Assembly: GCF_000186865.1 (NCBI RefSeq)
Contig: NW_008705601.1
Location: forward strand, 41,167-91,812
Direction of reading: 5' to 3'
Origin: Aureococcus anophagefferens
Taxonomy: Eukaryota; Sar; Pelagophyceae; Pelagomonadales; Pelagomonadaceae
Length of the DNA: 50,646 nucleotides
Part shown: piece after piece, positions 1 to 50,646 of the stretch
Layout of the letters: the number at the start of each line of letters is the position of its first letter
Numbering within the stretch: the stretch's first letter is position 1
Translations under genes and position numbers: made by a program
Notes under the pieces: model-generated
Seen by the model: only the letters and a program-made list of their open reading frames with translations
What the model was told of the DNA's origin: nothing
Databases searched by the model: none

Positions 1-415
1 TTAGTCGCCTACTTGTATCTTTTGTATGAGGATACGTGGAAAAGGTATCCTCTTCTTTCTTTTCTCTTGCACACTTCAGTGACCGAGGAGTCTGGGGGTT
101 GCGTTCGCATCTCACCGCTTAGTGTCGCTAGATCCCCGCCGGTTGGTAGGGCAGTGTAAATATCTACCTTTCTAGTCTACTGCAGTGAAGGCGCTTACAT
201 TCCTTTACATAAGCAATGAACTCTATTACAATTAGCTTGAGCTTTTTTTTAAAATATTGTGCCGAGGAGGGTAGGGCAGCCCTGGCGGGTGCTTCATTTG
301 CGCCGAAGGAGGGCTAAAAAAAAAAACGTGCCACCCCGGTCCCCGGGGCCCCGGGAAGCAGCGAGCTGGAGAGACCACCACCAGCAGTTTTATTTAGCTA
401 GATTACACTGGTCGG
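1..415. other. Intergenic, no gene seen
   Basis: No open frame or RNA gene can be supported here. The stretch contains T-rich and A-rich runs (near 245 and 317) and a GC-rich palindromic patch near 335-355. Nothing in it identifies a promoter for the ORF that follows. Confidence 0.4.
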
Positions 416-817
416 GTGGTGCACCAGTTGGTGCGTGAGAATCATCTGCAGCTAGTTGAGTTTCCTGATTTTGAAGCAGCTGTGGCGGCGCTGTCGCAAG
501 CTGTTCAGAACCGGGCTGTGGAGACGGGCGTCGAATTGTCGATTTGTGACGAGGAGCGGGCACCTGACCAAGTCGTGGGTGATTTTCGGGTGAATGACAA
601 GGAGTTGAGTGCTCCTGTCACTATGGCACAGGTCCAGAGCATGTTGGATACGCGAGATGCGACCAACGAGCGAGACTTCGAGACGATGCTGGACAAGAAT
701 AATGTAACGTTAACAGCCAGCATTACAGAGATAGTGAAGCAGCAACTGACAGAAGCGCTCGCGGCGGCCCGCGAGCGGCCGCCGCAGGCCGCGGCCCCGG
801 CGCCAAAATCCGTTTAG
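416..817 (+). CDS. Hypothetical protein, possibly a 3' exon
   Basis: I do not recognise this 133-codon frame. It begins with GTG; an in-frame TAG lies at 395-397 and the first in-frame ATG is only about 70 codons in. If real, it is therefore more likely a terminal exon or a 5'-truncated gene than a complete ORF. The protein is acidic and helical in character and ends in an Ala/Pro/Arg-rich tail (about residues 112-130), typical of algal low-complexity ends. It converges on the cupin-like gene, whose stop is about 85 bp downstream. Codon use is ordinary, with no membrane segment or signal peptide. It could be a chance ORF. Confidence 0.3.
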   Translation: MVHQLVRENHLQLVEFPDFEAAVAALSQAVQNRAVETGVELSICDEERAPDQVVGDFRVNDKELSAPVTMAQVQSMLDTRDATNERDFETMLDKNNVTLTASITEIVKQQLTEALAAARERPPQAAAPAPKSV

Positions 818-900
818 GTAATCTTGATCCTAATAAGAAAACGGGGTTGGTAGAGTTGGGGTTCGTCAGCCTGTCGTGCCTGTTGAAGGTGAAAACCACA

Positions 901-2115
901 CTAGAAGAAGACAAGCTTGGAATACCAGAACTTGACGCTAGGTTCAATGTGAGGTTGGCTGTACCAAATATTGCATAGCCACCGAGGCACCGTCCAATAA
1001 TCAGAGCAGTCCGTGTTCAGCACCTCATACATATCTTGATTGACCGCACTACAACTCTCCTGGCCGCTGTCCTGATACTGTTGAAACTTGTCCCTTAACG
1101 CGTTATGTATGCGGATGCTTTTGGCTTGAAATAGCGCGTACGCAGTTTTGACTAAATTCGGAAAAATCATCTTGAAAAATCTCGCCACCGTCGATTCTGA
1201 TAATTTCTTGTAATTATAAAAATCATCTAGGTAGACGGCGAATGCCATTAAAATCGGGTGGTTGACGTTCCCGGCAAAATACTTGTATGACATCCAAGTC
1301 ATGACATCCGCTTTATCACCGCGAACTGACAGCGATACACTGGGGCCTTGGATTTTGACTGCGTGCCACGAATACGGGGGATTGATAAGCAAATCCCCGG
1401 CGTGTAGCACAACTTGAGATACATGATCCGAAGCATCGATCTCCATCGGCCAAGGTCGGCCACCCTTAATAAGCTGATTTTTATGGAACCAACCGGACGC
1501 ACTCGGGAAGACGAGAAACGGGGTAACATCAGATGGTACTTCTTCGGTCGTATGCCATAGTTTGTCTCCACACAGTTGAAATAAAAGGTTGGCATCTATC
1601 GCATTGTGCCAACTAGACGACACTATAGTGTCATTTGCAGAACCAAAGATAATATGTCCGGGGTAACCTCCCTCCGTGAATAACCCAGGGGCGTACAAGT
1701 CCTTCAGCCTCAAGAAGGCATCTAGATGTTCCGGATCCATATTGTTCGTTCCGTATCCGAAGGATCCATACAAAGACTTGTTCGTCATCATCTTCTCGTC
1801 TATTGTCTTAATTGTAGAAAGCGTGTTGCCTTCCTGAAAATGACCGACTCGACCGAGATTTGCGTGAATTTTGAGCTGTGGGTCGACGCCCATGTCCTCA
1901 AATGCACAACTGTTCGGTGGTATGAACGCGTTACGCACCACAGTCGGTACTTTGAAATCGACAGCCCATCGCAGTATCTGTTTGGGTGTGATCAAGACAT
2001 TTTCCGTTTCCGCTTGTACGATACGCACTCCTTTATTTGCCAATCCTGGAGAAGCGTTAAACAAAATGTATAGACAGGCTACTCTGCCGGCAAACCCGAC
2101 CCCGGGGGTCGACAT
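901..2115 (-). CDS. Cupin/JmjC-like protein with altered metal site
   Basis: About 404 residues from the ATG at 2115. The frame stays open upstream to 2367, but that extension is Arg-rich, of different composition and probably not translated. The first 30 or so residues are hydrophobic and could be a signal peptide or anchor. The core (about residues 120-270) resembles cupin_8/JmjC-like 2-oxoglutarate hydroxylases: a 'SSWHNAIDANLLFQLCGDKLW' stretch where the family has HxD then a GxKxW segment, and a distal 'LINPPYSWHAV' supplying the second His. The HxD aspartate position is Ala, so ordinary Fe(II) binding is doubtful, although an Asp sits two residues later. The C-terminal 130 residues are helical and unassigned. 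The fold call is fairly good; activity and substrate are unknown. Confidence 0.6.
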   Translation of the reverse strand: MSTPGVGFAGRVACLYILFNASPGLANKGVRIVQAETENVLITPKQILRWAVDFKVPTVVRNAFIPPNSCAFEDMGVDPQLKIHANLGRVGHFQEGNTLSTIKTIDEKMMTNKSLYGSFGYGTNNMDPEHLDAFLRLKDLYAPGLFTEGGYPGHIIFGSANDTIVSSSWHNAIDANLLFQLCGDKLWHTTEEVPSDVTPFLVFPSASGWFHKNQLIKGGRPWPMEIDASDHVSQVVLHAGDLLINPPYSWHAVKIQGPSVSLSVRGDKADVMTWMSYKYFAGNVNHPILMAFAVYLDDFYNYKKLSESTVARFFKMIFPNLVKTAYALFQAKSIRIHNALRDKFQQYQDSGQESCSAVNQDMYEVLNTDCSDYWTVPRWLCNIWYSQPHIEPSVKFWYSKLVFF

Positions 2116-3212
2116 TATTAAATTTTGATGGGTTAGGTAATCCGTGCCTGCCTGCAGGTGATATGTGCGCACACGGCGGCCGGGGAGAGAGAGAGAGTTT
2201 CGAAAGCGGGTTGGCTGGCGCATGGGGAACGTCCGCCAACTTTTACGCCGCTGCCAGAGCCCGTACTTTTTTGGGTGCTCCGCGGGGTGCTCAATTTCCG
2301 AGAGCACATGTCGACGTGCGCGCCTCCGCGAGTTTTTGTCCGACGGCGTGGGGCGCGCGCGGGCCAACGGCCGGTTGTTGATGCGCGACGTGACGAACGC
2401 TGCGGCTGTACCGTGTCAGATCTTGCTCAATAACGACTGGATTGCGACAGATGCGTGGCCTATAAGGTCATGATCGCGTCGACAATCGCTGCGGTCGCTT
2501 CGAGCGCGGCCTGCGGCGGGTTACAGTGGGTCATCCACACTTAAATTCAGTTCTAGCATCTCTCGTTCATTCATCTCTGATACTGAGGATTCCGGTTGGG
2601 AGCCCTCCTCGACGTTATCGTCTCTATTTGGGTGTCGTCGTAAACCTAGATTTTGTTGTAACGACTCTATCTGTTGATATCCTTCCCTAGCTTGCGATCT
2701 GGTAGTGGGGTCGCCACCAGTAGTCCGAGAGTCTACCTTGAAGGGACAATTCCCGCTACATCACTCTCTCGAATTCGTTACACCCGCCGCTCCCTCGCGG
2801 CGAGCGCCGTCGCGTGGCGCTCGTACTTGTCCTTGAGCAGGAGGAAGCACTGGTCGCGCCCCCTAAGGCGTGGGCGGCGCGTCAGAGGTCCCCCGCGAGG
2901 CGTGAGCGGCGGTGTTGAGGTCCCTTTTGAAGGGCAAGCGGCTGTGTTGAGGTCCCTGTTGAAGTACAAGGTCTGAGGTTGAAGCCCAGGTTATAATATC
3001 CCGCCGGCGGGATATGCTAACAGTGTCTGAGGGGTGCACCAGTACGCCGTCACAGCCGAGACCCCGCAGTACAGCCGAAACAAAGCGCTCCGGAACACAG
3101 CTTTCCACCGGAACATAGCTTAGCGCGGAATACAGACTCTCGCGCCAGGATAAGCTCTTGCCCTGATTCCCCATGTGTATCATCGGAAAGCTCGCGCCGA
3201 AGAATGATAGAA
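2116..3212. other. Intergenic, with a possible small minus-strand frame
   Basis: No convincing gene. On the minus strand a frame without a start, about 2780 down to 2527, is open for some 80 codons and is Gln/Glu-rich, ending in an acidic 'EMLELNLSVDDPL'. It might be an exon or a transposon remnant, but nothing identifies it. A GC-rich patch at 2160-2400 reads open in several frames on both strands, which is a composition effect. Confidence 0.3.
2912..2964. repeat. Short direct repeat, 21 bp, two copies
   Basis: Two copies of a 21-bp unit beginning gtgttgaggtccc (2912-2932 and 2944-2964) differ at one base and are separated by 11 bp. No function is suggested. Confidence 0.6.
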
Positions 3213-4961
3213 TCAAGCAGTAGACACATCAGTATTTGCAGATGAAGACGAGGATGTGGAAAAGGATATGGATGAAGCTGATGATGACGATGATGACAAC
3301 GATGAAGGTGAAGATGACATTGAAGATGATGATGACATCGAACTCATTGACGAAGGAAGAGCCTTTTGCACTATCCTTGACTTAGCTTCTTTTCGAGCCT
3401 TTGCGGCAGCAGCTGGTTCAACAGAAACCACCTGGTAGTAGGATACAACACATCGAAATGTCGATATAGATGCTACCGTGAAAATTAAGCCTATGGGCGC
3501 CACCCCAAATGTGCTAGCTCCCAAAACGATGGTGACAACACTAGAGCTAGTGTCCCATACGCCACTGCGAGCCAAGTTCACGACCATTTTATGCCTGAAG
3601 GCAACAAGCGCGGGGTTTGCATCGCCTGCTGAGCGCAGTGTCTGAGTGACTTTTCCTGCCTGAAGTTGGAAGAAGGCAGCGCAGCACAAGGCTATGATTG
3701 GAACGATAACCATAATCAGTACAACAACATCAGGTTGCCATGCAAAGACTCCATGACCCCAGGATAACGCTCTATGTGCAAGGGCATCTACAAGAAAAGT
3801 AACCCATAGTGTAGCATAAAGTTTGATGGGGCTTTCTTTCATGATGGGCCGGGCGGTCGTCATTCTTTTTGAAGCTGTGCTCTCGCCCATCCACATCAAT
3901 GCCATCAAGATAGTTGTCGCAAGACCCTGGACTTTAAAAGCATAATTCCAATGCACAAAAAATGGTGTAAAGATGCCATACATATTTGTTTTCTTAAACA
4001 ACGATCCGCTCCAAGCCATATTTCCGAAAAATAAATCTAGAGCCTGCGCAAGATTTGGGGTAATTTCCATCAGAATGACGATTTGTTGTACTTTTAAAGG
4101 CAATTTTTTTCTTTCTTGACCTCTGATCATCGCAACTTGATTAGGGAATAGATAGGGCAGAAACTCAAGCGTCAAGTATAGCGTGCACATTGGTACCAAA
4201 GACCAAACCATAGTGTATAGAATGCACACACCCCAAAGCTTGTAGTTTCTCCTCTTATCCACAAACTCGACACCCCTACGCCAGTATCCTTTTTTTGTAA
4301 CCAACTCAAATGGACGATCCTTCTCGAGCATGTGAATCATACTAGTTGCAGTGCACAAGAAATTGATATCAGCGAGAACAAAACTTAATTTATCTCCCCA
4401 CCATGATTCATAGTCAGCACCTACGGCGCCCCAGTAGCCTACGAGATTGTCATTCTTAAAACTGTGACCGAAGAGAATGGCGACTCTAGCCCGGTGAAGG
4501 TTCAGCAGTAAGGCATGCATGTTACAGGCGCCGTTGGGGAAGACGGAATCGAAATCAGTCCCCAAAGATACCGCGTGAGTACGCATGTTGGGCAGTTTTT
4601 TTGGTGGGCAGAAAATGCCAGCGGGATTCCCTACTTGTTTCCCATACTCCGAATACAAATGAATGGACAGTCCGTCAGCAGAAGTATCAAAGGGTTCCGC
4701 TTTGCGGCCCCAATGTGGTATATATGAACAGTGGTATGTACCATCCCTCACATTTTTGCCGCCTGCATTATTCGAAATCTTGTTTTTATTCAAGTAGTGA
4801 CCCGCAGTCTCAATCGTCATTAGTAAGGGAGGTTGCTTCGGAGGAAATTTTTTCGTCGCATGTTTTAGTTTGATCATCTTGCTTGTCGGGATGTTTGTCC
4901 CGGAGCGGTATTTGGCGCTGGCGAAGGAGGCAAGGAGGCAGAGTTTCATGAACATGATCAC
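3213..4961 (-). CDS. Multipass membrane protein, Ser-rich tail, unknown family
   Basis: A 582-residue single-exon ORF. The first ~16 residues (MIMFMKLCLLASFASA) look like a cleaved signal peptide. An extracellular/luminal part of about 200 residues holds scattered Cys and many aromatic residues. At least six hydrophobic segments follow, the clearest around residues 245-270, 345-365, 385-405, 410-440 and 475-505. The C-terminal ~55 residues are almost pure Ser with Met/Ala, a low-complexity cytoplasmic tail read from a (GAT/GAC)n-like tract on the plus strand. I do not recognise the family; the aromatic-rich luminal part followed by a helical bundle suggests a transporter or receptor-like protein, but no diagnostic motif is visible. 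Codon use is moderate in GC, unlike the GC-rich genes beyond 10.8 kb. Confidence 0.75.
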   Translation of the reverse strand: MIMFMKLCLLASFASAKYRSGTNIPTSKMIKLKHATKKFPPKQPPLLMTIETAGHYLNKNKISNNAGGKNVRDGTYHCSYIPHWGRKAEPFDTSADGLSIHLYSEYGKQVGNPAGIFCPPKKLPNMRTHAVSLGTDFDSVFPNGACNMHALLLNLHRARVAILFGHSFKNDNLVGYWGAVGADYESWWGDKLSFVLADINFLCTATSMIHMLEKDRPFELVTKKGYWRRGVEFVDKRRNYKLWGVCILYTMVWSLVPMCTLYLTLEFLPYLFPNQVAMIRGQERKKLPLKVQQIVILMEITPNLAQALDLFFGNMAWSGSLFKKTNMYGIFTPFFVHWNYAFKVQGLATTILMALMWMGESTASKRMTTARPIMKESPIKLYATLWVTFLVDALAHRALSWGHGVFAWQPDVVVLIMVIVPIIALCCAAFFQLQAGKVTQTLRSAGDANPALVAFRHKMVVNLARSGVWDTSSSVVTIVLGASTFGVAPIGLIFTVASISTFRCVVSYYQVVSVEPAAAAKARKEAKSRIVQKALPSSMSSMSSSSSMSSSPSSLSSSSSSASSISFSTSSSSSANTDVSTA

Positions 4962-5133
4962 GTCATACAGTGCGATTTCTCTATAACCCCCCAGTTAAAG
5001 TCGACACCAGCTGCAGGCGCTGTCAAGGTTTCTTCAACGAATGGCCCCGAGCGTATGGCTGCAAAGCCCTGCTTCTCACGATTCCGCAAATCCAATCGGA
5101 TGAGCTATGGTGAGTTTGAGATGAGCTAGTAGG

Positions 5134-5168
5134 CAGACCAGAGTGAGACTGCGTTACGGGTATCCTAG
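5134..5168 (+). repeat. 35-bp direct repeat, copy 1
   Basis: Begins cagaccagagtgagactgcg and is identical to 5814-5848. The 645 bp between the copies are GC-rich, unlike much of the flanking sequence. Confidence 0.85.
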
Positions 5169-5460
5169 GGGGTATCCTGGCTCTTCTGCTCCCCCGCCGC
5201 GGCCGGGAAGGCGGAGCGGGGACTGCGAAGCCAGGCCGGGGAATGAGAATGTGCACGCCGCAGCGTGCAGGGAGGCGGGCGGGTGCCACGGCACCGTGCC
5301 GGGAAGGAACGGCGGTGCGGCGCGCCCTGTAGGCGCGCCGTCGTGAGGCCGGACAGGAGGCCGGAGAGCGGGAATCGGCGGAGTTTCCTCGCCCTAAAAT
5401 ATGTGGCTTCCTGCTCTAATAGCCAGTCATTTTCACTTCCGTTGAGTTTTCTCAACACTT

Positions 5461-5547
5461 ACATCAACACCATCAACACTGACATCATCATCAGCCTTTC
5501 ATACAACATCATCAGCATCATCATCAGCATCATCATCAGCCTTTCAT
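5461..5547 (+). repeat. CAT/CAG-type microsatellite
   Basis: Imperfect runs of CATCAT, CATCAG and CATCAAC units, including two copies of a 'cagcctttcata' motif, lie between the two copies of the 35-bp repeat. Confidence 0.8.
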
Positions 5548-5813
5548 AGGGAGGCGGGCGGCAGGAGCGGTCCGTTGGCCAGGTTGGCGCGGTAGGACCG
5601 CGGGCCACCAGTCGCAGGAGGCGACGACGGAGGCGCCGCCGTCCTTCGTGCGGCGGCGCGCGCTCTGGTTCCAGGGGTTCAAGTTATCCGCCGCTCGCGA
5701 GCGGTGGATCTGCTGCGGGCGGCGCGCCCTGCGCGCAGGCCTGCAGCGGTGTAGCTGCGCACAGCTAGCAGGTGTAGCGCGGTGGCTCACAGCGCGGAAG
5801 TGGGCCCATAACC

Positions 5814-5848
5814 CAGACCAGAGTGAGACTGCGTTACGGGTATCCTAG
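5814..5848 (+). repeat. 35-bp direct repeat, copy 2
   Basis: Identical to 5134-5168 and 680 bp further on. Both end in tatcctag. The pair could be the ends of an inserted segment or a dispersed short repeat. Confidence 0.85.
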
Positions 5849-6527
5849 TGAACCGCCTCCTAGGTGGTTGGGAAATGTTACCATCTCCTATGCGCTAAAC
5901 GCTCTCCGTAGCGCGAAAATGCCTGACTGCAAGTCAGGTGAAACTCCCCGGTTGGGGGAACGTTGGGGGAACCTCTCTGCTCCCCCGCAGCGAGTCGGGC
6001 GTGGCGGCTCTCGCCACGACCGGGAGCTGGGTGAGCACGCGAACCTGGTCTCGAACCCGACCTGTACACTCACAGCGCGCTGTTCCCCCGGCTAAGCTGC
6101 CAGCCTTTGACAAGAGCACGAAGTGGGGCCAGCCCGACGGCCAGGTGCGCAACTGGCCCGGGCCGAACGTGGAGGCGCTGACGGCGGGCTGCGACTGGGG
6201 CTACGAGCCCTACGCGCAGAATGCCACAGGAAAATCTTCTCCTAGAAAGCTACTTTTACCTTAGGATAGGGCTGGCCGAACGGCATTTTCATAGAAAAAA
6301 TAGACAACAAATTTTCGTCGGTTTTTGTGAGAATGAAACCCAATGAAAAAAAATGACCAAAATTGTTGTTGAATCTTTTTAAGCTGCGCATCTGCTCTAT
6401 AACTATAAAACGACAATAGAATTTCGGCATAGAAAAACAAAACTCAAGGGGAATCCATCGCCCAGGCGTGACGGTTACTGAGGGTTGGAATTTGGCTGCT
6501 CGACCGGATATGCCAGCGCTGAAGCTG

Positions 6528-8117
6528 CTAGTGCAGCTCGACATGTGAAGCTCCTAGATCATGGAAGACCGATGACTCGTCCAACACTGATAATTCCACA
6601 CAGCCTAGAATTTTTTCTGCGTCAATACGATCGCAGTTTTTTACGTCAATACAATCAAAGGTCCTTCTGTACAACCTCCTTAAAATAACCAGTTGGATGC
6701 AACTCGCTAAACCTGCAAGGCATGCCACAAATAGACAACCATTTGCAACGACTGAAATTCTGCTCATGTCGATGGATTGGTCTGGCAAGGGAGAACACTC
6801 TTGGTCGTAGCCGTGTCCGAGTATGTTGGTAAGTTCCTCCTGAATTGGGTCATATCCGATCCTTCCTCCAGTGGCAGCATGCGCGACCCCTGCGATAGTT
6901 TTGCTAAGATATGATTCGACCGGTTGAGATGTAGAGCCAACACTAACCGCAGACGCACTTTCATTCGTCCTACTTATACTGTGTGTGCTACTTGGCGCTG
7001 CCGTGGGCGAGCTTAGTACCTATCGAAAGTCACTCAAGTGAGAGGTATATTTCTGGTGGACTCCTTGCCTCACGGCCTCTCTTGGCCTCGTATAAAGTGC
7101 AACACGGCAGCCATAACTGTAGGCAATTTGCTGTTGATTTATGCCAGAGACCCATTGGAAGATGGAATCGCGAGTGTAAAGATCCATAACAAGGTCCTCC
7201 GGTCCGATTTGCAATTGCAAGATGCCAGCATCGAGGTCTTCTAGGAACCAAGAGGCCCAGGCAGGATCAAACGTGATGGGCGCAATCAGGACTCCTCCGA
7301 CGTAAGAGATTTCACCAGTCTCAATTGTCGTAGTAGGGATCTTAGTGAAACCGATACTGCGCTTCGCACCATGGTGATTGTAATAGACATTTATTTCAAT
7401 ATTTTGAAGTTCGGCAGCGACATGCATGAAGACTTCTTCAATTTTCATGTAGAGTGAATATTCTACGCTTATCACAGTCCTGGCAATCGTTGTCTCGACA
7501 CTGAATCTAGTTATACTGACGGGCGACACGAAGATGTCAGGGGAACTAAAATCGAACACAGAAACACCAGTGCCAGCAATGAGAAATAATAAAAAAGCTG
7601 AAATAAAGAATGCAAGGCGAATGAATCCTCTGGAAACCTGTCGTAGCTTCAACCACGCCAGCATCTTTGGTTCACGTGTGGTTTTTTTCTTTGCTACAAA
7701 AATACCCCAGGCCAGTAACATGCAACCAGCGGCAACAAAAATGATAGCAAATGCTATTAAACAAAATAAACGTGGGTTGGATTTGGCTGCGTCGTACCTC
7801 ACACCTCTACCCATGCCTTCCAGATCCGTATCTCCGACACCCTCACAAAACCCACACGATTGGGAACAATATCCATCCAAGGATCCACCCGGGTTAAACC
7901 GTGTTTCACAATATCCCAAGACACGGTAATTTTGACAGCATTCAAGAGAATCTGAGAAAGTGGCGCACAATCCTCGATGGTATGTCTTGAATAATCCGTC
8001 GTCACAGCTTTCGTATCTAGGCTGATCTTGACTCGAGTTACGAGCTTGCACGATGGAAGCGTTTGTAAATTCACTCGCCCTGTTGTTCCCTGTTGTAATA
8101 GACTCGTTTGTATCCAT
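6528..8117 (-). CDS. ShKT / LEA2-like membrane protein (two exons)
   Basis: Read 8117 to 7074, then 7019 to 6528 after removal of a 54-nt intron (7020-7073); about 510 residues. Without splicing the frame stops at a TAG formed by the intron's own last bases, and the same frame then stays open for a further ~163 codons, which supports splicing. Residues ~36-92 hold an ShKT-like six-cysteine pattern ending 'YCSQSCGFC'. Two hydrophobic helices follow (~118-143 and ~167-190). The next ~120 residues (VISVEYSLYMKIEEVFMHV region) resemble an LEA2/WHy beta-sandwich, as in plant NDR1-like membrane proteins. The second exon encodes a Ser/Thr-rich stretch and another strong helix (ISVVANGCLFVACLAGLAS). 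The role is unknown; cell-surface or stress-related is an inference from the domains. Confidence 0.7.
7020..7073 (-). other. 54-nt GT-AG intron
   Basis: On the minus strand it starts GTGAGG and ends TTTCGATAG. Removing it joins ...TRPREA to VLSSPTAAP... in one frame. It is a multiple of three and contains the in-frame stop. Confidence 0.7.
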
Positions 8118-9099
8118 ATTTAGTAAGCTTGATCACATGGACACCTTGATTGTCCTTTGATTACCCGGGTTAATGGCTAGCGCCCGAAGGGACACGCTCT
8201 TCACGCCGCTTCCTATCCTGTTACTACTTGGCGTCGCCATGTTCCTCGAACCTCGAGCCGTCTGCGGCACCGCTCCTAGGACAAAACGTGCGCGGCGCTT
8301 TGACGTCCATAAACTACCCCAGGCTCATGTGGGGCGCAAGCGGCGCAGGTAATCTGCGAATAGCTAGCAAGTAGCGCCCCCGCGGAGGTTTGACGTTCAC
8401 CCTTACATCTCGTTTGACAGCATTGCAAACAACACGTACATGGCTCGAACGGCAACGGGAATTAAACTACTCATTAGCACATGAGGCTCTTCGGCCAACA
8501 GCGCGGAGTCATACAAAACTGGACGCGAGCTCTCGCTAAGAAAAAGAAGCTTGGGTGATGATATTGTTCTTTCAGAGGCGTTTGGGCAAGATTCCTGACC
8601 CTGAGCGGGAACCGTTGTGACCGGTCAGCGAACATAAGCGCGTCTTTTATCTCCACAAGAGACTCTGGAGACTTTGAGAATTGAAATTCTATTGTAAACT
8701 TATACTCATCTAGCATGCTCCTATTCATTATAGGCTCAATGAGCTAAAGTTGCGTTCCCGCCGTGGATTAGTAAGCGCCCGCGATTTTATATGCAGTGTC
8801 TTACACTCTTGCCGGGGGAATTAATTTAGCGAATTTGGCCGAGAAAGATGTTCGCAAAGTCGCCGAGGAGCGCCAAAACCTCCGCGCTAGGGGCGTAAAA
8901 ACGCTGCTGGGAAATGCATTCACCGCTGCTGCGAAATGTACTCATATTGAGGACGGGTGCATTTTTGACAGACCTGTGGGAAGCTCATCATGTGACATAT
9001 GCTCCATCGTCATGGACTTGGTATGTTCCCCGAGTTCGGCTGATAGGCTATCTGTGCGTCTAATGGGATACAAATACGTCAAAGCAGCACTGTGCTACA
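8118..9099. other. Intergenic with weak coding remnants
   Basis: A minus-strand frame at 8474-8728 contains 'EYKFTIEFQFSKSPESLVEIKDAL' spread over about 25 codons. The YKF-x-I-x-F and EIKDAL spacing recalls the acceptor end of alpha-1,3-fucosyltransferases (GT10), but the key FENS residues are absent, so at best this is a decayed fragment. A plus-strand frame at 8796-9122 (108 codons, no recognised domain) overlaps the end of the next gene and is unlikely to be real. Confidence 0.25.
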
Positions 9100-10572
9100 T
9101 CAAATATAAGAGAACTCGATGACATCTTCTTTGATGTTTGCTACAGGAAGGGAGCTGTTTTGCTTCTCCGGAGCCGTGTTTATATGAGTTTCGGTGGCAT
9201 TAACGAGTTCTGGCGCAGAGCAAGTATTCTTTCTCTGCTCTACGGTGTGCTTCGCAGATGCGTTAACGATACCTGCTTGATGTGCGTGTATCTCTACTTC
9301 TCTCGCGCTGTCTCTCTTGTGTTTCAGATCCCTCAAACACAGTCCAAGGCTAACGCTGACAAAGGCAATGCAAAAGACAATCAGGAGCCCCTCTTCTGAC
9401 GATAAGAGCATCTCATCATCAGTATCATCTGTACTGATGGAATCAAGGTTTGGCGGTCGAGCATGGGGCATCAGACTGGGTTTCGGCGTTGTTGGCGTTG
9501 CTGTCGTGGGGGCTGCTGTTGGAGTCTTGGTCAAAGTGGGCTTTAAGCTCGCCGAGGGGACACTCGTCGGACGGGGGTCCGGGCAACGACAGTTGGCACA
9601 TGTGCACCCAAGTTCTTGGAGATTCTCGCATGTGGTGTCTTCATATGCCAAGATCAGATCAAAGCAGGTATTGTGATAACACTCGGGCTTACACGCATCC
9701 ACACTTGGGCTATGAGTGTTTGTGGGCGTAAAGGTCACTGTCGGGCTTTTAGAAACGCTCGGACTAGGTGACGGGTTTGGCGAAATTGAGGGCGGTGTGC
9801 TGAGAGAAGGCTGTGAGGTACATTGCCCCATGGACACGGCTCCTTGCGATAGACCAATGAGCCCTGATGTCGGGACTTCTCCATAAAATTTGTCATCAAA
9901 AACGAAGCGAAACCCCGCAGCATCTAGTTGGGACCCCCCTCCAAAGCGAAAATCGTAGCATCCATCATCAATGCAGACACTGTCTTCCTTATAGAACCCA
10001 TCATCAAAGGTGTATGTGAGGAATAAATAGTCAGATTTGATATCAAGGACATTATCGTTCCATCCATTGCCCAGTATGCTAAGAGATTCCAGATGGTAGC
10101 AAGTGGTAGCTCTAGGCGTCGGTTCTGGTGTCAAAGTTGGGCCTGGTGTCGAGGTTGGATGCCGAGTTGGAACATTGCTCAAGCTGGGCGGCCGTGAACA
10201 TGCATTCTCTAAAATTTTCCCTCCACTCAGCTGGACTGTAATTTCACCATATGCAGTGCCTGATACTGTATCGAAGGGGTCTTCGATCATGGTCAGAGTC
10301 CAGTCAATTTGATCCAGATTTCCATACGGGTTACCCCCGACCTTGACACGATAGCAGCCATCATCAGCGCAAACATACCTCTCGCTGAAAGATCCATCCG
10401 CGAGAGTCAACGTGCCAGAGATAATGGTATTGCCCAACTCGTCCACAAAGTGATACTGATTACCAGACCAACCGTCTCCGGTGTAATCAAAAAGTTCAAG
10501 CTTGTAGTGGGAACAGCCCCAGCCAAAAGATGTGCAAAACGACAGTAAGACAATGCTCAGATATGCTCTCAT
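9100..10572 (-). CDS. Secreted/type I membrane protein with 'DGCY' Cys repeats
   Basis: A 490-residue single-exon ORF. Signal peptide at residues 1-19 (MRAYLSIVLLSFCTSFGWG). Two related beta-rich modules follow: ~20-125 with 'YTGDGWSGNQY', 'CADDGCYRV' and a Gly-Gly turn, and ~155-255 with 'LGNGWNDN', 'CIDDGCYDF', 'FGGG'. They are separated by Thr/Pro linkers (PTLTPEPTPRAT). A second Ser/Pro/Thr linker leads to a Cys-rich knot at ~295-330 (CKPECYHNTCFDLILAY...CTCANCRC), a further Pro/Thr linker, one transmembrane helix (~398-418, LLIVFCIAFVSVSLGLCL) and a ~70-residue cytoplasmic tail. The layout is of a glycosylated cell-surface receptor or wall/adhesion protein; similar W-x-G-x-x-Y / D-G-C-Y modules are common in secreted proteins of stramenopile and haptophyte algae. 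The ligand is unknown. Confidence 0.8.
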   Translation of the reverse strand: MRAYLSIVLLSFCTSFGWGCSHYKLELFDYTGDGWSGNQYHFVDELGNTIISGTLTLADGSFSERYVCADDGCYRVKVGGNPYGNLDQIDWTLTMIEDPFDTVSGTAYGEITVQLSGGKILENACSRPPSLSNVPTRHPTSTPGPTLTPEPTPRATTCYHLESLSILGNGWNDNVLDIKSDYLFLTYTFDDGFYKEDSVCIDDGCYDFRFGGGSQLDAAGFRFVFDDKFYGEVPTSGLIGLSQGAVSMGQCTSQPSLSTPPSISPNPSPSPSVSKSPTVTFTPTNTHSPSVDACKPECYHNTCFDLILAYEDTTCENLQELGCTCANCRCPDPRPTSVPSASLKPTLTKTPTAAPTTATPTTPKPSLMPHARPPNLDSISTDDTDDEMLLSSEEGLLIVFCIAFVSVSLGLCLRDLKHKRDSAREVEIHAHQAGIVNASAKHTVEQRKNTCSAPELVNATETHINTAPEKQNSSLPVANIKEDVIEFSYI

Positions 10573-10820
10573 GGAAACCTTCGAGGTGCGAACTGATTAA
10601 TATGGCGAATCACTAATGTCCGTATAGGTTCAATTTGCTTTATCTTATCATCGAATAGAGAGATAGAGAGACTTCTAACCTAAGCGGTTGGAGGTGGAGA
10701 GCCTCCGATCCCATTAGTCCTCCGGGCTAGAGTAGGGAGTCTTACCTAGTTATTACCATACCCTAGTCCTAGAGCTCATTCTAACCCTCGGACGGAACGA
10801 GAACCTTTCAAGACGAAGCT

Positions 10821-12023
10821 ATGGTTCGAGCGTCTGTATCGGCCCACAGCCGCGCGATAATGCGGAATTATGCAACGATCCCAGCAGTGGACACGGTCGA
10901 CGGGCGCATCCAGCTCGCGTTCTCCGACGCAATCAACTTCGTCCGCCGCAAATTCGATCCGTCGGTCGTCAGGGGCCGCATCGGCGACTACGACCTCTCC
11001 GTGGGCGTCTCCCTCCAGGACCGCGAGGACGCCGGCGACGATGTAGACCTGCTCAACGCCATCAAGATTGCCGAGATCTCGATTCGCAAGGGCCGCGGCG
11101 ACAGCGTGACGGTGTTTGCGACGGAGAAGCCGCGTCCGTTAACTACGAACCTCGTCCTCCAGGGCTCGGTCGCCGACGCCCGCGAGGGCGCGGCGCGCTT
11201 GGAGACGACGCTCCGGGCGAGTTCTGGCGGCGCGGGCTCGGGCGACGAGGAGGACGTGGAGGAGGAGAGCGGCGGCGAGAGCTCGGACGACGAACTCGAC
11301 GAGGCCGAGACGAACTTCCGCAGGAAGGCGCGCATGCTCGAGAGCCAGGCCAAGGCCGCCTACGGCTACACGAAGACGTGGACGGGCAACAACTTCGAGG
11401 ACACGGAGACGCTGGCCGTGGACGTCGTGGACATCACACGCACCCGAGCGACCACGACGACCCGGGCTGCGTCGGGCAGCGAGCAGCTGTTCGCGCGGTG
11501 CAACGTGTGCCACAACGAGGGCAAGCTCTACGAGATCACGGGGAGCGTCAAGGCGTGCATCGACTACCACATGAAGAAGAAGCACTCGACGTACTGCAAC
11601 AGCGGCAACGCGCCGGACCTCGAGAAACACCAGAGGCAGAGCATGACGGAGTTCCTGGCGTCCGCGGTCGTCGCGGCGACGCCGAGCCCCGTCGCCCAGA
11701 CGCCCGTGAACGACACCTTCGAGATCATGCTCACCAAGGTGGACGGCTCGAGGATGACGGTGTGGGACTCGGAGAAGGACGAGCAGCCGGATTACCCCTA
11801 CTCGGCGGCGAGACTCGAGTTTGGGCGTCTACGGCACACGATGCACGCTGGGGAGACCCTGGAGCTCTTCAAGAACGACGACGAGGAGCCCACGTTGCAG
11901 AAGAAGAAGGACGGACCTCGTCGGGCCTCGTCGGAGGCCCCTAAGAAGAAGCGCGGACCGCCGAAGAACAAGTCGAAGAAGAAGCGTGGAGGCTCGCAAA
12001 AGAAGCGCAAAGCTTCGAGTTAA
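10821..12023 (+). CDS. BED-type zinc-finger protein with basic tail
   Basis: A 400-residue single-exon ORF from ATG at 10821 (a second Met is at codon 14). Residues ~140-170 are strongly acidic (GDEEDVEEESGGESSDD). At ~228-260 there is a Cx2C...Hx4H zinc finger: 'CNVCHNEGKLYEI', then 'YHMKKKHST', spaced like a BED finger. The last ~45 residues are Lys/Arg-rich with 'KKKRGPPKNKSKKKR', a strong nuclear localisation signal with AT-hook flavour. BED fingers occur in hAT-type transposases and their domesticated relatives; no catalytic domain follows here. The gene converges with a transposase-like gene whose stop is 18 bp away, so the two may have moved as a pair. A DNA-binding nuclear protein is likely; the target is unknown. 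Confidence 0.7.
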   Translation: MVRASVSAHSRAIMRNYATIPAVDTVDGRIQLAFSDAINFVRRKFDPSVVRGRIGDYDLSVGVSLQDREDAGDDVDLLNAIKIAEISIRKGRGDSVTVFATEKPRPLTTNLVLQGSVADAREGAARLETTLRASSGGAGSGDEEDVEEESGGESSDDELDEAETNFRRKARMLESQAKAAYGYTKTWTGNNFEDTETLAVDVVDITRTRATTTTRAASGSEQLFARCNVCHNEGKLYEITGSVKACIDYHMKKKHSTYCNSGNAPDLEKHQRQSMTEFLASAVVAATPSPVAQTPVNDTFEIMLTKVDGSRMTVWDSEKDEQPDYPYSAARLEFGRLRHTMHAGETLELFKNDDEEPTLQKKKDGPRRASSEAPKKKRGPPKNKSKKKRGGSQKKRKASS

Positions 12024-12041
12024 TCATAGCTACACTACGGA

Positions 12042-14423
12042 CTAGAGCTGGTAGCCTCTGAGGAGCACGTTTCGCTTCCGCTTCCGGCCCCCGCCGGAGG
12101 GCTCGTCGTCGCTGTCGTCGTCGTCGTCGTCCGACGGCGGCGGCGTGTCGTCGAGGTCGCCGCCGTGGCGCCAGATCGAGGTGAGCCGCTCGGCCTCGTC
12201 GTCGTAGACGCGGAACGACGCGATTCGGCGCGACGCGTCCTTGTTGTACTCCACCGCGAAGATCTTCTCCTTGCGCACGCCGGCGCAGATGTTCCGCGCC
12301 TCGACCTCGACCCAGGCGAACCGGCTCGTCTCGTAGGCCACGCTGTTGGTCTCCTCGTCGCGCTCGCCGTCGTCGCGCTGGACGTAGAGCCGGACGGACG
12401 GCCGCGGCGGCTCCATCGTCCGCGTCGTCGCGCGCGTCGTGCCACGGCCCGTCTCCGTGGAGACGCGGACCAGGGACTCCTTGAGCTGCGCCAAGCGGGC
12501 GTCGCCGTCGTAGTCGACGATGACGAGGTCGCCCGCGCGGAAGAGGAGCGTCCGCCGGTCGCCGCCGCGGCCCGCGTCGGCGAGCGGCGCGTCGTCGAGC
12601 GCGAGCTGGCGAGCGCGCACCTCTTGGTCCGCGACGCCGGCGGAAATCGGCGCCCAGCGCGCGTCGACGTAGGCGCCCGGTCCCTCCATGCCGCGGGCTT
12701 TGGGCGGCGCCTGGCGCTTCCCTTTGAGCCGCTCCGCGACGCCCCGCATGAGCGCGGCGTCCGCGACGGCGGTCTTCCGCTCCGCCTTCGCCTCCTTCGA
12801 GCGCCCGCGGCGGCCGGCCTTCTGGAGCGTGTAAATCTCCGTCGCGGCGCGCGCGCCGTCGCAGCTGTAGTGGTCCCTGCGGGGGCCGGGGCGCGTCGAG
12901 CGCGAGCGATGGGTTTTCCGCGGACGCGGGCGCGTGCCTCGACGCCGGGGAGGTCATGTAGGAGAAGCCGCAGGGGTTCCTTCGCTTCATGTCCTCGTGG
13001 ATCGCCTTGGACCGCGCGAGCAGGTACTGGAGCACGTAGGGCATCGGCCACCTGAACGTTTCCATGGTCTGCCAATCACGCGCCGCGCGCCGCGCGAGGA
13101 GCGCCGGGAAGGAGACGCCGCGCCGCGCAGCGCCCGCATGGTAGAGAAAAACTTCTCGTTCCTGGGGGTCCCGAACACGGCGGCGCGGACCTCGCGCGCG
13201 ACGTGCGCGGGGACGCCGAGCGCCGCGAGCGTCGTGATGACGCGCTCGTAGAAGCCGATTTTGCAGGACACGCACGCCCGCACACAGGCCGAGACGTTCC
13301 CCACGGGGCCCTGCGCGTCGGCGCCGCGTCGTCCCGTCACCACGTAGTTCTGGTGGTGGAGCTCGCATAAGAGCTCGTCGAGGGCCCGCGTCGCCTTCAC
13401 GGCGTCCGCGAGGGACGTCGTGTGCGCCGCGGCGTCGGCGGTGTGCTCGAAGGAGCAGGCCCACGACGCGACGGTGGACATGACGCGGTGGACCCACGGA
13501 TAAATGTCCGTAAGGAGCCTTAGCTGCCCGGCCGCGGTCTCCGCGAAGACGATGGACTCGCCCACTTGACAACAGAACGTCGGCCCCTGGAGCGCGCAGG
13601 CCGTCGCCCTGCCGCCGATGCTCAACGCGCCGCGCTTCTGCGTGCCCGCGATCCGCGTCGGAGGGCCGCCGCCCGCCTTCAGCTGCCAGATGCAGTTCTG
13701 CGACTCGTCCACACCGTAGATGATCATCGGGTCGGGCGACCACGAGACGCCCCGGAACTTCGCGTTGTCGAAGGTCGGCAGCCGCGTCACCGTCCATAGG
13801 CCCTTGGCGCGGTGCAGCACGACGATGCAGCGCGTCATCGCGACGGCGACCGTGTTGTCGTCCTTGGCGGAGATATCGCCAACCTCGTCCTCGCCGACGA
13901 AGATCTTCGTCGCGATCCCGTTGCCAGGGTCGCTGAGCACGATGGCGAAGGCCGCCTTGGCGAGGCGGTCCGTCGCGAAGAGGCCGAAGCCCGACGTCGC
14001 GAGCCCGTAGGGCCGCAGGACGAGAGAGCCATGCACTCCCTCTGCGGCTGAGAGCGTGAGCTCTTGTCGCTTTCGCCTCTTTGAAGTATTTGTTGCAGTC
14101 AATGTTGCATTATTGCCGTCCCCATCGCCGTCGCCCGCCCCGTCGTCCGTCGCCGTTCGTCGTCGCGGGTCGAGCGCAGATGCGACGTCGACGAAGACGA
14201 CGGAGCCCGCGCGGCCGCTCGCGAGCGCGCCGCACGCGACGTACGCGACGTCGCCGCGGAGCGCGACGCCCGTCGGCTCCACGAGCCCGGAGAGGACCAT
14301 GGCGTTCGGCGCGGGGATGTCCATCATCTTCAGGCTCCTCAGCTCGCCGCGGCCCTTGTCCGTGTACAGGAGCACGCCGGACTTCGCGTCCCAAATGGCG
14401 AAGTTCCTGAAGGTGAGAAGCAT
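12042..14423 (-). pseudogene. NHL-like / transposase-tail protein, frameshifted
   Basis: Coding character is continuous on the minus strand but changes frame twice, near 13,110 and 12,885, so the gene is either broken or carries sequencing indels in extreme-GC DNA. The first ~320 codons (14423-13470) form a propeller-like region: 'EPTGVALRGDVAYVACG', 'YGLATSGFGLFAT', 'GVDESQNCIWQLKAGGG...AGTQKRGALSIGG' are NHL/SMP-30-style blades. Then come a Cys/His-containing segment and 'NEKFFSTMRALRG', like the 'EHFFSTMR' signature near the C-terminus of P-element/THAP9-type transposases, then 'FRWPMPYVLQYLLARSKAI'. The last ~230 codons (to 12042) hold a small beta domain, an Asp-rich run and a basic tail. 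The start at 14423 abuts an insertion junction, so the true N-terminus is probably the gene fragment at 15162-16249. Confidence 0.5.
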
Positions 14424-14663
14424 ATGGCTGTAGCTGGTGAGAAGTGGAAGTCTTTGAGCGATGATGAGCGCGAGCCTTTCATTGAGATGAGCGAGACGTC
14501 CAAGGAAGTTGCTAAGGAGTTCAAGGAATTCATGGCTGAGAATGAGAGTGTGATTCGTGAAGAGGTTGCTGATGCGTTGGCGAAGGAGACTGATGAGAAG
14601 AAACAGAAGAAGTTAATCACGCAGCAGGCAGCTGAAAAGTGGGCGATTTACAAGAGCAAGTAA
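14424..14663 (+). CDS. HMG-box protein fragment
   Basis: A 79-codon frame whose first ~25 residues match the second and third helices of an HMG box ('GEKWKSLSDDEREPFIEMSE'). The first helix is missing, so the box is 5'-truncated at the junction at 14421-14427. The rest is a charged helix ending '...AAEKWAIYKSK'. HMG-box proteins bend DNA and are encoded by eukaryotes and by many large algal DNA viruses. GC and codon use are far lower than in the GC-rich genes on both sides. The stop is followed directly by a very A-rich stretch. Probably a non-functional piece carried in with the insert. Confidence 0.5.
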   Translation: MAVAGEKWKSLSDDEREPFIEMSETSKEVAKEFKEFMAENESVIREEVADALAKETDEKKQKKLITQQAAEKWAIYKSK

Positions 14664-15161
14664 AATAAAAAACAACAACAAACAATAAAAAAACAGAAAA
14701 AAACAATATAAGATAAGATAAAAAACGAAACAAAAAAACAAACCCCTGTTTTTTTTTTATATATTCGATTATTTAATGTCAACTTACTGTGAATTTTTTG
14801 AAAGACCAACTGGAGACAATTCATGTAGAATTTCAAAAGATCCAAGTAAAGATTCACAAAATTGTGAAATCAATGATAAAACGAAAAGATGTCGTATTAA
14901 ACCTTCATTGAAAAAGACTTTACGTATCAACGCGTCAAACAAAAAAACAAATAAACCCACAGCACCAGCCCCCACAGCTGCAGCAGCACCAGCACCAGCA
15001 CCAGCGCCATGGATGCCCTCACCCAAAACATCATCCAAATTGAGCGATTCCGCACGCACCAATCTAAAAAAATATGAGGGTCAAATCAAAGACTGGGAGA
15101 GTTTCAAAAAGGCGATGAAAGTTTCGTACAGTGAAATAATAACAAGACATGAACCATATGG
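14428..15161 (+). mobile_element. Foreign low-GC insert with 7-bp flanking repeat
   Basis: About 734 bp whose base composition falls sharply relative to both sides. The heptamer catatgg occurs at each edge (14421-14427 and 15155-15161), as a target-site duplication would. Inside are a 5'-truncated HMG-box frame, about 110 bp of A/T-rich spacer and the start of an AT-rich ORF, both on the plus strand, whereas the interrupted gene is on the minus strand. No terminal inverted repeats are visible. A fragment of a large DNA virus genome is the best reading; assembly chimerism at a CATATG site is the main alternative. Confidence 0.45.
14776..15160 (+). CDS. AT-rich ORF of viral character, 3'-truncated
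   Basis: The ATG at 14776 opens a frame whose native part ends at the junction near 15,160; the continuation to 16,233 is read-through of the opposite strand of a GC-rich gene. The native ~128 residues begin with a short Cys-rich segment ('SCRISKDP', 'NCEINDKTKRCRI') of the C-x(n)-N-x-x-T-x-x-C type common in nucleocytoplasmic large DNA virus proteins. A basic stretch, an Ala/Pro low-complexity run (APAPTAAAAPAPAPAP) and a helical segment follow. Codons are very AT-rich (AAA, ATT, AAT), unlike any other frame in the window. The family is not identified. Confidence 0.4.
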
Positions 15162-16249
15162 TGTCGGCCGGCGAGCCGGCGTCCTGATTATGCCCAAGCA
15201 CAACGCAGGAGTAGCATACTTCGTTCTTCGCCTCGCAGGTCGAGCACACGCGGAGTTGCCAGCTTGGCAACCCGTCGTGCTCCTCACACGTGTGGCCCCA
15301 GCCGAGCTCGCGCTCCGCGACGGCGCACTTGTCGCAGTAGATGTCGCACATGGCCTCGGCGTCGGCCATGGAGCCGCCGGTCTGGTGGGCCTCGAGCACG
15401 CAACCGAAGCAGGCGACGATGGGCAAGTATCGCGCGACGCCCGCGATGATGGTCGCCGCGCCGCCGCCGGGCGACTTCATCGACGCGCCCAGATGGCCCA
15501 CGACGGCGCCGTCGGCCGTGGCGATCATGTACTCGTCCATCTCGACGGCCAGCGGGTCGTCGGCGAGGTACTTGCGCAGCCCGTCGTCGTCGAGCGCGTC
15601 GAGCTGGCGCCCGCGCTCGATGCCGTAGGGCCCGGAGGCGGCCCCGAAGTTCATGCCGCTCTCCTCGTCGAACATGTGCCCCTGCTTGATCAGCATCCCG
15701 TCCGCGGACGTCGCCGCGAGGCAGATGCGCTTGCGGACCGTGTGCATGTATGTAGTCTTCGCGCGCCGCGCGGCGTGCATGAAGTTGAGCAGGTCGTAGA
15801 GGATCACGGTGTCCATGGTGTCGTCCGTCGCCGGGAACCAGCGGCGCACGGTGTCCGGGTGATAGGCGCCAGAGTTCAACCGCGCGACGTAGTCGCGGTT
15901 CGACAGCGGCTCGTCCTCGCCCGTGGCGCCCGCGCCGTGGAGCAGGTAGGAGGCGGACCTGCCGCACCGCGACTGGAGCGTCGCCTGGAAGGACTTGAGC
16001 GCCTCGAAGTCGTACTCGCGCTCGACCCGAAGCTTGCCCAGGCCAATCAAACAGAATCTGTGGAAGGACTGCACTGCGACGTGCGACTCGTCGAAGATGC
16101 CGAGGTTGTGGCACGTCTGCGCCGCCACCGCGACGGGGCAGAGCTGCACCGGCACTTCGACGCTCGCGCCGGGCAGCTGCGACGCCGCGCTCTGCACCGC
16201 GTCGCCCGAAATCATGCCGAACTTTCGCGTTGACACGTCCGTCGCCCAC
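15162..16249 (-). pseudogene. Transposase-like N-terminal gene fragment
   Basis: Open on the minus strand from at least 16249 (ATG, 'MISGDAVQ') to the insert edge at 15,161; downstream codons belong to the insert. A CCTTTGCAG immediately upstream (near 16,253) could be a splice acceptor for an earlier exon. Features: 'HPDTVRRWFPATDD', then 'LAATSADGMLIKQGHMFDEESG' with a D-G-M core like the first catalytic Asp region of P-element/MULE-type transposases, then 'EYMIATADGAVVGHLGAS'. A C-terminal Cys/His cluster follows (CDIYCDKC, HTCEEHDG, CSTCEAKNEVCYSC) that should bind zinc. Together with the frame at 12042-14423, which holds the matching C-terminal FFSTMR motif, it probably formed one gene before the insertion. 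Confidence 0.45.
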
Positions 16250-16338
16250 TGCAAAGGTTTGAGGTTTGGGGCTGCCGGAAGATCTTGGTTTGCGTTTAAT
16301 ACTCGGAGGCCAAACGTGCCGCCCCGGCTGTCGCGAGC

Positions 16339-17184
16339 ATGGACATCATGGCGTATGAGTTGAGGGAGTTTATCTACCAGCGTAGCTCGGCCATCCTGGC
16401 TAGAAACGATGCGACTGCCCTGAAACAATACCTCGACGGGAAGGACGCGGCGGTCGAAGAGCATGGGGAGTTTTCGGTGAGCTGGCATCTCAGGGGCTTG
16501 CTGAGCGATTTTATTGTACGCAGCAAGGTCGGGCGCTCTAGAGCTGAGTGCGTTAAGCTTCTTCTGCGCGCTGGTGCACAGCCTTTACAAAATCACCTCT
16601 TCATGTGCCGTGATCCTGCGATTATGGCGACGCTCCTCGCTCACGAGCCGCACATGGTCAACGCTCGTTTAGCCGGGAATACCGTCGTCATGGAGGCTTG
16701 TTGTGTCGGTCCGACGGAATTACACTCCCACGGCTGGTCCGGCGCTCTCAGCATGGTCCGACTGCTACTCGCCCGCGGCGCCGACCCCGCACTCTTGAAC
16801 GACGACGGCGACGACGCCGAGCACTTCGCTCGGACGCGCTTCTGGGAGTGTCCGACGGAGCTGAGCGACGATGACACACAGGCGTTCCTCAGACTCAAGG
16901 ATCTACTCGTCGGCGTGAGGAGGGCGGGCGGCGCAACGGAGTTCCTGAAAGCGCCGCGCGTGCAGCTCGCGCGCCTCCGGCTCCTCGTCGCGCGCGGCCG
17001 CGCGCAGCCGCCATCCTTCGCGTCGCCCAAGAACGTCGCCGTCCTCGCGAGGCTCTTCGGCTGCGCCCCCGAGGGGAAGCGGTTCCGCCCGCTCCCGAAG
17101 GAGATCTTCTGGCACGTGCTCACCTACTGGCGCGCGGCCCGCGACGACCACCTCGACTTCACGGCGGCGTGGCCCGAAGACTAA
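16339..17184 (+). CDS. Ankyrin-repeat protein with FWHVLTYW tail
   Basis: A 281-residue ORF. Two ankyrin helices are clear: ~67-82 'AECVKLLLRAGAQPLQ' and ~145-160 'LSMVRLLLARGADPALLNDDG'; the intervening 'MATLLAHEPHMVNARLAGNTVVMEAC' is a degenerate repeat. Residues ~205-225 ('ARLRLLVARGRAQPPS') and the C-terminal 'LPKEIFWHVLTYWRAARDD' form an end module that, as I recall, terminates many ankyrin proteins in pelagophyte algae. The usual role is protein-protein interaction; no catalytic domain is present. Its 5' end overlaps the probable upstream exon of the minus-strand transposase-like gene, and its stop abuts the stop of the GT90 gene (17184/17185). Confidence 0.75.
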   Translation: MDIMAYELREFIYQRSSAILARNDATALKQYLDGKDAAVEEHGEFSVSWHLRGLLSDFIVRSKVGRSRAECVKLLLRAGAQPLQNHLFMCRDPAIMATLLAHEPHMVNARLAGNTVVMEACCVGPTELHSHGWSGALSMVRLLLARGADPALLNDDGDDAEHFARTRFWECPTELSDDDTQAFLRLKDLLVGVRRAGGATEFLKAPRVQLARLRLLVARGRAQPPSFASPKNVAVLARLFGCAPEGKRFRPLPKEIFWHVLTYWRAARDDHLDFTAAWPED

Positions 17185-18573
17185 CTACCGTGTCTTCTTC
17201 TTCGCGCGGCGGCACGCCACCAGGAGCGGGTCGCCGTCGTCGAGCGCCGCGTAGGCGACGGGCTTGCCGAGGCCGGGCGTCTCGTCGAAGAAGGGCCGGT
17301 CCGGGCTGTGCCAGTAGACCCGGCGCAGCGCGCCGCAGTCGACGCCCGCGAGGGCGACGGCGGCGGCGGCGCCGCCGAGGTCGTCGAGGACGTCGCCGAG
17401 GCGGAAGCGCGCGCGGAGCCGGCCGACTAACAGTCGCCAGTAGCGGTCGAGGCTGCCGCCCGCGAGGAAGGTCTCGTGGACGGCGCCCGCCGCCGCCGCC
17501 AGCGCCGCCTCGCCCGCGTCGAGGGCGTCGAGGGCCGCGCCGGCGGACTTTTCGTCGAGCGCCGCGTGCGTCTCGCCCTCGCGGAGCCCCGGGTAGTACC
17601 ATTCGACGGCGGACCCGTCCCAGAGCGCGACGGCGCCCCCGAGGGGCCAGAGCAGGTTCAGGTTCCGCGAGTAGGAGCCGCCCATGGTCCCCGGCAGGTT
17701 CAGGTAGCGGCGCCACCTGGAGAACTCCGACGCGTTCACGAAACCGCCCGTCGGCGCCGGGATCTTTCCCGTCGACAGGTCGACCATCGCCTTCGTGTAG
17801 GGGAACTCGCGGGCGCAGGCCTTCGCGTCGGGCGCGTCGAGGCCGTGGGTCACGCGCACGTCGTAGCGGTCCGGGTGTTGCGCCGTGAGCGTCAGCGCCG
17901 CGACGCGCGCGACGTTGCCGGGCCCGCACGCCGACCGCACGCTTCCGCAAAAGAGTAAAGAATACGACATATTTGAAGATGTAGGTATGATTGATAAGAT
18001 TGTAAAGCAGGTCGGCCAGAAGAGCCGCGGGTCCCGGTCGTCCCAGGCGGGGATCGCCGCCCGCCATGTCGCGACGCGCGCGTCCCACTCGTCGACGTGG
18101 GCGAAGTAGGGGTTCGGGATGAGCACGCCCGTCTGGTTGAAGCCTCCTTGCTTCGCGATGGCGAGGCACGGCACGCGGCGGCCGACGCGCCTGCAGTGCG
18201 CGCCCGTCGCGGCGACGTCCCAGGTCGCGACGAAGTTGGGGAAGGGCTCGCGCTTGAGCATGGAGAGGATCGTCGAGAAGAGGTAGTGGGGCTTGTGCTT
18301 GATCTTCGAGTCGTGCGCGTCGGAGACGTAGAGCGTATTCTCGACGACCGCGAAGAACGACGCGTCGCGGGCGAAGATCTCCGCGGCGCGCGTCGCCGCG
18401 GCGTCCGCGGACGGCACGGCGTCGTAGGCGCGCAGCGACCGGTCGAGCTCGAGCTCGACGCGCCGCCAGGCGTCGCTCGCGGCGAAGGAGGCGCCGTGGA
18501 GCCGCGCGAGCTCCTCCTGCGGCCGCCACGCGCCGCGCGCCGCGGCGAGGAGCGCGAGCAGGCGCAGCGCCAT
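17185..18573 (-). CDS. GT90 (CAP10/POGLUT-like) glycosyltransferase
   Basis: A 462-residue ORF with a hydrophobic signal peptide (MALRLLALLAAARGAW), so it acts in the secretory pathway. Family hallmarks of GT90/CAP10: 'FPNFVATWDV', 'IPNPYF', 'AWDDRDPRLFW', 'YLNLPGTMGGSYSRNLNLLWPLGG' (the nucleotide-sugar-binding block), 'WYYPGLREGETHAALDE', and a final 'LAGGSLDRYWRLLVGRL'. Known members transfer glucose or xylose to protein or glycan acceptors; the sugar and acceptor here are unknown. Between LFW and GSV a 22-residue hydrophobic stretch, encoded by a 66-nt AT-rich segment, interrupts what should be the family motif W-R-G. Removing exactly those 66 nt restores WRGSV. Whether it is spliced or translated is unclear. 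Confidence 0.75.
   Translation of the reverse strand: MALRLLALLAAARGAWRPQEELARLHGASFAASDAWRRVELELDRSLRAYDAVPSADAAATRAAEIFARDASFFAVVENTLYVSDAHDSKIKHKPHYLFSTILSMLKREPFPNFVATWDVAATGAHCRRVGRRVPCLAIAKQGGFNQTGVLIPNPYFAHVDEWDARVATWRAAIPAWDDRDPRLFWPTCFTILSIIPTSSNMSYSLLFCGSVRSACGPGNVARVAALTLTAQHPDRYDVRVTHGLDAPDAKACAREFPYTKAMVDLSTGKIPAPTGGFVNASEFSRWRRYLNLPGTMGGSYSRNLNLLWPLGGAVALWDGSAVEWYYPGLREGETHAALDEKSAGAALDALDAGEAALAAAAGAVHETFLAGGSLDRYWRLLVGRLRARFRLGDVLDDLGGAAAAVALAGVDCGALRRVYWHSPDRPFFDETPGLGKPVAYAALDDGDPLLVACRRAKKKTR
17949..18014 (-). other. 66-nt AT-rich insertion inside the GT90 motif
   Basis: Abruptly AT-rich within a gene of about 70% GC. On the coding strand it runs from CGACCTGC to CTCTTTT and keeps the frame open. 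Its edges are not GT-AG or GC-AG, so ordinary splicing is not obvious, yet deletion regenerates a conserved WRGS. Confidence 0.55.
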
Positions 18574-19563
18574 GTTAGATGTCGTGTGGCAGCTCTACGG
18601 CGCGTCGCTGGCTGCGTGTAAGGCGCGCAAATAGGCACAGGTCTCCGTCCATTGTGCTCTCACCTTTTTGCCACTTCGCCGGGGCTCGCGAGCGCCTTCT
18701 CCTCGACACGGGCGACGGCACCGAGATGCGGCGCTTCCTCTTCGGGGCGAACCGCGCGTGGGCGTTCGGCGGGGCTACCATCCCCGAGACCGGCCCTGGC
18801 GGGTCGCGCGGCGAGACGGTCCTCTTACACGAGAAGACCCCGGGCGGGCTCTGGTTTTGGTTGAGCGTCGCCGTCGGCCTGGGTAGCGACGGTCAAATTT
18901 ACGCCATGTTGAAGAAGGACGTGCCGGGGCTGCTCGCCGCAGTCGCCAGTAAGTTCGGAGCGGCCTTTTCCGCGGGCATCGGAGCGATTCGGGCCCGAGC
19001 CAAGGCGCGATGGAACTCTCGCGTCGTCGTCGTACCGCTCGAGGACCCGAAAGCAACATCTGCGACCAACAGCCCGCGAGCGAGGCCCTTCGCCGAGGCC
19101 GCGGTTTCTGCGACGCCCGGAGCGATTGTTCTTCCTTTGCTCCGGCGCTCCCAAGGCGGCGTCACGAAAGTCGCGCGGCGCCGCGGCGACGACGCGCCGG
19201 CGGGCCTCGGGCTCGAACTTGGTTCTCTCTGCGTCGATCGCCTCCTTCTTTCGTCTCTCCGACCAAGCGACACGGTTGTCGTTCTGGCAGAGGACACGCA
19301 CGCAGACGTCGCCGGCGCACTGCGCGTGCTGGCCGCCGCAGACATTCCAGCACAGCCCTTGGTGGTCTTCAGACAAAAAACAACCGCGTATCGATGCTCA
19401 ACGCAGTCGCTGTTGAGTAAGGAGATGCGCAGCTGGCGCGTGCCAGCGTCTGGAACGCGCGCCACCCGGGGCAAGACGCGCGACGCGCCGCGCTCGACGC
19501 GAAAAACATCGCATTATTCACTGGTGGAACCTTGAATGCAACTTTCATTCACGAAATGTAACG
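18574..19563 (+). CDS. GC-rich open frame, uncertain
   Basis: A plus-strand frame at 18579-19535 (318 codons) is open, with the most protein-like part at ~18,660-19,060 ('RERLLLDTGDGTEMRRFLFG', 'GGLWFWLSVAVGLGSDGQIYAML'). Competing minus-strand frames (18825-19376, 18899-19474) are also open and no frame has a recognised domain. Extreme GC makes chance ORFs common. Its ATG lies within 10 bp of the divergent GT90 start, so at least the first ~25 codons are doubtful. I do not assign a function. Confidence 0.25.
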
Positions 19564-19708
19564 ATGGCCGTTCCGCAGGTCCGACAGTCTGTTTCGCAAC
19601 ACGCTAATACGATGGCAGGGCGGCAGCGACGCGCGCTGCGGCGACACGGGCGGCATCCTTTACGAGAGCCTCAACCTGCTGACCGCTGTGACGTACCGAG
19701 GCTCCCAC

Positions 19709-21727
19709 ATGCCGGAGGAGGCGCTATGGGCGGCGGCCAAGGACCGCTTATCGGCGCTCATCGAGGCGGGCGACGTCCGCGGCGCGTTGGCGCTCGTGCG
19801 CAAGCTCCTGCGGCCGCGCGCCGTGCAACACGCGAACGCGGGCGCCAAGGGCGAGCTGCCCGACGACTTGCAGGAGCACTACGATTCGTTCGCGGTGCGG
19901 CGAAAGCGCAGCCGGGACGACGAGGCCGTCAAGGAGGCGTTCATCGACAGCTTCGAGTCGTTGGTCCTCTTGGTCAACGCCGACGGCGAGGGCCGGCAGC
20001 AGTTCTTGCGGGCTACTCTCTGGCCTGCAGAATCCAGGATGATCGACGGGAAGCGCGGCTGCAACCGAGCGTTGGTCGCCGGCGGGAACAACTGGAACTG
20101 CTTGGTCGTCGACAAGGACGGCTCGTTGTGCCTAGCGAATCAGACGAAAGCGGCGAAGGAGAAGCATCGTTTGGCGATGGACCCTACGGCACACGCGCGT
20201 CGGGATGCCTTCAAGGAGACCGACGCCTCCCGCGTCGAGGTCTACGAGATGACCGGCGACGAGCTCGCGCTCGAGTACCACGCCCGCGGCGCGACGAAAT
20301 CGACGACGTATGCCAATTCCAATTTGTTGAAGCGCGAACTCGCGGAGCGCCTGTGGGCGCTGCGGCGCGAGATGCGCGGCGAAGCCCCGGCGCCGTTCCC
20401 GTTCGCGGACAAATTCGAGGCGGCACACGCGCGTCGGGTTGCTTTCGAGGAGACCGACGCCTCCCGCGTCGAGGTCTACGAGATGACCGGCGACGAGCTC
20501 GCGCGCGAGTACAACGCCCGCGGCGCGACGAAAGCGACGACGCATTCCGGAACCAATTTGACGAAGCTCGAACTCGCGGAGCGCCTGTGGGCGCTGCGGC
20601 GCGAGATGCGGGGCGAAGCCCCGGCGCCGTTCCCGTTCGCGGACGAGGTGCACCAGTTTTTCGGCGGGGACCCTACGGCACACGCGAGTCGGGCGCGTCG
20701 GGAGGCCTTCGAGGAGACCGACGCCTCCCGCGTCGAGGTCTACGAGATGACCGGCGACGAGCTCGTGCGCGAGTACCACGCCCGCGGCGCGACGAAAGCG
20801 ACGAAATTTTGCAACATCCGTCTGTCAAAGCGCGAACTCGCGGAGTGCCTGTGGGCGCTGCGGCGCGAGATGCGGGGCGAAGCCCCGGCGCCGTTCCCGT
20901 TCGCGGACAAATTCGAGGCGGCACACGCGCGTCGGGTTGGTTTCGAGGAGACCGTCGCCTCCCGCGTCGAGGTCTACGAGATGACCCCCGACGAGCTCGT
21001 GCGCGAGTACCACGCCCGCGGCGCGACGAAAGCGACGACGTATTCCAATTGCAGCAAATTGTTGAAGCTTCAACTCGCGGAGCGCCTGTGGGCGCTGCGG
21101 CGCGAGATGCGGGGCGAAGCCCCGGCGCCGTTCCCGTTCGCGGACCATATCGCCGCGCGTTGCGCCGCGGCGCGCCAGCGGAGCCGCGTCGAGCGGCCGC
21201 TCGCGGCGGCCGCTCCGGTGCCGCGCCGGTCGGGCCTCCGCAGCTCCGCCGGCGGCGCCGCGGCGGCCGCCGCTCCGGCGGTGGCCGCTCCTCCGTCTTC
21301 GCCGCCGCGCTACGCGCCGCCGTCCCCCGCGGACGCGCCGCTGTCCCCCGCGGACGCGCGGTCGCCGCCGCGCCAGCGGAGCCGCGTCGAGCGGCCGCGC
21401 GCGGCGGCCGCTCCGGTGCCGCGCCGGTCGGGCCTCCGCAGCTCCGCCGGCGGCGCCGCGGCGGCCGCCGCTCCGGCGGTGGCGGCTCCTTCGTTTTCGC
21501 CGCCGCGCTACGCGCCGCCGTCCCCCGCGGACGCGCCGTCGCCGCCGCCGCTGCGCAGCGGCGGGTCCTCGTCGTCCGGCGTCGAGGCGCGAGACCGACT
21601 CCGCGCCTGCGCCCGCGCGAGCGTCCCCTACTTCGCCGCGGAGCTCCGGGCCGGTGTCGCCTTCGACGACGCTCAGGCCGTCTTCATGCGGGAGGTTTCC
21701 TCCCTTTTGCGCGAGTTAAGCTTCTAA
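19709..21727 (+). CDS. SAP-like four-repeat DNA-binding protein
   Basis: About 672 residues from ATG 19709; the same frame is open upstream to 19562, so an earlier start or exon is possible. Residues ~1-160 are an unassigned helical domain with a CG/NNWNCL patch. Four near-identical ~78-88-residue repeats follow (starting at 20198, 20432, 20696, 20930). Each contains 'SRVEVYEMTGDELAREYHAR', 'GATKATTYS', then 'KRELAERLWALRREMRG'. This helix-G-x-K-x-x-L-x-x-RL pattern resembles SAP motifs, which bind A/T-rich or scaffold DNA. The C-terminal third has two ~65-residue Arg/Ser/Ala/Pro repeats (21173 and 21371) and a short helical end. Repeat units are nearly identical in DNA, implying recent expansion or homogenisation. 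A chromatin role is inference. Confidence 0.7.
   Translation: MPEEALWAAAKDRLSALIEAGDVRGALALVRKLLRPRAVQHANAGAKGELPDDLQEHYDSFAVRRKRSRDDEAVKEAFIDSFESLVLLVNADGEGRQQFLRATLWPAESRMIDGKRGCNRALVAGGNNWNCLVVDKDGSLCLANQTKAAKEKHRLAMDPTAHARRDAFKETDASRVEVYEMTGDELALEYHARGATKSTTYANSNLLKRELAERLWALRREMRGEAPAPFPFADKFEAAHARRVAFEETDASRVEVYEMTGDELAREYNARGATKATTHSGTNLTKLELAERLWALRREMRGEAPAPFPFADEVHQFFGGDPTAHASRARREAFEETDASRVEVYEMTGDELVREYHARGATKATKFCNIRLSKRELAECLWALRREMRGEAPAPFPFADKFEAAHARRVGFEETVASRVEVYEMTPDELVREYHARGATKATTYSNCSKLLKLQLAERLWALRREMRGEAPAPFPFADHIAARCAAARQRSRVERPLAAAAPVPRRSGLRSSAGGAAAAAAPAVAAPPSSPPRYAPPSPADAPLSPADARSPPRQRSRVERPRAAAAPVPRRSGLRSSAGGAAAAAAPAVAAPSFSPPRYAPPSPADAPSPPPLRSGGSSSSGVEARDRLRACARASVPYFAAELRAGVAFDDAQAVFMREVSSLLRELSF
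20198..21150 (+). repeat. Four tandem coding repeats of 234-264 bp
   Basis: Units start at 20198, 20432, 20696 and 20930. The second is longer because of an extra 'VHQFFGGDPTAHA'-type spacer. Differences cluster in the TTYSN loop, which may tune DNA contact. Confidence 0.85.
21173..21570 (+). repeat. Two ~198-bp Pro/Ala/Arg-coding repeats
   Basis: Each begins cgccagcggagccgcgtcga (21173 and 21371) and encodes QRSRVERP...APVPRRSGLRSSAGG...SPPRYAPPSPADAP. Near-identical, in frame. Confidence 0.8.
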
Positions 21728-21992
21728 TCCGCCTCGGTGAGCCCACGCGCCGCCGCTGGGGAACGAGTCAACGAGCCGGTGCGAGGTGCGCGATCGCGGC
21801 AACATGCTCGGCCGCGGCAGTGGCCGCGGCCGACCGACGTTGAAGAGCTTGGTCTGCGATGTTTCCCTCTCGCGCCGCAGCATGGCGCAACTAGACCACA
21901 GAACTTAGGCCACAGACGCACCTGCCACAGGCCATAAGGCGCGAAGAGCAAGAACAAAACGCTACGCACCACACAGACACACCAAAACCACC

Positions 21993-22839
21993 ATGCTCGC
22001 GTCCGGGACGCCCTTCTTCCAGGAGTTCCACTGCGTTCTCCAGGACGACGCGTTGGGGTTGCTCATCAAGCCCATGAACGACATCCCCGTGGTCCGGGGC
22101 CTGAAGCCCGGCGCCGACGGCATGCCGGGCGCGGCCGAGCGCGCGGGCGTCACCGTCGGGAGCATCCTCGTCGCCGTCAACGGCCGCGAGACGCTCCGCG
22201 AGGGCTTCAAGGCGACGATGCTCGCGGCGAAGACCGCGAGCCGCCCCGTGACCCTGGGCTTCCGGCGCCTCCACGCGGTCACGGAGCCCGTACCGGAGCA
22301 GGGCCCGCGGCCCGCGCGACGCTACTGGCAGGGCTACCTCTTCGCGCGCTTCGCGGCCGCGCGGAGCTGGACGGGCCGCTTCTACGTCCTCCGCGAGGAC
22401 GGCGAGCTGCGGGCCTACCCGGGCAAGGACCTCGTGGACGGCGGCCACGTGGAAGACTTGAGAGTCGTCCACGCGCCCCTGCGGGCGTCGGCGGAGGACG
22501 TCGCGGCGGCCGCGCGGACCGTGGGCGACTTGGGCGACGACGGCCGCGGGAGCCTGGACCCGCGCGCGTTCGCGGCGCCCGTCGTCGACGGCGACGTCGG
22601 CGCCGCGCGCGACGGGCCGAGCGACGCGACGCGCTGGGCCTTCTTCCGCGGCGAGACGCCCGAGGCGCGCCTGGACTGGATCGCGGCGCTGACGACCTTG
22701 GCCGTCGCGTTCGAGGAGAAGGGCGACGACGACGGGTCGTCCGCGGACGCGGGCGCGACGACGGTGGCCGTTGGATTAGCATCCGCCAAGCGCGAGGTCG
22801 CGCGCCAGGGCTACCTCTGGGTCAAGGCCGTCAAGGGCG
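21993..22839 (+). CDS. PDZ-PH domain protein, cut by gap
   Basis: A 282-residue partial ORF. Residues ~10-92 form a PDZ-like domain: 'LGLLIKPMNDIPVVRGLKPG', 'AERAGVTVGSILVAVNGRE' and a final beta strand 'RPVTLGFRRL'. Residues ~110-235 fit a PH domain: 'YWQGYLFARFAAARSWTGRFYVLREDGELRAYPG' is the first strand pair and 'ARLDWIAALTTLA' the C-terminal helix with its Trp. A second PH-like start ('RQGYLWVKAVKG') runs into the run of Ns. Such proteins dock to membranes and phosphoinositides; the partner is unknown. The frame remains open past the gap, but the sequence there is compositionally different and probably belongs to another gene. Confidence 0.75.
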
Positions 22840-22889
22840 NNNNNNNNNNNNNNNNNNNNNNNNNNNNNNNNNNNNNNNNNNNNNNNNNN
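22840..22889. other. Assembly gap (50 N)
   Basis: Exactly 50 ambiguous bases. GC is about 70% to the left and far lower to the right, so the join may be a scaffolding estimate or a misjoin. Confidence 0.99.
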
Positions 22890-23530
22890 CCCGCGAACTT
22901 CTATCTCCGTTTCTTTCTGAAGCTGAAAGAAATCCTGAAAATTAATGATTGCAAAACTCCCTCTTCCAAGGTAAAAATTCCAGATGTTGTATCATAGCTC
23001 CCGAGACAGGTCAAGACGTGAGTAGCCGATTGAAATCTGCGGTTGTAGAAAATGTCTATAGTGGTGTATGCGACTGGCCTCAGGCATTGCTTTCCGTTGA
23101 TCTTGCATCTAAGGGTTGTGTCATTTTCCTCGGAGACTCTTCAATATGTGACTGGTATCAATGGAAAAATGCAACACAATTCACTTCATTGTGAGTATAT
23201 TCTGGTGGCCGCCTCGAATTTCACAGAAAAACGCACATGAATTGTCAAGGCAATTTAGCACCCCTGGAAGTATCTGTCGATTCCGATCTGAACAGACGCA
23301 TGCATAGTGCCTCTCACCCTCCAGAGTCAGATTTGGTCAAGATAAGGAGCTTGTGTTGCAAAGTTGGCATGCAATTGCCTTCTGATGAATCTAACTTTTT
23401 TATGCATGGTCTGACTTCGGTTGGGGTCTTTCAGCTTATCTCTCTTGTACGCCACGAATTTGATGCATCGTTTACACCCGAACATCTCAAGGCACATCCA
23501 ACTATCATGCAACTTGCTGGCTGGTGTTAG
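22890..23530 (+). CDS. Adenylation end + carrier protein (NRPS-like), small introns
   Basis: The right-hand part (23237-23530) is a carrier-protein domain: 'LVKIRSLCCKVGMQLPSDE', 'FFMHGLTSVGVFQLISLVRHEF', 'FTPEHLKAHPTIMQLAG', with the phosphopantetheine Ser in GLTSV. It is joined in frame to the upstream exon only if a 36-nt GTGAGT...CAG intron (23191-23226) is removed. Two more candidate introns (22971-22997 and 23018-23061) carry the frame back to the gap. The upstream exon contains 'LLSVDLASKGCVIFLGDSS', which resembles the GDLA...FLGR.D end of an adenylation domain, though its core Gly-Asp is degraded. It is therefore an A-PCP unit or its remnant; the 5' end is lost in the gap. The stop lies 6 nt before the start of the acyltransferase-like gene. 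Confidence 0.5.
23191..23226 (+). other. 36-nt GT-AG intron
   Basis: Donor GTGAGT, acceptor TTTCACAG. Removal joins ...ATQFTSL and KTHMNCQ in one frame and skips an immediate TGA. Confidence 0.6.
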
Positions 23531-23536
23531 GCGGCG

Positions 23537-25100
23537 ATGAAGAAAACGGTATTCTCATCTGAAATTGTGACACATGAGAATTGCCACCGAGGAGGCCAAA
23601 TCCTCAGGTACACCGTTTTAAAAAATGCTCTTGATGCTGCTTCTTTACTTCAGATTGGAGTGTGGCGCATTACAAGGCTCGAGCGTGTATTGTTTTTTTT
23701 CTTTCATCACGTCACATATGTACACAAGTACTTGGTCTACACACTTCAGTACAGTTCAAATCGGATTTCGACCGTGCCTGTTTACTTCCCACGTACTAGC
23801 TTCTATCCACTTAGCATCCCAAATATGATCATGAGCACAATATCCCCTCCAGTTCCGCCCATCATTGTGAATGAAACCCTACCGGCCCTTGTTGCTAGCC
23901 TCGAGAGAGTTGCACAAAAGTTTCCTATCATTGCAGCTAGGTTCTTCTTGAAATCTGGGTTTCTGTTGCTCAGAATTTGACGTAAGAGTAGTGTCGTCTT
24001 TTGAGTTTAATCCGCACCAGCGAGGCCTTCATCCCAGGCTTCAATCCGTGAGCGCCTTTGATTAGGAATGAGACGTTCTGGTCTGAGATTTCAATGTGAA
24101 ATTTGGGCGCTCGCGTGGTTGGATTACATTCTACTCCTCGCCAACATGGTTCTATCTTTGCCGGTTTTTGGTGTATCCGTGCGATTTGACCATATTTGCG
24201 GCTGGATCATGCAGCTAGAGCTGAACCATGTGGTTTTTTATGCACCGAGTATTGGTCAATTTTTACGTCTCTGGGGCGAAGCGTTACTGGAGCCCACACC
24301 CAATCCGGCACATCTCACCTTTGGACTTCTGAATGCAAAACTCCTTTAGTGGATGCACGAGGCTGATTTTGTTCCTGCAGCTTCTGAAGAGTAATTATAC
24401 AACAATACGAACTTCACACCACGTGAGTATTTTGGCATCAGCTTCCAAATGCAGAAGCATCCCATCACTGGTCTTAATTACAAGCAGGCGATGCTCTTGA
24501 GATCACTTGAGGTCTTAACAAAGCAGCTACCATGCTGCTACGGAGGAATACACATTATTGAGAATCCAGCAGCGTAACTCATGAGCGGGCTCGGGCAAGA
24601 TGCAGATCTCTCGGTGCTAGGTTGGTGGCTGCCTTCATCCTATTACCTTTAGACGCATCCACAGACCGATCTCAAGATGGAAGTCTTAAACCTGTGGTAG
24701 ATATTCGAAAAGAACATGGCAGCTATGGCCAATGGAACTTATTGAAAATCACTGCAGGCTTGCTGGTTGTAGAAAATGGCACTCGTATACCACAACTGCA
24801 CCTCACGCTATGCCTTGGGAGGCAGTTTTAATCCACTGAATTGGGCAACCATATTATCTCATGTTCTGAATGATATTGGTAAGCAAAAGGACGACTGCAT
24901 TTTTGTGTGTTGATTGAATGTTCAAGTGTTAGATCTGCCAGAGCCCTTTAGATGGGCCGTACAGCCACACACGCTCAGCGAAATTGATGAAGCCGCTACG
25001 TGTAAACTCTCCTCGTATATTACATAGTGAAATGGGCCCATCTCTTCTTATCTCAACATTGCGGACATAAGCCCCGAACAATTTCAGGTGACTCTGGGAA
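23537..25100 (+). pseudogene. BAHD-type acyltransferase remnant
   Basis: Starts 'MKKTVFSSEIVTHEN', like the V-x-V-x-S-x-E-x-V-x-P start of BAHD enzymes. 'NETLPALVASLERVAQKFPIIAARF' matches the family segment L-x-x-SL-x-x-V-L-x-x-FP-x-x-AGR. At 24,150-24,310, 'PVFGVSVRFDHICGWIMQLELNHVVFYAPSIGQFLRLWGEA' (given over about 41 codons) matches the HXXXD region, but the Asp codon has become TAT (HVVFY), which would remove the conserved residue that supports the catalytic His. Stops and frame changes break the rest. GT-AG-like pairs (e.g. near 24,431-24,463 and 24,880-24,928) may be introns, so some breaks could be splicing. BAHD enzymes move acyl groups from CoA to alcohols or amines; an acyl-release step after the adjoining carrier protein is an inference. 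Confidence 0.45.
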
Positions 25101-25744
25101 TAACTTCCTTCGACATATCGGGCGAGTTGTGTCATAATAGTGGCTGTGGCGATAATTTGTCTTACTTCAAATGCAAGAGTGAAGGGGATATCCTTTCTCA
25201 GCGAAGCAGCGGCCCAGCCCTCGGATTGGCTTCTCTAACTAGCAGTGCCAGGGCAAAGGGCAAAGTGAATCACAGGGCGAGAAAGACATAGCAGTACGTC
25301 GTCCATGGGAACCAAAGGAGGGCAGGTATTGACGCCATTTGATATGAATGCGCAGCCGCCAATTAATACTGGTTGCCGGCGGCGAGTACACTAGGCTAAG
25401 TAGCATCTGGTTTGCAATGCCATGTTCTTCGGTCAATTCAACGTTTTTCGTGAGCGGTAGGGCAAGTTTATTAGGCATACTTGCTGCTATTATTACTAGT
25501 ACTATATAATTATTTAAATAGCAAGAACCTAATCGCGCTGCGTGACGAGTCCCCAAAGTAGAAGCGGAGGACGACGCACCGCTCTTCAGCCAGGTGAATC
25601 CCAAGAGGAAGAAACGAGAACCAAGATGGTGCTCCGACCTAAACAACGTCACCAAGCAGATTGACGAATCAATCGAATTGCTTTCAAACGAACCCGAACA
25701 TATATTCAGGTCATAAGACACCATTTATTTCCGCCACCTACTAT
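25101..25744. other. Intergenic, no supported gene
   Basis: Low-GC sequence. A long minus-strand open frame here (25239-25724) has no recognisable domain and is probably chance. A short 'attattactagtactatataattatttaaata' AT-rich patch lies near 25,490-25,520. Confidence 0.35.
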
Positions 25745-26218
25745 ATGCGACTCCTCGAACTATTTTCAGGCACTCACAGCGTTGGGAAAGTGGCAAAAAA
25801 AATGGGCTGGGAGGTGACCTCTTTGGACCTGCGAAACGCTGACATCAACTGCGATATTATGAATTGGGACTATTCCCACATTCCCGCGGGATACTACGAC
25901 GCTATTTGGAGTTCGCCCCCTTGTGAGAAATTCTCTCATCTCCGCCGTTCTTGGATTGGACGCAAGTTAAAAGCCTTTGGAGACGTGCCAGTGACTGCCG
26001 AGATGCTCAACGAGGATATGGTGGCAAACGGTCTGCCAATTCTACGAAAAACCGAAAATATCATAAATACCCTAAAGCCTAAATACTGGTTTATTGAGAA
26101 TCCTAAAAACGGTCGAATGAAAGAGTTTATATCTAATAGACCCTACGTTGATGTCGATTACTGCCAATACGGTTTCGATTATCGCAAATCTACCCGAATC
26201 TGGACGAACGTTCCGTAG
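25745..26218 (+). CDS. Cytosine-C5 DNA methyltransferase-like protein, short
   Basis: From ATG 25745 (MRLLELFSG) this encodes about 157 residues; a longer frame begins at 25661 but lacks homology. Motif I is 'LLELFSGTHSVGKVAKKMG', motif II '..EVTSLDLRNAD', motif IV the catalytic-loop 'SSPPCEKFSHLRR' with its Pro-Cys, and motif VI 'YWFIENPKNGRMKEF' with the ENP Glu. It ends 'YGFDYRKSTRIWTNVP', where relatives continue to a second Cys cluster, so the C-terminus looks clipped. Compact enzymes of this kind are typical of phages and large algal DNA viruses and methylate C in short DNA motifs. Its short length and moderate GC support transfer from a virus or mobile element. No target-recognition domain is visible, as in other compact members. 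Confidence 0.65.
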   Translation: MRLLELFSGTHSVGKVAKKMGWEVTSLDLRNADINCDIMNWDYSHIPAGYYDAIWSSPPCEKFSHLRRSWIGRKLKAFGDVPVTAEMLNEDMVANGLPILRKTENIINTLKPKYWFIENPKNGRMKEFISNRPYVDVDYCQYGFDYRKSTRIWTNVP

Positions 26219-26362
26219 GCTGAGCCCACTGCCCACAGGGGCCCTGACTGGCCTTTCCCCACTGAGGAGGCTCTCCTCCTTTTTCCTTTCCTATCCCAAA
26301 GTACAGAGCGTGATAATTTGCAACTATTTACGCATCTTAAAACAGGAAAAGCGTGCCGACAG

Positions 26363-26385
26363 AATTAATTAATTAATTAATTAAC
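26363..26385. repeat. (AATT)n microsatellite
   Basis: About five and a half perfect AATT units. Confidence 0.9.
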
Positions 26386-26404
26386 TCATTAAGCGCTACG
26401 ATGT

Positions 26405-26692
26405 TATGGACCACGTGAAGCGCTTGAAGCGCTCTGTTCGCTCGTGGAGCACGCCGCGCGGCAGAAGTTAAAGTTTGCGCCCGCGCAGAAGCTGTCGCTG
26501 AGCTTGATGAAGTCGTCGGTCTTGCTCGGGCACTTGTCGCAGCAGGCGCTCGTCAAGAGCAAGGGCTCGGAGTTGTCGCTGAAGATGCTCTGGACGCCCG
26601 ACGTCATCAAAGGGCTGGAAGACGTGCCAGAAGCGCCAGACGACGACGACGATGACGATTCAGTTGCTGTTCAGCAGAACCTTTTTATGAAG
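26405..26692 (+). CDS. Probable internal exon, hypothetical
   Basis: An open, GC-rich frame of about 95 codons with no ATG start ('...LVEHAARQKLKFAPAQKLSLSL', 'LKMLWTPDVIKGLEDVPEAPDDDDDDDS'). It ends at AAG|GTAGGATGG, where a splice donor coincides with the first bases of the introner-like element. It is helical with a poly-Asp run and I do not recognise it. If the element is an intron, the downstream exon is not evident in the window. Confidence 0.35.
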
Positions 26693-26798
26693 GTAGGATG
26701 GTAGGATGAGCAAACCTAAACTTTTTTTTTAACGACATTTTTTTTCAGATATGTTCAACGTTCAGAAAGTTTAGGTTTCGCCATCCTACCAACCTACC
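26692..26798 (+). mobile_element. Introner-like element with 30-bp terminal inverted repeats
   Basis: 107 bp. The left end 26692-26721 (GGTAGGATGGTAGGATGAGC...) and the reverse complement of the right end 26769-26798 agree at 26 of 30 positions. The GT of the left repeat reads as a splice donor directly after an open frame, and a T-rich tract with TTTTTTTTCAG (ending 26748) lies inside. This is the architecture described for introners, small non-autonomous DNA transposons that create introns in some algae. No clear target-site duplication is visible. Confidence 0.6.
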
Positions 26799-27572
26799 TC
26801 TCAAACTCTCTTAATCTTGACATTGAATCTTTTCTCTACATCTGTTATTTCCATATTAGCTTTCTCAAATATTTTAAAAAGTTCAAAAAGTACTGAGATC
26901 CTGGCGCTAATGCGTAACCCTCGCAGCTGCCCTCAGGTATGCCCTAGTTATCCCCCCTTAGTTTATTCCCCGTGCGGGGATAAACACGGGGGGGATAATT
27001 AGAGTGGGGACTTTGAGATTGAACTCAGCCTCATGAGGATATGAGACTGCCAGCTCAGCAAAGTCCAAACTGGCTGTTGCCAGGACGCTCTATGGGTTTA
27101 GCTTTTTCTTGGTGCCTCCCGCATAGACCGAAAACATTCTTCATCTTCAGTGAACTGCATCTTGATGTTGCAGTGCACCTTAAGCCGTGCCCACGCTCGC
27201 GTGGTTAGGTTCAGCCGAGAATCCGTTAAGGGAAACATTAACCTACCCTCCTAAATCCTGTGATTTTACTTGACCTTTTGTATGTGGCTACAGTGGTCAA
27301 ACCGCGCTCTTCTGTGTCTGTGGTGTCTGTCTGGTTAGCGTCACAGCGACGTGCCAGGTAACACCAGGCTCAGCGAGGTTGCACAGTCGCCGGACAGTGC
27401 ACCTGCTGGATAGTAGCCTGACTGACGTCATAGCGACGTTAGTAAACTATCCTAACTTTCTACCGAGGTACCCCACGAACCCCCCCAGATGGATAAGCGG
27501 ACTTCTACATGTATTTGAGTTCCGGAACCTTGGTGTGAGATGTCCACGCGAGTCCAACACTCAAATGGCTAA
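26799..27572. other. Intergenic; palindrome and no supported gene
   Basis: No gene seen apart from an unrecognised 137-codon plus-strand frame overlapping the sulfotransferase start (27379-27792) in another phase. An imperfect palindrome occupies 26947-26999. Short ATGAGG and CAGC motifs recur without clear structure. Confidence 0.4.
26947..26999. repeat. Imperfect palindrome
   Basis: Outer arms ttatcccccc / ggggggataa and inner arms gtttattcccc / cggggataaac around a 3-nt centre can fold into one long hairpin. It could be the end of a mobile element or a structured site. Confidence 0.7.
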
Positions 27573-28778
27573 TCGATTTTTAAAAACGCTGATGATGACG
27601 GCAGCGCCCAACTTTTCGAAAATGTACTCGGCCGACGCGAATCGAGCCATCGCGAATCGGCCGGGGCCGGTCGACACCTTCATGCGGCGGCGCCAAAACG
27701 CGCGTCGGCCCTGTTTTTCGCGCACATTCCGAAAACGGCGGGCACGTCCGCGACGCGGTGGCTCCAAGACGCTGCTCGTCGAGCCTCGATGATGTTTGGG
27801 CACGGCGAGGTCTGTCTTCGCCCGTTTCAGTCCGTCGACGCTCTCGCCGAGACGCGGCGAACGTGGTCGTCCGCGCGCCTCGCGCCGAACCTCGAGGGCC
27901 TCCTTCGCCCCCGGCGCGGCATCGAGGCGCTCCTCGCGGCAACGATGGTCCGGTCGCCGCGGTCCCACGTCGTGTCCATGTACATGTAGTGCTGCTGCTC
28001 GGACTGGGGCCGCAGGGTCGCGCCGACCGTCCCGACGCGACTGGGGAACTGGACAGCGGGCTTTCGCGCGTGGCTCGACCATTTTGACCCCGGGACCTGG
28101 TCGCAGGGCGACTATCACTGCTACAACCCGCACAACATGCTCGCCCGCGCGCTGACCTGCGACGATCCGAGGCTCGCGACGGATTCGCGCTGCGCTTCGT
28201 GCTGCGCCGACGCCGGCGACCGGCGCGCGACGTGCTCGCATCACGCCGCCGATCGCGACGCGCTCATCCCCGACGCGACGGCTGCGGTCCGCGCGGTCCG
28301 GTTCGATCTGGGCTTCGTTGGCGTCACCGAGCTCTTCACCGAGAGCCTCTGTCTTCTCGGATTCCTGCTCGACGGCGCGCTCCCGGGGAAAAGCTGCGTC
28401 GACGGCGACGACTCCCCGATCGTCCCGCCCGATGACCAAGGCTTCGAGTTGCACCACGAGGCTCACGGCGTCCCGCCGCACGACGTCCGGGCCGTGCCCC
28501 GCGCCACCCTCGATGTCGTCGACGCCTACACGGCTGTCGACCGCGAGGTGTACCGCGCCGCTTTCACGCGCCTCGTGGCGGACCTGCGGGCCCTTGAGCG
28601 CCGCGCCGGCGTGCGTGTTTTGTCGCCGGAGCGCCTTGCCGACGCCAAGGCTGCCGTCGGCTACGTTTGGGCCGTGGACAAGTACTGCCCTGTAGCTATC
28701 TCGCTAGCGCCCGGTTCGAATCCCTCACCAAAGCCTATGCGACGAACTGCTCATGCCAGTTGGAGGTGGCCCAGGTGA
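27573..28778 (+). pseudogene. Sulfotransferase-like gene with one nonsense codon
   Basis: One frame is open from 27573 to 28778 apart from a single TAG at 27987-27989. Near the start, 'ALFFAHIPKTAGTSATRWL' is the PAPS 5'-phosphosulfate loop (H-x-P-K-T-A-G-T-S); 'TMVRSPRSHVVSMYM' is the 3'-phosphate-binding region with its Arg and Ser. The stop sits directly after it. Downstream, 'GLLDH'-type and 'FVGVTELFTESLCLLGFLL' segments and 'TAVDREVYRAAFTRLVADL' match the C-terminal half of algal sulfotransferases. There is no ATG upstream of the PAPS loop in frame, so a first exon is missing or lost. These enzymes sulfate glycans or small alcohols. A sequencing error or a recent null mutation would both fit. 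The 3' end overlaps the convergent gene's stop. Confidence 0.6.
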
Positions 28779-29874
28779 TCTGCGGCGTGGTGGCAAAGAG
28801 CTCGGCGACATCGGCCCGCTGCGATTCCGCCACCCTATCGAAACGGTGGCCATGGAGCCAGCTAAACGCCGTCTGAAAAAGCTCACGCCTTAGCGCGACC
28901 GACAAAGAACACGTCTTGTAGTGACGTTGAGCCCCAGGCCCGACGCCCTCCCCGGTGACAATAGACTGGCCATGTATCGTGCAATTGTTTGATCGGAGAG
29001 CCTCGTATTCAACCAATGCCAAACGTGAAAGCAACGCATTGGTAATGAGTGTGCAGAGGCTCTGATGCACAGACATGGGCAGTGGATCAACCAGCGTACT
29101 TGAAAAATTTGCGAGAAACGCCCCCGCTCCAGGATCGGGTTGGCGGCCGGCAACAAGCGTCGGCGTGAGGTACACGGCAGCAAAAATGCCGTAGTAAACC
29201 GAGAATTCAGAAGCATGCTCTACGTATACTGACAAGAAGGGCCGGTCATGCATCGACTCTATAAGAGCACACATTGCCTCGACGACATCAGGAAAAATAA
29301 TCCAGTAGTCAAGGGTGCAAAAGCTCGTATGATTCAGTGCGATGTGCACCGCATCGCCCTGACCAAGCGCATCAAGCGGCCCGGCTGTCAATGCCAACCC
29401 GCGCTGGGCGACCGGTATCCCGCAAAACACATCGCGGTGATCCGTCACGACGTTGCGATAACCGACCGAATGGTCTGTCGAAATTTCCGCAAAAAAATCG
29501 TCAAAGGTATCATCGAAAGAAAAATCGCGCAGTGCAATCGACTCCGAATCGAGCACCCATACTTGCTTGCACCGCTGGCGCAAACATCGAATACCGTACG
29601 TCTTTTTGAGCGACTGGCGGCGACGTCTATCTTCATAAAAACGACCTTCCACCTTCGCCCGTGCGAGCTCAGCTTCGAGTAACTCTCGAGACAAGCCGAA
29701 CGATGGCATGAGTTTCTCCATGGTCATTGGCGTCGCAAGGCAAGGGCCACCTCGTCGGCACGCCCAACGCGGATGCCGCGTCTCAAACACTGCGACATTA
29801 GCCGCGCCGTTAGCGACATAGAAAATGTCGGCCGCACCGGGGTCGATTGCATGCACTTTAATGCTCGATAGCAT
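28735..29874 (-). CDS. Hypothetical protein, glycosyltransferase-like
   Basis: A 379-residue single-exon ORF from ATG 29874. The N-terminal part has a nucleotide-binding-like 'KQVWVLDSESIALRDFSFDD', in which 'VLDSES' resembles the D-x-D region of several glycosyltransferase families that lack a strong signature. 'PTLVAGRQPDPGAGAFLANF' and a helical, Trp-containing C-terminus ('FSWLHGHRFDRVAE') follow. No signal peptide is evident. It converges with the sulfotransferase-like gene (44-bp overlap of open frames), which would fit a glycan-modification pair, but that is inference. Another enzyme class cannot be ruled out. Confidence 0.5.
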   Translation of the reverse strand: MLSSIKVHAIDPGAADIFYVANGAANVAVFETRHPRWACRRGGPCLATPMTMEKLMPSFGLSRELLEAELARAKVEGRFYEDRRRRQSLKKTYGIRCLRQRCKQVWVLDSESIALRDFSFDDTFDDFFAEISTDHSVGYRNVVTDHRDVFCGIPVAQRGLALTAGPLDALGQGDAVHIALNHTSFCTLDYWIIFPDVVEAMCALIESMHDRPFLSVYVEHASEFSVYYGIFAAVYLTPTLVAGRQPDPGAGAFLANFSSTLVDPLPMSVHQSLCTLITNALLSRLALVEYEALRSNNCTIHGQSIVTGEGVGPGAQRHYKTCSLSVALRRELFQTAFSWLHGHRFDRVAESQRADVAELFATTPQITWATSNWHEQFVA

Positions 29875-29998
29875 GATGTAATCGCCATACTTTGGGTGCC
29901 TATAACCAGCAGGGACTGGTGCTGGCTCCTGACCATGATCGAACCTGCTCTGAAGTGAAGAAATCCTGCCCGGCCATCAGTAGTCGGGGGGAGGATGG

Positions 29999-30547
29999 AT
30001 GATCCGGATGCGAAGCAATCGACCGTCGAAGCTAGAGCGGCAGACGATGAAGCAAAGGCAGCAGCTCAGGCAGCAGCAGCAGTCGGAGCAGCAGCAGCAT
30101 TTGAAGCAGATGCAGAAGCAGCTGGCACCTTGGCAGCCATTTTCAAGGCAATTACCGAGTTCACCCTCGCACGGCAGGGCAGCCCCACTAGGCGGCCTCC
30201 CCGTGCCGGAGTTTACTATCTCGTTAGGGGAATTTAACGCGCAGCGTATTAGGCTTCTTATATTGAGGGGATTTACCCAAGTAGTGGGAGATACGAAAGG
30301 CCAAGTGGACGGAAATACCCCTCAGTGGGTGGGTGGCCCCGGTGGTGGACTTCCTCTGGTTTTTGGGGCGCCTCCCGCTCCGGACGGCATTAGAATGGTT
30401 GTCGCGACCGTACAAATGGGAGAGACGGGAGCATCGTTCTTCAAACCGATTGATGCTTTTCGTCACCCCTCGTCGAGGGTTTTTATCGTTGGCAGGAATG
30501 GCACCGACGCAACGGTAGCACATCTGAAAACTATCCTAAGCGCATAA
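29999..30547 (+). CDS. Gln-rich N-terminus, hypothetical protein
   Basis: 182 residues. Residues ~15-50 are a Gln-rich coiled coil (RQQLRQQQQSEQQQHLKQMQ) encoded by a CAG-rich tract. The remaining ~130 residues are a compact domain with a Gly/Pro-rich loop ('QWVGGPGGGLPLVFGAPPAPDG') and a terminal beta-alpha unit ('RVFIVGRNGTDATVAHLKTIL'). I do not recognise it. An overlapping frame at 29995-30237 reads the same CAG tract as poly-Ala and is a shadow. Confidence 0.5.
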   Translation: MIRMRSNRPSKLERQTMKQRQQLRQQQQSEQQQHLKQMQKQLAPWQPFSRQLPSSPSHGRAAPLGGLPVPEFTISLGEFNAQRIRLLILRGFTQVVGDTKGQVDGNTPQWVGGPGGGLPLVFGAPPAPDGIRMVVATVQMGETGASFFKPIDAFRHPSSRVFIVGRNGTDATVAHLKTILSA

Positions 30548-30850
30548 ATATTGGTTGCAGAATTACCCGCGCGGAGAAGCCCGGGTGCGATTAGCGACGA
30601 GCTCAGCTAGTTCACAGACAGCACGAACATCCTGGTCGGTCTTGGTGAGCCAGGCGCCCGCCTATTGACTCACATACTGGCAACGCGACTGATACCGAGC
30701 TTGGCCTTGTATGCATGCGTTTGCAAAAGTTCTTGCGTCATGAGAGAGATTCCGGTCTACAGTACAGTCGAGCAACTGGGCGATGCGATCCAGAATTTCT
30801 TTTGGAAATCTTTCGGGTAAAGTGGAAATCTCAAAGAGCTCCCATCAAAA
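30548..30850. other. Intergenic lead-in to the PKS relic
   Basis: No separate gene. Short frames just upstream of 30850 ('REIPVYSTVEQLGDAIQNFFW') may belong to the start of the relic synthase. Confidence 0.35.
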
Positions 30851-30853
30851 TCT

Positions 30854-31830
30854 GTGTTCGCAATCGTGGGAACCGGTGTTTCGGGACTCGTCGTGGCGCG
30901 TAGGATCGTCTCCGAAGGGCACCAGTGCGTCCTTCTTGAAAAGGCGAATGCATGTGGGGGGGTGTGGCACGCACAAGCCAACATATCGTCGAGAGTGAAC
31001 ACGTCAGAAGCGGCCTATCGCATAGTGGAGCGCGGAGGCGTCCTCAATTTTGACCACACTCCGACTTTCTAGATCATGAATGATCTGTCGCTCCTGACCT
31101 CAGCATATCTTGCATAACGGATCAAGCTTCAGACGACCGCGATCGGGATTTTTTCATGCCGGAAGACATCACACGCAATTTTCTACACGACTCGTCACAA
31201 ACCCGCAACCATTGAAGCAACGACAGTCCTGGCCGGTGTGAACCGTCGCTTAGGAGCTACGCGGAAACTCTCATTTCCAGGCGAAAATGACTATCATGGA
31301 CATGTATACTACGGGGTCGGCGGCGATTCTTCACGTGTTCACTTCCCTTGGTTCGTGATCCTCATCGTCGGTGCGGGCGCGTTTGCAACGGAAAATGCGC
31401 GTGCCACTGTCGAGCGCGGTGCAGAACGAGTCTCGGTCCTTTAGCGACGGCGCGGTACTGTGAGTCCTTTGATCGTGGACTATCTCAACTTTGCCCGTCC
31501 GTACGATGAAGGATATGGTCACGCAAAGTCGGGTTCGCAAGTAATCTTCTCAGCCTGGGGCGCTGCCTTCAAGCTTCACGTAGGGGAAAAGCCAGAGTGC
31601 TGGCGTTGAGGGCGGATTTCGCCAGTCGGGCACACGATATCAGTGTCGGACATTTGGTTCGTCGCCCATCACTATGGTCTTCTTACGACCGTCCTCGGCG
31701 AGATTTCTACCCTGCGTCAAAAGCACGCTACGACGGACTGCGGAGTCGTGATTTGATGCGACATAATAGTCAAGTGCACCGGATACTGGAAAAACGAACT
31801 CGTGAGGTGATTGCTTGGAAGTAACACGAT
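30854..31830 (+). pseudogene. Flavin-containing monooxygenase domain (PKS relic)
   Basis: Broken plus-strand frames together give an FMO. 'FAIVGTGVSGLVVARRIVSEGHQCVLLEK' carries the FAD GxGxxG fold; 'GGVWH' matches the FMO G-G-x-W; 'PFPGENDYHGHVYY'-like 'LSFPGENDYHGHVYYG' resembles the FxGxxxHxxxY/F motif; 'ILIVGAGAFATENARATVERGAERVSVL' is the NADPH GxGxxA fold; and 'DIIVKCTGYWKNE' is the C-terminal ATGY-type motif. Stops (e.g. after 'SVL' at 31442) and frame changes make it non-functional. FMO/Baeyer-Villiger domains occur in some modular PKSs, where they oxidise the growing chain. It is first in the collinear relic, and about 500 bp of helical, unassigned remnant separate it from the first ACP. 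Confidence 0.7.
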
Positions 31831-32401
31831 CTACTCTAACAACTTAGTGCGAAGTAACTTGATTTATTAAGCCGAACAAATTCTAGACGACGCTGGGGGA
31901 TTTCAAACGCCATTTGGTTCAAGTTACTTGGAGTCTGTTGCTTTTCAAGTACTCATGTTTATGTGTTGTGGGTAGGTGGGCTAGGGAGTGCATTTCGACC
32001 TCATTGATGCGCCCCTCTCTCGCATGTCTGTCGAACTGGCGCGCACGCTTGAAGCTAACGTCGCGCTTGCCACTGTAGCGAAGAAACGCGTGATTCAGCG
32101 CAGTTTGAACTACCATCGTTGATTTTTGCCAGATCAATTTGTATTGGAAAATGCGCGTGAGTGGTGAGAGCTGGCGACTCTTTGCGAGGCGCGAGTGAAT
32201 CTGGTTGGTCACGTCAAGCCTGCGTACCCGTTTACGAGACTTTGCGAGAAAATGGCCGGCGAGTGGCTCGATAAAGACCTTCCTATTGGGAATGTTACAA
32301 GCCTCGGCGAAGAACATATAGTGACAAGACTGAGCCGATGGTTAGTATAGGCATCGCAGCCACCGAGCTCCATCGAGAGCGTCGCAGGGCCGGGAGGTGT
32401 G

Positions 32402-33065
32402 GATGACGTCATCGAAGGTCTCACAACACTTGCGTTTCAGCTTCTTGGCACCACGATCTCGAAGGAGGAACCCCTCATGTCTGCTGGGCTGGACTCTTTA
32501 GCAGGAACTCAATTTGTACAAGCCGCCGCTGGGCACTTCTGCTCAGAGATTCCGTCTACGCTGATCTTTGACCACCCAACGCTTTGGGCTGTAGCCGATT
32601 TCTTTTGATTGACTCGCGCACAGTACTCTTATGACAACATAATCGATTTTCTTCTATAGCTTGGTTTTACGCTTCTGGGAACAACGCTCTCAGTGTAAGA
32701 GCCACTTTACGACTCGGGGTTGGATTCCCTCCTTGCGCTACAGTTTTCTGCGTCGGTGTCAGACGAATTTGCCGTGGATGTACCTACGACTCTTATCTTC
32801 GACCACCCGACCCTCAGTTCTGTTTCTCACCACTTGGTTTCGGCGACGAGCGGGTACGACGATGATGGCGTTACATCGCTTCTTTGAAACGCGGTCCTGG
32901 AATTTGTCGGAACTCTCATTTGCAGGGACTCTCCTCTGATGGAAGCAGGGCTAGATTCACTGGCTGCCAGTTTGTTTGCCTAGTGACTTTCAACAGCCTT
33001 CAGCACGGAACTTAATTCTACTCTAATATTCGACTATCCAACTCTATACGCCATTTCAAATTAGT
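32402..33065 (+). pseudogene. Three tandem acyl carrier proteins (PKS relic)
   Basis: Three ACP remnants in a row: ~32402-32608 ('EPLMSAGLDSLAGTQF', 'IPSTLIFDHPTL'), ~32655-32845 ('EPLYDSGLDSLLALQF', 'VPTTLIFDHPTLSS') and ~32880-33065 ('SPLMEAGLDSLAAS', 'LNSTLIFDYPTLYA'). Each keeps the GLDSL serine that takes the phosphopantetheine arm (first one at 32495-32497). The second and third have stops and frame changes. Tandem ACPs raise flux or serve beta-branching in trans-AT synthases. They lie between the FMO and the first KS. Confidence 0.75.
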
Positions 33066-33189
33066 TGCGGAGCGTGCCTGCCTCTAGAGCCACCCACTTC
33101 GCATGTGGATCACGAGCACTACAAGTAATAGTAGTAACAAGGGCCGCTTTTTAGTTACCAAAACTTCGTGCGTTCAGTGGAATGCGGGA

Positions 33190-34500
33190 GTTTCTGCTTA
33201 ATTGACTCAGTACTCCATCTCGGGTGCCCATCTTGCGGTGGGACTCTCACCAGTCTCAACATCCACCTGGAGCAACATACGGTGCATTCTTGCTGCCGGT
33301 GCTAGCCGACGGCGGCGGGGCATTTTAAATGTCGCGGAGCTTTGCTTCAACGCAAGATCCGTAGAATATACTGTTACTCGAAGGCGCAGCGCAGTGTCTC
33401 GTGGGTTCTACAGATACCGCCGTATACGTCGCCGTATTGACGCAGCCAGTCGAAGGGGTCGTTACCTCAAATAGCTGATACTCGCCCACTCATGCAAATG
33501 TATCGTCCGGGCTAATCTCCTACACACTCGGACTGACTGGAGCCTGCACCACGGTGGATACAGCCTGCTCGACGCAGCTTGTAGCCATTCACCTCGCTCG
33601 GGCGGAGATTATGCTGAGCACATCTCCGCAGGCCTTTGCGCAAGGGGTCGGACTTCTAGGGCCTGCCTGGAGTTCTGGATTTGCCAGCCTTGGGATGCTC
33701 TCAGCACTAGGGCGCTGCCACAGTTTCGATCGTCAAGGGGACGGTTACGCCTGAGCTGACGGAGCCGCTTGTATTTTGCTCGCTGAGTCACAACGAGCGT
33801 GCGAGTCCCCAGAGTTTTCCGTGGCCGCTACCGCTGTGCAGAGTGATGGTCCGAGTGCTAGCCTCTCTGCTCCTAACGGCTCTGCTCAACGAAGATTAAT
33901 TATGCTCGTGCAACCGCGTCAGATTGTTGGTGAATCAGCATACCCAGTAGAATGTCATGGAACTGGCACCTTGCTTGGCGATCCAATCGAGATTGGGGCA
34001 TTAGCTTCTGCCCTCTGTTCCTCTCAAGCACACGAAGTGTCTTGTTCGTCATTCAAGTCCAACATGGGCCATCTGGAAGCGACTGCCTCCGGAGGGGGCT
34101 TATTATGCGCATTTTCGTCGGCTTTAGAATCTAATAACACGCCATCAAACGCCCAACTACGCATTTTGAATCCGCACCTAATTTCCCTGCTTGGAGCTTC
34201 CGTGTTACACATTCCGGCACAGGACATTTTCGTGATTAAGGGTGCCACGCCAGCCCCAGTGCAGTGTCGTTTAAGCTCGTTTGGCGCGAGTGGCACGATA
34301 GCTCACGCATTGCTTGGCTATGGCGACTACTTTTTCATGACAGAGCCCGCCTTTGCTGTGCAATTGGAGTTCTTCCACCCAGATGCCAGGCCTTCTTCAA
34401 TCTTTCGTCGTCAAGAGGTCTCCAGTTGTATCCAGGAGACGCTTCGCTTATGTTTGACAGAGGTTGCGCAAGAAATTCTTGGTGAAAAGCAAAGTGTCAT
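33190..34500 (+). pseudogene. Ketosynthase 1 (PKS relic)
   Basis: Condensation domain of a modular PKS. The N-terminal third (33190-33480) is frame-broken. The rest reads 'ISYTLGLTGACTTVDTACSTQLVAIHL' with the active-site Cys at 33566-33568, 'GRCHSFDRQGDGYA' then a TGA where the family has Arg (33754), 'SDGPSASLSAPNGSAQRRLI', 'VECHGTGTLLGDP' with His at 33956-33958 (Ala of EAHGTGT is Cys), and 'SSFKSNMGHLEATA' with Lys/His at about 34070. 'LSSFGASGTIAH' ends the domain. Triad codons are kept although the frame is not. Confidence 0.8.
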
Positions 34501-34527
34501 GCAGGGCACACCAACAACCGCATCTTA

Positions 34528-34640
34528 GGCGTTCGTTGATCACACAGTCCTCGGGAGCGTTCTACTTCCAGGTGTGGGCTTCCAGGAAATAGCCTTGGCG
34601 TGTACACGCGCCAGACAAGGATAATCTCGTCTCTAGAATG
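34528..34640 (+). pseudogene. Dehydratase fragment 1 (PKS relic)
   Basis: 'AFVDHTVLGSVLLPGVGFQEIALA' (frame at 34531) is the HxxxGxxxxP active-site motif of a PKS dehydratase, directly after KS1. The remainder of the DH is not recognisable. Confidence 0.6.
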
Positions 34641-35735
34641 TTGTGATCGCTCGGCCTTGTGTGCTCTCGTGAAGTACAACGGAACTCGAGGGTCACGTCG
34701 TGCAATACACGCTATTTGGTGCAGGCTCTTACCAGATTGCTAGTTGATCTTACTCTCGTAAAGATTTCGTGACTCACGTCGGCGGTACTAACTCGATATC
34801 GTCACGACGAGAAGCAGTGAGACGACCATAGTCGCTTGCTTCTTCGCGCACATTCACGCCGCTAATCAACAAACGGTCGGCGGTGCACGTTCCAGCAGCA
34901 CCTTGGTAAGCCTCTTGCTTGCTTCTCGGTGATAGTCACCCAGATGGGTAGAGATCGAGGAATGTCTCGCGATTCTCGTCGTGCATTCCCATTCATCAAA
35001 ACTACTCGCGTGTAGAAGAAATTGTTGAGTGATATAGCGTGAGAAACGTTCGACTGTGTTTTGTCACCTTTTATCCCAATTCCGTAAAAAAGAAGGGATG
35101 GTGACATTCTACAGGAGAGATCGTGCTGGAACGCTGCATAAGCGTGGCGTTGGGATATGATGACTGCTCGGCCTGTGCTATGCATGGGGCTCACCACACA
35201 CACCACAAGAGATAACAGTATATTTTGTATGATAGTTCTCCTGTCCAGATATTCTGGTGTTGTATGATTTCGTGCATGTCTTTATAGCCGCCACTCTGTT
35301 TGTCCTTTATCACTTCTCGTCCCGCCTGCTCGGATACCACAGTGCGTGCATTAAGTCTCTAGGTTGGGCTGACAAAATTCGGGGCTTGCGTACGTTGCTA
35401 GTGATTGATACCTCGTTGGGGAACTATGCGATGATTTCGTGCACAACAAGCCTCGGAGTTACAACCGCCGCGAGATCTTGTTGAGAGCAACAGAAAGATG
35501 TCTTGTGATGATAATGTTTGATTCAGAGTAGACTTGGAGTCGACGGCATTTTGCTTTTGGGTCGATGGTTGTTCATGTGTCGAAAAATTCATGCAAGAGC
35601 GCTGAGGAAGCAGCTTCACGCAAATGTGAGCCACTTGCATAAGAAGAAGAATTCAACCCGCAGCGCGAACTGCGACCGATCTCAGCATCCCCTTGCTTAC
35701 GCAAACGAACGTTTCCTCTTCCTATACCGAGCATC
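34641..35735 (+). pseudogene. Eroded inter-domain region, possible KR (PKS relic)
   Basis: About 1.1 kb with only scraps of homology. At ~35,285-35,400 'LFVLYHFSSRLLGYHSACIKSLGWADK' resembles the KR segment with the catalytic Ser and downstream Tyr (V-L-F-S-S-x-x-x-L-L-G), but the alignment is weak and the nucleotide-binding fold is not seen. Confidence 0.3.
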
Positions 35736-35739
35736 TTTA

Positions 35740-36245
35740 GATTCAAGTTCTCGATTTGTTGAGGATGGTTTCTCGGGTTGTTGGAACTCGGGTTGTTGAT
35801 GCAAATGCGCCTTTGATGGCATCTGGTCTGGATTCGCTGACGGCGACGGAATTTCACAGCAGTTTGAGCGTCCAGTTTGGCACTAGTTACCCATCGACCC
35901 TATTGTTTGACTATCCGACAGTAAATGCTCTTGCCGGGGCTCTTCAGCCCACTTGTGAATTGGCATGTGGCGAGGAGGATCGCCGTGTGCAAGCGCCGTG
36001 AGCACCTGTTCGAGATGAATCGCCTTGCTCGGGGACGTCCACGAACGCCATTTTTTTGCTTTAGAGCATTACTCTTGAGCTTCACGGAACCGCCGTGTCC
36101 CTCGACGTCCCCTTAATGTCAGTGGGACTAGATTCTTTGAGCGCGACGGAGTTGGCTCGTACGATTGGTGAGCGTTTCCACACAGCCGTGCCGTCAACTC
36201 TCTTGTTTGACTATCCCACCCTAAGTTCTCTTGTCTCATTCGCAG
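35740..36245 (+). pseudogene. Two tandem acyl carrier proteins (PKS relic)
   Basis: ACP at ~35750-35945 ('APLMASGLDSLTATEFHSSL', 'YPSTLLFDYPTVNALA') and at ~36070-36245 ('VPLMSVGLDSLSATELARTI', 'VPSTLLFDYPTLSSLV'). Both keep the modifiable Ser. Linker stops separate them; both lie in the same frame set as the following KS. Confidence 0.75.
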
Positions 36246-36299
36246 TAGAGTCGGGGGTGGCAGAAATGGAGGCGATACCCGACGACCCTGGACAGATTG

Positions 36300-37540
36300 T
36301 GGATCTACGTGCACGTGCAGCCGGTGAACATCCGATGTTGAAACCGGCTAGGGATTCTATCTTCGTATCAGGAGAATATGCGACGCGGTTTCCATGTCGC
36401 TCTCGTGCTGGCCTTAGGAGACTCGTGATTTGAGGTTCTGATAGGAAGACGATCCTGCCTATCGTTCGCTGGCATCACCTCGCTAGTTTCAGTGCTTACA
36501 ATTCCGTCAAGTACGGTGCCTACATCGATGCGTTGGTGGCCGTGGATCCCGGAGCCGTAAGTATCTCTAGAATCGAGTCGTGCGAGATGAACCCGCAGAT
36601 GATGCTCATTTTAGAGGTGAGCTCTGCGGCCATCCGTGCCGAGCGGAGAGTAAACTGTTCTGCGCAACTATCAGGCTAGTACATTGGATTTTTCCTGGGT
36701 GCAAACGCCGCATTGCCGAGCGATTAGTTTGAACCTGGGAGGCCAAGGCAAAGCTCGGTGTACTCCGGCACCTCCTCCTCCCTCGCAGTCGCTTCTGGGC
36801 GACTGTCGTACGTGTTAGGTCTCACGGGTCCAAATTTACCCATCGACACAGCGTGCTCGGCATCTCTAGTTTCGTTACACGTAGCGGGGTTGTTTTTAAT
36901 CGACGATGTCATGTCGCACGCTGCAGTAGCGGGGAGCTTGCTTCTTCTTTCTAAGGTGTCGATTGCCTTTGCCCTCGGAGGGATGATATCCCCGCGCGGT
37001 CGCTCTCACACATTTGATGTTCGCGCAGATGGGTTTTGCCGAGGGGAGGGATTCGGAGCCTTTCTCGTGACTACAGAGGATTCGTTTACTTCAGTTCGCA
37101 GCTCGAGTGTGCAACAAGACGGTCCCAGCGCTAGCTTGACGGCACCCAGCGGGTCATCCCAAAAACGACTGATCGAACGAGTGCAAGCTGGTCGCGCCTA
37201 GTCATCGGCACTCGAGGCGCACGGCACAGGCACGGCGCTCGGAGATCCTATCGAGGCGCGCGCATTCTAGAAAGATTTTTTCTTCCCAAGCGAGTTTGGC
37301 AGGTGGGTGCTGCTATCGGGGGGCTATGCCTGAACTCGCACGCGGTACAATGCACCTCGTTGAAATCGAACATGGGTCATTTGGAGGCATCTGCAGCCGC
37401 CGCGGGTCTCGTGTCTCTTCTTCTAGTGCCGCTTGCTACGTCGTTAGTTGCCAAGAACGCTCAACTGAACCAGTTTGTCCGCATGGTGCACCTTCTCGTG
37501 AGGCTCTGAACATAGGTTGAACACGCACCTGTCTTCGATG
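36300..37540 (+). pseudogene. Ketosynthase 2 (PKS relic)
   Basis: 'YGAYIDALVAVDPGAVSISRIES' and 'MNPQMMLILEVSSAAI' open the domain. The central part reads 'YSGTSSSLAVASGRLSYVLGLTGPNLPIDTACSASLVSLHV' with Cys at 36854-36856, 'RGRSHTFDVRADGFCRGEGFGAF', 'VQQDGPSASLTAPSGSSQKRLI', 'LEAHGTGTALGDPIEA' with His at 37220-37222, and 'SLKSNMGHLEASAA' with His at 37378-37380. A small deletion follows the Cys region, and TAG codons sit at about 36679, 36730, 37199 and 37268. 'VGRLSSFGFSGTIAHGAF' (37,612) is the C-terminal end. Confidence 0.8.
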
Positions 37541-37689
37541 ATGTCGTCATGATTTAAAATGCCTACTGATCTGCTGGCATAAGGTAAAAGTCAACAACTA
37601 CCCGTGGGTCGGCTGAGCTCGTTCGGGTTCAGCGGGACCATCGCACATGGGGCCTTTGCGACTTCGGCGTCCTCGAAGTTGGTCCTAGA

Positions 37690-38340
37690 TTAGTCAAGTT
37701 AGGCTTCTCTCTATCGTGCTTAGTCGCATCCTTTCTGTAGCAAGCTCCCAGCGAGTCGATGGGCTGCACAATAGTACTCTGCCCCCGCCCAAAGCCTGGA
37801 CTCATCTGTCACGAAAGATTTTCTTTCTCCCTCGATCCAGGCCACTCTTGCGGATCATACAATTGGATACACTATCTTACTTCCGGGTGTCGGCTACATC
37901 GAGTTGGCCCTGGGATCTCTGGAGTCGATAAGGGCACTCGTCGGAGTGTAATTTCTACGGCCATGCATACTACTAGAGCCTGGTCTGGGCTGATGCATCT
38001 TGAGATGTACGAGCCAAATTTCTGGAGTGTTTGCGATTGATAGCGCGACAACAGAAGGGCAACTGACGTTTTTCAATCACTGCGTGGGAAACTTTCCGGG
38101 AGCAACCGATGACCAGAATGCACGAACGACTGGCTGTCCTGCACCGTGGCTTCTCACTTGAAGCATCAATTGCAATTGCAGGATCAATTGCAATTTTGCA
38201 AATTCGTCATTTCGAGTAGCGGACAGTTTTTGAGGTGCACGATGACCGACCTGCACTGATGTCACGTCTCTCGAAGGCTATATGGAATTGGCCTTGACAG
38301 AACTCGAATCCCGAAAAGCGCTGACTGGCGCGCGAGTCTC
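37690..38340 (+). pseudogene. Dehydratase 2 (PKS relic)
   Basis: Starts with a linker also found at 41,079 and 48,954. 'TLADHTIGYTILLPGVGYIELAL' gives the HxxxGxxxxP motif (about 37,850-37,915); 'FLRPCILLEPGLG' follows, then a TGA, then 'CTSQISGVFAIDSATTEGQLTFFNHCVGNFP'. A second scrap, 'SLEGYMELALTELESRKALTGA', lies at 38,260. Near-identical in layout to the copy at 49 kb, including the TGA. Confidence 0.65.
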
Positions 38341-39130
38341 ACGGCTCTGTATTTTACCATAGCTTGGTTCATGGGAAGCCATCTAAAGATACACAAGATG
38401 AGATAATGGATCATATGTTGCATATAGCACAACAAAGAATGGGGGGGCGTGTCTAGACTCGAGTCATGCTGAAGGGCACCACAACGAAGGAACTTAAACT
38501 GAACCAATAGAGGTATACTACTCAGCTCGGCGGTGGGTGACTAGTTGTTCATGTCGGGGTGTAAGGTGCAAGTCTTAATGGAGCGCGTGAAACTCTAGAC
38601 TTAGCGTCCCTGGCAATGGAGCCTCTGCACATTTGAGACTATCACGCAGTGGAAATAAATCACATGAAATTTTGGTTACAAATTTGCTGAAGAATACAGA
38701 CAAGGTTCGTATTCTTATCACGCGGTTTTCAGTTCCGTGCAGAGCCATCGCAGCCCAGGTCACTTTGTCCCCATGCGCACAATCTCTATCTGTTCAGCGT
38801 CTCGAAACAGCACTCGGGCTTGTTGGGAGTCGAGTGATTTATACGCGCCTCCGAGGCTGATCAATCTCTCGTATGGTCTCAAAAAGACCTTGAGTCACAG
38901 CCAGAACGTGCTCTGGCCAGAGAGCCGCGCCACAATCTGCAGTCTGACTAATCAGATCCGAGACTTCCGCATCTCTCCGGATTGAACGTGAAAGAACCCC
39001 TTTGCATTGAGGCTGGATCATATTGGCGAATACCTCTCTGGATCCACTGAATCGACCGACACGTGCGGTCTCCGTGACGCCAGCTGTTGATCGAGCACAA
39101 AAACCGAGGATCGTGCAGCAATACTCTCAC
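38341..39130. pseudogene. Unrecognisable inter-domain relic
   Basis: Roughly 790 bp with no clear domain. By position it should hold a ketoreductase or an eroded linker between DH2 and the next ACP pair. Confidence 0.3.
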
Positions 39131-39139
39131 TAAACAGGT

Positions 39140-39680
39140 CGTTGCGTCCTCGACGAGCTTATTGGCACTATGGCCCAGCTCAGTGACACCAGCGTCTTTC
39201 CCAACGCACCGCACATATCGGCCGGGCTCGACTCCATCGAGTCCACATAGTACTTGACGCGATTCAACGAGCGTCTCCGCACTGAACTGCCGTCGACGCT
39301 GTTGTTCGACCACCCGTTGCTACGTTCCATCGCCGGTTCCTTCCCGATCGAAAGCGGAGATTCGAGTGCAGGAGAGGTAAACTCCTGAAGCGTGATACGT
39401 CGAGAGGTCGCGCCGGAATCGTGAACAGTCTCCCGGGGCTCTTCTTCCGTGGCTACAACCATCTGCGCATCGCTTATCGATGTGTTCGGCACAGCTATTG
39501 CCACGAACTTGCCACTGATGGCTGCCGGACTGGACTCAGTAGCGGCGACGGAGTTCGCGAATTCTCTGGCGGAATGATTCACGGTTGAATTGCCCTAGAC
39601 ACTTCTCTTTGACCATCCGACAATCGAGTCAGTAGCTGGGCTGATTTTAGAGGCAGTCGATGGAGAGGGAGTGTAACTCG
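39140..39680 (+). pseudogene. Two tandem acyl carrier proteins (PKS relic)
   Basis: ACP at ~39140-39350 ('APHISAGLDSIEST', TAG, then 'LPSTLLFDHPLL') and at ~39460-39655 ('LPLMAAGLDSVAATEFANSL', 'ELP' TAG 'TLLFDHPTIESVAG'). In the second, TAG replaces the Ser of P-S-T-L-L-F-D; in the first, TAG sits where relatives have Glu. Both carrier Ser codons remain. Confidence 0.75.
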
Positions 39681-39689
39681 TCACTGATG

Positions 39690-41060
39690 CCTCCCAGACC
39701 ATGATGCGGCATCAGGCTGAAGCAGCACCCCAAGAGGCACAGAGTGTTGCAGTGTCATTGTCGGGCTCGTTCTCTTTCATTTTGTCAGGCCTAACTGCGA
39801 CAAAGACTGGACTAGAGCACCTCGTAACCCTTGGTTCGGTAACTAACTCTGGTGTGCCTGTCTCGCGCTGGTAGAGCGACGCCTCTTATGTATCAGCAGC
39901 GTACGGGTCTTTTGCCATTTTTATGTCAGATGCGACTGCGTTCGGAATCTCGAGAATGGAATCGCAAGGCATGGATCCCCAGATGATGGTGGTTCTCGAA
40001 AAAAGCACTTCCACGCTTTGTGCGTCGAGCTACCGCGCATCACTAATGAATATGCCAGTTGGCTTCTTCCTTGGCGTTGGTGGCGCTTTCTCAGGCGCAA
40101 GTGCTGACAAGGGCGCTGCTGATACGCAAGCACCTTCGGTATACTCGGGGACCTCCGACGCTCTCTCCGTAGCGTCTGGCCGGGTGTCTTTTACGCTTGG
40201 GCTTACAGGTCCCTGCTTGACGCTGGACACGGCGTGCTCGTCGTCGCTCGTCGCCTTGCATTTGGCGGCGTCAGCTCTAAAGCGGATGGAATGTCCCAAA
40301 GCAGCGGCAACGGGCGTCGGTATGCTGACGCAGGCAGTGTCGAAGGCTTTCTCGGCGGCAGGCATGCTCTCCGTTCTTGGACGCTGCCACACGTTCGATC
40401 GCCGAGGGGACGGATACTGCCGTGGCGAAGGTTGCGGAGCTTTGTTACTGGCCTTTGGAGTCTATGCCAAAGTTGCTGTCCTTGGCACGGCGGTGCAGTA
40501 GGACGGCCCGAGCGCGAGCTTGACCGCGCCTAGCGGGTTGTCGCAAAGGCGACTAATTTAGACTGTGCGCAACTGCGACACAACGCAGCAGGCACTTGAG
40601 GCGCACGGCACGGGCACGGCGCTCGGGGACCCGATCGAAGTAGTCTCTGCTACAGTTGCGTGCTTGGACCATCTGTCTTAGGTTGGGGCGGCTATGGGAG
40701 CCTTGTGTGTGAACTCGCAATCGGTACAATGCGCATCTTCGAAGTCGAATATGGGTCACTTGGAGCCATCGGCAGGTGCCGCGGGGTTGGCTACTCTTGT
40801 GTTTGTGCCCCTGAGTATATGCTTGGTCGCTATGAGCGCGCAGCTTAGGCTGTCTGACGCCCCTTCGAAGCGAAACACCCAACCTTGAAGGTTTTAGGAT
40901 GAACACCCACCTATCTTCGATCGTGTCGACATCCTTTAAGATGCCGACTGAGTTGTTAATCGAAGGCCTTCAATAATCACCGGTAGGTCGTGTGAGCTCG
41001 TTTGGTTTCAGCGGGACCATCGCGCACGGGGCGTTTGTGGCCGTAATGCGATAAGGATCC
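39690..41060 (+). pseudogene. Ketosynthase 3 (PKS relic)
   Basis: The best preserved KS. 'YGSFAIFMSDATAFGISRME', 'GMDPQMMVVLE', 'VGFFLGVGGAFSG', 'YSGTSDALSVASGRVSFTLGLTGPC', 'LDTACSSSLVALHLAA' (Cys 40235-40237), 'GRCHTFDRRGDGYCRGEGCGALL', then 'VQ' TAG 'DGPSASLTAPSGLSQRRLI', 'LEAHGTGTALGDPIE' (His 40604-40606), 'SSKSNMGHLEPSAGAAGLAT' (His 40757-40759) and 'GRVSSFGFSGTIAHGAF' (about 40,987). TAGs at 40499, 40558 and 40679 fall in conserved positions (Gln, Glu/Gln, Gln). Confidence 0.85.
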
Positions 41061-41790
41061 CTGGGCACAGCCAAGTCACTATCCCTCTATCGTGCTCAGT
41101 GACCAACCGTCTCTGGCGAGCGGCGAGCAAGTTGATCGTGTACACAACAGGCCTCTGAGATTGCCCGAAGCACAATAACGGCTCGCTGGTCGCGGGTCAA
41201 CATATGCGCATATACGTCCCTTTTGTCGCTGGCAAGCAGTGGTCTGCGTGCATCTCTTGGTGATGTTCGCTTTAATCACTGAATCATGAATCATGCTCAC
41301 AACAGCGTGCTTGTTTGTCGCTTCGACTCCGCGGTGTACACTTGGGCTGCTCTTACGCAGTCCTGACAGCCTCGAGTACTTTCGTGCGGTGTGGTGCTAC
41401 AGGATCGGGCGTGCGCTGAGATTTCGAAGAATATTTCCCGACCAGCAGTCTCCTAGACTCATATCATTTGCGGTCAAGCGTAGGGTATGCTGTTGTTTGA
41501 TAATTTTGGCAAGGCAGTGCTACAACTTTCAACGTCTTGAGGGTCGTAGGCACAGTCCACTGCATTTTCCCTATTATTGTCGGCAACGGCCCTCGATGAA
41601 GGTGTGATGAGCAACCTAGAAATGCTCGCTATCGACGTGTATTCGCACCAGAGCGCTGACACGCAGATGAAGCACCTATATCGCACGATGGTCTCAGATC
41701 ACGCCGTGCGGTTCCTCGTGGCAGACGCGGCGTCCTGGGATAACGCGGCGGTGGCAAGCGGGATTCACATGCAACGATGCAATGCTTCTT
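41061..41790 (+). pseudogene. Post-KS linker remnant
   Basis: Begins with the linker 'tcta tcgtgctcagtgacca' that recurs after KS2 and KS4; here the dehydratase motif that follows in the other two copies is not seen. Some helical sequence at 41,577-41,760 leads into the HMGS domain. Confidence 0.4.
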
Positions 41791-41799
41791 TGGCTTCAA

Positions 41800-42875
41800 T
41801 CGTAGCTGCGAGCGCGATCATCGAGCGCGAGGCTGTTGCTATTGCCGCTCTGTCTTACTATGCTCCAAATCTAGCCTTGGACGCTTCCAGTGCGGAGGCA
41901 TTCCATGTCAGTCCCGGCAGATACACGATCGGGCGCGGGCAGGAGAACATCACTTTCGTCAGCGATGATGAAGACACTGTCTCGCTAGCGTTGTCAAGTT
42001 TAAGTAGACTACTTTGATCGTGTGAGCTGGCCTTTATTGAAGTTGGGCGCCTTGAGGTTGGCACAGAAAGCGCAGTGGACCGCGGCAAGTCAACCAAGTC
42101 TTTCTTGATGTCATTATTCGAAGCTGATGGCCACCACAGTGTTGAAGGGCTCGACACTTTCAATGCGTGTTACGGTGGGACGAATGCATTATTCAGTACC
42201 ACTAGCTGGTTTCAGAGCAAAGCATGCAACGACACCTACGGTGTAGTGGTCTGTTCCGACCCGGCGGTCCACCCAGATCCTGCTCATATCTCTGGTATTG
42301 GGGCTTCATCAATATCCCTGTTGGTAGCGTCGCAATCATCATTGCTACTTCGGCGAGAGCGCACGACCTTCATCAAGCATTCTTGGGACTTCTATCGGCC
42401 TGTCGGATGGCACACGAACGACGCAATCGCGGACGTGAACATCGCAACTGGTCAATACGAAGAGGCCATGATGTGGTGCTAGGGCTGATTTAGTGAAACA
42501 GTAGGTCGGCGCGATTTATTGACAACATTCAACCTAGTCGTGTACCACAACAACGCTCCTTATCATTCAAAGAGGAACCTGCGACTCATGTGCGAAGTGA
42601 TGTGCGGTAAACGCACCAAGGCTCAACACGAGAACTCGTTCCAAGAGCATGCTAAGGCTGGTATTGCGATAAGTGCCCAAAACGCTACCACCTACACATG
42701 CCCGGTCTACGCGAGTCTGCTGTCGTTGGCTCTCACTATTGGCTCTGGCCTGACTAATCAACGCGTCCTATGCATGGCGTATGGATCTGGTTGTGCCGCT
42801 AGTATGTATGGACTGGACGCGATTGCTGCGCCCGTATACGCCTCCGATGTGCTCGCCAGCCTGCGTGATCGGTAG
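41800..42875 (+). pseudogene. HMG-CoA synthase-like domain (beta-branching, PKS relic)
   Basis: 'VAIAALSYYAPNLALDASSAEAFHVSPGRYTIG' (over about 33 codons) and 'DDEDTVSLALSSLSRLL' match the N-terminus of HMG-CoA synthase. After a TGA: 'FIEVGRLEVGTESAVDRGKSTKSF', 'EGLDTFNACYGGTNALFSTTSWF' with the catalytic Cys codon at 42168-42170, 'YGVVVCSDPAV', 'HSWDFYRPVG', 'NLVVYHNNAPYHSKRNLRLM' (the His region) and 'QHENSFQEHAKAG...TTYTCPVYASLLSLAL' with 'YGSGCAASMYGL' at the end. Overall order and spacing are those of the PksG/CurD/MupH type, which add acetyl-ACP to a beta-keto chain. Stops at 42017 and 42481 break it. It sits between KS3 and two crotonase domains, in the cassette order. Confidence 0.8.
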
Positions 42876-43560
42876 CAAACACCAATAGAGGACGCCCTAC
42901 TACTCGTCAGCGCTTTTGAGATGACACACTGAAGATTCGAATACGAGCCATCACATCACGAGAGCTGATAGGATGCGGCCTTTTATCTCAAAACTGTCAG
43001 CGCAATGGGCGTTCGCACTTATGAAGCTCATTCTAGAGTTACGTTGATCAAGGTAGACTCGCTGGATTCTTCTCGTTTTGTCCGCGTCGAGCTAGCCTAG
43101 AGCTCAGTGACTGACTCGTTGCTCGAGGAGCTCACCCCAGTCCTAGATCCCGGACAAATCATTGTTTTCGCATTTGCAACTGCTGCTCAGAGTGGTGTTG
43201 AAAGCGCCATGGCAGAGAGAACCCTTCTCAATGAGATCACGCGGCAAAGCCGCTGTCTTCCCACCGTCTTCTCGAGCCGCGGGCATACCACAGGGGGGAA
43301 AATGCTGATTGTTGCAGTTGCAGATCTCGCGATTGCAACGTCTCAGTCTACGTTTGGGCTATCTATCACGCTTCATCGACAACTGGGCATTGCCCCCGTG
43401 GCACTCCGCAGGCGGGTCAGATTCCGCCTCATTCGGCGATGGTTGTTCCTTCAAGAGGACGTTGACGCGAGCACGGCTCAGAGGAGCGGGTTGATTGAGA
43501 TCATTATCTCAAAAGGTGAGGAACGTCACTATCTCTGCTTTCTGGATCAAATTTAAGTAT
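42876..43560 (+). pseudogene. Enoyl-CoA hydratase-like domain 1 (ECH1 type)
   Basis: Crotonase fold: 'RVTLIKVDSLDSSRF' (strand 1), 'VTDSLLEELTPVLDP', 'IIVFAFATAAQSGVE', 'SRCLPTVFSSRGHTTGGKMLIVAVADLAIATSQSTFGL' (over about 38 codons), then 'FLQEDVDASTAQRSGLIEI'. The P-T-x-x-x-x-x-G-x-x-x-G-G-x-x-x-x-x-x-x-D pattern is typical. By position after HMGS this would be ECH1, the dehydratase of the branching cassette. A TAG at about 43,099 and loss of part of the oxyanion loop make it inactive. Confidence 0.65.
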
Positions 43561-44640
43561 CAGAATCGACCGTGGGCTCGCAGATGTAGATGATTTCCCC
43601 AGGAGTCTTGGCAGCTCATACACCAACGCACGGCATCCAACAGCCTCAATAAAGATACCCCCTGGCAGGGATTGCAGAAATGCTGGTGGACGAACGCTCT
43701 TGCTCTTGGGGACAGACAGCTGGGTACATTCGAGATTTTCAGAGGGAAGGGATACATGCCATGGTGCTGCAGGCAGGTCTCAGGACCTAGAGGGCACGCT
43801 TGCATCCTCACACTGAAGCGATTTTACCGAAGAGGTAGGCCACTGGCCAGGACGCGCAAAGATTGATTTCAAACACTCTTACAAAGCTCCGGGCTCCCCT
43901 ACTTGGTATTTTGCAGAGATACAGCTCGCATGTGTTCAATTGGATGCTTGGTGCTGACTGGAGGACGTGCGGGACCCAAGCCCACGGAGAGATATCGTCG
44001 AAATGTCAAGCTGCTGAACACGCTCCACACTTGGGGCTCGCGTGTGAAAGTGCTGACCTACTAAAGACGGGCGTCATTTCGTCATTTCACCATGCCGCCT
44101 CAAGCCAATATTCTCATGCGCTCACTCTCGCTTACACAGTGACCTTGGCCCCTCGTATCGGAGCTTGTAACACGACCACGCTACTGCGACCTAGCAATTA
44201 AATGGCACCTGCACCCGTAGGTACCTACTGGAGTGAGCAATATTGTGAAACGAGCGATGATATCAAGCAGTGCCACCCGTCAACCTGTCAATTCTCCACA
44301 GAATGGCATGTTTTCCTCGCAACATATTCGTTGACTGGAAAAAACTAGCCTCGTATTTTTGTTGATTAATGAAGCAGAGCGCCGTCAGTAGCCGAGGTAT
44401 CACACATAGGAAATTTGCTTTGGCTTTCGCTTGCTCGATGCGTTGATCAAAATAATACTCAAGTCGGTCTATCATTGGCGATTCTGTCAAAAGTCGCACG
44501 AAAAACACACAACAAGCGTCCGTTGAGTCGTACCCCCCCCCCCCCCTCAGACCACAAAGAAAAGGCAGCTAATCGATAGCTTTGCGCATGGATCTAAACA
44601 TGGCTATGCGCACAAAAAATTCTGCAGTTTCGCATGACCG
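43561..44640. pseudogene. Eroded spacer between the two ECH domains
   Basis: About 1.1 kb without a recognisable domain on either strand. It contains a poly-C run (near 44,530) and short chance frames. It may hide a lost carrier protein or second copy. Confidence 0.3.
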
Positions 44641-44949
44641 GACTTGGCATCACTAGTGTTGATACTGTTCTTCGTCAGATGTAGCCAAATTCCCATCAAC
44701 ACGTGATGTGCGTCGCGCGCAGTTGACAAGAAACCGCTTGCGGTATTTGGACTTTGGCGCACGTTTTCTGCCATTGTCAATTGCCAACGACGCTCGTTCT
44801 TGTATCTGACACTGCTTGGGATATCGGGCCACTAGTAACGGCATCAGATCTCCTGGTTGTGGAGCATAACAGGCGCAATGTGTATCAGCAGATTCCCCTC
44901 ATATTCGGCACAGGTGCGCAAATCGCCATTTCCACATCCCTCATGTTAG

Positions 44950-45640
44950 GTTCTACAGCTTCCGTCCACCTGAAGTCATATCTCCACTCCAGATCACCAG
45001 CCGAAGCTGTCACAGTCACCACTGCACAAGGTCCGAGTGTAGAAGTAGCACGCGACTTACGCATGGTACGCCTTGAAGTTTCTACTGCCTCAACGTCGGT
45101 CATTGAACTGAATGACGCAGTCCACTTCAATGCCCAAAGCGACTCCCTAATTGCGGACCTGACCGTATGCATCACTTCACTTTGCAGGATAGCCTGGTAT
45201 GCAGAGAGCTGATCCATGCTATTTCAGGGCGCCGGTGCTTATTTTTGCACCGGCGGAAACTTCGCGCAGATGACGCAAGGCAGCCTCTAGCTAAAGAAAG
45301 AAACTTCTGTCTCTTTGCTCTGGAGAACTTCGCACGTCACCAGAGACATTTGTCGACTCTGTGTGCCGAAATTTGGGGCAGTTCATGGAAAGCTTGTGGG
45401 AGGGGGTGTTGCGTTTGCGCTTGCCACAGATTGGCGCGTCTGTACCACTGGGGCGACATTCAATTACGGCAACTTGCCGCGCGGAGTGAATCCCCTTTTC
45501 ATGTTCAGCTGAGCGCTGCCATTGACGGTGGGGTACCCCACTGGTTTTCAAATCTATGTGGAAGATATAGTTCTCTCTGGTAATCAGGCAGATGCATGTG
45601 GCATTGTAGACTAGATCACAGCCAGCAAGGCTGAAGCATA
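44950..45640 (+). pseudogene. Enoyl-CoA hydratase-like domain 2 (ECH2 type)
   Basis: 'MVRLEVSTASTSVIELNDAVHFNAQSDSL' (strand 1 to the first oxyanion segment, over 29 codons), 'LFQGAGAYFCTGGNFAQMTQG' (second oxyanion loop; near 45,215-45,285), then in another frame 'RLCVPKFGAVHGKLVGGGVAFALATDWRVC' and 'FNYGNLPRGVNPLFMFS', then 'DIVLSGNQADACGIVD'. The H-G-x-x-x-G-G-G and N-Y-G-x-x-P-R-G segments match ECH2-type decarboxylases/hydratases of PKS branching cassettes (PksI/CurE class). A stop at about 45,211, one frame change and TGA at 45,510 break it. Confidence 0.7.
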
Positions 45641-45879
45641 GCACTCGACAGCTGGTCCGGCCCTGTTCAGCGCCCACTCAATTTTCTGACCCACCTCAGT
45701 AGCTTCAGATTGTGTGCTCGATGCTGCGCAAGCAGCGCTAGAGGTCGCATGCTTCGCTGAGTCTTTCATGGATCGAATGATTTCCTCTGAGAAATATCCA
45801 GAGGCAATAAGGAAGGGAAGCGTGCTCCAGCGAGCATCTTCAATCTAGGTTGCACAGCCACAATTCCACAATTCCGATG

Positions 45880-46375
45880 TATCACGAAAAGTGAGTTGAT
45901 GCGTCGCGAAGGTGCTCGGCACTCGAGTAGCCGGAGACACGGCGTTGATGGCTGCGGGAATTGACTCTCTGGGTGCCACGGAGCTGTAACGGGCACTGAG
46001 CGAAGAGTTCAGTGCCGAGCTCCCAGCCACGCTCCTCTTCGACCACCCTGCGATTGCGGGAATTGCATCTTTGGTGACCCAAGCATTTCAGGTGCCATCA
46101 CCGCCCGTAGGTGAAAGCGATTGTTACTAGGCGGACACTCACCAAGTGCAAGCAATAGTGACAAATTGTGTCGCAGCGGTGCTCGGGACTCAAGTATCTC
46201 GAGATGCGGCGTTAATGGCTGCGGGAATCGACTCTCTGGGTGCCACGGAGCTGTAACGAGCCATGAGCGACGAGTTCTGCGCTGAGCTCCCAGCCACTCT
46301 CCTCTTCGACCATCCTTCGATTGGGGGTCTAACTTCAGTTTTGGCGTATTCGAGTTCAGGCCATGTTAGAGCACT
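45880..46375 (+). pseudogene. Two tandem acyl carrier proteins, sharing a TAA
   Basis: Near-duplicate ACPs: ~45890-46085 ('VLGTRVAGDTALMAAGIDSLGATEL' TAA 'RALSEEF...LPATLLFDHPAI', given in pieces) and ~46160-46360 ('VLGTQVSRDAALMAAGIDSLGATEL' TAA 'RAMSDEF'). Both have the same TAA directly after ATEL (45987 and 46254). Doublet ACPs directly after HMGS/ECH are a hallmark of beta-branching modules in bacteria. Confidence 0.8.
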
Positions 46376-46449
46376 AGAAATGGCCACGGTGAACCAGTCA
46401 TACGAGACGGTCACCGTTAATGTGGTAAAAGAGAGCTAAATTGACCACA

Positions 46450-47525
46450 AATATATTCGTTCAGATGAGCACTTGATGAAAGTGATTTGTGTTAACAGCT
46501 ACGGTGGGCCCATATATTGGATGGATGTAGCACGGCCGGTCTTACCACATATAGCAGATGACATTGTCCAAACTATGTCAAAATATCTGAGAGACGACGA
46601 ACATGTCATTGTGGCAGGTATGGTTATCCTACAGGTCGCGGCTGTTGGTTTGTCCTTGGCAGACAATTTAAGCCTGCATGGCAAATACTAGGTCAAGGCG
46701 CCCCTACCTGTCACCCCTGGGACAGAAGCTGCTGGAATCATATCTGCGACCGCCACCTTGGTTTCCAAGCTGCGAGTTCATGATCCGGCTGGCGTGATCC
46801 TTCCTTGGACTACAGGCACCTGCGCAGAGGAGATTTTGCTTCACGAACGTCAGTGTGTGAAACTACAAAGAGATGCCAGTCGACAAGATTTCATTGACTT
46901 TGTAGCTCTCGGTAGTAACTATCAGACCGCTTACTTTGCTCTGGTTCATCGAGCACCCATTTCAGACTGGCTCGCCCAGACCCTACTCATATTGGGAGCA
47001 GCCGGGGGTGCCGGTGTTGCCGCGCTCGACATTGGAAAGGTCTTAGGCGCCATTATTCTGGCTTGTGCTAGTACGCAGAGTAAACGTGATGTTTGCTATT
47101 CTCGTGGTGCAGACATTGCGATAGACTATTCTCGCAGGGGCTGGCAGTGAGACGTGATGGAGTACACATCGCATGAGGGTGTCAATTGTGTGTTCGATCC
47201 CGTGGGAGGTGACTACATTTATGCGTGTGTCTGATGCATCGGGGTCGGAGGCTCTTTATTGACCATAGGGTATGCATCAGGCACTATTCCTACGATCTCG
47301 TTGGAGCACTTGCTCCAGCGTAATATTGCGATTGTAGGAGTGTGGACATATGCAGTCCACTATCCTAGTGACAACGAACATGCGGCGGCAGAGGTTGTGA
47401 GACTGTGGCAGGCTGGTCTGCTTGTCCCAGCGGTGGACACAGTATTGCCCATGGACTAGTTTCACGCGGGTCTATCTAAGATTCTCAGCCGTGAAGCGAA
47501 AGGGAAAGTCGTGCTAATTATCACT
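46450..47525 (+). pseudogene. MDR-type enoyl reductase (PKS relic)
   Basis: Zinc-independent quinone-oxidoreductase-like ER: 'HVIVAGMVILQVAAVGLSLAD', 'PVTPGTEAAGIISATA', 'LLILGAAGGAGVAALDIGKVLGA' (NADPH GxxGGxG fold), 'GADIAIDYS', 'GVNCVFDPVGGDY', 'GSLLTIGYASGTIP', 'LLQRNIAIVGVW', 'GKVVLIIT'. The order and motifs are complete from 46,470 to 47,520, but TAG at 46,689, TGA at 47,148 and 47,232 and TAG at 47,457 break it. ER domains reduce the enoyl intermediate; in trans-AT and branching systems, MDR reductases also act after ECH2 as trans-ER. Confidence 0.75.
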
Positions 47526-47689
47526 TCCTCTAACTGGGCAGAGAAGTCATCTCCCAGAACAGATCCTCCTGTACCGTTGGGAACAAAAACGCAAGAAATT
47601 AGCCCGACAAGGGCAATGCAAGAAATTTCCCCCCCTGTGTGAACGATCACACTCCACGTCAGCTGATCGACGCTTTCCAAGCCGCACAA

Positions 47690-48900
47690 TGTTTACCTTA
47701 GTGCATACCAGATTCGACTTGGTGGTGGCATTGCAACCTTATTTTCGATACGTCAGCTTTTGTTTTGAGCCCTAGCGACCCCATCATACATTCCCTCATG
47801 AAGATGGGCCATGACTTCTCGAGGCACGGCAGCAAGCTACGGATCCTTCCTTCTTGGTGATCTCCGTTTGGAGTATCAGACGTTCGGCATTTCCCCACAT
47901 TAAGCATGAAGTATGGACCGTCATTTTGTCATGCTCCTCGAAGGAGCAGATTCTGGGCTGAAATCATGCAAGGTGCCGTGTGGTCGTGAATGAGACATCG
48001 GTGTGTTCGTAGGAATCCTTGGGTGACCTGTTGAACAGGCGGCTGCTGGTGATCCCGCCGTAGCAGGAGCCCCGTAAATATCTTTCGCCAGTGGCCAAAT
48101 ATCATTTATTCTCGGCCTCGTGGGCCCTTGTCTTTCCCTTGATACAGCGTGCTCTTCGCAACTCGTTGCTACTCACCTTGCATCTGCCGCCTTGATACTT
48201 CGCGAGTGCCCGGATGCGATTGCTTCCGGCGTTGGGCTGCTTGGGCCTATTTTTACGGGCGCCTTTGCTGCTCAGGGCATGCTGTCTGGGCGGGGTTGAT
48301 GTCACACCTTTGATGTCAGGGGAGACGGGTATTGTCGCGGGGAGGGCTCCGTGTCCATCTTGTTGTCTGTGGATGAAGTTGCTCGATTTGAGGTCGACGC
48401 GACATGAGTGCAAAACGATGGACCGAGCGCAAGTTTGACTGCTCCTAATGGATCTGCGCAGCGGCGGCTTATTGTCGCTGTTCAAAGCTGACTTCACACG
48501 CAAAACAAGTGCAACCCCGCCAGCCTAGAGGCGCATGGCACGGGAACTGCGCTTGGAGATCCTGTTGAGGTTGGCGCAGTCACGGGCGCGCTTTGTAAGT
48601 TGGGAATTGAGATCTCTTGCACGTCGCTGAAAGCAAACATGGGACATCTCGAGCCCGTCGCGGGCGGTGCCGGGGCGGCGGCCCTGCTTTGTTTGACCCT
48701 GTCATTTCGAAGTGTTGCTGCAAACACCCAGGGACAGAATCTGAATCCGCACGTCGTCAATGTTGTCTGAAATACGCCCTTCCACATCCCACTCTGCGAT
48801 TAAGCAGCTGTATCGTGGGCAGCCCTGGGTTGACTGAGTTCATTCGGGGCAACGGGGACAATTGCTCATGGGGGTTTCGTTTCTAAGACTTCAAGAAGTG
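47690..48900 (+). pseudogene. Ketosynthase 4 (PKS relic)
   Basis: The N-terminus is shared among frames: 'AASYGSFLLGDLRLEYQTFGISP' (about 47,825-47,895), then 'MLLEGADSGLKSCKVPC', 'DIGVFVGILG'. The core reads '[33 protein letters not shown]' (Cys 48150-48152), 'MLSGRG' TGA 'CHTFDVRGDGYCRGEG', 'VQNDGPSASLTAPNGSAQRRLI', 'LEAHGTGTALGDPVE' (His 48534-48536), 'TSLKANMGHLEPVAGGAGAAA' (His 48645-48647) and 'FRSVAANTQGQNLNPHVVNVV'. It differs from KS2/KS3 and is closest to KS1 in the segment after the Cys (VGLLGP). Confidence 0.8.
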
Positions 48901-48949
48901 ATGTGGCTTCGGCGACTCTGGTGAGATAAGAAGTGTTCCTGGGGGCAAC

Positions 48950-49450
48950 TACGCGGCCATCATTCTATTGTGCTCAATGACCAGCCGTCTCTGGCGAGTG
49001 GCAAGCAAAACGATGGATTGCTCAACAGGGCTCTGGGATTTCCCAAAGCGCGGACGCGGAGTGCATGCAAGGCTGACTGCTATCCACGACGCAAGCCGAT
49101 CTCGCGGATCATGTAGTTGGAGAAAGTATCCTACTTCCAGGTATTGGCTACGTCGACCTTGCCTTGCGGTCTCTCAAGCTGCGAAAATCGTTGGCTGGTG
49201 TCCAATTTTTACGGCCATGCTTACTACCAGAGCCTGGCCTAGGCTGATCCATCTTGAGATGTAGGAGCCAAATTTCTGGAGCGTTTGCGATTGATAGCGC
49301 AATGACAGAAGACAACTTGACGTTTTTCAATCACTGCGTGGGAAATTATCCCGAAGGAAATGACGACCATAGTGCAAGAAAGACCGACCATCTTGCCCGA
49401 GCACTTCACGACCCCCATTTCACCGACACTTCATGGCAAGCAAGTGAAAA
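48950..49450 (+). pseudogene. Dehydratase 3 (PKS relic)
   Basis: 'LADHVVGESILLPGIGYVDLAL' keeps the HxxxGxxxxP motif (about 49,095-49,165), then 'SLAGVQFLRPCLLPEPGLG', TGA, 'CRSQISGAFAIDSAMTEDNLTFFNHCVGNYP'. Highly similar in DNA to 37,690-38,110, including the TGA after GLG. Confidence 0.65.
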
Positions 49451-50540
49451 TTTCTGAGGATCACAATGACCCACCACATCCGAAAAGTGGCGCTGTCCAT
49501 TGACGTTTCCAATAGAAAGCGTGACAATCAAGCAAGTTGTGAGTCACGCGGTTGGAGATTGCCAGTCAGGAGCGTCTGTCGGGAGCCAAGCCACGACGGA
49601 TTGCGCATCGCGCGTCCTGAAATTTTTGAGGACCAGGTATAATCTCACCGCGGGCTCGGGCTCGGGTGGAGTGCCAACGCGCCGCTGTGTCTCGTTAGGA
49701 AGCTCCAAGGTCTCTCCTCTTGCAATTTTTCACGATCGAACAAGCGGGGATGAGTAGGGGCGGCGAGAAATATGGAATGCAACAACGCGGTCATCTTTGA
49801 GCGAGATCCTTGCGCTAAAGGCGAGGTGGTAGATGTCACGGGTACACGGAAGTCTCGAGATGGGAAACGTGAGAGGATCCCCTCCGTACATGCAGGCTTC
49901 AAATCATTGAGCGTTGTGAATGCGCGCATCCTGAAAGCCGCAGGGTCGAGAGCTTGTTCGAGCCTTAGTGACACGTCTGGCAAGCAGCCGTGACGTCGCT
50001 GTTGGTGGATCTGTCACGTGATGCAGATTTGGCTCTGATTGGGTGGCGTTGATGAGGAAAAAGGGGGGACACGCCTCATCCCGAATATGCGTATCTTTCA
50101 CCGAACAGCATTGTGTGGTTGCTGACCAAGTGGCTTCTATTTCACCTGAGATGATTGCTCTCACGCGAGAGTGCTTTGGGACTGGTAGGATTGCCGAGCG
50201 TGACGCGCAGCGACCAGGAGTCTGAAACCTAGCTAGGAAGAAATCAGGAAGAGGATGCCGGTCCTGGATACTCGCACGTGACTTCGCAACTGTCGACCCT
50301 GCTGACAGGGGTGTGCGTCATCTCGTCTCTCGCGAACATGGCTCGCATTCCGAAATAGGTCACGGGGGACTGTTGCGTATCGAAAACTTCGCCTCTCGTC
50401 CTATCTTGTACACCTGCCCGATTGCATTGGCGCGTGCATCTCTGACTTGACTAGATAACCGAGCACTATCCAAGGCGCCATCAGTTTGTCCCCCACCACG
50501 ACAACCGAGGCCCGTTCAAGCGCGTTCTTCCGTCCGATGC
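49451..50540. pseudogene. Eroded region, possible ketoreductase
   Basis: About 1.1 kb. 'YNLTAGSGSGGVPTRR' (49,638) and 'SVHAGFKSLSVVNARILKAAG' (49,883) are weakly KR-like (T-G-G-x-G-G-L-G and V-H-A-A-G segments), but the match is poor. Nothing else is recognisable. Confidence 0.25.
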
Positions 50541-50544
50541 CAAA

Positions 50545-50646
50545 GCCTCCTCGACGATCTCGTTGGCAGCGTGACCCAGCTCACCGGCACCGCCACTTCA
50601 CTCGACGTACCGCTCATGTCGGCCGGGATCGACTCCGTCGGGGCGA
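50545..50646 (+). pseudogene. Acyl carrier protein, cut by window edge
   Basis: 'LLDDLVGSVTQLTGTATSLD' and 'VPLMSAGIDSVGA' run to the last base. The carrier Ser codon is present and this fragment is open. It is closest to the ACP at 39,140 ('LDELIGTMAQLSDTSV'). The synthase locus therefore continues beyond the window. Confidence 0.75.

What the first reader, a model, noticed from the sequence alone, without database searches (positions are those of the whole stretch)
30854..50646. Relic of a giant eukaryotic PKS with an in-line beta-branching cassette
Seen directly: FMO, 3 ACP, KS, DH, (KR?), 2 ACP, KS, DH, 2 ACP, KS, HMGS-like, ECH, ECH, 2 ACP, MDR reductase, KS, DH, ACP, all on the plus strand and in an order that makes biosynthetic sense. 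HMGS + ECH1 + ECH2 + doublet ACPs is the beta-branching cassette known from bacterial trans-AT and some cyanobacterial PKSs. Finding it inside one collinear eukaryotic locus is, to my knowledge, undescribed. This copy is dead; its importance is as a signpost to a live paralogue.
Basis: partly seen in the sequence, partly recalled or inferred. Interest (0 to 1): 0.93.

Follow-up and report, generated by a model that had tools for sequence, protein, structure and literature searches.

The report
Algal polyketide factory with readable stops
A brown-tide alga carries giant polyketide-making genes with a built-in branch-adding cassette, and at conserved positions the stop codons that made them look dead sit where glutamine and arginine belong, so the genes are likely still read through.

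Summary
At 30.8-50.6 kb lie, on one strand, an FMO, ten ACP motifs, four KS, HMGS, two ECH and an MDR reductase; KR and a clear DH were not confirmed. No AT match lies on this contig. A 100% match over 190 aa points to Aureococcus anophagefferens or a very near relative.

The cassette is in line: a GC-rich, stop-free paralogue (C12) has HMGS-ECH-ACP-ER-KS in one open frame, and database proteins fuse KS-HMGS, DH-HMGS and HMGS-ECH. Its HMGS groups with bacterial ECH-ECH-HMGS fusions, not with the alga's mevalonate enzyme, and lies far from PksG/CurD.

"Dead" is not well supported. In 8 low-GC HMGS copies all 26 stops at conserved columns fall on Arg (TGA) or Gln (TAG); copies sharing stops diverged with dN/dS 0.18-0.27; active sites are intact; the window's frame changes fit short introns. 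21 of 32 KS relatives end just before a conserved Gln.

Against: 149 stops over the whole span, no suppressor tRNA found, two ordinary genes end in TAG, no transcript seen.

The parts
30821..32075 (+). Flavin monooxygenase-like domain (GxGxSG motif at 30869)
   Evidence: Pfam NAD_binding_8 2.6e-8, FMO-like 1.3e-5; tblastn 30620-32605 to paralogue C11 at 38% identity in one frame
32351..33010 (+). Three acyl carrier proteins (GLDS at 32486, 32717, 32948)
   Evidence: Pfam PP-binding 6.6e-8 and 4.4e-12 for the first two; motif for the third
33191..34414 (+). Ketosynthase 1 (Cys 33557, His 33950, His 34055)
   Evidence: Pfam; motifs; tblastn
34535..34612 (+). Possible dehydratase start, weak
   Evidence: only an overlap with a weak PKS_DH_N match of C11; no Pfam hit in the window
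35741..36430 (+). ACP doublet (35825, 36125)
   Evidence: Pfam 4.6e-13 and 8.9e-13
36455..37530 (+). Ketosynthase 2 (Cys 36845, His 37214, His 37363)
   Evidence: Pfam; motifs; tblastn
37256..37302 (+). Predicted 47-nt intron (GC..AG) of ketosynthase 2, between GDPIE and VGAA
   Evidence: same place holds inserts ending in AG in L013, L015 and L018
37473..37515 (+). Predicted 43-nt intron (GT..AG) of ketosynthase 2, near NAQL..LNTHL
39170..39700 (+). ACP doublet (39224, 39527)
   Evidence: motifs; tblastn
39782..41105 (+). Ketosynthase 3 (Cys 40226, His 40598, His 40742); TAG at 40499 falls on a Gln conserved in its relatives
   Evidence: Pfam 1e-39
40640..40681 (+). Predicted 42-nt intron (GT..AG) of ketosynthase 3, between GDPIE and VGAA; its last codon is an in-frame TAG
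40852..40897 (+). Predicted 46-nt intron (GT..AG) of ketosynthase 3
41550..43100 (+). HMG-CoA synthase-like domain (Glu 42045, Cys 42162, His 42540)
   Evidence: Pfam HMG_CoA_synt_N 1.5e-27, HMG_CoA_synt_C 5.4e-9
43101..43553 (+). First enoyl-CoA hydratase-like domain
   Evidence: Pfam ECH_1 1.6e-5, under cut-off
45087..45640 (+). Second enoyl-CoA hydratase-like domain (NYGNLPRG at 45462)
   Evidence: genome scan 1.8e-12 (C41:86256-86792); Pfam 1.9e-4 on one piece; tblastn to C11 44970-46085
45900..46415 (+). ACP doublet (45957, 46224)
   Evidence: motifs; tblastn
46440..47639 (+). Zinc-type alcohol dehydrogenase-like (MDR) enoyl reductase
   Evidence: weak Pfam ADH_N/ADH_zinc_N; clear at the corresponding place in C12
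47727..48887 (+). Ketosynthase 4 (Cys 48141, His 48528, His 48630)
   Evidence: Pfam; motifs
50590..50646 (+). ACP (50625), cut by the window end
   Evidence: motif

Best explanation
The window holds part of an acyltransferase-less modular polyketide synthase array of the brown-tide alga Aureococcus anophagefferens (or a very near relative) with an in-line HMGS-ECH-ECH cassette, and its in-frame TGA and TAG codons are likely read as arginine and glutamine instead of marking a dead gene. Shown: domain order, intact active sites, a GC-rich stop-free paralogue with the order HMGS-ECH-ACP-ER-KS (one ECH detected there), purifying selection on copies that share stops, and stops at conserved Arg/Gln codons. 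Inferred: a discrete AT loads malonyl units; KS3 hands a beta-ketoacyl chain to an ACP; HMGS adds an acetyl-derived unit to the beta-ketone; ECH1 would dehydrate and ECH2 would decarboxylate, leaving a beta-methyl branch on the ACP doublet; the MDR reductase would saturate it before KS4. How the stops become sense is untested; my preferred guess is decoding confined to these transcripts (dedicated suppressor tRNAs, or U-to-C editing at stop codons), which could gate the synthase on a condition.
For: Organism: 100% over 190 aa to AURANDRAFT_5451; further AURANDRAFT fragments match window pieces at 79-92%. AT 9 matches against 125 KS, none on C41. In line: C12; fused proteins P0003, P0007, P0023, P0024. 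Stops: 26 of 26 conserved-column stops at Arg/Gln in 8 low-GC HMGS copies, 7 of 7 columns; 50 of 53 at a looser cut-off. At Arg columns TGA 20, TGG 1, TGC 1, TGT 0. KS: TGA at 4 of 56 Arg cells, TAG/TAA at 5 of 27 Gln cells, 1 stop in 1,020 other conserved cells. dN/dS 0.18-0.27 for the 21 pairs of 7 copies sharing 5-12 stops; 0.19 between shared stops and 0.48 (95% 0.31-0.68) downstream. Each of 11 HMGS-ECH1 copies in one frame over 1.2-1.5 kb. Window frame from 30.6 to 49.3 kb fits one reading frame with four predicted introns. Database relatives: 21 of 32 KS proteins and 28 of 92 HMGS fragments end just before a Gln or Arg column.
Against: Two of two ordinary genes checked end in TAG, so TAG is a real stop in this genome. 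No tRNA with anticodon UCA, CUA or UUA among 36 read, and none of 9 pattern candidates is a stop-reading tRNA, though the inventory is incomplete. Stop load is heavy: 88 in 5,096 codons of the 8 HMGS copies and 149 (68 TGA, 52 TAG, 29 TAA) in 6,166 codons of the whole window span, against 267 and 205 in the shifted frames. At Arg columns there are also 4 TAG and 2 TAA. Copy L016 carries 21 stops at mixed residues and looks decayed; C11 copies have TGA at Tyr and Thr columns. A looser alignment to distant paralogues put window stops opposite many residues, Ala most often. No transcript or peptide was seen.
Confidence: 0.65

Rival explanations
1. Ordinary dead arrays: the copies worked until recently and are now decaying, largely by C-to-T changes at methylated sites, which turn CGA into TGA and CAG into TAG; amplification and gene conversion spread the same stops.
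For: Most stops at Arg/Gln are one C-to-T step from a sense codon. Low-GC arrays (53%) beside 70-80% GC genes, with TG/CA raised. 149 stops over the whole window span. L016 has stops at mixed residues and C11 stops are partly at non-Arg/Gln columns. TAG outnumbers TAA at Gln columns. Conserved-column stops in L016 are also rich in Arg/Gln, 5 of 7.
Against: dN/dS 0.10-0.19 across and between shared stops in HMGS; all 13 low-GC HMGS copies carry stops, so no stop-free donor of that clade was found. CGC, CGG, CGT to TGN in codon frame 3 of 40 columns against CGA to TGA 4 of 12; TGG to stop 0 of 7. TGA also stands opposite AGA or AGG codons, which needs a transversion (columns 294, 323, 516, 634). 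Stops at the same conserved residues in database relatives.
Confidence: 0.28
2. U-to-C RNA editing restores CGA, CAG and CAA in the mRNA, as known in hornwort and fern organelles (recalled).
For: One change explains all three pairs TGA-Arg, TAG-Gln, TAA-Gln. It would be confined to some transcripts, which fits ordinary genes ending in TAG.
Against: Other codons should then also carry T for C: conserved His columns have TAY in 2 of 96 cells, Pro columns TCN in 1 of 105, Arg columns TGC/TGG in 2. The listing showed it only for land-plant organelles.
Confidence: 0.29
3. Dedicated suppressor tRNAs read UAG as Gln and UGA as Arg, switched on when the synthase is needed, as some gut phages do with UAG (abstract starts of PMC9523058 and PMC10879173).
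For: Codon-specific tolerance of TGA and TAG but not of TGY/TGG/TAY. TAG more used than TAA at Gln columns.
Against: No such tRNA found (incomplete). UGA as Arg is not a code I know of (recalled). Ordinary TAG-ended genes would be read through when it is on.
Confidence: 0.31
4. The HMGS and ECH pieces are ordinary mevalonate and beta-oxidation genes that lie next to PKS fragments by chance.
For: The HMGS sequence is closer to plant and human mevalonate HMGS (1e-49 to 1e-52) than to PksG or CurD (5e-5).
Against: The tree separates it from the alga's own mevalonate gene; HMGS with ECH recurs in the low-GC copies, C11 and C12; single proteins join KS, DH or ECH to it.
Confidence: 0.03

Closest known systems
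Bacterial beta-branching (HMGS) cassettes of trans-AT and cyanobacterial PKS: PksG/bacillaene, CurD-F/curacin
   Same: HMGS, two ECH, tandem ACPs, and an ER after ECH2 as in curacin (recalled); no integrated AT
   Different: Here the domains are in line, and the HMGS matches PksG and CurD only at 5e-5; no donor ACP or decarboxylating KS was identified
Bacterial ECH-ECH-HMGS fusion proteins (L094 Myxococcales, L095 Rhodospirillales, L097 Candidatus Thiosymbion with ACP; L098 Symploca HMGS-condensation)
   Same: Nearest HMGS relatives in the tree, joined at 98/96 support together with a Blastocystis protein; fused ECH pair
   Different: ECH pair lies before HMGS, short proteins, bacterial; in the alga HMGS comes first and sits inside a modular PKS
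Algal trans-AT multimodular PKS (PMC4661987: abstract, sections 5-6 and passages seen)
   Same: AT-less multimodular type I PKS; that paper already noted 56 KS and same-strand KS/ACP clusters on scaffolds 40 and 46 of A. anophagefferens and called re-annotation less straightforward
   Different: Its main text has 0 hits for HMG, branching, enoyl-CoA hydratase or pseudogene; in-frame stops and short introns offer a reason why re-annotation failed
Chrysophaeum taylorii PKS (PMC10366177: abstract, results part 1 of 2 and discussion seen)
   Same: Pelagophyte, AT-less modular PKS, FAD oxidoreductase domains
   Different: No HMGS or ECH domain among those its figure legend lists
Nuclear stop-codon reassignment (ciliates, Amoebophrya, Blastocrithidia; listing and abstract starts) and U-to-C editing in land-plant organelles (listing)
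   Same: Stops standing for amino acids
   Different: Here seen in one gene family, with UGA at Arg, in a genome where two ordinary genes end in TAG

Membership tests
HMGS beta-branching cassette | HMGS with Glu-Cys-His triad | tested here: met
   motifs at 42045, 42162, 42540
HMGS beta-branching cassette | two ECH domains (dehydratase and decarboxylase) | tested here: met
   (weak per piece); ECH pair in C11 tile and C4; only one ECH detected in C12; which reaction each does was not tested
HMGS beta-branching cassette | tandem acceptor ACPs near the cassette | tested here: met
   45957 and 46224
HMGS beta-branching cassette | donor ACP and decarboxylating KS lacking Cys | tested here: not met
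   all 4 KS in the window keep Cys; elsewhere in the genome not searched for
HMGS beta-branching cassette | HMGS of the PksG/CurD lineage | tested here: not met
   the tree has no PksG/CurD rows
trans-AT polyketide synthase | modules without AT, discrete AT elsewhere | tested here: met
   no AT match on C41; 9 AT matches in the genome, four in frames of 379-574 aa; which AT serves is unknown
Mevalonate HMG-CoA synthase | groups with the cell's own mevalonate enzyme | tested here: not met
Pseudogene | premature in-frame stops | tested here: met
Pseudogene | loss of purifying selection after the shared stops | tested here: not met
   dN/dS 0.19 between and 0.48 (0.31-0.68) downstream
Pseudogene | frameshifts and broken active sites | tested here: not met
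   HMGS-ECH1 in one frame in 11 of 11 copies; the three frame changes of the window fit predicted introns; active sites intact
Nuclear code reassignment | stops at conserved codons of one amino acid each | tested here: met
   with 4 TAG and 2 TAA at Arg columns as exceptions
Nuclear code reassignment | cognate tRNAs | tested here: inconclusive
   none among 36 anticodons; no tRNA-Gln, His, Asp, Cys or Tyr was in the list either, so it is incomplete
Nuclear code reassignment | codon not used as terminator elsewhere | tested here: not met
   2 of 2 ordinary genes end in TAG; TGA not tested
U-to-C RNA editing | T for C at non-stop codons too | tested here: not met
U-to-C RNA editing | C in cDNA where the genome has T | not testable with these tools
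   no transcript data

The most novel reading that the evidence does not exclude
A nuclear gene family of a marine alga has learned to hide in plain sight: its giant polyketide synthases are written with UAG for glutamine and UGA for arginine (an assignment not known to me), while ordinary genes of the same nucleus stop at UAG, so that the whole chemical factory is made only when the cell switches on a way to read or edit those codons.
Probability: 0.4. Interest if true: 0.97.

Novelty: new variant of a known kind. Interest (0 to 1): 0.86.

Why it matters
[quoted passage not shown] The HMGS clade shared with bacterial ECH-ECH-HMGS fusions is a lineage of likely branching enzyme outside the PksG/CurD kind. 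If the stops are sense, pseudogene calls made from premature stops are wrong for a large part of this alga's secondary metabolism, and a transcript-restricted decoding in a nucleus becomes directly testable. The alga forms harmful brown tides.

Tried and rejected
Considered and set aside: (1) bacterial or mis-joined DNA: AURANDRAFT gene fragments of another assembly match both C11 and the low-GC arrays; the window has one 50-N gap at 22840, none in the array. (2) CpG-driven decay alone: CG observed/expected is 1.02 in the array against about 1.4-1.5 in GC-rich genes, so CG has dropped but is not depleted, and the frame test disagrees. (3) Selenocysteine for TGA: the opposite residue is Arg, not Cys. 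(4) Whole-genome recoding: two ordinary genes end in TAG. (5) A suppressor tRNA: of 14 places, 8 had a stop-reading triplet; all 8 were fetched and none is a tRNA; the one such place was tRNA-Lys. The tRNA-Trp control was found. (6) Viral origin: one scan of viral contigs with P0040 gave no relative. (7) C11 as the live paralogue: similar FMO-ACP-KS order, but its HMGS part has in-frame stops, so C12 is the better stop-free example. (8) The shared stops as parts of introns: the codons around them align with database proteins on both sides; but the in-frame TAG at 40679 is the end of a predicted intron, so some stops of the window are intronic. Weak: (distant and some antisense queries). Structure prediction and fold search were not run.


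Full report
What is there. The window is G000:C41:41167-91812 of a 49.05-Mb, 86-contig genome. A PKS HMGS piece from contig C11 matches AURANDRAFT_5451 of Aureococcus anophagefferens at 100% over 190 aa; window pieces match four further AURANDRAFT models at 79-92%, so the genome is that species or very near. From 30.8 kb on, one strand carries FMO, three ACP, KS, two ACP, KS, two ACP, KS, HMGS, ECH, ECH, two ACP, an MDR reductase, KS and an ACP. KR was not found and DH is only hinted at. KS matches go on to 134.9 kb of C41.

How it is built. The genome has 125 scored KS matches (131 candidates) and 9 AT matches, none of the latter on C41, so these modules lack AT. HMGS gives 19 Pfam matches: one mevalonate gene (C1), two in C11, one copy in C12 in two pieces, and 13 copies on C34, C37, C41, C45, C52 and C77 (one in two pieces), all 13 with in-frame stops. 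ECH matches lie beside them.

In line. C12:300-316 kb on the minus strand is GC-rich and stop-free: KS, then HMGS-N in another frame (presumed intron), then in one open frame of 4,648 codons (which includes an 841-N gap at 306.6 kb) HMGS-C, ECH, ACP, ADH-type ER and KS; KS, KR, ACP, KS, ACP and thioesterase follow in a further frame. Only one ECH was detected there. That is otherwise the order seen in the window. Database proteins join the domains in single chains: KS-HMGS (P0023, P0024), DH-HMGS (P0007) and HMGS-ECH (P0003).

Whose HMGS. P0005 matches plant and human HMGS at 1e-49 to 1e-52, PksG and CurD at 5e-5. A scan of the prokaryote collection gave five relatives out of 45 pattern matches: three are ECH-ECH-HMGS fusions, one with ACP, one is reductase-HMGS, one is HMGS-condensation. 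In a 29-row tree the algal PKS HMGS form a clade of 10 rows at 100/100 that joins these five and a Blastocystis protein at 98/96, apart from the alga's mevalonate gene. PksG and CurD were not in the tree and the root is arbitrary. Direction of transfer is open.

Is it dead? Eleven distinct HMGS-ECH1 copies were read: nine low-GC (window included) and two of C11. Each runs in one frame over 1.2-1.5 kb with 3 to 21 stops. In the eight low-GC copies other than L016, at columns at least 80% conserved, there are 26 stops in 2,193 cells: 20 TGA at Arg and 6 TAG at Gln, none in the 2,012 other cells, in 7 columns (Fisher 1e-29 by cells; 8e-6 by columns against a neutral nonsense expectation of 19%). 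At 60% it is 50 of 53, 12 of 14 columns. At Arg columns (70%) TGA stands 20 times, TGC once, TGG once, TGT never, but also TAG 4 and TAA 2 times; His columns have Tyr codons in 2 of 96 cells. So the tolerance is for stops more than for C-to-T in general. The ninth copy, L016, has 21 stops at mixed residues (conserved-column stops 5 of 7 at Arg/Gln) and looks decayed. Clear examples are TGA before FGY in seven low-GC copies (column 634) where relatives have THGRFGF, and NL-TGA-LMCE in four where the rest have NLRLMCE.

Selection. Seven copies that share 5 to 12 stops pairwise differ with dS 0.23-0.71 and dN/dS 0.18-0.27. By region dN/dS is 0.30 before the core, 0.10 and 0.16 in the HMGS core, 0.19 (0.11-0.32) between shared stop columns, and 0.48 (0.31-0.68) in ECH1 after them. 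In codon frame CGA/TGA is polymorphic in 4 of 12 columns, other CGN/TGN in 3 of 40, TGG/stop in 0 of 7, CAG/TAG in 5 of 16, CAA/TAA in 2 of 16. TGA also stands opposite AGA or AGG.

Ketosynthases. In 14 low-GC KS against 30 stop-free ones, at columns at least 70% conserved, TGA holds 4 of 56 Arg cells, TAG or TAA 5 of 27 Gln cells, and one TAA sits in 1,020 other cells. Most KS stops lie in less conserved columns, where no residue can be assigned. The frame changes of the window (37255/37300, 37503/37511, 40849/40875) fit predicted introns of 47, 43 and 46 nt; a fourth of 42 nt keeps the frame. With these, tblastn stretches from 30.6 to 49.3 kb follow one reading frame. That frame holds 149 stops in 6,166 codons (68 TGA, 52 TAG, 29 TAA), against 267 and 205 in the shifted frames; much of the span has no recognised domain, so some of it may be non-coding or decayed.

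Relatives. Of 32 KS proteins found with the KS3 piece, nearly all environmental, 21 end exactly before a conserved Gln, at three different columns; 3 could not be placed. Of 92 HMGS fragments, 28 end before a Gln (16) or Arg (12) column, several of the Arg columns weakly conserved, 12 at a likely exon end and one before a Trp. Only protein ends were seen, not their DNA.

Against it. Two ordinary genes, mevalonate HMGS and a discrete AT, end in TAG. Of 37 tRNA matches (63 of 277 candidates scored) 36 gave an anticodon, none for stops; the list lacks tRNA-Gln and others, so it is incomplete. All nine pattern candidates failed. C11 stops fall partly on Tyr and Thr columns; its 7,131-bp duplication has no gap in 241 differences and a synonymous share of 0.53 against 0.30 expected, which also hints at constraint. 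A loose comparison gave mixed residues.

What is in print. Shelest et al. (PMC4661987; abstract, sections 5-6, passages) saw the KS clusters and called re-annotation less straightforward. The listings of my searches for HMGS-bearing eukaryotic PKS, for Aureococcus or pelagophyte PKS and for stop recoding in this alga showed no paper on either point; listings are capped and subscription papers are missing. PMC10756674 (passages) reports higher transcript abundance of several polyketide-related genes under grazing.

Noticed in passing
G000:C11:1240474-1247604 and 1265513-1272643: A 7,131-bp duplication at 96.6% identity without a single gap; 7 in-frame stops shared, 4 differ.
   Followed up: partly
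L016 (G000:C52:80753-84259): A decayed-looking HMGS copy with 21 stops at mixed residues, useful as an internal control.
   Followed up: partly
G000:C34:223278-224063 and C52:90356-91141: AT domains with in-frame stops beside array KS, so some low-GC arrays may start with a built-in AT.
   Followed up: no
L094, L095, L097: Bacterial ECH-ECH-HMGS fusion proteins, one with a carrier protein: possibly a little-known compact branching cassette.
   Followed up: partly
P0026: A Blastocystis HMG-CoA synthase falls with the biosynthetic clade, not with the mevalonate row.
   Followed up: no
window 19564-21727: A GC-rich ORF with a repeated unit ending in ALRREMRGEAPAPFPFAD.
   Followed up: no
window 25643-26218: A small ORF that by eye resembles a DNA methyltransferase; not searched.
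   Followed up: no
window 22840-22889: A 50-N scaffold gap between the GC-rich part and the part that holds the array.
   Followed up: yes
L027 and L034 (C11, C4): FSH1-type serine hydrolase domains embedded in the PKS frames; role unknown.
   Followed up: no
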